DNA from: a virus
Direction: 5' to 3' (one strand)
Length of the DNA stretch: 29,958 nucleotides
IMG/VR virus record: IMGVR_UViG_3300020457_000056
Span: 1 to 29,958 of that record
Positions 1 through 29,958 of this stretch are shown here, piece after piece. Made by a program: the position numbers and the translations under genes. How positions within the stretch are numbered: position 1 is the first letter of the stretch; the number at the start of each line of letters is the position of its first letter. The notes below the pieces were generated by a model that was not told the origin of the DNA, ran no database searches, and saw only the letters and a list, made by a program, of their open reading frames with translations.

Positions 1-108
1 TTGATTGTCAATTAATAATCTAAAACCTGATGGATTAACAAATGTAGTTTCATCTTGTTGTGGTGCTACATATGTGTCTGTAAAGTTAATCTCTGCTTGA
101 TACGGCAT
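1..108 (-). CDS. Partial structural-type protein, N-terminal 36 residues only
   Basis: Only the first 36 codons are in the window; the gene runs off the left edge. The start ATG at 108-106 has an AAGGA ribosome-binding site about 8 bases upstream, so the start is credible. The visible protein begins MPYQAEINF and contains FVNPSGFRLLID (residues 23-34). That pattern resembles the N-termini of T4-like tail-tube or baseplate tube-type proteins, which often open with a disordered segment and then NPxxFRLxID, but this is recollection of a pattern and not a firm family call. A TATAAATA late-promoter match at 213-220 lies about 100 bases upstream and could serve it. Function is otherwise unknown. 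Confidence 0.6.
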   Translation of the reverse strand, partial: MPYQAEINFTDTYVAPQQDETTFVNPSGFRLLIDNQ

Positions 109-117
109 ATTTAATCC

Positions 118-228
118 TTAATCATAAATAAAATGATCGTCGTTATCATCATCATCTTTTCTGAACCTCCATTTAAGAATAGTCCATTGTTTTTTTAACC
201 ACTTCTTTATTCTATTTATACAATTCAT
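118..228 (-). CDS. Small ORF, 36 residues, basic/aromatic N-half and acidic C-half
   Basis: ATG at 228-226, TAA at 120-118. It overlaps the last 17 bases of the upstream SGNH-like gene and stops 9 bases before the next start. The product begins MNCINRIKKWLKKQW, continues with a second basic/aromatic stretch (TILKWRFRK), then a run of aspartates (DDDDNDD) and HFIYD. A purine-rich AGGTGGA precedes the ATG closely. The sharp switch from Lys/Trp to Asp and the tight packing between neighbours argue that it is a real gene. No family is recognised. The basic, tryptophan-rich helix could bind membrane or nucleic acid, but that is speculation. A late-promoter-like octamer (213-220) lies within its first codons. 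Confidence 0.45.
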   Translation of the reverse strand: MNCINRIKKWLKKQWTILKWRFRKDDDDNDDHFIYD

Positions 229-1186
229 TCCACCTATCAATCACTCTTTCGAAAATAAATCGTTGTCCATTATGATTTGGATGAGTATCAGTAATTGTTA
301 ATTTTTCACCTTCTAAACTATTAAACGCTTTTGTTTCATTTTTCAAAAATTCATCTCCAACAATCTTTTCATCATCCCATTTTTGCATAACTTTTTTATG
401 GCCAAGATCGTCATATCTTACCCATTTTACTTTTGTTATTTCTCTATTTATTCTTAGTTCTTTTAAGGGAAAAAACATTTTATTGTTGCCTTGACTTTTT
501 AAAAAAGTTCCGGATTTTCTATCTATATTCCAAACATGTTCTCCTCCTAATCTTTTCAAATAAGGAAACCCACTAAATCTTTTATCCTGTTCTAATATCT
601 TATATGTTGGATTTTCTTCTGTTGTCTGATATAGTATCTCGTATTGGCTAGGCCCAGCATCATCAATCATATTTCTTCTTTCCGTATTTTTTAAATGAGT
701 ATTAATAGGTGCCATCATTTGAAACACTAAAAGCTTTGCACTGATTGAATCTGCTAATTTAGAAATAGTATACATTTGCGCAAAAGTACTTAGCAAGCAA
801 GACTTAAAAAGATTCATTGCACTATGTTTTTGTACATTTACAAAAGATGAATACTCGTGGCCTGGAAAAGGTTGAACATGTATAGTAGGAGGACAAACTT
901 GCTGGACACCACTCGAATAAGGATACGTAAACCTATCCCATATTGACCAGCCGATAACAATAGCTTCTATATCGCTACCATATTTTGCTACAGCCTGTGT
1001 AATATCAAAAAGATGCCTATCACCACCAGCTCCAGATCTTCCATAACTATGTAACACCAAACCTAATTCTTCAGCCATCAACTCATCCCAAAATAAATGA
1101 TTATCTGGTGTATCTTCTTTAAATGCTATATCGTAATAATTATGATCTGTAAAACTACAGCCAGCACTAATAAGTATTGACCCCAT
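212..1186 (-). CDS. SGNH/GDSL-hydrolase-like protein
   Basis: 324 residues. Block I is ISAGCSFTD (6-14), with Ser11 where the SGNH nucleophile sits. GRSGAGGDRH (49-58) matches a block II glycine. VIGWSIWDRF (77-86) stands where block III (GxND) is expected but lacks the usual Asn. A C-terminal DTHPNHNGQ matches the block V histidine region, though with DxH rather than the classical DxxH. GCSFT proteins of this kind recur as unannotated genes in marine phages and bacteria; the activity may be an esterase, an acyl-transfer or deacylase reaction on glycans, or none. The start ATG lies inside the end of the carbamoyltransferase gene (20-base overlap), so the two are probably translated together. 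Substrate unknown. Confidence 0.6.
   Translation of the reverse strand: MGSILISAGCSFTDHNYYDIAFKEDTPDNHLFWDELMAEELGLVLHSYGRSGAGGDRHLFDITQAVAKYGSDIEAIVIGWSIWDRFTYPYSSGVQQVCPPTIHVQPFPGHEYSSFVNVQKHSAMNLFKSCLLSTFAQMYTISKLADSISAKLLVFQMMAPINTHLKNTERRNMIDDAGPSQYEILYQTTEENPTYKILEQDKRFSGFPYLKRLGGEHVWNIDRKSGTFLKSQGNNKMFFPLKELRINREITKVKWVRYDDLGHKKVMQKWDDEKIVGDEFLKNETKAFNSLEGEKLTITDTHPNHNGQRFIFERVIDRWNELYK
213..220 (-). promoter_or_regulatory. Possible T4-type late promoter TATAAATA
   Basis: Exact TATAAATA on the minus strand, overlapping the stop of the SGNH-like gene and the first codons of the 36-residue ORF. Transcription would begin near 207 and reach the gene starting at 108 through a leader of about 100 bases. 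It would miss the start codon of the small ORF. AT-rich DNA can produce the octamer by chance, so this copy is weaker evidence than those at clean gene boundaries. Confidence 0.4.
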
Positions 1187-2489
1187 ATTTCTTGCTCCAA
1201 TTTTCGGCGTCTTTCCATGTATTTATCATAGGTTCGCCTTTTACATTCAATGAGGTGTTTAATAGCATAGGACATCTACTCATTTTCCACCATTCTTCTA
1301 ATATAGGTCTTAATATTGACCTACATGTTTTTTTCACCACCTGCACGCGCGCGGACCCGTCCACATGCGTGACGGAAGACATGTCATGCTTTGCTTGACT
1401 TACAAACTGCATGTATTCGTTCATAGGTCCTTCAAAATATTCTGTTGCGAATTCTTCTAGAATGGCCGGTGCGAACGGCCTGAACTTCTGTCTGTTCTTA
1501 ATTTTGTTAACAGTGTCCTTAATATCGCGACGGGGATCAGCAAGAAGACTCCTATTACCAAGGGCGCGAGGACCAAACTCAGCAGGACCATGAGCCACAG
1601 CTGCAATACTGTGGCGAAAAATATGTCCAGCCACTTCACTAGGTGAGACATTAACATTGATATTGTTTCCAAGATATGCATCCTTCCATTTTAAAGGTTT
1701 ATCCAAATATGCTGCTGCCGCTCCTAAACTTGCTCCGGCATCACCAGGATTTGGCATAATCCATATATTGTCAAATAGATATGTTATTTTAGTATTTGCT
1801 ACACAATTAAGTGCAACACCTCCTCCATAACATAAACTTTTAGAATATTGCCTTGCTTTTTGCATTATTTGAATTATTTTCTTTTCAATCAATAATTGCG
1901 CAGAAGAAGCGATATCTTCATTACGTGCATTTGGCAGTATGTTACCACAACCTTTGTGCAAATTTGTATCAAGCAAATATTCTAAATCATATATAGGTTC
2001 ACCAAAAGCGGCCATACCCATAGTAATATACTCATCTTCTTGAGGTTTTAATCCTATTCTCTGCGTTATTGCAGAATAAAATAAACCTAATGAATATGGA
2101 TATTTTTGTGACCAAACTTTTTTCTTTTTATACCATATTGAACATGTATCCCATTCACCAATTGCATCTATCACAACACAAACGGGTTCGTCTTTAAAAG
2201 GTTTAGTATAATAAGAACCTGCTGCGTGCGACCAATGATGATGAAATGATTTTGATCTCCATTCATTCCATTTTAACTTTTGGCCAGAATACAACCTCCT
2301 TGTATTTTTCAATAATGGTTTTTCATAATATACAACATCACCCTGATTCTTTGGCATATCAGGATGTAAATTTTTGTCATTCTTTATACGACTATAACGT
2401 TCAGCATGACCTGCATATATAATGTTACCTTCCAAGTCAATTATCGTTTTAGCCGCATCATGAAATCCATAAGACAATCCGGTAATCAT
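1167..2489 (-). CDS. NodU/CmcH-family carbamoyltransferase
   Basis: 440 residues. Enzymes of this family move a carbamoyl group from carbamoyl phosphate, through a carbamoyl-adenylate, to a hydroxyl on a sugar or antibiotic. The N-terminal Kae1-like part shows GLSYGFHDAA (4-13), the HHHWSHAA metal-binding histidines (83-90) and VIDAIGEW (106-113). The C-terminal YrdC-like part shows PNPGDAGASLGAA, FGPRALGNRSLLADPR, FRPFAPAIL and LLNTSLNVKGEP. It is shorter than many family members (roughly 500-600 residues). All the motifs looked for are present, so it is probably active. It overlaps the downstream SGNH-like gene by 20 bases. There is no Shine-Dalgarno sequence, and a late promoter sits five bases before the ATG. 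The likely role is modification of a cell-surface or virion glycan. Confidence 0.9.
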   Translation of the reverse strand: MITGLSYGFHDAAKTIIDLEGNIIYAGHAERYSRIKNDKNLHPDMPKNQGDVVYYEKPLLKNTRRLYSGQKLKWNEWRSKSFHHHWSHAAGSYYTKPFKDEPVCVVIDAIGEWDTCSIWYKKKKVWSQKYPYSLGLFYSAITQRIGLKPQEDEYITMGMAAFGEPIYDLEYLLDTNLHKGCGNILPNARNEDIASSAQLLIEKKIIQIMQKARQYSKSLCYGGGVALNCVANTKITYLFDNIWIMPNPGDAGASLGAAAAYLDKPLKWKDAYLGNNINVNVSPSEVAGHIFRHSIAAVAHGPAEFGPRALGNRSLLADPRRDIKDTVNKIKNRQKFRPFAPAILEEFATEYFEGPMNEYMQFVSQAKHDMSSVTHVDGSARVQVVKKTCRSILRPILEEWWKMSRCPMLLNTSLNVKGEPMINTWKDAENWSKKYGVNTY

Positions 2490-2494
2490 AAAAA

Positions 2495-2502
2495 TATTTA
2501 TA
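2495..2502 (-). promoter_or_regulatory. T4-type late promoter, probably leaderless start
   Basis: Exact TATAAATA, just downstream of the capsid-gene terminator. By T4 late-promoter spacing (octamer about -13 to -6), +1 falls at 2489, the A of the carbamoyltransferase ATG. The sequence between octamer and ATG is only TTTTT with no ribosome-binding site. Confidence 0.75.
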
Positions 2503-2504
2503 AC

Positions 2505-2530
2505 AAAAAAAAGGGAGGCCGAAGCCTCCC
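2505..2530 (-). terminator. Rho-independent terminator after the capsid gene
   Basis: On the minus strand a 7-bp perfect stem GGGAGGC / GCCTCCC (arms 2530-2524 and 2519-2513) closes a TTCG tetraloop and runs directly into eight T residues (2512-2505). It lies 24 bases past the major capsid stop, so it ends the head-gene transcript and separates it from the carbamoyltransferase unit. Confidence 0.93.
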
Positions 2531-2553
2531 TAGTTCAACTTATAACTTATATC

Positions 2554-3891
2554 TTATGAAAGGATATTTGTTATTTTAGTGATTCTGTAGTACTGGTTAG
2601 TACGTACTGCACCGATGCTACCTGTTTGGTCAGCATATGGGTTAGCAATCATTCCATATCTGGTTTTGAAACCAATTTTTGGTTGGAATGAATTTTCCCC
2701 TACTGCTCGTACCATAGTTAGCGGTACGTAAGGACAATAGAAGAGACCAGCGTCATATGGGTTTGGACCCTTATAACCTACGTTCACATAGTCGATATTT
2801 GCATATGGATCGATATAAACTTTCATTCCACCGGAAAGTGTTCCAGCAAATGTGTTTCCTGTATCGTCCACGTTAAGCTGAGCGTTTCCACCAGCTCTTG
2901 CATAGTCTAGCATACCTGATGCTGAAAGAGCAGCAGCCACATCAGAAGAACACATTAGGAAGTTACCTTTTCCTCTTCGTGTTTCTTTTGCGATTACGTT
3001 AGCTTCTCTCATCAACTGGACAAGAAGACCTTTGTATTTTTCAACTGACCATCTACCATCTGAGTCAGCATTTACATCAAATGTACCTGCTGTGGTGATG
3101 TCTGCTTGACTTGAACCAAGCTTAGCACGTGAGTTGATTGTTCTAACAACTTCTCTGTTGATTTCCGCTAGGATTTCAGCAGATAGAATGTTAGCCAATT
3201 CTGACTCAGCATCAAGACCGTGAATTGCTTTCAAGTCTTGTGCGAGTTCCATGGTGTACTCAGCTTTAAGGGCTCTTGACTTCGCAGTAACAGTTGTTTT
3301 TGCGATTGAGAAAGCCATTTCAGCAAAGTTAGTTCCACCACCGTCGCCAAGTGCTTCAGCAGCATCTGTTGTCATACCAGAACCAAGACCGAATGCGTCT
3401 TCTACGTTATCCGCACCGCCTGATGTGTCTGCAGAAGATTCACCAGATGTTCCTGGAGGGTTAATATCGCCAACCAAGGATGATGAACCACCACCTTGTG
3501 TACCAGCACCTGAAAAGTCTGAATCAGCTTCATTAAATAGTGCTTCTGCACCAGTTTGTGAAGTAACGTGTGACTTCATGGCAAAGATAAGACCAGTTGG
3601 ACCAGTCATTGGCTGCACACCACAGATGTCGTATGCAAGTAAGTTTGGCATAGCTCTTCGAACTAAGCCGATAAGAATTGGATCCCAATTCGCGATATTT
3701 GAGTTTGCATTGTTAGCTGCAACTTCGTTCAATTGAAAACCCTGATGATTACGCTCTTCAGCAAGAGCTTTTTCAGTATTTTCTAGAACAGTAGCAGTAA
3801 CAGCTTTCCTATGCCTGTCATGTAGCTTAGGTGCATCTTCACTATCGAGAATAGGTTGCCACTTCTCCAAAAGTTTATCAGTAGTAAACAT
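2554..3891 (-). CDS. gp23: Major capsid protein gp23
   Basis: 445 residues; T4 gp23 is 521. The core signature VRRAMPNLLAYDICGVQPMTGPTG (about 77-100) is diagnostic of T4-like capsid proteins, as is the late AVGENSFQPKIGF block. The N-terminus carries a likely prohead-protease site: LNE at 54-56 fits the (L/I)xE rule of gp21 and stands where T4 gp23 is cut (after Glu65), so mature capsid protein should begin near Val57. The middle contains a Gly/Ser-rich stretch (about 125-185), probably a surface loop. An AGGGAG ribosome-binding site precedes the ATG. It is the last gene of the head unit and is followed by a strong terminator. No vertex gp24 gene follows. Confidence 0.97.
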   Translation of the reverse strand: MFTTDKLLEKWQPILDSEDAPKLHDRHRKAVTATVLENTEKALAEERNHQGFQLNEVAANNANSNIANWDPILIGLVRRAMPNLLAYDICGVQPMTGPTGLIFAMKSHVTSQTGAEALFNEADSDFSGAGTQGGGSSSLVGDINPPGTSGESSADTSGGADNVEDAFGLGSGMTTDAAEALGDGGGTNFAEMAFSIAKTTVTAKSRALKAEYTMELAQDLKAIHGLDAESELANILSAEILAEINREVVRTINSRAKLGSSQADITTAGTFDVNADSDGRWSVEKYKGLLVQLMREANVIAKETRRGKGNFLMCSSDVAAALSASGMLDYARAGGNAQLNVDDTGNTFAGTLSGGMKVYIDPYANIDYVNVGYKGPNPYDAGLFYCPYVPLTMVRAVGENSFQPKIGFKTRYGMIANPYADQTGSIGAVRTNQYYRITKITNILS

Positions 3892-3905
3892 TTAAGTTCT
3901 CCCTA

Positions 3906-4994
3906 TTACTGTTTAAGTGCTGAAAGGTAAGCGGACATTCTATCGGAAACTGCTGGTGTTTCAGCTGATTCATCAAGTTCCACTGTTTCAGTTGGTTTTG
4001 CTTCAGTTGCTTTTTTGAAATATGACTCCTTAAGAGTTTCAATCTTCTGACGATAGTCATCAGCTGAATCATAAGCAGTGCTTTCAGCAAGCTTCTTTAG
4101 CTTTTCGGTTTGTGCCTCAGAAAGGTCAGAAGCAGTTTCACGGATAATAGAATCCTTAGAGAGTTCTGCATTAGACTCTTTAAGTTTAATATTGTCTTCC
4201 ATGGCGCTAGACAATTGATCTTCTAGATCATCATTTTTCTTGGCGAGTTCATCGACAAGATCAACTTTGGCATCTGGAACATCAACATAGTGCTCATTGA
4301 AAACACCGTGTAGTGCTTTAATGAAAGATTCAGAGATCTCTGTGCGTAGTCCGCCTTCAATCGCTAGTTTGTTATCTTCCATCCACTTTTCTACGACGTA
4401 GTTTAAGTACCCATCAACTTTGTCAACGACTTCGCTGTGAATACGCTGGGTTTCTTCAGCAAGCTCATCTTTGAATTGCTCATCAAGCTTATTGACATGA
4501 TCTGTCACTTTAGCATTGACAGCAGCTTCAAAAATAACTTCCGCTTTAGCACGGAAACCATCTGATAGAGTTGCTTCAGTTTCTACGAGAGCGTTTAGAT
4601 CTTCATCAAAACTATTTTCAACCATAGCTTCGCCTTCAACCTGTACACCTTCTGGATGATATGAGTTATGCATTTTTTTCATTTCGTCTTTGCTCATACC
4701 GCTCATTTTAGTGAACATAGCATTGATCATTGCTACTTTAGTCATAGGCGTAGGTTTACCCTGGCCTGCTTTCGGCTCAGCAGCTTTAGCTGGTGCACTT
4801 GCCTTAGCGGCCTTTGCATCAGTAGCAGCGGCTTTTTCACCGTCTACTTCGGGAGCAGCTGCCATTTCTGGCATCTTCTTCTTCCCTTTGTGACTTCCGT
4901 ATGCCTCCTCCACAGATTCCTCGTTAACTTCATCAACAATTTCATCCTGGAGTTGATCTTCAACTACGTCCTCATTTTGGACTTCATTAGACAT
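3906..4994 (-). CDS. gp22: Prohead core scaffold protein gp22
   Basis: 362 residues, longer than T4 gp22 (269). The N-terminus is very acidic, then comes an Ala/Lys/Pro-rich linker (about 45-80) and a long Glu/Lys-rich helical region with coiled-coil character (about 120-330) including KKNDDLEDQLSSAMEDNIKL. It contains several (L/I)xE sites suited to gp21 cleavage, as expected for a scaffold that is degraded during maturation. Identity rests on position between protease 21 and capsid 23 plus composition, since gp22 proteins are poorly conserved. It starts with an ATG preceded by a GGAGGAG-type ribosome-binding site. Confidence 0.92.
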   Translation of the reverse strand: MSNEVQNEDVVEDQLQDEIVDEVNEESVEEAYGSHKGKKKMPEMAAAPEVDGEKAAATDAKAAKASAPAKAAEPKAGQGKPTPMTKVAMINAMFTKMSGMSKDEMKKMHNSYHPEGVQVEGEAMVENSFDEDLNALVETEATLSDGFRAKAEVIFEAAVNAKVTDHVNKLDEQFKDELAEETQRIHSEVVDKVDGYLNYVVEKWMEDNKLAIEGGLRTEISESFIKALHGVFNEHYVDVPDAKVDLVDELAKKNDDLEDQLSSAMEDNIKLKESNAELSKDSIIRETASDLSEAQTEKLKKLAESTAYDSADDYRQKIETLKESYFKKATEAKPTETVELDESAETPAVSDRMSAYLSALKQ

Positions 4995-5011
4995 TTTTTA
5001 CTCCTCCGAGT

Positions 5012-5650
5012 TTAAAGATTAGAGAGGAAATCTTTGAAAGCTTTCATCTGCTTGGCAGGTGAAGGTGCTAACTTAATTTCAGTCTCGAGTTTTTCAATTT
5101 CTTGACGTTTAAATGTACCGTTTTCCATGATCCATTCTACACCTTCCATGATACCATTAACATAGGCACCAGGTGCAGATGGATCTTGAACGATATCAAC
5201 GGCATTCAACATAAAGTCACCCTTTACGTAATTAGTACCGCCTCTCGTATCAAGACTACCCATACCACGACTTGACACACCCAACTGAACACCGCCTTCA
5301 ATCAAACCTTGTGCGATTTGACCCATAGGAGTATTCAATACAGTGGCCCTTCCCACTACATTGTTACCTTCGAATTTTAAATCGGTAATTTTGTGAGAAA
5401 CTTTATCCAAATTAATCGTCGGTCCTTCAGGGTGGTTTAACTCACCTACCGCACGACCTTTGGAAACCTGTTGTTCTGTGTACTTGTTCACTGCTTGTTC
5501 AAGTACATCCTTAGGATAAATTCTGCCATTACGATTTTTTTGATCAGCTTGCATAAAGATACCTTCAATGATAAGTTTTTTCTTACCATTTTTATCTTGC
5601 TCAGTTATATAACTAAGTTCTTGATCTGTATGTTCTGTAATTAGCTTCAT
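5012..5650 (-). CDS. gp21: Prohead core protease gp21
   Basis: 212 residues, the same length as T4 gp21. This serine protease of the herpesvirus-assemblin-like fold cuts scaffold and capsid proteins at (L/I)xE sites. Visible signatures: NRNGRIYPKDVL (39-50), GELNHPEGP (69-77) with catalytic His73, and GVSSRGMGS (124-132) with the catalytic serine at 126 or 127. VDIVQDPSAPGAYV (151-164) carries Asp156. The gene begins a few bases after the gp68 stop (TAAATG arrangement), consistent with coupled translation within the 67-68-21-22-23 unit. Confidence 0.96.
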   Translation of the reverse strand: MKLITEHTDQELSYITEQDKNGKKKLIIEGIFMQADQKNRNGRIYPKDVLEQAVNKYTEQQVSKGRAVGELNHPEGPTINLDKVSHKITDLKFEGNNVVGRATVLNTPMGQIAQGLIEGGVQLGVSSRGMGSLDTRGGTNYVKGDFMLNAVDIVQDPSAPGAYVNGIMEGVEWIMENGTFKRQEIEKLETEIKLAPSPAKQMKAFKDFLSNL

Positions 5651-5887
5651 TTATTTACCCATTAAATCTGTAAATTCTTTTGCAGCCTTTTCAGCTTCTT
5701 TTGATGTTTTAAACTCATCGAGTTTATCGCCATCTATATAAACACAAAAGAAATTTTTTCTTTTGGTTATGACTGCTTCATATTTCTTTTTACCGCCAAC
5801 TTTAAACTTTTTTACAAGTTTTTCATCAGCCTTTACTTTATAAGATCCCTCACTGAGGAGTGTTCTCATCTCCTTGAACGTCTTCAT
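5651..5887 (-). CDS. gp68: Prohead core protein gp68
   Basis: 78 residues, small and lysine-rich, starting MKTFKEMRTLLSEG. It lies between gp67 and protease 21, as in T4 and marine T4-like phages, and overlaps the end of gp67 by 38 bases in another frame. In T4, gp68 (141 residues) is a minor prohead core component affecting capsid shape. This copy is much shorter, as is common in marine relatives. Identification is by position, size and the N-terminal MKTFKEMR-type pattern. Confidence 0.82.
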   Translation of the reverse strand: MKTFKEMRTLLSEGSYKVKADEKLVKKFKVGGKKKYEAVITKRKNFFCVYIDGDKLDEFKTSKEAEKAAKEFTDLMGK

Positions 5888-6188
5888 CTTCCGCTACCTC
5901 AGCTTCCACTTCTGTTTCAAATTCATCTGCACCATCATCGAGATCATCTTCATATTCTTCGTCATCATCTTCTTGATCTGCAGCTACAATTTCTTCTTCG
6001 TTTTCGTCTTCGTCTTCAACATCAGTTATTTCTGGCTCTTCTTCTTGAACCCCTAAGGATTTTGCCAGTTCTATTTTTTTAGCATCAAGAGCATCATTTA
6101 CTCGAGTGCTCATAATATCTAGAAATTTATTATTGGCATCTGCCATTTTATTTCCAGCCAAATCAATTACTAAATCATCTATACTCAT
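5850..6188 (-). CDS. gp67: Prohead core protein gp67
   Basis: 112 residues. The N-half (MSIDDLVIDLAGNKMADAN, then a helix) is followed by an extremely acidic tail of Asp/Glu runs from about residue 50, a typical design for T4 gp67, an internal prohead core peptide processed by gp21. It is the first gene of the head unit, 13 bases past a late promoter start site, with an AAGGAGA ribosome-binding site. Its end overlaps the start of gp68 by 38 bases. Confidence 0.85.
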   Translation of the reverse strand: MSIDDLVIDLAGNKMADANNKFLDIMSTRVNDALDAKKIELAKSLGVQEEEPEITDVEDEDENEEEIVAADQEDDDEEYEDDLDDGADEFETEVEAEVAEDEDVQGDENTPQ

Positions 6189-6206
6189 AATTATTCTCCT
6201 TGAATT

Positions 6207-6214
6207 TATTTATA
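6207..6214 (-). promoter_or_regulatory. T4-type late promoter for 67-68-21-22-23
   Basis: Exact TATAAATA in the 52-base gap between portal 20 and gp67. The predicted start is near 6201, with AAGGAGA and the gp67 ATG (6188) just downstream. This drives the prohead and capsid genes. Confidence 0.88.
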
Positions 6215-6240
6215 AAAAAGCGAATCTTAAGAAATTTTTT

Positions 6241-7716
6241 TTATTCTTCAGGTTCTTCTTCAGGCGCCATTTCAGCTTCTGCTTCAATTTGTTTGTTAAT
6301 TTCTTCCATTTCTTTTTCAGATTGAAAAAGTACGTGTCTTCGTATCCAATCAATGGAGAAATATTTGCCTGTATATTCGTCTATTTCTCTAAGTGTTCCT
6401 AATCTTTCACGTAAAAGTTCTGATTCTTTCAATTCAGCGAAATGTGTATCTTTCATAAAGTCAATTCTTATAAAAGTTTCCATTGCGTGAAATTCTTCTT
6501 CAGTAACAATACCTTTTAAAACTAGCTGTGTTTTTAATATGTCCATATACAACATACTAAATCTTTTTCTTAATCTATCAATGAACTTTTGAAATTTTAA
6601 TTCATCTCTTGTAATTTCTGAAGCTCTACCTAATGAGAATTGTGCTTCTTGTTCTAATCTATTGATAGGTACATTTAATGATCTATATAGTTTCTTTTGA
6701 AAATATACAATATCATCAATCTGTCCGAGGTTTTCACCTCCTGGCAATGTTGTAATTTCTGTTCCTCTACCACCTTCACGTCTTGGTAGCCAGAAATCTT
6801 CAAGCATGCTCATTTGTTTTGCATGATCTTTAATCTCACCAGTTGTCGCGTTATAGACTAATTTATTTCTATACTTTGACATAATATTTTTTAGATATTC
6901 TTCTGCTTTACCTTTCGGCAAGTTACCAACATCTATATAAAATATTCTTCTTTCTGGTGCTCTTGAAAGTCTGTAAATAACTAATGAATCTTCCATCATT
7001 TTAAGTTGATTCAATGTTTTTAAAGATTTGTGCAAATATGAAACAACTTTTTTATGATCTGAACTAAATAAACCTGATGTGCAATATGCAATTGCATCTT
7101 TAGTAATTCTTAAGCCTTGATTAGTCGTATTCATTTTTTGATTTTGAAATACGTAATACTCTTTGCTGCCTTTAATTAAACTTTCGCCAGATGCTTTGTC
7201 TTTATCTTTTTGAACTTCTCTTACTTTTTTAATTTTAAGTGGATCAATCATTCTTAGTTCTATGATTCCACCTTTTGGATTAGCTGTATCAATAATTTTA
7301 TGATAATACAGTCTTCCATCTACGTACCATTTCCTGAATATGTCAGAACCTTGAAAGTTCATATTCATCAATTCTACGATTTTATAAAACTCGTCTCTTA
7401 TTTTATTTTTAATTGTTGCCGGCTGATTAACATCTTCTAATATAATCGCTACCGGGCCTTCAGCAGTTGTCGTTACAATTGCTTCATTAACAATATCTTC
7501 TATAGCCGCGTCTACTTCAGGATGCATTGCAGCATCTCTGTATTTCATTATTTGATCATTTTCGCTTTTAGCTTGACCGCCATCCATATCAATATATTGA
7601 CCATAATGACCACCAGCATTGATAACGTTACCAACACCTTCATCATCTGGCGGAACAAAAGATATTTTTTTCGGTTCAGCTTTACGCTTTATTTCGTATC
7701 CGAATATTTCTGCCAT
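6241..7716 (-). CDS. gp20: Portal vertex protein gp20
   Basis: 491 residues; T4 gp20 is 524. It forms the dodecameric DNA channel at the unique capsid vertex. Recognisable parts include KYRDAAMHPEVDAAIEDIVNEAIV (about 57-80), FYIDVGNLPKGKAEEYLKNIM (the region used as a marine-phage marker), LPRREGGRGTEITTLPGG and SLGRASEITRDELKFQKFI near the middle and C-half. The C-terminus is Glu-rich (MEEINKQIEAEAEMAPEEE). It is separated from tail tube 19 by a hairpin and a probable late promoter, so it may form its own unit. Confidence 0.97.
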   Translation of the reverse strand: MAEIFGYEIKRKAEPKKISFVPPDDEGVGNVINAGGHYGQYIDMDGGQAKSENDQIMKYRDAAMHPEVDAAIEDIVNEAIVTTTAEGPVAIILEDVNQPATIKNKIRDEFYKIVELMNMNFQGSDIFRKWYVDGRLYYHKIIDTANPKGGIIELRMIDPLKIKKVREVQKDKDKASGESLIKGSKEYYVFQNQKMNTTNQGLRITKDAIAYCTSGLFSSDHKKVVSYLHKSLKTLNQLKMMEDSLVIYRLSRAPERRIFYIDVGNLPKGKAEEYLKNIMSKYRNKLVYNATTGEIKDHAKQMSMLEDFWLPRREGGRGTEITTLPGGENLGQIDDIVYFQKKLYRSLNVPINRLEQEAQFSLGRASEITRDELKFQKFIDRLRKRFSMLYMDILKTQLVLKGIVTEEEFHAMETFIRIDFMKDTHFAELKESELLRERLGTLREIDEYTGKYFSIDWIRRHVLFQSEKEMEEINKQIEAEAEMAPEEEPEE

Positions 7717-7730
7717 GTTTCACCTTTAAA

Positions 7731-7758
7731 ATAGGGAGGAGATTATACCCCTCCCTAT
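7731..7758 (-). terminator. Hairpin between tail tube 19 and portal 20
   Basis: A perfect 9-bp inverted repeat, ATAGGGAGG (7758-7750) and CCTCCCTAT (7739-7731) on the minus strand, with a 10-base loop. It is followed by only TTTT before the gp20 ribosome-binding site (AAAGGTG). It may act as a weak terminator, an attenuator or an RNA-stability element at the 3' end of the 18-19 message. Confidence 0.6.
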
Positions 7759-7765
7759 ATTTATT
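7758..7765 (-). promoter_or_regulatory. Probable late promoter variant AATAAATA for gp20
   Basis: AATAAATA on the minus strand matches the relaxed marine form NATAAATA. The expected start near 7752 falls inside the hairpin's first arm. New transcripts would therefore lose most of that arm, while read-through RNA from gene 19 would fold it. Confidence 0.55.
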
Positions 7766-7768
7766 ACA

Positions 7769-8296
7769 TTAACTAGTAGTACCAGATTCCCAATACTGTA
7801 CTTGAAACTCAACCGTAAATTCTTCAATCTGATTTTCACTATCGTATGAAAGATCGATTGCAGAAATATTGGTTGGGAAGGTACCGCGGAAATCATAACG
7901 CTTGACTGATTCACCGGCTTTATTAAGCTGTTCAACAATCATATCGGCTTGATAATCAACTGGATTAACAAGACCGGTATTTGCATTATGTTGGTTGATA
8001 CCATTACTCCATCGCTCCATAGCATCTCGTACTGCGAAGTCTGTATCGTTTATAATTGTAACTGTCCATGGCTCAAATGTTCTATCACCTGCAATCTGCA
8101 ATTGTCTTCCACGGAATGGAACTACAATTGGATTAATTACAGATGCTGGAAGTTGAGCTGCCTTACACATGAATGATGATAATTCGACATCACCCGCTGC
8201 ATATGATGGAAAGTTCATTGTGACCTTAAACAGGTTGTTACGAGCACCGCCGCCAACCAGTTTGGATTTAAAATCATCTACGCCTAAAATTGCCAT
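7769..8296 (-). CDS. gp19: Tail tube protein gp19
   Basis: 175 residues; T4 gp19 is 163. It is the subunit of the inner tail tube through which DNA passes. It starts MAILGVDDFKSKLVGGGARN and includes FKVTMNFPSY, FRGRQLQIAGDRTFEPWTVTI (about 62-82) and a C-terminal IEEFTVEFQVQYWE beta segment, all typical of the T4-like tube fold. It follows tail sheath 18 by 11 bases and probably shares its transcript. Confidence 0.95.
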   Translation of the reverse strand: MAILGVDDFKSKLVGGGARNNLFKVTMNFPSYAAGDVELSSFMCKAAQLPASVINPIVVPFRGRQLQIAGDRTFEPWTVTIINDTDFAVRDAMERWSNGINQHNANTGLVNPVDYQADMIVEQLNKAGESVKRYDFRGTFPTNISAIDLSYDSENQIEEFTVEFQVQYWESGTTS

Positions 8297-8307
8297 TGTC
8301 TATCTCC

Positions 8308-10065
8308 TTATGTTCCAGCTATCTCACTGAAATCTACGCCTGTTCGTGTGGCAATAAAATTCAGAGTGATAAAGTTGATTGACCTAGCAGGCTGAATGAA
8401 GATGTCAGCTACAAACTTATTGGTATCAATGATGTTACTAGTATTATTAGTTTCATCACATATTACCTTAAAGTCTGTGATACCTCTTCGACCCTGAACC
8501 TCTCTTAAGAAAGGCTCAACCAAGTTTCTAAATTGTGCTCTTGTAAATTCATCGTTGAATTCAAAGAGTTGAAACTTAGAAGCTGTAGAGATTGCTTTTT
8601 CAAGAACAATGAAGAGTCGTCTTACATTGATTCTATCAAAGGCTGAAGGTCTTGATAGGAGTGTTTTATCTCCGAAAAGAACCATACCTTCGCCTGGGAA
8701 AGCAACAATAGGATTGACTCTTGCTTTATAAAGAGTATCTCTTTCTGCTTGCTTTGGATTAAAATTGACTCGAGTAGCGCCTAGGAATTGACCTCTGTTG
8801 AAGCCTGCAGGTGAGAACCATGCATCTGCAACGTTGTCTGTATTCGCTAGAAGACCGGCCATATGTCCACTTGAAGGAATATCAATAAATGCATCATTGT
8901 ATTTGTCATAAACTTTTACAGATGATGAAGTAAGAATTCCGTATGAACTTGAGGTTAGGTAGTCAGCAAATGCTTTTGCAAGAGCTGGTCTTGTTGTAGC
9001 TGCTGTTCCTCCGCCAACGAGTGTTACTGAAGAATGTGCACTTGGATTTGTTGAATAACCTACAGGTGGTGATATGCAACATACTGCATCTTTTCTTGCT
9101 TCACAAATTGCAATCAAATCGTTTGCAATTGCTACACAATCAGCACCTGAACCACCGAGAGCTTCATCGAGTGGAGGTGCAATCAAGATGTTAACATCAA
9201 AAGTTGATGCATCTTGAACTGAGTCAAATGCTATTTGGATTTCACCAGCTGTTGGTGCATCATCATCGGTTCCTCCTGATAAGCTAGTTGCTATTGCAGT
9301 TCCGCCATCTCCATCAAACACTTTGTTTGAAGCTTGTGCTGATAGTGAGATACCTGCATCAGTTAGACCTGTGTCATGATCCATCCAATAGATGTATTCT
9401 GATCCGCCGTTAACCACATCCTTATAAAAATTAGATGTGCCGTCTGCATTCTTGGCGTCTGCTGCCATAGATACGAATGCAAAAGTTTCTAGGACTGATC
9501 CAGCTGTTCCTGTCCATGCGCCATCTTCGTCTAAGACAATGATGTGCAATTCGTCAAGAGCACCTGTTACGCCTAGTGCAGTTGCAGTTGCTGATGTGCC
9601 TGGTGCAGCATCAAACTGTCCTGCTTGATTCCAACTGGCAAAACCAGTTGATGAACACACTTCAACTCTTAGAGAGTTACCCAGTGTTCCGGGAAACTTA
9701 GCTGCCCATGGGCCAACGCTGCCTTGTCCTGCTGAAAAGCTATTAGTATAGGTTTGACTATTTCCTATAAGTACGGCAGATCCACTTGCAACGGCATTAA
9801 GCGCGTCTGTGGAAGCCCTAATAACTCTCAGATCATTACCGTACTGAAGAAACGCTGCAGCGGTAAAGTAGAATTTGTTATTGACAGAGTTGGGAACACC
9901 AAAAGTTTCAGCCAAGTCATTTTCTGAGGTGACCTGAGTCGGAATCCCCATAGGACCCCACGAGAATGCACCCGCGAAAGCTCCAATGGAAGAAGAGACT
10001 GCAGGAACAACGTTAGTGAGATCAACCTCACGTACGCGTACACCTGGAGATACTTGGAAAGACAT
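8308..10065 (-). CDS. gp18: Contractile tail sheath protein gp18
   Basis: 585 residues; T4 gp18 is 659. The N-terminus SPGVRVREVDLTNVVPAVSSSIGAFAGAFSWGP (6-38) and the C-terminal third are classic: VNPIVAFPGEGMVLFGDKTL, INVRRLFIVLEKAI, FEFNDEFTRAQFRNLVEPFL and NFITLNFIATRTGVDFSEI. The central region (about 150-300) is a variable protruding domain. An AAGGGGA ribosome-binding site precedes the ATG, and a late promoter lies 62 bases upstream. Confidence 0.97.
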   Translation of the reverse strand: MSFQVSPGVRVREVDLTNVVPAVSSSIGAFAGAFSWGPMGIPTQVTSENDLAETFGVPNSVNNKFYFTAAAFLQYGNDLRVIRASTDALNAVASGSAVLIGNSQTYTNSFSAGQGSVGPWAAKFPGTLGNSLRVEVCSSTGFASWNQAGQFDAAPGTSATATALGVTGALDELHIIVLDEDGAWTGTAGSVLETFAFVSMAADAKNADGTSNFYKDVVNGGSEYIYWMDHDTGLTDAGISLSAQASNKVFDGDGGTAIATSLSGGTDDDAPTAGEIQIAFDSVQDASTFDVNILIAPPLDEALGGSGADCVAIANDLIAICEARKDAVCCISPPVGYSTNPSAHSSVTLVGGGTAATTRPALAKAFADYLTSSSYGILTSSSVKVYDKYNDAFIDIPSSGHMAGLLANTDNVADAWFSPAGFNRGQFLGATRVNFNPKQAERDTLYKARVNPIVAFPGEGMVLFGDKTLLSRPSAFDRINVRRLFIVLEKAISTASKFQLFEFNDEFTRAQFRNLVEPFLREVQGRRGITDFKVICDETNNTSNIIDTNKFVADIFIQPARSINFITLNFIATRTGVDFSEIAGT

Positions 10066-10126
10066 TTTTATTCCCCTTCTAAATTAACATTAAATGATTA
10101 TCATAATACGGTAATGTTCACAATAT

Positions 10127-10134
10127 TATTTATA
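10127..10134 (-). promoter_or_regulatory. T4-type late promoter for tail genes 18-19
   Basis: Exact TATAAATA in the 81-base gap between terminase 17 and sheath 18. The predicted start is near 10121, leaving a leader of about 56 bases to the gp18 ATG at 10065. The octamer overlaps its own reverse complement (TATTTATAAATA), but only the minus-strand reading has a gene in front of it. Confidence 0.88.
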
Positions 10135-10146
10135 AATAATTAAAAC

Positions 10147-11748
10147 CTAGTATAATCCGGTCTTTGATACAGTTTTCCATAACTCACCTTGAATAACCTC
10201 TTCTTCTTCAACTTTATTGTCTGGCATGAATCCAACTGGTGTAAGTTCTTCTTCTAGCGCTTTCATATGTTCACTGAACATCATATCTTTTACATTAATA
10301 TCTGTCATTTCCGCAAAGTAAAATGTGGTTGCAAACCAACCAAATAATACTAAATTCATAACTAAATCATCATGGTTGGTGGCTTCAGCTTCATAACTTG
10401 TACCTTTTGCCACAAATGTAGATAACTCCATGATGGTGTCTGCATCTACAATATCTAATTTAAAGTTTTCTATAAAGTCTTTTAAATTAGAACATCCTAT
10501 TCTTTTAACTTTCTTTGTCATTAAGACACCTACAGCATTTGATTTTACTGCAGATTCTACATAAACGTTTTCATATTCTAAATCATAATATAAACCATTA
10601 CAAACTACCGCGCCTGAGTCATTGTTCTCAATAACCACATAAGCATCATTGTAGGTTTTCGCATATTTATAGATAATATCAGGGAAGAGCAATGGAGAGA
10701 TATTATTATCGCGATAAACAGCGACCTGTTTAAACGGGCGTGCGCTAATATCGATCACATTAAATGTAGAATAATCCAGACCTCTTCCCTTCGCGCTATC
10801 AACAAAAATCATGTATTTTGCACCAGCAGCAGGCTTCTGATAAACTGCTACAGATTCTTGTCGGTAGATTGGCGGTTGAGCTTTGAGTTGTAGAAGTATA
10901 TTCCCTGAAATAAGAGTGTTTCCAGTTCCGTGAAAGTTATTACCGAACTCTTGGTCAAATTGTAATTCTGACGTATTTGCAATTGTTTGTTCTTTCCACT
11001 CTTCATCACGGCCAGGTACATCCCACCAATCAATCCTAAAAGGTTGATAGTCATTAGTCTTTTGTACAGCACCTTCCCATAGTTTATGAAATACATTTCC
11101 AACTCCATTAGCTGTTGAAGTAATAATTACTTTAGTATCTTCACCTGAAGATACCACAGGATATGTTGATGTGTAAAACTTTGCAGCATCTTCTACAAAA
11201 GCAAACTCATCCAAAAATAATAAGTTAACTGACATACCTCGGATAGATGATCCTGAAGTTGCAGCAGCAACAATTCTACTATTGTTACTAAATTCTAAAT
11301 TACCTTTATTAACAATCTTACATCCTGGCTGTAAAAAGAAAGGTAAGTTTTCAAGAGCAATTTGTATTCTTGCCAACATCTCTCTTGCAGTAGCACCTTT
11401 ATTTGCTAGTATCGCTACTGTTTTTTCAGGATTAAATATTGCATACCATAAGATATAAACGACCGAACTAATTGATTTACCTGATTGGCGACAGGCCAAT
11501 ACAATGCTAAATCGATTTGAGTTAAATGTCTTAAACATCTTTTCCTGATAATCATAAAGATCAAAAGATATAAGACCTTCATCAAGTGAAATAATTTTTA
11601 TGTATTTTTTAGCAAAATACACAGGATCTTTCATGCATTTTGCATATTCAAATACTTCGTCTTGGTTCCATTGTTGTTCTACGCCATCCCTTTTAATTTG
11701 AGGATTGCCAAGGTAACCAAACTCACTATTCTTTAGGGACGTGCTCAA
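10147..11748 (-). CDS. gp17: Terminase large subunit gp17 (packaging motor ATPase/nuclease)
   Basis: 533 residues; T4 gp17 is 610. ATPase domain: Walker A VLACRQSGKS (83-92), Walker B LLFLDEF (176-182) and the coupling motif ITSTANG (209-215). RNase H-like nuclease domain: MIFVDSAKGRG with Asp317, VVIENNDSGA with Glu374, and NHDDLVM with Asp460/461. The gene overlaps gp16 by 23 bases. The start is TTG at 11748: no in-frame ATG or GTG lies between it and the conserved GNPQIKRDGVEQQW segment, and the next Met (39) would delete that segment. A weak AAGAG stands upstream. Confidence 0.97.
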   Translation of the reverse strand: MSTSLKNSEFGYLGNPQIKRDGVEQQWNQDEVFEYAKCMKDPVYFAKKYIKIISLDEGLISFDLYDYQEKMFKTFNSNRFSIVLACRQSGKSISSVVYILWYAIFNPEKTVAILANKGATAREMLARIQIALENLPFFLQPGCKIVNKGNLEFSNNSRIVAAATSGSSIRGMSVNLLFLDEFAFVEDAAKFYTSTYPVVSSGEDTKVIITSTANGVGNVFHKLWEGAVQKTNDYQPFRIDWWDVPGRDEEWKEQTIANTSELQFDQEFGNNFHGTGNTLISGNILLQLKAQPPIYRQESVAVYQKPAAGAKYMIFVDSAKGRGLDYSTFNVIDISARPFKQVAVYRDNNISPLLFPDIIYKYAKTYNDAYVVIENNDSGAVVCNGLYYDLEYENVYVESAVKSNAVGVLMTKKVKRIGCSNLKDFIENFKLDIVDADTIMELSTFVAKGTSYEAEATNHDDLVMNLVLFGWFATTFYFAEMTDINVKDMMFSEHMKALEEELTPVGFMPDNKVEEEEVIQGELWKTVSKTGLY

Positions 11749-12079
11749 CGGTTTTCTCTTTCTTCTTCGCCTTGTCTATCAACATTCGTTGAAGATCGGT
11801 TGTGGATCCTACGAATACATTATTTTGTGTCATATTATTTGGAAGAGATAGTTTATCATGATCAATCTCTTTTTTATCCTTTTGAAGTTTCATCAGCTTT
11901 TCAACCACGTCAGCGTTTTGTCTGATGGAATTTGAAAGAACTTCAAAAGCTCTTGGGTGCTCGCTTTCACGAGCAAGATCTAATAGAAGGTCAATACCTT
12001 CTTGTCCTTTTTCTGCCAGATTGTAATACATACTTCTGGTAAAATCGTAATCGTCCTGTACTTCTTTTTTATCGGTCAT
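11726..12079 (-). CDS. gp16: Terminase small subunit gp16
   Basis: 117 residues; T4 gp16 is 164. It recognises DNA and regulates the gp17 motor. The protein is helical: DYDFTRSMYYNLAEKGQEGI (10-29), then HPRAFEVLSNSIRQNADVVEKLMKLQKDKKEID, the oligomerisation helix region typical of marine T4-like gp16. The start ATG overlaps the gp15 stop as ATGA (12079-12076). The last 23 bases overlap the start of gp17, so 15, 16 and 17 are translationally linked. Confidence 0.92.
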   Translation of the reverse strand: MTDKKEVQDDYDFTRSMYYNLAEKGQEGIDLLLDLARESEHPRAFEVLSNSIRQNADVVEKLMKLQKDKKEIDHDKLSLPNNMTQNNVFVGSTTDLQRMLIDKAKKKEKTVEHVPKE

Positions 12080-13068
12080 AGTGGTAAATCCGTTACGGTT
12101 GCAATAGTTCCTACGGCACTTGAACTTGCACCTGTTATTGTTTCTCCTACCACAAAGTTTGCATCTAGGCCTCCTAGTTTCAACGTTGATCCTGATGCAG
12201 TTAGATTTGATTGTTGTACCATTGTTGCAGTTGCTCCTGATACAGAACCAGTAACACTTTCGTTTGCTTGGTACGTAGCAGTAGAACCTGTTGTGATTGT
12301 GACTCGTTGAAAGTCTGGTACAGTTGGAAAACTAAATGTATTTGTTACTGTAAAATCGTCTCCTGGTTGAGCGTTAGTCGGATTAGTTGTAGTAGTTATC
12401 TTCTCCATTATCGCATTAGTGCTAAACTGATTGACATCAGTAATGACTGTTCTAATAAATCCAGATGCTGATTTTGGTCCATAAAATCTTACCCTTGTTT
12501 CGAAGTCTAGTGTGTAAATGATTGCTCTTCTCGATAAAAAATCTCCTTCATAGTCATCGTTGAGAGCTATTGAAGTTAAAGTTATCGGTGTATCAGCTTT
12601 AAATACACCATTGGCTTCTTTCACCGTGACTGTATATTCAGGTTGAAAGAAAGGCAATATCTGCTCAAGTATCTGCAAAGCATCGTCTTGTTGCTTTGTT
12701 ATGATATTGAGTTGAAAACCAATACGGTAGGGGACTGGACCGAGATACTTATCTCTTTTATTTGTTACCGTAGAGTTAACGACTTGGTTTGTATTCTTAG
12801 ATAATTTTGTATTTGTGTCATACTGCAAGTTTGTAATTTCAAATGACATTCGCGGAAGTTTTATAGCAACGTTAGGACTATTAAGATCAGGTCTTGATTC
12901 AATCCTCGCCAAAAACTTTTGTCTTGGTCCATATGCCAAAGGTACTCTTGCAGAAGATAAAACTTTGTTACTGCCGTCTCTCTTGACAACACTAATATTA
13001 TTAAATATAGTTCCAAACACTGCAACCATATTTCTTATTGAGTTATGATAGAAAGGATCTCCAAACAT
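12076..13068 (-). CDS. gp15: Tail sheath terminator/stabilizer gp15 with C-terminal beta-repeat extension
   Basis: 330 residues against 272 in T4. Residues 1 to about 250 match marine gp15: MFGDPFYHNSIRNMVAVFGTIFNNI, a PRMSFEI strand near 72-78, PVPYRIGFQLNIITKQQDDALQILEQILPFF and DFETRVRFYGP. It caps the contracted tail at the neck. Residues about 256-330 are an added segment with two copies of a motif like (V/I)TGxxSxA (SVTGSVSGATATM at 271-283 and TITGASSSAVGTI at 310-322). Related motifs occur inside gp13 and gp14. The start overlaps the gp14 stop as TAATG. Confidence 0.93.
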   Translation of the reverse strand: MFGDPFYHNSIRNMVAVFGTIFNNISVVKRDGSNKVLSSARVPLAYGPRQKFLARIESRPDLNSPNVAIKLPRMSFEITNLQYDTNTKLSKNTNQVVNSTVTNKRDKYLGPVPYRIGFQLNIITKQQDDALQILEQILPFFQPEYTVTVKEANGVFKADTPITLTSIALNDDYEGDFLSRRAIIYTLDFETRVRFYGPKSASGFIRTVITDVNQFSTNAIMEKITTTTNPTNAQPGDDFTVTNTFSFPTVPDFQRVTITTGSTATYQANESVTGSVSGATATMVQQSNLTASGSTLKLGGLDANFVVGETITGASSSAVGTIATVTDLPL

Positions 13069-14000
13069 TAGAAAGTCTCACTTGGATCGCCGAAAGGATT
13101 AGTTTCGGTAAAGTCTATTATTGAATCGCCTTCAACTTCAAATTCTCTGTTGTCGGCAATAGCATCTTCTGGATTGAGTATGCCAGTTTGTGTCGTTGAC
13201 AATCCGTATGCTGTGTTGATTGTCCACTGTACTCCACTTTCATCAGCTGATTCTAAGTTTCCACCAACAGTGAATTCTCTTACTGTTGCATCAGTGCTTC
13301 CGACTTGAACAATGTGAACTGTTGAAGATGTGGCACCTCTTTCCCATCTTGCAATCTCGCCTGTAACTCTTATAGGATTGCCGCTTCCGTCTGTACCAAA
13401 TTGTTTATATACCTTTTCGCCTACAACACCATTTCTACTTCCAAATGAAACATCCAATGCAATTGATGATGCATAGCTTGCTTCAAAATCGTCAATCTCT
13501 TTAATACCTGTATCAATTTTTTCGTTGCTGTATTCAAACTTCTCACATTCAAGTTTATATACTGGAAGATTACTTAACTGATAGAATGGTTGTTCATGCT
13601 CAACAAACTTAATTTCAAACATAGATCTTGAAAGAGGTAAGAATATTAAGTCACCTTCAACAGGTCGTACAGTATTAATATTATTGTTGAATATTCCGAT
13701 GAGTTGTTCCCATCTGCGTCTTGATAAAATAAACGTAGCCTGATCTCTTACTTCTAAACCAAACTTACCGAGTAAATCACCTTCACCAGCAAATCCATCT
13801 GTGTTTTCAATATACATCTCTATATCGTATGCATCTGTAAATCTTGCATAGTCTTCATTTAATAGTTCATCTATAGTAATAGATTCACGAGGAATGTACT
13901 TAACATCCTGCCCATAGAATTTAAGTGATTCAATTACGAGATCTTCATAAAGGAATTGTTCTTGTTTATTTTTCTGAGAGAAGTATACGTTAGTTGGCAT
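13068..14000 (-). CDS. gp14: Neck protein gp14 with inserted beta domain
   Basis: 310 residues against 256 in T4. The start MPTNVYFSQKNKQEQFLYEDLVIESLKFYGQDV and the end IIDFTETNPFGDPSETF are typical of T4-like neck proteins that complete the head for tail joining. Residues about 208-268 form an added beta-rich stretch (VTGEIARWERG, then EFTVGGNLESADESGVQWTI), of the same style as the inserts in gp13 and gp15. The gene begins 3 bases after the gp13 stop. Confidence 0.93.
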   Translation of the reverse strand: MPTNVYFSQKNKQEQFLYEDLVIESLKFYGQDVKYIPRESITIDELLNEDYARFTDAYDIEMYIENTDGFAGEGDLLGKFGLEVRDQATFILSRRRWEQLIGIFNNNINTVRPVEGDLIFLPLSRSMFEIKFVEHEQPFYQLSNLPVYKLECEKFEYSNEKIDTGIKEIDDFEASYASSIALDVSFGSRNGVVGEKVYKQFGTDGSGNPIRVTGEIARWERGATSSTVHIVQVGSTDATVREFTVGGNLESADESGVQWTINTAYGLSTTQTGILNPEDAIADNREFEVEGDSIIDFTETNPFGDPSETF

Positions 14001-14003
14001 GAT

Positions 14004-14957
14004 TTACCCCATAAAAAAGTTCGGTGGCATTTCATACTTGAGTTGCATTTCTTCTTCTATCTCCTTAATTTCAGTACTGGCTTCTTCCATAATCTGCCTT
14101 CCACTAATTGTTACACCGCCAGGCAATTGCATTCCTTCGAATTTAGATAGGTTGTTTCCCCATTGCTTTTTAATAAGTGCAGTAAGGTATCTTTTTAAAA
14201 ACATATCATTAAACACATCTGTAAATGTTGTAGGATCTACGATACGAAAACATTCTACTACTACGTAGTTATCTTTCTTTGTATCGTTTTCCCAATCAAT
14301 ATCGATATGTAGGCGATTCATATGCCTATTGAATCTTATAGTTTCAGCGCCATTTAAAACTAAATGTAGCGTACTCATATATTGTTGTGTTTGATAATAC
14401 TTTGTGATTCCACCGCTCGTACGCATATCATATAAATCATTAAGATGTAACTGATATCTAACATCAAACATGTTGATACTTGAATCTTCATCATCTATTG
14501 GAAATATACGCTGTACAGTTGTGATTGCATCAGGAATTGGAATATATCCATTTTCAGTATCACCCTTTGTGATTGTCTGTATTGTTGCGGATGCTGATCC
14601 ACTTGTAATTGTTTCGGCCGCTTGAAAAGCAACTGTAGTATCTACAAGTGTATTGTATCTTATTGTTAATCCATCAATTTCTTTTATATGTGCTTGTGCT
14701 CCAGATGTTCCACCGGTAATTTTATCACCGACTTTAAATGTGCCAGAAACACTAGTCAACGCCAAAGCACTATTAGTTATCTTATGTTTAAGATAATCTT
14801 TATAGATTGCGTCTGAGTGATATTCTTGATAGAACTGAAAGGCCTCATCAGCTCTATCGTCAAGCTGTTCTTCATCAACATTGATTTCAATTACTGGATG
14901 ACCTAGGTTTCTTAGGCAGTAATCAATCAATGTTTGTCTTGTTGTAGGTTTAGCCAT
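14004..14957 (-). CDS. gp13: Neck protein gp13 with inserted beta domain
   Basis: 317 residues; T4 gp13 is 309, but the marine form without the insert would be about 240. It starts MAKPTTRQTLIDYCLRNLGHPVIEINVDEEQ, the usual marine gp13 opening, and ends QLKYEMPPNFFMG. The conserved body is split by residues about 62-133, which carry VGDKITGGTSGAQAHI (76-91) and AETITSGSASATI (114-126). The body resumes at GYIPIPDAITTVQRIFPI. With gp14 it forms the collar or neck at the portal. A late promoter lies 32 bases upstream. Confidence 0.93.
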   Translation of the reverse strand: MAKPTTRQTLIDYCLRNLGHPVIEINVDEEQLDDRADEAFQFYQEYHSDAIYKDYLKHKITNSALALTSVSGTFKVGDKITGGTSGAQAHIKEIDGLTIRYNTLVDTTVAFQAAETITSGSASATIQTITKGDTENGYIPIPDAITTVQRIFPIDDEDSSINMFDVRYQLHLNDLYDMRTSGGITKYYQTQQYMSTLHLVLNGAETIRFNRHMNRLHIDIDWENDTKKDNYVVVECFRIVDPTTFTDVFNDMFLKRYLTALIKKQWGNNLSKFEGMQLPGGVTISGRQIMEEASTEIKEIEEEMQLKYEMPPNFFMG

Positions 14958-14988
14958 GTTATCAGTCCTAGATAAATTATTCTAAGAC

Positions 14989-14996
14989 TATTTATA
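14989..14996 (-). promoter_or_regulatory. T4-type late promoter for 13-14-15-16-17
   Basis: Exact TATAAATA in the 59-base gap between the last adhesin gene and gp13. The predicted start is near 14983, with a leader of about 26 bases. It marks the end of the adhesin array and the start of the neck/terminase unit. Confidence 0.88.
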
Positions 14997-15016
14997 TAAA
15001 TTTGTATCTTAGTGAA

Positions 15017-16093
15017 TTAGCCTACCATATACATTGACCAAGCGGTCCAGTCTGCATTGTCTGGATGCCCTGCACCATTGAGCCAAATTCTTACTGTATC
15101 ATTAGCATTGATTTTTATCAATCCACACAGTGTACTAGTGACCCATCCGGTTTGATTATCAATTCCGTCAAATGTAAAACCGTTATAATATGCATTATTT
15201 ACGTAAACCTTATAGTTGCCAGCACCAGTGTTATATTGGTTTCCTAACATTAAATTAACTTGATATACACCAGAAGCAGGCGCAGTATAAATTCCGGTAG
15301 CTAATGCAAAATTACTACCTCCTGTTTCCCAAGTTTTAGTAAAGTCATACAGATATCCACTGTTGTATGACCGCGCTGATGTATGTCTGACATAAAAACC
15401 AGGATTATTAGGTTTTGATACAGAGCCATCAGCGTTAATTACCATGTTTAACGTATTGTTTGTAGCAAACTGCATAGGTACATTTTCATACCCCCAATGA
15501 TAAACACGATTGCCAGCCTCCATAGCTACGGCATAACCATCAGCGTTGGTAGTTCCACTCTCATTTGTAGTGAATTGAATACGAGATTGAGAGCTTGCCG
15601 TTGCTTTGTGAATATGTATATCATGTACAGGACTAGTAGTTCCGATGCCAATTCTATTATTAGAACTATCTATTTTTAAAGGACCAATTTCATCTGCAAA
15701 TTCGAGTTGGCCAGTTGCAGTTGCTCCACTTCCAGTTATACTCTTAACTTTTAAAAACTTATTCGCTGTAGGTGAGTTATCTGGTAGCTTTAACGTCCAA
15801 GACTGAGATGAACTATGAGGTGGTGATTGTAATGTAACTCCATGCGAATTTACATGACAGTTTAATTGAATTTTCCCTTCAATTGAACTTCCATCTCCTT
15901 TTGCCTCTAAACTTGGCACACTATTAGTTGATATTAAATTTAACTTCGCGGATGTTACTGCATCATCTTGTATTTCTGAAACTGTAATAGCATTGGCCGC
16001 AATATCTTCAGCAACAATAACATCTGCACCAATCTTTGATGTTCCTATTGCGTTATCCGCTATGCCGTCTGCTGTGATTTTATCTATTGCCAT
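15017..16093 (-). CDS. Adhesin-array protein: repeat N-module, GIGTTSP motif, C1q-like head
   Basis: 358 residues, the last and one of the largest array genes. Residues 1-51 (MAIDKITADGIADNAIGTSK to DDAVTSAKL) are a repeat module shared with the genes at 18650 and 21718. A middle section ends in NNRIGIGTTSP (about 144-154), a motif of phage fibres that often precedes a knob. Next comes KPNNPGFYVRH, then a C1q-like beta-sandwich with GIYTAPASGVYQVNL and a C-terminal TAWSMYMVG. I infer a trimeric receptor-binding or decoration protein. Start ATG with AGGATAAAG ribosome-binding sequence, shared with the upstream gene's stop region. Confidence 0.82.
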   Translation of the reverse strand: MAIDKITADGIADNAIGTSKIGADVIVAEDIAANAITVSEIQDDAVTSAKLNLISTNSVPSLEAKGDGSSIEGKIQLNCHVNSHGVTLQSPPHSSSQSWTLKLPDNSPTANKFLKVKSITGSGATATGQLEFADEIGPLKIDSSNNRIGIGTTSPVHDIHIHKATASSQSRIQFTTNESGTTNADGYAVAMEAGNRVYHWGYENVPMQFATNNTLNMVINADGSVSKPNNPGFYVRHTSARSYNSGYLYDFTKTWETGGSNFALATGIYTAPASGVYQVNLMLGNQYNTGAGNYKVYVNNAYYNGFTFDGIDNQTGWVTSTLCGLIKINANDTVRIWLNGAGHPDNADWTAWSMYMVG

Positions 16094-16097
16094 ATCT

Positions 16098-16823
16098 TTA
16101 TCCTAGTAAATATCCCCAAAAAACAGAACCCGATGGGTTAGTATGATAATATCCAGAAGAAGAGTTTTGGTAAAAAGCAAAATTGTCACTTGCAGATAGT
16201 TGAACTATTACAGATCCTACAACAGTTGGGTAATAATCATCACTTCCGCTACCTCCAGCGTTTATTTGGAAACCACTTGTAGAATTACCGCCATTTATAA
16301 AACCATATATATCTAACGGCTCATATTGGTATGCATATACACTAAAACCAAATATATATCTACCTGCAATCGGAGCTGTAAATTTGTAAGTGCTTGTGTT
16401 ATAATGATTTCCTATATTGTGACCACCTTTTGCAGCTGTTATATTTGGATATCTTAAATACTCTGCGCCCTGCCATTGCCCTGATCCTCCATGTGCAAGA
16501 AAGCTCGGTTGGTTTGGTTTTGTTACACGACCAAGACCATCAACCTTAAAATCTTCATTTCCACCATAATCTTGAACAATAAATGTACCAGCACCAGAAT
16601 TATTTGCACCACCTTTAGCGACAAGTGCTGTACCATTTCCACTTCCAGCTCCATTATGGAAAAACCCAGCATAATCAGAACCAGTGGATGTTGAAGAATG
16701 TAAAGTATAACTAGGAGATGTAGTTCCTATACCAACTCTATTATTGGCAGAATCAACTTTAATTGTAGATGTATCTACTGTAAGATCTGTTGTTGTCACG
16801 CCAGTATTTGTAATGGTTGTCAT
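16098..16823 (-). CDS. Adhesin-array protein: GIGTTSP motif and C1q-like head
   Basis: 241 residues. A short N-terminus (MTTITNTGVTTTDLTVDTST) leads to NNRVGIGTTSPSYTLH (27-42), then a Gly-rich segment and GRVTKPNQPSFLAHG. The head has HYNTSTYKFTAPIAGRYIFGFSVY, the F-x-A-P-x-x-G-x-Y-x-F core of C1q/TNF-like trimeric folds, and ends VFWGYLLG. It shares its organisation with both flanking genes, so the three look like diverged duplicates. Its last codons (LLG stop) plus four bases supply the ribosome-binding site of the next gene. Confidence 0.82.
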   Translation of the reverse strand: MTTITNTGVTTTDLTVDTSTIKVDSANNRVGIGTTSPSYTLHSSTSTGSDYAGFFHNGAGSGNGTALVAKGGANNSGAGTFIVQDYGGNEDFKVDGLGRVTKPNQPSFLAHGGSGQWQGAEYLRYPNITAAKGGHNIGNHYNTSTYKFTAPIAGRYIFGFSVYAYQYEPLDIYGFINGGNSTSGFQINAGGSGSDDYYPTVVGSVIVQLSASDNFAFYQNSSSGYYHTNPSGSVFWGYLLG

Positions 16824-16827
16824 ATCT

Positions 16828-17637
16828 TTATCCTATTAAAAATCCATAAAAAGAATTTCTCGGTGTTGAACCATATTGTGAAAATGTACCACTTCCATTA
16901 TAATATGTACCTACTACAAAATCATTTACAGCCAGGTCGTATAAAAAATGACATTGTATTTGATCAAAGCTTTGTGATGCAGATGCGTTGCTCCCAATGT
17001 ACGCACCTCCAGATGTATCGCTATTTTTGCTAATGTAGATAAGTTGGTTATTCCCACTGTATGATTGGGCACGACAGATAGACAAGCCAAACATATATTT
17101 CCCAGCTACTGGAGCAGTAAATCTACCAGTAGAATTATTATAGTGGCCTCCATTGTCATAGCTTTGACCTATGTTACCAAATTGATGAAAATAACCGTAA
17201 CCACCGCTAGTGTTAGTCATAGTTGGATTACCATAAGTTAAAAAAGAAGGGTGATTAGGCTTAACTACATAGCCGCCATTTACAATATTTAAATGATTAC
17301 CACCAGAAATACCCATCTTAATACCACCACTGGCGCTAGTATTATATGATGTTATCATCAAAGGTCTATTCGCATCACCTTCTGTTCTATAGTTTGCACC
17401 GTCCCACAACCCATAATTTACTTGATGACCACTGCTGTTTTGTAGTTTTATTCTTGACGATATACCTACAATATCAAGATCAACCGAAGGTGTTGTAGTT
17501 CCTATACCAACTCTATTATTAGTGGCATCAACTTTAAGTGTTGTTGTGTCAACGGCAATAGAACCATCCGCTGCAAGTGTGATATTATTACCACTTGCAC
17601 TCGAGTGTTTTAGATGTTCTAGCTCAAGTGTAGACAA
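16828..17637 (-). CDS. Adhesin-array protein: GIGTTTP motif and C1q-like head
   Basis: 269 residues. The start is TTG at 17637: it yields MSTLELEHLKHSS, matching sister genes that begin MSTL, and AAGGAA lies about nine bases upstream. Then DATNNRVGIGTTTPS (37-51), VKPNHPSFLTYG, and the C1q-like core HYNNSTGRFTAPVAGKYMFGLS, ending SFYGFLIG. Probably a trimeric knob. It is the second gene of the unit opened by the 92-residue helical protein. Confidence 0.8.
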   Translation of the reverse strand: MSTLELEHLKHSSASGNNITLAADGSIAVDTTTLKVDATNNRVGIGTTTPSVDLDIVGISSRIKLQNSSGHQVNYGLWDGANYRTEGDANRPLMITSYNTSASGGIKMGISGGNHLNIVNGGYVVKPNHPSFLTYGNPTMTNTSGGYGYFHQFGNIGQSYDNGGHYNNSTGRFTAPVAGKYMFGLSICRAQSYSGNNQLIYISKNSDTSGGAYIGSNASASQSFDQIQCHFLYDLAVNDFVVGTYYNGSGTFSQYGSTPRNSFYGFLIG

Positions 17638-17641
17638 TTAA

Positions 17642-17920
17642 TTATTCCTTTGCTGCCATCGCTGCTTCGGCATCTGCATTACGCTGAGCACCGGTTTTTA
17701 CAACACCAAGTTCAAAAGCCTGAGCAACTTGTGCATCAACTCCAACCGCCATTGCAACTTCATTCGCATTACAATGAGCAACTAAAGCCGCGATAATTTC
17801 TTCTTGTGCAACTCTTGCACGATTATGAAGAGCATTATCAGCCCAGTCTTGAACACTGGCCGCTGCATACTCAAGACACTTGTTTTGTGTGTCCGTAAGT
17901 TTTACAGTAATATCAACCAT
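17642..17920 (-). CDS. Small helical protein, first gene of its late unit
   Basis: 92 residues, Ala-rich and predicted helical, with LTDTQNKCLEYAA and QDWADNALHNRARVAQEEII. Similar short proteins with DWxxNxxxxRARxA occur beside structural or fibre genes in marine phages, but I cannot name a function. It lacks the beta pattern of its neighbours and sits right after a late promoter with a good AAGGAGA site. An assembly factor for the three adhesins that follow is one guess. Confidence 0.75.
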   Translation of the reverse strand: MVDITVKLTDTQNKCLEYAAASVQDWADNALHNRARVAQEEIIAALVAHCNANEVAMAVGVDAQVAQAFELGVVKTGAQRNADAEAAMAAKE

Positions 17921-17942
17921 GTTTTTCTCCTTTCATTTTTTT

Positions 17943-17950
17943 TATTTATA
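17943..17950 (-). promoter_or_regulatory. T4-type late promoter inside the adhesin array
   Basis: Exact TATAAATA in the 31-base gap after the C1q-like gene ending at 17952. The predicted start is near 17937, followed by AAGGAGA and the ATG at 17920. It drives the 17642-15017 unit. Confidence 0.85.
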
Positions 17951-17951
17951 A

Positions 17952-18653
17952 TTATCCTAATAAATATCCCGTAACTCTTATACCAAAATTAGCGTCAGCA
18001 TACGCTTCTGAAATTGAAGTTGAATAAGGAACTATATAATCTCCTGCTGTTAAACTCATTAATGCTGTCCCTGCAACTGACATATGTGAATCTGCCTTGT
18101 AAGACTGATAACCTTGAATAGTGATTGTTGGAAATGTACTTGAACCTCCTTCAGACGCAGAGTTAAGTTGAAACCCAACAGACCCATAGTCATCTGCAAC
18201 TTGCATTCGTATAGAACCGTGCATGGCAAAAACATATACTCCTGTTACAGGAACAACGTATTTTAAATATTTACCACTGCCTATTGGATGTGTTTCGAAA
18301 GTAAGAGTGCCACCACCAACATTAAATTCTGTAGTGGTGTTTGCACTTAACCATATGGGAATAGGTGTATGATAGTTAGTATCATAAACTGTATCACCAT
18401 GATTTTGACCCCATTCTTGAGAGTTAACTGTCTTAGCACTAAAAGCAGGTCTAACAGGAGTTGTTACTCTACCTGTGCTATCAATAGCCAATGCAGTTGT
18501 ACCATTACTATGTTTTAAACCATCTACTGGAATAATATTACTTGCGTCTTTTACTGGAAGTTTTGATAAATCAATAGTGTTTGTCCCTGCCGCTGAAGGA
18601 ACAGTAAGATCAAAATAACCTGATGAATCTCCTGAAACTCTTATTGTACTCAT
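17952..18653 (-). CDS. Adhesin-array protein with C1q-like head
   Basis: 233 residues from the ATG at 18653, which overlaps the upstream stop as ATGA and has AAGGTGG upstream. A GTG at 18665 would add four residues but lacks the same support. The protein shows HSNGTTALAIDSTGRVTTPVRPAF (a PN-PSF-type lead-in), a beta-sandwich with YLKYVVPVTGVYVFAMHG, and a C-terminal RVTGYLLG. It is the last gene of the 22955-17952 unit. Confidence 0.8.
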   Translation of the reverse strand: MSTIRVSGDSSGYFDLTVPSAAGTNTIDLSKLPVKDASNIIPVDGLKHSNGTTALAIDSTGRVTTPVRPAFSAKTVNSQEWGQNHGDTVYDTNYHTPIPIWLSANTTTEFNVGGGTLTFETHPIGSGKYLKYVVPVTGVYVFAMHGSIRMQVADDYGSVGFQLNSASEGGSSTFPTITIQGYQSYKADSHMSVAGTALMSLTAGDYIVPYSTSISEAYADANFGIRVTGYLLG

Positions 18654-19060
18654 ACGACTACCCACCTTGCATTTGAACCAAGCGTCACCGTAACTCCTGA
18701 TCCGAGTGTTATTGGTCCTGCACTTACTGCACTTCGGTTTGCGCCTAAAGAATAATTCGACGAAAGTGTCTGTGCATTTGTGTAAAATACATCTGATTGT
18801 GCGCCAACACTACCGAATGATATTGTACCACTGCCGTTTGTAATAAGAGCTTGACCACTTGTTCCGTCTGATAGATTCAAAGCATCTATACCTACTGAGT
18901 TTGTTGCAAGCTTAGCTGTTGTTACAGCATCATCTTGCAGTTCTGAAACTGTAATAGCATTAGCTGCAATGTCTTCAGCGAGAATAACATCAGTTCCAAT
19001 GTGATCTGTAGTGATTGCATTATCTGGAATTGAATTTGAATGTATTTTTCTTACTGCCAT
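18650..19060 (-). CDS. Short array protein: repeat N-module plus AGPITL C-module
   Basis: 136 residues. Residues 1-51 (MAVRKIHSNSIPDNAITTDH to DDAVTTAKL) match the N-module of the 15017 gene at 37 of 51 positions by hand alignment. The C-terminal 40 residues (NRSAVSAGPITLGSGVTVTLGSNARWVVV) are the small beta module also found at the ends of the 20285 and 25256 genes. It joins two modules used elsewhere, with almost no unique sequence between. It starts by TAATG overlap with the preceding stop. Confidence 0.78.
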   Translation of the reverse strand: MAVRKIHSNSIPDNAITTDHIGTDVILAEDIAANAITVSELQDDAVTTAKLATNSVGIDALNLSDGTSGQALITNGSGTISFGSVGAQSDVFYTNAQTLSSNYSLGANRSAVSAGPITLGSGVTVTLGSNARWVVV

Positions 19061-19704
19061 TATTTTTCCAATCCATATATTTGAATAGATCCATATCTGC
19101 TTGTGTGTGTAGCGCTATTCCAGCTTACAATTCTAAATCCAGTTATCGTTTGAGGATCAAGAACTCTGCAAGAACTTGAAGATTCTTCCAAATACATATT
19201 TTGACCACTACCTAGCCTATATAATAGTGTAGCTTTTGATCTTATAGAAGCTATACCGTCTGGGTGATCCGGAACAGAGATAACAGCTTGACCATGAGAA
19301 TCGTAATCTGTCCCATTTCCTGCCAGCCAAGCTCGAGTTTGTATTCCTGCATAAGTACTATTGTTGTAATCAGGACCACTTGTAGTATTAGAAGGCATCC
19401 ATTGTATAACATTATTATAATCAGCTGATGAGTATTCTCCGCCAGAAGTTCTAAATTTAAACGCTGTCTCATTCCATTGATTTCCGCTAGAAGCAGTATT
19501 TCGATGACTAATATACCAGTACAACATATAGTTTATGTATTTACTTCTATCTACAACATCAAAATCAACTGCTCCTGTATCAGTTGTCCAGTTTTGTGTG
19601 GCTAATTTTACAAAGCCGAGTCCCGCAACTTTACCATCATTGGCAATAGACATCGCGGTGTTTGCGGTAGTGCTTTGAATTGTGCCGACTTTTAGAGTAC
19701 TCAT
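19060..19704 (-). CDS. Array virion protein, beta-rich
   Basis: 214 residues. It opens MSTLKVGTIQSTTANTAMSI, the short N-terminal tag typical of this array. Then comes a distinct domain rich in Tyr/Trp (YINYMLYWYISHRNTASSG, NNVIQWMPSNTTSGPDYNN) ending GFRIVSWNSATHTSRYGSIQIYGLEK. The ITGFRI...GSIxIYGL ending is common in phage structural beta-sandwich proteins. It starts by ATGA overlap; the preceding QEIAG codons carry an AGGAG ribosome-binding site. Likely an adhesin or decoration protein; exact family not recognised. Confidence 0.75.
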   Translation of the reverse strand: MSTLKVGTIQSTTANTAMSIANDGKVAGLGFVKLATQNWTTDTGAVDFDVVDRSKYINYMLYWYISHRNTASSGNQWNETAFKFRTSGGEYSSADYNNVIQWMPSNTTSGPDYNNSTYAGIQTRAWLAGNGTDYDSHGQAVISVPDHPDGIASIRSKATLLYRLGSGQNMYLEESSSSCRVLDPQTITGFRIVSWNSATHTSRYGSIQIYGLEK

Positions 19705-20288
19705 CCTGCAATCTCCTGGACTGTTAGCACTGATACAGTTCTTGGGTCATAATTTCCAGTATTTCTGTCACTGTGAGACCTGTTAATGTACGCTATTGCA
19801 CCTGAACTATTAGCTGTTCCCTGATAATCTTTATATTGAATTTTATAAGTTACCTGAGATGTAGTGTTCGGTGAGTCTAATATATTTATTGGAATTGGAG
19901 ATATATCATACACATCCCAGCCGCTTGTAGTAGTTGAAGAAGAATAAACTTGCGGTCTGCTACCAGCAGCATCACCTACGGATAAAGCTGTACCATTTCT
20001 AACAACTCTAATGTAAGACCTAAAATAATTTTCAGCAACGTTCACAAAGCCAGTAACTAGTATCTTGCTTGATGTTGAACTAGGAGTTATATCTAACGTT
20101 AATCCACTATCAGCGTAACTATTTCCTTGAGCACTAGTAGCTGAAGTTAATGTCATTGACAATGTTTGTAGTACTGCTCCAGGCGAAACAATTGATCCTC
20201 CATCAGTTGCCACTATTTTTTTACCAGTAGGCAAAGTAATTGTGTTACCTGTTTGTGTAGTGATTTGATTTACAGCAAGTGTACTCAT
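19701..20288 (-). CDS. Array sandwich protein of the DSPNTTS / EIAG family
   Basis: 195 residues. N-tag MSTLAVNQITTQTGNTITLP, then PGAVLQTLSM, LDITPSSTSSKILVTG (the ITPK-ANS position in sisters), DSPNTTSQVTYKIQYKD and a C-terminal VLTVQEIAG. These four landmarks in this order define the largest family of the array. It starts by ATGA overlap with the 20285 gene. Inferred to be a trimer-forming surface protein; no enzymatic motif was seen. Confidence 0.78.
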   Translation of the reverse strand: MSTLAVNQITTQTGNTITLPTGKKIVATDGGSIVSPGAVLQTLSMTLTSATSAQGNSYADSGLTLDITPSSTSSKILVTGFVNVAENYFRSYIRVVRNGTALSVGDAAGSRPQVYSSSTTTSGWDVYDISPIPINILDSPNTTSQVTYKIQYKDYQGTANSSGAIAYINRSHSDRNTGNYDPRTVSVLTVQEIAG

Positions 20289-20641
20289 ACTATTGCCAGC
20301 CTTCCTCCGTTAGTAACTGTTAGTGTAACACCGCTCGCAACTGTTAATGGACCGGCCGCAACGGCATTATCAGTTGCCGCAATGGTTACATTAGTATTTA
20401 ACTCTTGTTCATGCACTCTAAAAATATCTTTTTTACCGTTTGTTGTATCGCCTCTTAATGCACCACTTGCATTGTCTCCTTGGAATGCACCTACACCAAG
20501 TGTTACTCCACTGTCAATCTTTGCCGCAGTGATTGCACCGTCTTGAATGTCAGCAGTTGCAACCGCGCCATCAGCAATGTCAGCGGATGTAATAGTTGTA
20601 TCTGAATTAAGTAAATTTGCCAAGTTTCTTGCATTACTCAT
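20285..20641 (-). CDS. Short array protein: repeat N-half plus AAGPLTV C-module
   Basis: 118 residues. The N-half carries decapeptide-like repeats (TSADIADGAVATADIQDGAITAAKI), a pattern of phage-fibre stalk segments. The C-half holds NVTIAATDNAVAAGPLTVASGVTLTVTNGGRLAIV, the small C-module shared with two other array genes. It is joined to both neighbours by ATGA overlaps. Function inferred only from company: fibre tip or connector. Confidence 0.76.
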   Translation of the reverse strand: MSNARNLANLLNSDTTITSADIADGAVATADIQDGAITAAKIDSGVTLGVGAFQGDNASGALRGDTTNGKKDIFRVHEQELNTNVTIAATDNAVAAGPLTVASGVTLTVTNGGRLAIV

Positions 20642-21150
20642 TGTGTCACCTCTGTAAACTTCATGTAAGAGTTACTTCTTGCGTCATAATTAAAATATAC
20701 ATCTGGATAGCTGGAGCTTGGACAAATCATTTGAAGTGTGTAAGTAATTTGCGAAGTTGTGTTGTGATTATCATCAATCGCTCCGTATGCCTGAAAGAGA
20801 TGCAGCTGTGTGTTATTTACGTCGGGACCTCTAAATACATCATAGTTAGAACTAAAATTATGATTAAGATGTTGTGTTGAAGAAAGTTGTGAACCGTTTC
20901 TTAAAATTCTATGATTAAACTGGCACTCTCCAGCATTTCTTTTTCCACAATTTATACTAGCGTCTATGTAAATATGACTGTTAGCAAATTTAGGTGTAAA
21001 ATTGGCCGTAAAAAAAGTAGACCAAGAACTGCCTGAATATATAAACTGAGTAGCATATTTTGTGTGAACCATCTGAACAGGTGTTCCGGCTGGTATCTGC
21101 GCACTTGTAAGAGCTGCCTGCATATTATTTGGAATAGTACTTAATGCCAT
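20638..21150 (-). CDS. Array sandwich protein of the ITPK/NTTSQ family
   Basis: 170 residues. MALSTIPNNMQAALTSAQIP and a PAGTPVQMVHTK lead-in are followed by FTPKFANSHIYIDASINCG (matching ITPKFANSLI in sisters), DNHNTTSQITYTLQM and a C-terminal KFTEVTQ. A GGxGG-like loop is absent. The TAATG start overlaps the preceding stop, within a 24-base sequence that is identical at another junction of the array (29321-29344). Confidence 0.77.
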   Translation of the reverse strand: MALSTIPNNMQAALTSAQIPAGTPVQMVHTKYATQFIYSGSSWSTFFTANFTPKFANSHIYIDASINCGKRNAGECQFNHRILRNGSQLSSTQHLNHNFSSNYDVFRGPDVNNTQLHLFQAYGAIDDNHNTTSQITYTLQMICPSSSYPDVYFNYDARSNSYMKFTEVTQ

Positions 21151-21168
21151 TACTGTGCTATCTCCGTT
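21145..21168 (-). repeat. Junction repeat, copy 1 (TEIAQ stop / next start)
   Basis: These 24 bases are identical to 29321-29344. They encode the end of one adhesin (TEIAQ and TAA) and the start of the next (ATGGCA), with GGAG about 12 bases before the ATG. Two gene pairs 8 kb apart therefore share the same joint. Confidence 0.85.
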
Positions 21169-21695
21169 GCTATGATTGAATTTTCTGAAGTTGAATCAAT
21201 ATATCTAATTTCATTTCCTCCACCACTACTCACATAAAGTTTATAGTTTACTGAACTGGTTGTGTTAGGTGTGTCAAAAGTAAAAGCGTTTATACCTTCA
21301 TTAAAATTATAAGCATTTCCAGAATCTCTATATTTAGAACCCCACTGAAGAACTCTACCATTGATTCCAGCGCCAATATTAGTTGCGCTTCCACCAGATA
21401 TTGTTCTGTAAACTGTGGTCAAAAAATATTCTTCATTACTGGCACTTAAATGTAACCACCAAACAGTTTGGTATTCTATTTTTATAAGACTGTTTGCAAA
21501 CTTAGGAGTTATATTTACAGATAAAGCAGTTGAAACCATACTTGTTGAAGTAGTGCTGGAATTACCACTTGTTTGTGTTGTTCGTTGTATTTGTATAACA
21601 TGGCCTGCTGGCATCTGCAAGTTAGTAACACCACTCATATCGACTGATGTTGCAGTGGTTGCACCTTGGATTGTATCTATTGCGAGTGTACTCAT
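21150..21695 (-). CDS. Array sandwich protein of the DTPNTTS / TEIAQ family
   Basis: 181 residues with every family landmark: MSTLAIDTIQGATTATSVDM, MPAGHVIQIQ, VNITPKFANSLIKIEYQ, DTPNTTSSVNYKLYVS and the C-terminal SIIATEIAQ. The type example of this family in the window. Its ATG overlaps the stop of an 8-codon ORF (TAATG) that itself overlaps the preceding gene. The last codons form the GGAG ribosome-binding site for the next gene. Confidence 0.8.
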   Translation of the reverse strand: MSTLAIDTIQGATTATSVDMSGVTNLQMPAGHVIQIQRTTQTSGNSSTTSTSMVSTALSVNITPKFANSLIKIEYQTVWWLHLSASNEEYFLTTVYRTISGGSATNIGAGINGRVLQWGSKYRDSGNAYNFNEGINAFTFDTPNTTSSVNYKLYVSSGGGNEIRYIDSTSENSIIATEIAQ

Positions 21696-21721
21696 TAGCT
21701 TGGCACCGTTATTAGAGTCAT
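21695..21721 (-). other. Eight-codon bridging ORF (MTLITVPS)
   Basis: ATG at 21721-21719 overlaps the TGA of the preceding adhesin (ATGA). Its TAA at 21697-21695 overlaps the ATG of the next (TAATG). It may pass ribosomes across the only non-overlapping gap in this stretch, or be the remnant of a deleted module. Chance cannot be excluded. Confidence 0.35.
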
Positions 21722-22539
21722 GGTGAAATCTCCGTTACACAAACATATGTTATTGTTCCACTGTCTGCGCCGTTATCGGGACGTCTTGTGCCAAACAAAA
21801 GATTAGTTTGATTAACATCACTAGCTCCAAAGAGACCAACTTGCAGTGTAGTGCCGGCTGCTACACTCGGACTAAAACTTTGAACAGTGCTAGGCTCAGC
21901 AAAAGCATGATACACGTAGTTGTAGCTGTGCGCTCCAGCAAAAGCGTCAATGGAATAAAATGCTCTATTTCCATTTGAAAAAGAAACAAAGTGACGAGTA
22001 GGAGAGTAACTTCCAATACCTATATAGTTTCCAGAGCTTGCATCAGCAGCACCTGATTTATATCCTAATGCTAGCGCAACGTCTGTGTCAGTATTGCCTG
22101 TCAGTGAGTTATAAGTACCTATAGAACAAAATGCATGAACTATAAAGCTGCTGTTTGCCATTTTAGTTACTATTTGACAATCCATAATTTTAATTGAAGC
22201 GTTTGATTGCAAAGCAACTCCAGTAGTATTTTCTGCATTGACTATTTGTAAAACACTACCACTAGGCAACTTAGCATGAGTAACTGCATCGTCGTGTAGT
22301 TTTGCAGTTGTCACTGCAGCTGAGCCTAGCTTAGCTTCTGTTACTGCAGCTGAGCCTAGCTTAGCTTCTGTTACTGCTGATGCAGCGATCTTTGCAGTAG
22401 TGACCGCGTTATTACTTATTTCATTAACTGTAACAGAATTATTAGCTAAGTCTGCGTCGGTTATTACATCGACACCGATCTTAGCTGAATTCACTGCTGA
22501 ATCAGAAAGCCCATCTGTTGATACTCGAGTTACAGCCAC
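21718..22539 (-). CDS. Array protein: long AVTxAKL repeat stalk plus sandwich head
   Basis: 273 residues. The start is GTG at 22539 with GGAG a few bases upstream. The N-terminus MAVTRVSTDGLSDSAVNSAK continues as decapeptide repeats (NAVTTAKIAA, SAVTEAKLGS, AAVTEAKLGS, AAVTTAKLHD, DAVTHAKLPS) to about residue 93, typical of trimeric fibre stalks. It then has PSGSVLQIV and a beta head ending CVTEISP. Two repeats are encoded by a perfect 30-base tandem duplication. Confidence 0.8.
   Translation of the reverse strand: MAVTRVSTDGLSDSAVNSAKIGVDVITDADLANNSVTVNEISNNAVTTAKIAASAVTEAKLGSAAVTEAKLGSAAVTTAKLHDDAVTHAKLPSGSVLQIVNAENTTGVALQSNASIKIMDCQIVTKMANSSFIVHAFCSIGTYNSLTGNTDTDVALALGYKSGAADASSGNYIGIGSYSPTRHFVSFSNGNRAFYSIDAFAGAHSYNYVYHAFAEPSTVQSFSPSVAAGTTLQVGLFGASDVNQTNLLFGTRRPDNGADSGTITYVCVTEISP
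22313..22377. repeat. Tandem 30-bp repeat in a fibre stalk gene
   Basis: Perfect period-30 over 65 bases (2.2 copies), adding ten in-frame residues (TEAKLGSAAV) to the stalk. Perfect identity implies a recent expansion. Confidence 0.9.
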
Positions 22540-22550
22540 GTTCTACTCCA

Positions 22551-22955
22551 TTAAGAAGGTTCAGTTGGCCATGTAACATTTGTCAGTACACCGTCTTCAA
22601 GTTTAGGTTCTGCAGTTGCTGGAAGATCTCTTAGATCTTTACGATATGTTTTCCAAGCAGCTGACATAGTAACATCACTATTACCCATCCAGTCTGTTGC
22701 TGCTAGTTTTTCATTTCGTTGTGAACGAAGTTCGTTCATAGGTTCAGCATCAGTAAGCTCTTTTTGCTTTTCTGTAATAGCTGCCCATGTTGTTCCCCAA
22801 TCTGCAGGATCTTGAGACTCAATAGCCGATCCGTTTGAATCTGCGCCAGTTACCTTTGAAAACATAGTTTTAAACTCGTCCTCAGAAGTAGGTTCTCCTC
22901 TCAATACCCATTCTTGAATTCCTAATGCACTCAATGCTGATGCGACGTCTGCCAT
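22551..22955 (-). CDS. Phage tail assembly chaperone-like protein
   Basis: 134 residues. The C-half has NELRSQRNEKLAATDWMGNSDVTMSAAWKTYRKDLRDLPA (about 74-113). This arginine-rich RNxxLxxTDW...WxxYRxxLRDLP pattern is characteristic of the phage tail-assembly chaperone (Phage_tail_APC) type found next to tail-fibre genes. The N-half (IQEWVLRGEPTSEDEFKTMFSKVTG) is less distinctive. As first gene of its unit, directly after a late promoter, it would be made before the adhesins it could help fold or mount; that role is inferred. Confidence 0.72.
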   Translation of the reverse strand: MADVASALSALGIQEWVLRGEPTSEDEFKTMFSKVTGADSNGSAIESQDPADWGTTWAAITEKQKELTDAEPMNELRSQRNEKLAATDWMGNSDVTMSAAWKTYRKDLRDLPATAEPKLEDGVLTNVTWPTEPS

Positions 22956-22988
22956 AATTTACTCCTTTTAGTTTAAGAATTACAATTC

Positions 22989-22996
22989 TATTTATA
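22989..22996 (-). promoter_or_regulatory. T4-type late promoter inside the adhesin array
   Basis: Exact TATAAATA in the 58-base gap after the gene ending at 23014. The predicted start is near 22983, then AAAGGAGT and the ATG at 22955. Drives the 22955-17952 unit. Confidence 0.86.
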
Positions 22997-23013
22997 CTTA
23001 TTTTTGTTTTAAG

Positions 23014-23604
23014 TTATACTTTAATCTCTTCGGCTATTAATAATCCTCTATCAATTATTGCATTTGCAGGAATCCCGGGAGCATAGCCTGCGCTCGGTAC
23101 TGTGCCTATATTATCAGTAAAATATTGTTGTGCTTGTGAACTAGCTCCATACTGTTTAACATATATTTCATATCGTAAAACAGATGTAGTGTTTGGAGAA
23201 TCAGTAAAGTAATAACTCAAGTGTGGATAAAAATCATGTGTATAACTGCTACGATTCAAATAATGATCCCATCCACCTCCCATTTTCCATGAGTTCATTG
23301 CGCCCGAACCTATTTTTCTGTATATAGCCCAGTTGGCTCCAGCATAACTACTGCTCGTATTAAATGCAGTCTTAGCGTCCCAGTGAAGCTTCACCATATT
23401 ACTTGCTGCTGTAAGTGTAATGTCAACAAACAACCCAGTCGCCTGAAATGAGGTGGGAGATGCAGTTGTAACAGCATTATTGATTCTACCAATCTGTGTT
23501 TGCAATACAGCACCAGTAGGAAAGTTAGATGTCATATCTGTCGGCATCTGAGCATTCGTAACTTGACCTGATACGCCTCGATGATTAATTTTAGTTAGTG
23601 CCAT
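23014..23604 (-). CDS. Array sandwich protein of the DSPNTTS family
   Basis: 196 residues. MALTKINHRGVSGQVTNAQMP is followed by FPTGAVLQTQIGRIN, VDITLTAASNMVKLHWD, DSPNTTSVLRYEIYVKQY and a C-terminal IIDRGLLIAEEIKV. It is the last gene of its unit. The start ATG uses the AGGATAAAG joint supplied by the C1q-type gene before it. Likely a trimeric adhesin subunit; no catalytic motif. Confidence 0.78.
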   Translation of the reverse strand: MALTKINHRGVSGQVTNAQMPTDMTSNFPTGAVLQTQIGRINNAVTTASPTSFQATGLFVDITLTAASNMVKLHWDAKTAFNTSSSYAGANWAIYRKIGSGAMNSWKMGGGWDHYLNRSSYTHDFYPHLSYYFTDSPNTTSVLRYEIYVKQYGASSQAQQYFTDNIGTVPSAGYAPGIPANAIIDRGLLIAEEIKV

Positions 23605-23608
23605 ATCT

Positions 23609-24184
23609 TTATCCTAAAAAATGTCCTGTGAACCAGTTAAAAGTTCGAGAATGTGATGAGTCATTTCCTTGTGCAGTAAAACTGCCGTCGTAGTATTGCA
23701 ATACTACTCTTACATTATCATTTGCTTCAAGTTTTGCTAAGACGGTTATACTCATCATAGAGTCACTAGATACAGTTCTTGCGTGCATTCGAGCTGTACC
23801 ACCTAATCCGTTATAACTATCATTTATTTGAATTTCAAATTCTGCATTACCGTTATTTACACAACCTATGTGTAAATGAAACTGATACATTCCCGCAATA
23901 GGCGCTGTAAATATTCCATTTTGATTATTATAGTGATTACCTACGTTATGGCATTTCATGCTGGTGTCAGAGCCCGTGGTTAAAGTGTTCCAAACTATTA
24001 TTGGAGCTCCACTTGCACTTGTACCTCCTCCAGCGTTGGCTGCTGTGATTGCAACTCCTCCACCTTTTGTTACAGCGAATGAAGGCTGATTAGGTAAAGA
24101 TACACGGCCAGCCGAATCAAATGTCATTGATGTTGTAGTACCAGCCACACTTTGAATTTTATCTACTTTTAAATTACTAACCAT
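23609..24184 (-). CDS. Adhesin-array protein with C1q-like head
   Basis: 191 residues. N-tag MVSNLKVDKIQSVAGTTTSM, then SAGRVSLPNQPSFAVTKG, HYNNQNGIFTAPIAGMYQFHLHIG (C1q-like core), LEANDNVRVVLQYYDGSF and a C-terminal WFTGHFLG. The lead-in plus head unit is the same as in the 16098 and 16828 genes, but the GIGTTSP segment is missing. Start by TAATG overlap after TEIAG codons carrying GGAG. Confidence 0.82.
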   Translation of the reverse strand: MVSNLKVDKIQSVAGTTTSMTFDSAGRVSLPNQPSFAVTKGGGVAITAANAGGGTSASGAPIIVWNTLTTGSDTSMKCHNVGNHYNNQNGIFTAPIAGMYQFHLHIGCVNNGNAEFEIQINDSYNGLGGTARMHARTVSSDSMMSITVLAKLEANDNVRVVLQYYDGSFTAQGNDSSHSRTFNWFTGHFLG

Positions 24185-24714
24185 TAGCCTGCAATCTCCG
24201 TAGTAAACATTGTTGTGGCAGAACCTCCAGAACTAGTACCCCATCCAAAATAAGAATTATAACTGCTATTATGTGTGTAAACATAAGGTCGATAACTTAT
24301 GCTTTGACCTAAAGAATAACTTGGAGTATCAATTATATTAATTTCACAATCTTGCCATGTATTTGATCCTCCTGGAAAAGCATGAGGTTTACCTGTAGTG
24401 TGACCATAGCTACCTCCAGCTACACTTCTAAATATCATAACAGCAAGATATTGTCCTGATGGAGCATATATTTGAGTATGAAAATTAATAAGAATTCTAC
24501 TACCAGCTTGTTTCGGAGTTATTGTGCTTGTGACTTGTGTAATTGCAGTATTAGTAGAAGAGTTGTTGATAGTAATTTGCACATCATTTTCTTGAGTAAG
24601 CGGAGACACTTGAACAATATGACCTGCGGGCATCTTTAAATTTGTTGCGTTACTTAGATCAACATCGGTTGCTGCTGTCTTTCCTCTGATATCATCTACA
24701 AATAATATACTCAT
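24184..24714 (-). CDS. Array sandwich protein of the TEIAG family
   Basis: 176 residues. Landmarks: MSILFVDDIRGKTAATDVDL, MPAGHIVQVSP, STITPKQAGSRILINFHTQ, DTPSYSLGQSISYRPYVY and TTMFTTEIAG. The PNTT motif has become PSYSLGQ, showing drift in the loop while the strands are kept. ATGA start overlap with the upstream gene; the last codons hold CGGAG for the next one. Confidence 0.78.
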   Translation of the reverse strand: MSILFVDDIRGKTAATDVDLSNATNLKMPAGHIVQVSPLTQENDVQITINNSSTNTAITQVTSTITPKQAGSRILINFHTQIYAPSGQYLAVMIFRSVAGGSYGHTTGKPHAFPGGSNTWQDCEINIIDTPSYSLGQSISYRPYVYTHNSSYNSYFGWGTSSGGSATTMFTTEIAG

Positions 24715-25256
24715 TGTGCTATCTCCAACATATTTGTATCAAATTGATAAGTAGCATTTGCTACTCCCCATGCATCAGTACAGTACCATCCAGAACCAGA
24801 AGTTGTATTACTACCTTTGACATAATATCTGTAGGTTATTGCAGTACCAGCAGGTTGATTTGCACTATGCGTAAAAGTTAATCCAGTAAAACCAGTTTCA
24901 TGATTATTAGTTGAATACCTTACAAAATGTTTTTGACATAAATTTGATGCATAACTATCAATACTTGATCTTAGTGCGACTGACCAAATACAATTGACTG
25001 CTTGAGTTTGTATAGGGATATCAGTAACAATCATAATTTTTGAGTTTGCTAGTTTTGTTGTTACTGTGCCTAGTGTTGCAGTATTGACATATGATGTATT
25101 AGGACTAATACTGCCATACGAACTATATGGCACATGGGTGACATTTACTACATGACCGGGTGCGTGTAGCGTTTGACCAGAAGGTACTAAAATATGATTT
25201 GCATTTGCGCCAGATGATAGTCCTCTTATCGTTGTTACTTCTAATTCACTTGCCAT
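24711..25256 (-). CDS. Array sandwich protein of the EIAQ family
   Basis: 181 residues. MASELEVTTIRGLSSGANAN, a HAPGHVVNVTHV lead-in, TVTTKLANSKIMIVTDIP, PAGTAITYRYYVKGS and a C-terminal FDTNMLEIAQ. It lacks the PNTT loop. Joined by TAATG to the gene before and ATGA to the gene after, with TTGGAG inside its own last codons as the next ribosome-binding site. Confidence 0.78.
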   Translation of the reverse strand: MASELEVTTIRGLSSGANANHILVPSGQTLHAPGHVVNVTHVPYSSYGSISPNTSYVNTATLGTVTTKLANSKIMIVTDIPIQTQAVNCIWSVALRSSIDSYASNLCQKHFVRYSTNNHETGFTGLTFTHSANQPAGTAITYRYYVKGSNTTSGSGWYCTDAWGVANATYQFDTNMLEIAQ

Positions 25257-25717
25257 TATACTACCGTCATTGTCCCGTTAATTGTTAGTGTTGCGTTCAG
25301 TGTCAAAGGACCTGCCGCCATTGCATTTTTTGTTGATGTGATAGTTACGTTTGTATCTACACTATTGTTATTTACCCTTATCGGCGTGTGGTCCGCTACC
25401 ATGTCACTTGCCATCTTTGTAGCACCAACCGAATTGTCTGTTACTGTATTTACATTTCCAACTTCACCCATAACAACAATAAAGTCAACTACGTCTGAAG
25501 CTGCAAGTGCTGCGCCGAATGTAATGTTCGCTCCACTGATAGTAAAACCTACACCCGGCTCTTGAATAACACCGTTAACAGACACTAACATCTTCTCAGC
25601 TTGACCCGGCTCAAAATCAGATGAGCTGTAAGTCATTCCATAAGTTTGATTACCGTTTGTAGTAATACCGTCGAGTTTTTTAAATTCGCCCTGAGGTGTT
25701 TTTCCAATATAAGGCAT
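25256..25717 (-). CDS. Array protein: GKTP/NGVIQEP N-half plus AAGPLTL C-module
   Basis: 153 residues. MPYIGKTPQGEFKKLDGITT and MLVSVNGVIQEPGVGFTISG (43-62) belong to a fibre N-terminal family common in marine phages (YIGxxP, then INGVIQEP). The C-terminal NVTITSTKNAMAAGPLTLNATLTINGTMTVV is the short C-module shared with the 18650 and 20285 genes. Coupled to both neighbours by TAATG overlaps. Confidence 0.8.
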   Translation of the reverse strand: MPYIGKTPQGEFKKLDGITTNGNQTYGMTYSSSDFEPGQAEKMLVSVNGVIQEPGVGFTISGANITFGAALAASDVVDFIVVMGEVGNVNTVTDNSVGATKMASDMVADHTPIRVNNNSVDTNVTITSTKNAMAAGPLTLNATLTINGTMTVV

Positions 25718-25899
25718 TATTCAGCATCCTTAATAGTTAGTGTTCCGGCTTCAACCTGCCGCATGATTTCTGCGTAATACCTATTGTCTTTATTTTTAGG
25801 TACAAAACAAACAACATCATCTTCCATTGTAACGATTAAAACATCATGTTCAGTTTTACCATCTTCACTCATTTGTTTTTTTACTTGTTTAAACAACAT
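25717..25899 (-). CDS. Small conserved-looking protein, 60 residues
   Basis: MLFKQVKKQMSEDGKTEHDV, then VCFVPKNKDNRYYAEIMRQVEAGTLTIKDAE. The NRYYAEIMRQVEAGxLxIxDA ending resembles short proteins that accompany phage fibre genes (often TTIEPAD-like in other phages), possibly assembly factors, but I have no firm family. It is charged and lacks the beta pattern of its neighbours. AAGGA overlapping the previous stop serves as ribosome-binding site. Confidence 0.7.
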   Translation of the reverse strand: MLFKQVKKQMSEDGKTEHDVLIVTMEDDVVCFVPKNKDNRYYAEIMRQVEAGTLTIKDAE

Positions 25900-25910
25900 A
25901 ATAATATTCC

Positions 25911-27026
25911 TTAAAGTTCTGCGTCTGCTGTAAAATGAAAGGCCATAAAATGACCAAGAGTTTGACTGTTCGCATAAGTAGTATATCCATCTTCACCGAT
26001 TCTACTTATATAATTACCAGCGTTATTGCCAGGCCCATTATCATAGTTACTTATTTCATTTATAGCGCCATCATATGGATTATAGTTAGTAACACTTGGA
26101 GCGGTTCTCATTTTTCCACCAGAGAACACGCTATAGTAATGAGGTGTGCTTGAGTTTCTATTTGCTAACCACATTCTTGTGTGACTACCAGTGCTTGATT
26201 CTGAGTATCCGGGCGCTCTTGCATAATCATAAGATTTTTGATAATATCTCTGACATAACGCAAGTTCTTGTGCGAATGACCGGTACTCAAAATCTGTAGC
26301 AACAGCGCCAAGTTCTACTTGAACTCCAGTAATTTGCCATGTAGCAGCGTTGGTTGCAGCCAATTGAACAGTACCAGATGGTGCTGTGGCATTACCACTA
26401 TAATATTGATTTGCAGTTTGATGAAAATTAGAACCAGTTCCTAAATCAAACCATAAACTAAATCCAGAACCTGTACCACCTTGAGCTGTCCATGCAGTGT
26501 TTGAGTCTGCTGTAAGGGTTAAAGTTTTATATTCCCAAGTATTAGCAGCATTAATTGTATATGTTGTTGGAAAAGAACGAGCTGGTGATGATGGTTTCAC
26601 ACGAACTGCAAGTCCAAAATTACCAGTAAGAGTAGATTTTACCCAAAAAGAAATCGTAAATTGTTTAGGAGATGATGTACCAAATCCAAAATGTTGTACA
26701 TCATTTACCTCTAATGCTGTATTATATCCATAGTAATCACCACTACCAATTGTAGTAGCCGCTAATGAAGTAATTTTTGCACTATATTTAAAATCTGAGT
26801 TTGGTACATCATCTACTTGTGCAACCCCAATTTTACTTCCAGCACTAACAAATGTAGCCCAACGGTCTATTGTATAAATATTGCCTGTTGAACCAATAGT
26901 ATAAGATGAAGCTCCATGGCCATAACCTCTTTGGTCTATGTTTTGAGCACCATTGATAATAACATTTCTACGACCAAGGTTAGGAACGTTTGCAATATTT
27001 GAATGTGATATTCTTGATCTTGTCAT
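25911..27026 (-). CDS. Tail-fibre protein with carbohydrate-binding-like sandwich domain
   Basis: 371 residues, the largest array gene. It shows the well-known phage fibre pattern: RRNVIINGAQNIDQRGYG (19-36), YTIDRWATFV (51-60), FTISFWVKSTLTGNFGLAVR, NTWEYKTLTLTADSNTAW and WQITGVQVELGAVATDFEYRSFAQELALCQRYYQ near residues 230-263. The jelly-roll part resembles carbohydrate-binding modules. The C-terminal 100 residues (RMWLANRNSSTPHYYSVFSGG and on) probably form the variable receptor-contact face. Strongest candidate for a true receptor-binding protein in the array. Confidence 0.87.
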   Translation of the reverse strand: MTRSRISHSNIANVPNLGRRNVIINGAQNIDQRGYGHGASSYTIGSTGNIYTIDRWATFVSAGSKIGVAQVDDVPNSDFKYSAKITSLAATTIGSGDYYGYNTALEVNDVQHFGFGTSSPKQFTISFWVKSTLTGNFGLAVRVKPSSPARSFPTTYTINAANTWEYKTLTLTADSNTAWTAQGGTGSGFSLWFDLGTGSNFHQTANQYYSGNATAPSGTVQLAATNAATWQITGVQVELGAVATDFEYRSFAQELALCQRYYQKSYDYARAPGYSESSTGSHTRMWLANRNSSTPHYYSVFSGGKMRTAPSVTNYNPYDGAINEISNYDNGPGNNAGNYISRIGEDGYTTYANSQTLGHFMAFHFTADAEL

Positions 27027-27030
27027 ATTG

Positions 27031-27954
27031 TTATCCTATTAAGTAACCAAAAAATACTGTAGCGCCATTTGCAGCAGAACCATATATATTTCCATTCCAA
27101 TCTGAGACACTACTTCTAGATATAACGCCTTCTAAATAATCATTTGCTGAAAGACTAAGTACATCATAAACATCAAAAGTATGATACGAATTTCCTGATC
27201 CCCATCCGTCTGATATTGCCTCAGCGCCCTGCATTGCTGTCATTGGATAACTAGAGCCATTCACTCTGCAATACACACTCATATATCTTGTTTCAGTATT
27301 AGGACTAGGATTACCTACTACAAATCTAACACCTACCATATACTTGCCCGGAGTAGCTATTGTTATTCTTGAAGTTGTTGCTGTGACTCCTTGAGAAAAA
27401 GTAATAGCTTCATAAGTTAGTGGAGTAGTGTTGTTGACGGCAGGAACTAAGGTTGAACCACTATATCCACTTAATCTCCAGCATGGTTGATTGGCGTTTG
27501 TTGTTGCACCACCAAAAGCAAGTGCACCGCTACTGGCGATTGTCATTGCCGTAGTGTCATTGGTGTGTTTAATTGATGAAGTACGTAATACATTAGCATC
27601 TAAGTTACCAGAAACTGCAATGTTTGTATCTAGCTTTGCTGATGTAACAGCATTTGCCTGAATTTTTCCAGTACCTACAGTATTATCTCCAGGCGCTCTT
27701 GTTCCAACAGTTCTTCCTTGATATACTACGTAACAATCATCTGTTGAAGCAAGAGCTTCAGTAAATGTAAGCGTTGTACCAGATACGCCATAAGAAGTTG
27801 TAGGTTCCTGTCTTACGTGATTAATAAAAACTTCGATATCTTCTGGTGAAGTTACAACAGCATTCAGTGTGTACGTGGTACCACCGTTGCCAGTAATATC
27901 TTGCTTGGCAATTGATGAATATTGTTCTACAGGTTGATTACCTATAAATGCCAT
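27031..27954 (-). CDS. Array protein: GNQP/RQEP N-half, AVTSAKL linker, C1q-like head
   Basis: 307 residues, built from three modules seen separately elsewhere. FIGNQPVEQYSSIAK with VFINHVRQEPTTSYGVSG (41-58) is the NGVIQEP-type N-half. GTGKIQANAVTSAKLDTNIA is a stalk repeat. After NANQPCWRLSGYSG comes a C1q-like head with TIATPGKYMVGVRFV, LSANDYLEGVISRSS and the C-terminal VFFGYLIG. Its LIG stop region supplies AGGAT for the next gene. Confidence 0.82.
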   Translation of the reverse strand: MAFIGNQPVEQYSSIAKQDITGNGGTTYTLNAVVTSPEDIEVFINHVRQEPTTSYGVSGTTLTFTEALASTDDCYVVYQGRTVGTRAPGDNTVGTGKIQANAVTSAKLDTNIAVSGNLDANVLRTSSIKHTNDTTAMTIASSGALAFGGATTNANQPCWRLSGYSGSTLVPAVNNTTPLTYEAITFSQGVTATTSRITIATPGKYMVGVRFVVGNPSPNTETRYMSVYCRVNGSSYPMTAMQGAEAISDGWGSGNSYHTFDVYDVLSLSANDYLEGVISRSSVSDWNGNIYGSAANGATVFFGYLIG

Positions 27955-28286
27955 TATGAGATCTCCAATACTCCAATTGTTACATCAATCGTTGATGCGT
28001 GTCCTGCTTTAATCTTTAGTATATCTCCGGTTTCCATAATGTATTTTTGACCGGCTAAAACTTCAAGTGTAGTGTTCGATGGAATTGTTACTGTAGGTAT
28101 CAATTCGGTTGTTACACTTGTTGATGTATCTGTAAGTTTAACGAGTGCGGTACTATCTGTTGCTGTCTTGTTTGCAATTGCTACGCCAAGAATAATTGAT
28201 GTTGTAGAAGCTGGTGCTGTGTACAACGTAGCATCCGATGCATTGTCAACATTTGATATTAACGCGTTTTTAAATGTTTCTGCCAT
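27954..28286 (-). CDS. Small beta-sandwich virion protein
   Basis: 110 residues. LYTAPASTTSIILGVAIANKT, LIPTVTIPSNTTLEVLAGQKYIMETGDILKI and a final VTIGVLEIS. This pattern (YTAPAxTTxIIxGxxIAN ... GSTLEVLxGQKxxLxxGD) recurs in small phage tail or fibre proteins and looks like a compact jelly roll. A structural role is likely; the exact position in the virion is unknown. TAATG joint with the next gene. Confidence 0.75.
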   Translation of the reverse strand: MAETFKNALISNVDNASDATLYTAPASTTSIILGVAIANKTATDSTALVKLTDTSTSVTTELIPTVTIPSNTTLEVLAGQKYIMETGDILKIKAGHASTIDVTIGVLEIS

Positions 28287-28287
28287 A

Positions 28288-28683
28288 TTATCCTAACGCA
28301 AGGCTTAACGCTATTGCTGTCCCTTTCTTTGCAAATGTGTTTTGAAAATTAGCCGATACTTTATCAGCCGTGATACTTCCGTCCGCAACCGTGGAAGCTT
28401 CTGATCCTACACCGCCAAGTAGTACTCCGAAAAAGTTTGCTCCCGTTGCTGGTGCGGTTGTAAATGTAATCTGTGAACCTCCACTGGCTAATATATAAGT
28501 TGTGATTGGTTCTTGAATAACGCCGTTGATTGATATGATAAGTTGTGTTGGAGAACCAGCTGTAACCGCAGTACCTCCACTTGTTAGATTGAATGTAGTT
28601 AAACTTCCATTGAAGCTGGATGTTAATGAATCTAATTTATTAAACTGCCCTGAGGCAGGTTGATTACCTATGTAACTTGTCAT
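28288..28683 (-). CDS. Array protein of the GNQPASGQF / NGVIQEP family
   Basis: 131 residues. MTSYIGNQPASGQFNKLDSL, LIISINGVIQEPITTYILA (48-66) and VADGSITADKVSANFQN. The first two are a familiar N-terminal fibre domain in marine T4-like phages; the last resembles the start of a stalk that stops early. It is the first gene after the late promoter at 28715. It may be an adaptor onto which other subunits assemble; that is inference. Confidence 0.8.
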   Translation of the reverse strand: MTSYIGNQPASGQFNKLDSLTSSFNGSLTTFNLTSGGTAVTAGSPTQLIISINGVIQEPITTYILASGGSQITFTTAPATGANFFGVLLGGVGSEASTVADGSITADKVSANFQNTFAKKGTAIALSLALG

Positions 28684-28714
28684 CGAGTTCCCTATCCGTC
28701 GACGTTATTTAATC

Positions 28715-28722
28715 TATTTATA
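28715..28722 (-). promoter_or_regulatory. T4-type late promoter inside the adhesin array
   Basis: Exact TATAAATA 5 bases past the stop of the 28727 gene. The predicted start is near 28709; the gene begins at 28683 with AGGGA upstream. Drives the unit running to 23014. Confidence 0.86.
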
Positions 28723-28726
28723 TACT

Positions 28727-29326
28727 TTATGCCTTCAATTCGGTTACGTCCATCCAATTAACTTGAGAATCACCGCCACCGTCTCTTGATCTTACGTTGT
28801 ACCATCTTGTTTGTGTCCATAACACAAGCTCATACCTTATAGTTTGTCCGACTGGTACTGTAGGAGTCGGATCCATATATGACATATTTTTTTCTCGTGT
28901 ATCATGTGTATTTCCATAAGTTCCATAGTTACGTGTGAAACCAAATGGAACATCAGTTTGAAACCAACTTGTTCCTGTTCCAGGATGATTACTAGTAGTT
29001 CTATTTCCCAGAGGAGAATCTAAAGCGCCTACAAATGCAGAATTTGATCCAGCCGGAGTAGTTCTTCTAAATGCACAGAAAAAATCATGACTGTCCATAT
29101 TGGAGTCATTTCCTTGAACACCAAAAGCAATTCCGCATCGAATCATATAATTAGAGTTGGCAGCTTTTGCAGTCAAGTTAACTGTCAGCAATGTATATCC
29201 AGCAGAAGGTGAACCACTGTTGTAGTTTGTATATGAACCATCTCTAGCTATTACGGTTTGTAATACAGAACCAGAAGGCAAGTCAGAATGTGTTACTACT
29301 GGATTTTTTGTTACTATTAGTGCCAT
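28727..29326 (-). CDS. Array sandwich protein, divergent member
   Basis: 199 residues. MALIVTKNPVVTHSDLPSGS with VLQTVIARDGS, LTAKAANSNYMIRCGIAFG (ITPKFANS position), TPTVPVGQTIRYELVLW and a C-terminal WMDVTELKA. It contains long Ser/Thr/Asn loops (GNRTTSNHPGTGTSWF). Fits the sandwich family though the PNTT loop is replaced by PTVPVGQ. Last gene of its unit, directly before a late promoter. Start in a 24-base junction repeat. Confidence 0.76.
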   Translation of the reverse strand: MALIVTKNPVVTHSDLPSGSVLQTVIARDGSYTNYNSGSPSAGYTLLTVNLTAKAANSNYMIRCGIAFGVQGNDSNMDSHDFFCAFRRTTPAGSNSAFVGALDSPLGNRTTSNHPGTGTSWFQTDVPFGFTRNYGTYGNTHDTREKNMSYMDPTPTVPVGQTIRYELVLWTQTRWYNVRSRDGGGDSQVNWMDVTELKA

Positions 29327-29344
29327 TACTGTGCTATCTCCGTT
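29321..29344 (-). repeat. Junction repeat, copy 2 (TEIAQ stop / next start)
   Basis: Identical 24 bases to 21145-21168, again spanning TEIAQ, the TAATG overlap and an internal GGAG ribosome-binding site. Confidence 0.85.
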
Positions 29345-29826
29345 AAAATTATTCTTGTAGCTCTTAGTGGTAAATTGGCTGTAGGCCCTTGATAGTTCCA
29401 GAGATAATTTGTTAAAGTCGAACCGCTCATATTAATAATAGGTTTATATGTTATTGTATTTGTAGTATTAGGCTGATCAATTACGCATATACTGGGGCTC
29501 CAAGGCATCCAATTACCTACAGCGTTATATCCCCAAAAATACCCTATGTCAGTGTTATCTCTTCTTAATCCTGCGCCAGCGTAGTTAACGTTATTGATTA
29601 AAACATTAACAAACATCTCTGCTCTGATTAAACTGTTCGCAAACTTTGGAGTAATTGAAACTTCAAGAGGTGTGCTAAAGTTAACTACATTCCATGTATT
29701 AGCTGCTGTTGGTTGGACATTGCTTTGGCTGTTCAATCCATGAGCTATTTGAACTTGATGACCGGGGACATGAACACCATGTGATGCTGTATGTTCTTTG
29801 ATATTATCTACAAAAATTGTTCCCAT
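29326..29826 (-). CDS. Array sandwich protein of the DQPNTTN / TEIAQ family
   Basis: 166 residues. MGTIFVDNIKEHTASHGVHV, VPGHQVQIA (20-28), VSITPKFANSLIRAEMFV (57-74), DQPNTTNTITYKPI (117-130) and the C-terminal RIILTEIAQ. The opening IFVDNI matches ILFVDDI of the 24184 gene. The start ATG uses the AGGATAAAG joint after the C1q-type gene cut by the window edge. Confidence 0.78.
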   Translation of the reverse strand: MGTIFVDNIKEHTASHGVHVPGHQVQIAHGLNSQSNVQPTAANTWNVVNFSTPLEVSITPKFANSLIRAEMFVNVLINNVNYAGAGLRRDNTDIGYFWGYNAVGNWMPWSPSICVIDQPNTTNTITYKPIINMSGSTLTNYLWNYQGPTANLPLRATRIILTEIAQ

Positions 29827-29830
29827 GTCT

Positions 29831-29958
29831 TTATCCTATTAAATAACCCATACAGTTTGAAAAAGCAGCTCCACCATATACGCCATAAGTGCTGGAATTA
29901 GTAGACCTTAAATACCATGAAAACGTATCGTTAACACCCATCTCATAAACTATAGTTA
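29831..29958 (-). CDS. Partial adhesin, C-terminal 41 residues of a C1q-like head
   Basis: Only the 3' end is present; the gene enters from the right edge. The readable residues include VYEMGVNDTFSWYLR, STNSSTYGVYGGAAF and the final MGYLIG before TAA. The ending is the same as in the 27031 gene (GYLIG) and close to others (GYLLG, GFLIG), placing it in the C1q-like group. AGGATAAAG at its stop serves the next gene. The array therefore extends beyond the window. Confidence 0.72.
   Translation of the reverse strand, partial: TIVYEMGVNDTFSWYLRSTNSSTYGVYGGAAFSNCMGYLIG

Follow-up and report, generated by a model that had tools for sequence, protein, structure and literature searches.

A probable T4-like host recognition island organised as an ordered array of putative short adhesin genes with slot-specific anchors and exchangeable heads

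It is already known that phages can carry (i) hypervariable host-recognition islands; and (ii) branched fibre complexes. Regarding the former, the available excerpts of the papers on the pelagimyophage host recognition cluster and on metaviromic islands (PMC7029224, PMC3909814) report variability and gene content: these islands are located before neck genes, are hypervariable, contain tail fibres and show variable C-termini, and the C1q proteins encoded in them have been proposed as receptor-binding proteins. Regarding the latter, several binding proteins per genome are found in the branched multi-RBP complexes of KP32/PhiK64-1 (PMC6872550), phiKp24, which has fourteen fibres (PMC9700779), and Ackermannviridae (PMC11414711). 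These binding proteins are long beta-helical depolymerases in which a conserved N-terminal part for docking is combined with a swapped C-terminal part for specificity, and some members have T4gp10-like docking domains. In turn, in Pam3 gp24/gp25 (PMC9608196) and the gp38 adhesins of T-even/S16 phages, a short trimeric fibre built of TNF-like and glycine-rich parts goes with a cognate chaperone.

The locus described here belongs to the window, i.e. the whole 29,958-nt stretch of viral DNA that was analysed (IMGVR_UViG_3300020457_000056, hereafter W), and is a new, many-slot version of such systems. As the preliminary description had reported, 26 consecutive same-strand genes (25 complete, one truncated by the contig end) occupy 15 kb (15017-29958), and no long plus-strand ORF competes with them in the ORF map of that interval; all the array features given below are on the minus strand. 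The contig breaks off within the array, at 29958, where gene 41 (29833..29958; stop near 29833) is reduced to the C-terminus of a C1q-like gene. The earlier count of about 22 adhesins is also sustained: since genes 28 (chaperone), 19 (no family match) and 34 (partner) are not counted as adhesins, about 20-22 adhesin-like genes are left. The array is directly upstream of the T4-like neck gene gp13 and adjoins the T4-like structural genes, arranged in the order gp13, 14, 15, 16, TerL and 18-23 (2554-14957); the other border of the island is found at VrlC/baseplate genes in the HTVC008M and Melnitz records. The core of W is colinear with that of its close relative L007 (91% nt identity), and this identity breaks off at position 15000, as corresponds to a hypervariable island. 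By its gp13/gp14 neighbourhood and its hypervariability, the array fits a T4-like (Kyanoviridae-like) host recognition island. The excerpts of PMC7029224 and PMC3909814 provided no description of fixed slots, constant and variable genes, between-slot head transfer or late-promoter units. Unlike the branched complexes, the array consists of over 20 short genes (head-bearing ORFs in the array set have a median of 194 aa) with C1q/TNF-type heads, and no family of beta-helical depolymerase heads was seen in any complete array gene; unlike Pam3 gp24/gp25 and the gp38 adhesins, it is not limited to a single fibre and a single chaperone.

The locus was compared among marine viral relative contigs, designated by L-numbers and G001 (L132 plus L243). 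In G001, L214 and L222, whose gp13 is about 60% identical to that of W in the main aligned segment, the array follows the gene order of W, except for one block transposition. Because gene order and anchors are conserved across relatives, unordered tandem duplication was rejected; at the sequence level, the comparison demonstrates fixed slots holding either constant or variable genes, which is the main regularity that the preliminary description of a tandem array had missed. In the slot statistics, mean identity of the first 40 residues (N40) was 51.0% in the same slot versus 22.8% in other slots (p 1e-23), and that of the last 120 aa (C, or head) was 24.3% versus 21.3%. For pairs of slots whose position is set by adjoining constant genes, N was higher than C in 60/60 (63% versus 28%). 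As judged from these comparisons, variable genes are made of two parts, a slot-specific N-terminus and a C-terminal head that is replaced almost freely.

In the close pair W/L007, with 98% identity in gp13, slot 20 has 95% identity in N and 24% in C, and slot 16 has 88% and 25%, respectively. Even the fold class can differ between relatives: slot 17 has a C1q or a sandwich head, and slot 26 a sandwich in W and a C1q head in L214 and L222. Furthermore, the head of W slot 16 is found on another anchor in L007, at slot 18 (82% aa identity over 152), and the head of W slot 17 is that of an ORF in the slot-18 position of L011 (84% over 145), matches that demonstrate, for the sequences compared, transfer of heads between slots. 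Examination of the locus among relatives, which the preliminary description had recommended, has hence revealed head replacement, between-slot transfer and one moved block. Among distant gp13 relatives, most of those checked (from L016-L045) have ordinary longer fibres at this place and, in consequence, not all T4-like phages share the array.

The families previously noticed (C1q, ITPK/PNTT, NGVIQEP and AAGPL) were recovered by family models built in this analysis. C1q-like heads are present in six complete genes, of which 17, 18 and 30 pass the Pfam C1q cut-off, the others being recognised from the family profile only: (i) slot 16 (15017..16093), with a shaft-repeat anchor MAIDKITADGIADN and the head at residues 226-358; (ii) slot 17 (16098..16823; anchor MTTITNTGVTTTDL; E 1.6e-8), with PDB matches to C1QL3/adiponectin; (iii) slot 18 (16828..17637; E 1.2e-6), whose anchor MSTLELEHLKHSSASGNN is kept in six relatives; (iv) slot 20 (17952..18653; anchor MSTIRVSGDSSGYFDLTVPSAAG), with N40 88-95% and head 24-28% identical to those of L007/L008/L013; (v) slot 30 (23609..24184; anchor MVSNLKVDKIQ; E 4.3e-11); and (vi) slot 36 (27031..27954), with an NGVIQEP anchor domain.

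ITPK/PNTT sandwich heads are found in eight genes: slot 23 (19701..20288; anchor MSTLAVNQITTQTGN), gene 25 (20638..21150; by family model), slot 26 (21150..21695; MSTLAIDTIQGATT), slot 29 (23014..23604; MALTKINHRGVSG), slot 31 (24184..24714; MSILFVDDIRG), slot 32 (24711..25256; MASELEVTTIRGLSSGANAN; a weak family-model match, with N40 62-72% and head 21-25% identical to relatives), slot 39 (28727..29326; weak, E 8.7e-5) and slot 40 (29326..29826; MGTIFVDNIKEHTASHG). The AlphaFold2 monomer model of the slot 23 head, the one family member modelled (pLDDT 86.6), had as best Foldseek matches the Pgp3 C-domain (E 4e-7), the TNF-like domain of the BC2L-C lectin (TM 0.75) and lambda gpJ. In this model, the sandwich takes the form of a TNF-like jelly roll, with TM values reaching 0.75 against TNF-like domains, and so resembles the C1q domains of the other main head type. 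A Pfam search of the sandwich gave nothing convincing and a phmmer search of the PDB with gene 31 alone gave no match; the family profile did match the C-terminus of the LME-1 phage fibre (E 2e-28), whose structure entry, identified by fold search (PDB 9efk), has 18 chains, compatible with six trimers.

Three variable genes have other heads: slot 22 (19060..19704; anchor MSTLKVGTIQSTTANT), with a head outside the classified families; slot 27 (21718..22539), with a repeat shaft and an unclassified head (PHROG tail fibre, E 1.9e-15); and slot 35 (25911..27026), with a tail-fibre head of phrog_4492 type (E 2.3e-48). The latter is accompanied by gene 34 (25717..25899), a 60-aa acid-tailed partner; an ORF of 51-79 aa follows this type of head in 60/70 cases, and in L007, L008 and Melnitz there are Gly-rich heads that are likewise followed by a partner ORF. 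The assignment to slots is weak for 22, 31, 35, 39 and 40.

Seven constant genes, conserved end to end across relatives, are intercalated among the variable ones: (i) slot 19 (17642..17920), a 92-aa protein with 123 relatives in IMG/VR; (ii) slot 21 (18650..19060), a 136-aa protein with shaft repeats and an AAGPL C-module; (iii) slot 24 (20285..20641), a 118-aa protein with an AAGPL C-module; (iv) slot 28 (22551..22955), a tail-fibre assembly chaperone (PF16778, E 5e-13); (v) slot 33 (25256..25717), with an NGVIQEP domain and an AAGPL C-module; (vi) slot 37 (27954..28286), a 110-aa protein related to an annotated virion structural protein of HTVC010P; and (vii) slot 38 (28288..28683), an NGVIQEP protein. 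NGVIQEP domains are therefore present in three genes (33, 36 and 38) and AAGPL C-modules in another set of three (21, 24 and 33). The NGVIQEP profile matched the P-SCSP1u fibre (3.5e-13) and, twice, a K1 depolymerase (5.5e-10), and PF03906 appeared in 3/29 in the docking-domain search. Fold matches of slot 33 are to fibre N-termini, and this protein might tentatively be taken as a docking protein; the docking role of NGVIQEP is tentative because the fold matches of its monomer model (pLDDT 76) are weak (best E 5e-3; LME-1, T7 gp17 N-term and CBA120 TSP4).

Constant genes also lead the three late units into which the array is divided (first genes: slots 38, 28 and 19). Each unit is preceded by the T4-type late promoter motif TATAAATA, located at 28715..28722 before slot 38 (conserved in L243), 22989..22996 before slot 28 (conserved in L243, L214 and L222) and 17943..17950 before slot 19; a fourth copy (14989..14996) precedes gp13, at the array/core boundary. 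These four positions, the same in L243, are the only array gaps of at least 25 nt, and sigma-70 promoters and terminators were not above chance in the array. The claim that each gene has its own ribosome-binding site stands for 19/25 starts, which have a recognisable SD (versus 7% of background ATGs), and falls for six starts without an obvious one. In 18/24 gene junctions no more than 5 nt separate the genes, so the SD site is within the last codons of the preceding gene. This placement of promoters and SD sites is directly demonstrated in the DNA. Furthermore, a 39-nt repeat comprising C1q head end, stop, SD and next start (16077..16115) is one of six copies, the other five being at 16807, 17931, 23588, 27010 and 29810.

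From this evidence, we consider it likely that the array encodes a rack of virion-attached short adhesins, probably trimeric, with fixed docking ends and exchangeable heads. Each variable gene would encode an N-terminal anchor proper to its slot, of about 30-50 residues and in some cases extended by shaft repeats, and a head at the C-terminus, in most cases a C1q/TNF-type jelly roll; the adhesins would be attached to the tail. The seven constant genes would form the frame, with one acting as fibre-assembly chaperone, while slots 33 and 38 and the slot-36 anchor would contribute a domain resembling fibre anchor/docking domains. Transcription would be late, from T4-type promoters and in three units, and most genes would be translationally coupled. 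We infer that the products are present in virions, trimerise, have a docking partner, bind receptors and affect host range.

Regarding head exchange, we infer that homologous recombination in the conserved anchors, in linkers and at stop-SD-start junctions would swap heads between slots and phages, some of them together with the small partner or chaperone gene that belongs to them, with slot and expression preserved. An invertible fibre switch was rejected, as inverted repeats are absent from the array (none of at least 24 nt in 14900-29958). In Mu/P1, invertible fibre-chaperone pairs make head and cognate assembly protein change together; unlike them, the array has no inverted repeats, no site-specific recombinase was recognised among the window genes read, and the exchange looks homologous. 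A reverse transcriptase, as a diversity-generating retroelement would require, was not recognised either among the genes read in this partial contig.

The preliminary description had proposed a many-subunit receptor-recognition surface or else capsid/tail decoration with combinatorial specificity. A receptor-recognition surface with such specificity fits well with heads exchanged on fixed anchors and with the chaperone, and because NGVIQEP matches solved fibre/adaptor proteins and the sandwich matches the LME-1 fibre C-terminus; capsid decoration found little support. More tentatively, one virion might display over a dozen different C1q/TNF-headed adhesins at once, each in a dedicated place and in numbers exceeding those of known branched fibre complexes; the binding repertoire would then be changed by moving heads and partner genes between places and phages.

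Alternatively, only a few of these fibre parts could be displayed per virion, the rest being an in-genome donor library for recombining heads. Transfer between slots is real, and donor copies exist within one genome; besides, the host range on three OM43 strains is the same for Melnitz isolates that differ in their heads (PMC9004378); head swapping need therefore not alter host range, and this raises the question of the purpose of so many heads. A reservoir is, however, unlikely: all complete genes are intact (25/25 ORFs), 19 have an SD, they are placed in late units, they lack marks of silent copies such as broken genes or inverted repeats, and their slot-specific anchors are conserved across divergent phages, as would be expected if each protein has a place of its own. 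A coat on capsid, neck or whiskers, with weak Hoc-like sugar binding and no tail-fibre function, would agree with the adjoining gp13 and with some PHROG matches labelled 'head and packaging, virion structural protein', but functional PHROG matches are mostly to tail fibre, a fibre-assembly chaperone is within the array, fibres of LME-1 and P-SCSP1u, as well as tail adaptors, are matched by the modules, and the baseplate-to-neck island of relatives carries tail fibres (see also PMC7029224), all of which makes such decoration quite improbable. Late soluble lectins coating the infected cell or free receptors, e.g. limiting superinfection or aiding release, could be short, separate proteins like these, some with anchors of only about 20 residues; they are highly improbable given that conserved slot-specific N-termini are hard to square with soluble proteins and that the same modules are fibre parts in solved virion structures. 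Finally, one or two long fibre genes split by assembly or sequencing errors could give abutting or overlapping same-strand ORFs with common motifs, but this can practically be dismissed, since boundaries, starts and stop-SD-start junctions are repeated in several separately assembled contigs and short genes of like kind occur in cultured P-SSP7, Melnitz and HTVC010P.

On the preferred reading, a rack of adhesins, head swaps on fixed anchors suggest how such viruses could change what they bind. In the abundant marine T4-like phages, most annotations of host-recognition islands read 'hypothetical'. With the slot rule (a constant anchor, a head that can be exchanged, its cognate partner and constant-led late units), such islands would become readable, and the attaching and the binding part could be predicted. 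Smaller versions exist in cultured phages (Melnitz isolates, P-SSP7 and HTVC010P), which allow direct tests; the P-SSP7 and P-SCSP1u papers contained no evidence from virion mass spectrometry on the small genes. In P-SSP7 (NC_006882), gp17 with NGVIQEP-like and AAGPL modules is followed by sandwich-headed genes (191-213 aa), one small gene having an anchor very like that of window slot 18, but there are four slots versus about twenty, on a podovirus tail. In Melnitz, an array-like set coexists with long fibres, and the small adhesins of W need not stand in for long fibres, as the preliminary description had it. At two slots of the cultured isolates Melnitz-2 and Melnitz-3, N40 is 95-100% and the heads are 33-43% identical, and adjoining head and partner genes are also replaced, although identity outside is 99.9-100%. 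Transfer between phages is shown by a Melnitz head and partner cassette that is 84% identical in nt to G001 over 798 bp, from nt 90 of the gene, on a different anchor.

The array of small genes that runs from 15017 to the contig end, next to gp13, is best read as a many-slot rack of short tail-attached adhesins that have fixed ends for docking and heads that can be exchanged. The slots (positions with their own N-terminal anchor), the exchange of C-terminal heads and the expression layout are documented at the level of sequence. The window, a viral contig fragment of 29,958 bases, carries a T4-like structural core at 2554-14957 on the minus strand (gp23, 22, 21, 20, 19, 18, terminase, 16, 15, 14, and 13), followed on the same strand by 26 genes, of which 25 are complete and one is cut, numbered 16 to 41 by position; the contig ends inside the array, which is hence seen in part. 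With profiles built in this analysis, the following groups can be differentiated: (i) C1q-like heads (genes 16, 17, 18, 20, 30, and 36); (ii) ITPK/PNTT sandwiches (genes 23, 25, 26, 29, 31, 32, 39, and 40); (iii) NGVIQEP domains (genes 33, 36, and 38); and (iv) AAGPL C-modules (genes 21, 24, and 33). Of the other genes, 28 encodes a chaperone for tail-fibre assembly, 19 a 92-aa protein that is conserved, and 34 a 60-aa partner of gene 35.

In the core, window gp13 (14004-14957) has 317 aa versus 247 aa in the contigs G001 (L132 plus L243) and L214, the extra length being an insertion near residues 63-128 with the motif VGDxITGxTSGAxA; a similar stretch occurs in gp15 (12076-13068). After the major capsid gene lie a carbamoyltransferase of NodU type (Pfam Carbam_trans N and C; 1167-2489) and an unmatched 324-aa gene (212-1186).

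Four related contigs (gp13 identity to the window 97-98% in L007 and L008, 75-78% in L011 and L013) are colinear with the window as far as position 15000 and mosaic beyond. Searching with array genes reached the more distant G001, L214, and L222, where the same array reads 38-37-36-35-x-33-32-31-30-29-28, then 21-20-19-18-17 and 24-26-23-22, before gp13 (L222 starts at 36); one block is reordered in the window, where genes 22-26 precede 21-16. Genes 19, 21, 24, 28, 33, 37, and 38 are constant, that is, conserved over their full length (mean identity 57-85%); in the remaining genes, conservation is confined to the first 40 residues. Against circularity, position was fixed by using only slots that touch a constant gene (20, 18, 32, 36, and 29): mean identity was 63% in the first 40 residues and 28% in the remainder, the N-terminal value being higher in 60 of 60 pairs. 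Anchor identity was 51.0% within the same slot versus 22.8% across different slots; the last 120 residues (24.3% versus 21.3%) are hardly slot-specific. Judged from these identities, the anchors are slot-specific, with weak assignment for slots 22, 31, 35, 39, and 40.

Heads are found in different slots and different phages. At slot 20 of the closest pair, the anchor is 95% kept and the head 24%. Slot 18 of L007 holds the head found on window gene 16 (82% over 152 aa), the head of window gene 17 lies in the slot-18 position of L011 (84%), and at slots 17 and 26 the fold type itself differs among phages, with a C1q head in one and a sandwich in another. G001 and the cultured phage Melnitz share a 798-bp head-and-partner stretch, 84% identical and starting 90 nt inside the gene, with different anchors, even though the gp13 proteins of Melnitz and the window share just 40% identity. 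Thus, heads can move together with a partner gene, presumably by recombination. A small ORF (51-79 aa) follows heads like that of gene 35 in 60 of 70 cases. Of 19 "YAK" ORFs, 14 are located after a glycine-rich head. The cultured isolates Melnitz-3 (L291) and Melnitz-2 (L292) differ in a 6-kb stretch (about 11.7-18.2 kb), where heads are replaced along with partner genes, and show 99.9-100% identity elsewhere; they constitute a natural test pair, ready to use. In the describing paper, all Melnitz isolates have the same host range on three strains (PMC9004378). In some relatives the array has extra members, either a glycine-rich gene or one of 458 aa, accompanied by a small chaperone-like ORF, mid-array or adjoining gp13 (L007 5056-6774; L008 3334-5978; L132 8235-10712).

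Regarding expression, the T4 late promoter core TATAAATA lies upstream of slots 38, 28, and 19 and of gp13, which are preceded by the only array gaps of at least 25 nt; in consequence, each array unit is led by a constant gene. The same four sites occur in L243, and those of slot 28 and gp13 in L214 and L222. Shine-Dalgarno sequences are present at 19 of 25 starts versus 7% of other ATGs. Of the 24 intergenic gaps, 18 measure 5 nt or less, so the site falls within the end of the preceding gene: EIAQ ends carry GGAG and xYLLG ends carry AGGATAAAGAT. Therefore, a swapped head would, from this layout, carry along the ribosome site of the next gene. A 39-nt repeat is found at six junctions between a C1q gene and the next gene.

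Two structures were predicted, both as monomers. The sandwich model (gene 23, alignment of 50 sequences, pLDDT 86.6) matches TNF-like jelly rolls: the Pgp3 C-domain (E 4e-7), the BC2L-C N-domain (TM 0.75, target length), and lambda gpJ. C1q belongs to the TNF-like jelly-roll superfamily and, hence, the two principal types of head appear to share a related predicted fold. With the sandwich profile, a further match (E 2.4e-28) falls on residues 485-657, the C-terminus of orf22, which is the fibre of phage LME-1. The NGVIQEP profile matches the P-SCSP1u fibre (E 3.5e-13) and a K1 depolymerase, which has two copies; together with weak fold matches to LME-1, the T7 gp17 N-terminus, and CBA120 TSP4, these matches suggest a tentative resemblance of the domain to fibre anchor or docking domains. 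The array products would be expected in virions, probably as trimers attached to a docking partner, and may bind receptors.

Prior publications already describe host-recognition islands that are hypervariable, C1q proteins as receptor-binding candidates, branched complexes of fibres whose C-termini are swapped, and fibre heads of TNF-like type (PMC7029224, PMC3909814, PMC6872550, PMC9700779, PMC11414711, PMC9608196); in the open papers searched, no description was found of a fixed-slot array with head transfer between slots. The laboratory phage P-SSP7 has the array in miniature (L294 1866-6737): gp17, containing NGVIQEP-like and AAGPL modules, followed by four small sandwich-headed genes, one of whose anchors, MATLNATNLKHASSSSNNIVLAADGS, is closely like window slot 18. 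HTVC010P has a similar small set of array-type genes (L293 4567-9305); both of these cultured podoviruses, then, have the array in small form. A more distant contig, L227 (1-12839), carries about 15 small genes of C1q, sandwich, and NGVIQEP type in an array that looks independent.

Follow-up and report, generated by a model that had tools for sequence, protein, structure and literature searches.

Adhesin gene ends carrying a putative Shine-Dalgarno sequence for the next gene lie at the edge of domain exchange in a T4-like marine phage

The Host-Recognition Gene Array and Its Joints

The window, by which we mean the whole stretch of 29,958 nucleotides of IMG/VR record IMGVR_UViG_3300020457_000056, is a fragment of a T4-like marine phage. 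The nearest relative of its terminase is that of phage C48C1 (67%); no isolate close to the window at the DNA level was found, and no tRNAs were found in the window. A hypervariable island of fibre genes lies beside T4-like neck genes, which is the arrangement of a host-recognition cluster, and the fibre genes differ in relatives whose neck protein is 97–98% identical. The joints analysed here are located within this array (Table 1).

The sequence TAGGATAAAG occurs exactly at 16096-16105, 16826-16835, 23607-23616 and 29829-29838, each time on the minus strand, at a gene joint and followed by [AC]... ATG; together with the two shorter variants, TAGGATAACAATATG at 27024 and TAGGATAATATG at 28284, this agrees with the preliminary description of the locus. 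A first-order Markov model of the window predicts 0.09 copies of this 10-mer against the four seen, and 0.00015 copies of the 15-mer TAGGATAAAGATATG against three. An unprompted repeat search of the window returned the joint as the largest direct-repeat family (D1, six copies). One D1 copy, at 17931-17969, had been missed in the preliminary description. There, TTAGGATAA ends gene 17952-18665, and the motif is not the Shine-Dalgarno sequence (SD) in use because the next gene, starting 31 nt on, has its own AAAGGAG. The same description had also missed a second joint family, in which genes end in ACGGAGATAGCACAGTAATG (EIAQ*). At least three joint families have a C-terminal motif that carries the next gene's putative SD, namely [LIV]G* (NTA GGA TAA), EI[AG][QG]* (GGAGAT) and GDLA* (GGAGAC). 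The idea of a fixed, near-invariant joint had to be abandoned, since LG-ending genes also show GGT-TAG-GAGGAACACATG joints, GGATGA overlaps and loose joints.

Table 1. Joints and adhesin genes of the window
Feature	Position	Strand	Remarks
Host-recognition gene array	15017..29958	-	adjoins neck genes 14004-14957 and 13068-14000; location as in PMC7029224
LG joint TAGGATAAAGATATG	16091..16105	-	C1q gene 16098-16823 (..GYLLG*) to gene 15017-16093
LG joint TAGGATAAAGATATG	16821..16835	-	C1q gene 16828-17637 (..GFLIG*) to 16098-16823
Two adjacent C1q-domain fibre genes, 16098-16823 and 16828-17637	16098..17637	-	Pfam PF00386
TAGGATAA, loose position	17952..17959	-	end of 17952-18665 (..GYLLG*); next gene 17642-17920
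EI-type joint CCAGGAGATTGCAGGATGA (EIAG*)	19701..19719	-	4-nt overlap
EI-type joint ACGGAGATAGCACAGTAATG (EIAQ*)	21148..21167	-	repeat family D17
LG joint TAGGATAAAGATATG	23602..23616	-	C1q gene 23609-24184 (..GHFLG*) to 23014-23604
C1q-domain fibre gene	23609..24184	-	final predicted strand at residues 184-189; LG at 190-191
EI-type joint ACGGAGATTGCAGGCTAATG (EIAG*)	24182..24201	-	
EI-type joint TTGGAGATAGCACAATGA (EIAQ*)	24711..24728	-	4-nt overlap
Variant LG joint TAGGATAACAATATG	27024..27038	-	27031-27954 (..GYLIG*) to 25911-27026
EI-type joint TTGGAGATCTCATAATG (LEIS*)	27952..27968	-	
Short LG joint TAGGATAATATG	28284..28295	-	28288-28683 (..LALG*, not C1q) to 27954-28286
Second joint class ACGGAGATAGCACAGTAATG (EIAQ*)	29324..29343	-	putative SD GGAG within codons T-E; repeat family D17
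EI-type adhesin	29326..29826	-	predicted TNF/C1q-like jelly roll; final strand 157-164, EIAQ 163-166
LG joint TAGGATAAAGACATG	29824..29838	-	ORF cut by window edge (..GYLIG*) to 29326-29826

The genes upstream of the LG joints had been described as C1q-type, which is correct for three of the six. The genes starting at 16098, 16828 and 23609 match Pfam PF00386 with 35.3, 29.2 and 43.6 bits, respectively (E 1e-6 to 4e-11; curated cut-off 23.7). The label lacks support for 27031-27954, which gave no Pfam hit, and PF00386 matched neither this gene nor 17952-18665 at E 0.1. It likewise lacks support for gene 28288-28683, which is of a tail-fibre type (phrog_18673), and for the ORF before 29838 that is truncated at the edge of the window. 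The AlphaFold2 model of 23609-24184 (pLDDT 72.9) has the predicted C1q/TNF jelly-roll fold, with matches to the solved C1q domains of Caprin-2, Cbln1 and the C1q heads at E 3e-8 and a TM (target) of 0.65–0.81. In the models of 23609-24184 and 29326-29826, LG and EIAQ, respectively, close the last predicted strand.

Synonymous Codons Tuned to the Shine-Dalgarno Sequence

At tight joints, the putative SD lies within the upstream coding sequence at a working distance from the next ATG, and synonymous codons are tuned to it. Among EI[AG][QG]* genes, GAG was used in 69 of 71 with an overlapping next start, compared with 5 of 16 loose ones (Fisher p 1e-8), and the same switch was seen within single contigs for E[ILV]..* genes (GAG 43/43 with the SD inside, 10/27 with it outside). 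The C-terminal glycine of C1q-like LG* genes was encoded by GGA in 30 of 35 cases at spacing 1–6 (86%, 28% expected), compared with 9 of 28 at spacing 7–12 (32%, 22% expected), where the SD shifts into TAG-GAGG. In well-sampled classes of overlap and tight joints, the SD duplex was 1.1–3.2 kcal/mol stronger than in synonymous shuffles, whereas the difference was 0.0 for ordinary genes with the SD outside. Mean SD strength was lower at LG joints (−4.1 kcal/mol) than at EI (−6.5) and GDLA (−6.8) joints. The position of the SD inside the upstream gene, the synonymous codons and the shuffles agree with the earlier proposal that terminal codons form the next gene's SD, and such SDs are probably used in vivo. 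SD use alone cannot explain the GGA codons of LG* C1q genes in loose positions, because GGA was as frequent there (14/18) as at tight joints (p 0.47); these codons may be relics of a tight donor position.

Homology Boundaries and Domain Replacement

A scan of viral contigs for the joint pattern matched many C1q-type genes, together with chance matches and other phage genes; this contig set was kept out of the statistics because it would select on the joint. The whole-dataset profile of upstream homology was little used, since core neck genes dominate it. In comparisons of phylogenetically non-independent loci and pairs, mostly from metagenomic contigs, 48% of 986 left ends of homology fell within −25 to +20 of a stop, against 6% expected, and homology blocks started at joints about tenfold above expectation. 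Where the upstream genes were unrelated, identity stayed near background up to −13 and rose to 0.58–0.70 at −11 to −8. The joints are thus conserved DNA at a module edge with unrelated sequence alongside, and both the identity peak with its fall-off inside genes and the boundary excess foreseen in the preliminary description were observed. Across four SD-position classes, the boundary preceded the SD by 1–2 nt (5.5 at most), whereas its distance to the stop ranged from −14 to 0; the homology boundary tracks the SD, not the stop codon.

The exchanged unit is mostly the C-terminal domain, and not the whole gene as had been supposed. In 465 non-redundant pair comparisons, the C-terminal domain was replaced between conserved flanks, and the retained N-terminus spanned a median of 27 codons; by end type, 98 replacements were LG/LG, 168 EI/EI and 11 LG/EI. 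Loci L308 and L314 share 90% identity to codon 23, then diverge into a C1q and an EI domain, and 98.4% identity over 728 bp resumes from AATAGGATAGAAAAATG into the downstream gene, so that one joint is entered in two frames, as YLIG* (LIG*) and as EIAQ*. The same two frames meet at the joint of L325 and L326, and likewise in L001, L007 and L002 ahead of one downstream family. AATA is common to ..CACAATA and ..TTTAATAGGA, a possible microhomology at the joint. Among cultured phages, the annotated C1q gene of HMO-2011 ends in TTAGGATAAAGATATG, and Melnitz and Melnitz-3, which differ in a C-terminal region, return to 100% identity at the stop. The C1q genes of isolates S-SRM01 and DC33 end in LG*, and there the next SD lies outside.

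The joint did not raise exchange over comparable edges lacking it. The exchange rate of LG genes was 0.71 at loose and 0.52–0.74 at tight joints, that of EI genes 0.74 at loose and 0.54 at overlapping ones, and that of other genes 0.21–0.29. Since loose adhesin genes were exchanged as often, the joint sequence appears not to drive exchange, contrary to the enabling role first ascribed to it. Nor is a crossover within the joint required, because its 8–15 bp are contiguous with a homologous downstream gene.

Interpretation and Alternative Explanations

The joint is best read as a doubly constrained sequence marking an exchange edge, rather than as a recombination site. We consider it probable that SD-tuned adhesin ends, C-terminal replacement and a boundary set at the next gene's SD belong to one process. 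In this reading, the array consists of short, packed adhesin genes in which a conserved N-terminal anchor (~20–60 codons) is followed by a hypervariable, receptor-binding C-terminal domain. Tight packing places the SD of each gene within the last codons of the preceding one, and each adhesin family ends at the terminus of the last beta strand with a typical motif ([LIV]G*, EI[AG][QG]* or GDLA*), in which selection on synonymous codons and on the stop yields AGGA or GGAG suitably spaced from the next ATG. Domains are replaced between two flanks, of which the upstream one comprises the start of the gene with its N-terminal anchor and the downstream one begins at the next SD; crossovers probably fall mainly in these longer homologous flanks. 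Because only recombinants keeping the SD would survive well, the boundary between homologous and non-homologous DNA would settle there and the joint would stay conserved amid changing neighbours; selection on translation would thus set the boundary.

The original proposal, that whole adhesin genes recombine through homology provided by the fixed joint, which is kept for that purpose, could account for the boundary excess, the sharing of the joint by unrelated genes and the surplus of LG/LG and EI/EI over LG/EI replacements. We regard it as unlikely, as exchange is equally frequent in adhesin genes that lack a tight joint, several joint versions exist, LG/EI replacements with differing joint types occur, homology continues downstream of the joint, and most exchanges keep the N-terminus. 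A pure protein constraint, by which LG is the obligatory end of phage C1q domains at the last strand and the DNA repeat follows from nothing more than this peptide and A/T-rich codon usage, would fit the LG* ends of loose C1q genes and of S-SRM01 and DC33, as well as the predicted strand-closing position of LG and EIAQ. As the sole cause it is contradicted by the dependence of GGA on spacing, the GAG/GAA switch that EI genes of one and the same contig show with SD position and the reading of the same joint DNA in a second frame, and we give it very little credence; it still explains why the amino-acid motif exists.

A stronger, though by our assessment still not the likelier, contender is that the junctions arose at the joint through crossovers that were illegitimate or relied on microhomology, with selection retaining those in which the SD was intact, and that they later spread via ordinary flank recombination. 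It would suit the two-frame entry and the boundary that follows the SD, and illegitimate exchange near mycobacteriophage gene boundaries has been considered (PMC3029335). Assembly chimeras, in which unrelated fibre genes were joined at short repeats, come to mind for a dataset of metagenomic contigs and are highly improbable: the cultured phages HMO-2011 and Melnitz/Melnitz-3 show the same joint and C-terminal replacement of the same kind, and shared joints of 8–17 bp are below the usual k-mers of assemblers.

More tentatively, marine phage adhesin arrays may use a small set of portable ends (LG*, EI[AG]Q*, GDLA*) whose codons provide stop and SD. The AGGA version, TAGGATAA, could end an incoming gene in two of three frames with the next SD kept, so that receptor-binding domains could be replaced, even across adhesin families, without silencing downstream genes. 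For abundant marine phages, the SD-bound exchange favoured above would provide a rule for receptor-binding domain exchange, with the upstream edge in the first ~20–60 codons and the downstream edge at the next SD, and a codon-level signature by which metagenomes could be searched for it. It also suggests that many mosaic boundaries are set less by sequence-specific recombination than by selection on how the downstream gene is translated.

Relation to Known Systems

Phage operons are known in which the 3′ end of one gene contains the SD of the next and the two genes are translationally coupled. The inside-SD joints described here resemble such operons in showing synonymous selection (in well-sampled classes, ordinary genes included), but differ in that the SD coincides both with the conserved C-terminal motif typical of an adhesin family and with the border at which domains are exchanged. 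A limited search of open-access literature for a cassette-like joint or for SDs within the C-termini of adhesins returned nothing specific, which is not proof of absence. In metaviromic islands of marine phages, C1q domains under-recruit and the N-terminal end recruits more (PMC3909814), the same N/C split as found here; joint, SD and position of the exchange boundary are not described there (the words ‘Shine’ and ‘recombination’ are absent from the text). T4-like pelagimyophages and cyanomyophages have a hypervariable host recognition cluster with tail-fibre genes beside neck genes (PMC7029224), like the array in the window, and no joint-level analysis was found in that report. PMC3029335 names short, conserved boundary sequences that act as junctions of mosaics, credits them to earlier work and reports that the C-terminal 18 residues of Island3 gene 68 match those of the upstream gene. 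The adhesin joints are likewise short conserved sequences at the edges of exchanged modules; unlike those boundary sequences, they have a homology boundary that tracks the SD, and since exchange is equally common without a tight joint, the joint appears to be a constraint rather than an anchor.

Gene Ends and Codon Choice

The preliminary description had placed TAGGATAAAG at four joints of the window at which the C-terminal [LIV]G* end of one gene carries the Shine-Dalgarno site (SD) of the next (LG joint), and the motif is exact in all of them, with 0.09 expected by chance. For the 15-mer TAGGATAAAGATATG the window has three copies against 0.00015 expected, and the largest family from an unprompted repeat search was this same joint. 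The upstream genes had been called C1q-type; only three of them are proven C1q genes. At 17931-17969 a copy lies in a loose joint, in which the next gene is served by another SD; NTAGGATAA is retained there in the loose position and is not the SD in use.

The comparison set comprised 190 non-redundant loci (1.95 Mb): the window, phage C48C1, and IMG/VR contigs fetched without selection on the joint. The gene ends gathered from these loci, which were called by a simple ORF caller and come from related loci, many from similar samples, include several joint families, the LG joint among them. LG genes lying 3-6 nt from the next ATG read NTA GGA TAA, and those at about 9 nt read NTA GGT TAG GAG GAA CAC ATG, with the SD shifted into the stop codon. 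Genes ending in EI[AG][QG]* (EI-type) overlap the next gene and bear GGAGAT, and GDLA* ends bearing GGAGAC are a third joint family. In the cultured podovirus HMO-2011 (L372), at least five fibre genes (5140-9955) have the GDLA* end, whose codons contain the SD GGAGAC.

Glu is encoded by GAG at 69 of 71 overlap joints of EI[AG][QG]* genes versus 5 of 16 loose ones, and, within contigs having both kinds of joint, in 43/43 versus 10/27 E[ILV]..* genes. C1q-like LG* genes use GGA in 30 of 35 cases at spacing 1-6 versus 9 of 28 at spacing 7-12 (p 2e-5). Shuffling of synonymous codons weakened the SD duplex by 1.1-3.2 kcal/mol at overlap and tight joints of well-sampled classes, and gave no weakening in ordinary genes with the SD outside. 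SD-tuned ends are thus a general property of packed genes, C1q genes being one case. C1q-like LG* genes in loose joints depart from this rule, as they retain GGA (14/18) statistically like tight joints; SD use gives no explanation for this, and the codon is perhaps the trace of a former tight position.

The predicted model of 23609-24184 matches solved C1q domains; for the model of the EI-type adhesin 29326-29826 the matches are TNF-like lectins and other C1q/TNF jelly rolls. Since both models end at their last beta strand, the terminal motif is a fold-end feature whose codons the SD tunes; genes of S-SRM01 and DC33 with an LG* end and the SD outside are consistent with this reading. Pfam gave no match for the EI-type adhesins 29326-29826 and 24711-25256, but the model of 29326-29826 is a TNF-like lectin jelly roll, which makes the EI-type a candidate for a family of phage adhesins that bind sugars.

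Homology Boundaries and Exchange

Of 986 left ends of homology blocks (at least 80% identity), 48% fall within -25 to +20 of a stop codon, where 6% would be expected. Right ends cluster 60-100 nt past the previous stop, so that conserved blocks often span the joint to about 20-60 codons into the gene. Where a homologous downstream gene follows a non-homologous upstream one, identity is near background to -13 and 0.58-0.70 at -11 to -8. The homology boundary follows the SD: across four classes it precedes the SD by a median of 1, 2, 2, and 5.5 nt as its distance to the stop moves from -14 to 0, and with the SD far downstream it falls between stop and SD.

After reduction to one comparison for each pair of distinct gene ends, 465 comparisons, which are not independent events, have both flanks homologous and the difference confined to the C-terminal part of one gene. 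A median of 27 N-terminal codons is kept, and the 3' boundary precedes the last base of the stop codon by 12 nt. In the clearest case, loci L308 and L314, the fibre gene is 90% identical up to codon 23, past which one encodes a C1q domain and the other an EI-type domain; identity is 98.4% from AATAGGATAGAAAAATG onward, which one gene reads as ..ATA GGA TAG (YLIG*) and the other as ..CAA TAG (EIAQ*). L325 and L326 show the same frame pair, one EI allele is common to L314, L324, and L326, and the MAIRKI-type gene has 20 different alleles upstream. TAGGATAA, before the same downstream family, is entered via TAG in L001 and L007 and via GGA TAA in L002, so that it provides a stop in two of the three frames. 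Across the loci, 82 joints are entered in the Gly frame, 18 in the TAG frame, and 3 in the third. Anchors also recur within one genome, as a 114-nt repeat of the window (79% identity; 15944-16057 and 18911-19024) encodes the N-terminal anchor 'DNAI.T..IG.DVIVAEDIAANAITVSE.QDDAVT' common to two fibre genes.

Chimeric assembly is unlikely as a general cause of these junctions, because joints and C-terminal change are present in cultured phages. In HMO-2011 the annotated C1q gene ends in TTAGGATAAAGATATG, and several fibre genes end in GDLA* with GGAGAC. Between Melnitz and Melnitz-3 a fibre gene differs in its C-terminal part, with 100% identity resuming at its stop codon. It had also been proposed that the nearly invariant joint would let whole adhesin genes swap by homologous recombination. 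If the joint drove exchange, lower exchange would be expected for genes without a tight joint, and this is not seen. Measured as the share of homologous partners in which homology ends at the joint, exchange is 0.71 for loose LG genes (0.52 at spacing 1-6, 0.74 at 7+) and 0.74 for loose EI genes (0.54 in overlap), with 0.21-0.29 for other genes. Exchange follows the adhesin family. The joint runs on into a homologous downstream gene, and a crossover anywhere there would give the same picture. From these shares and this continuity, we read the joint as a sequence under two constraints that lies at the edge of exchange. Throughout, the use of the SD, the host, and the places of crossover are inferred.

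Genomic Context

Features of the window
Feature	Position	Strand	Remarks
Array of short fibre/adhesin genes	15017-29958	-	15 kb; precedes structural run
EI-type adhesins	29326-29826, 21150-21695, 24184-25256		
Phage tail assembly chaperone family gene	22551-22955	-	inside array; PF16778, E 5e-13
T4-like neck genes	14004-14957 and 13068-14000	-	part of structural run
Carbamoyltransferase gene	1167-2489	-	Pfam Carbam_trans_C E 2e-45, Carbam_trans_N E 5e-35

All layout genes of this IMG/VR virus record (29,958 bases) lie on the minus strand. The rest of the T4-like structural run comprises sheath stabiliser, terminase, sheath, tube, portal, prohead proteins, and capsid. The carbamoyltransferase gene lies directly downstream of the capsid gene and is followed by an unassigned gene, 212-1186; both are possible auxiliary metabolic or modification genes. 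The nearest relative of the terminase is that of phage C48C1 (67%), followed by Melnitz phages and cyanophages, and the chaperone-family gene has relatives in Melnitz, HMO-2011, and cyanophages. The array gave no match to phage records at the DNA level; its position and character agree with the 'host recognition cluster' described in pelagimyophages and cyanomyophages (PMC7029224).
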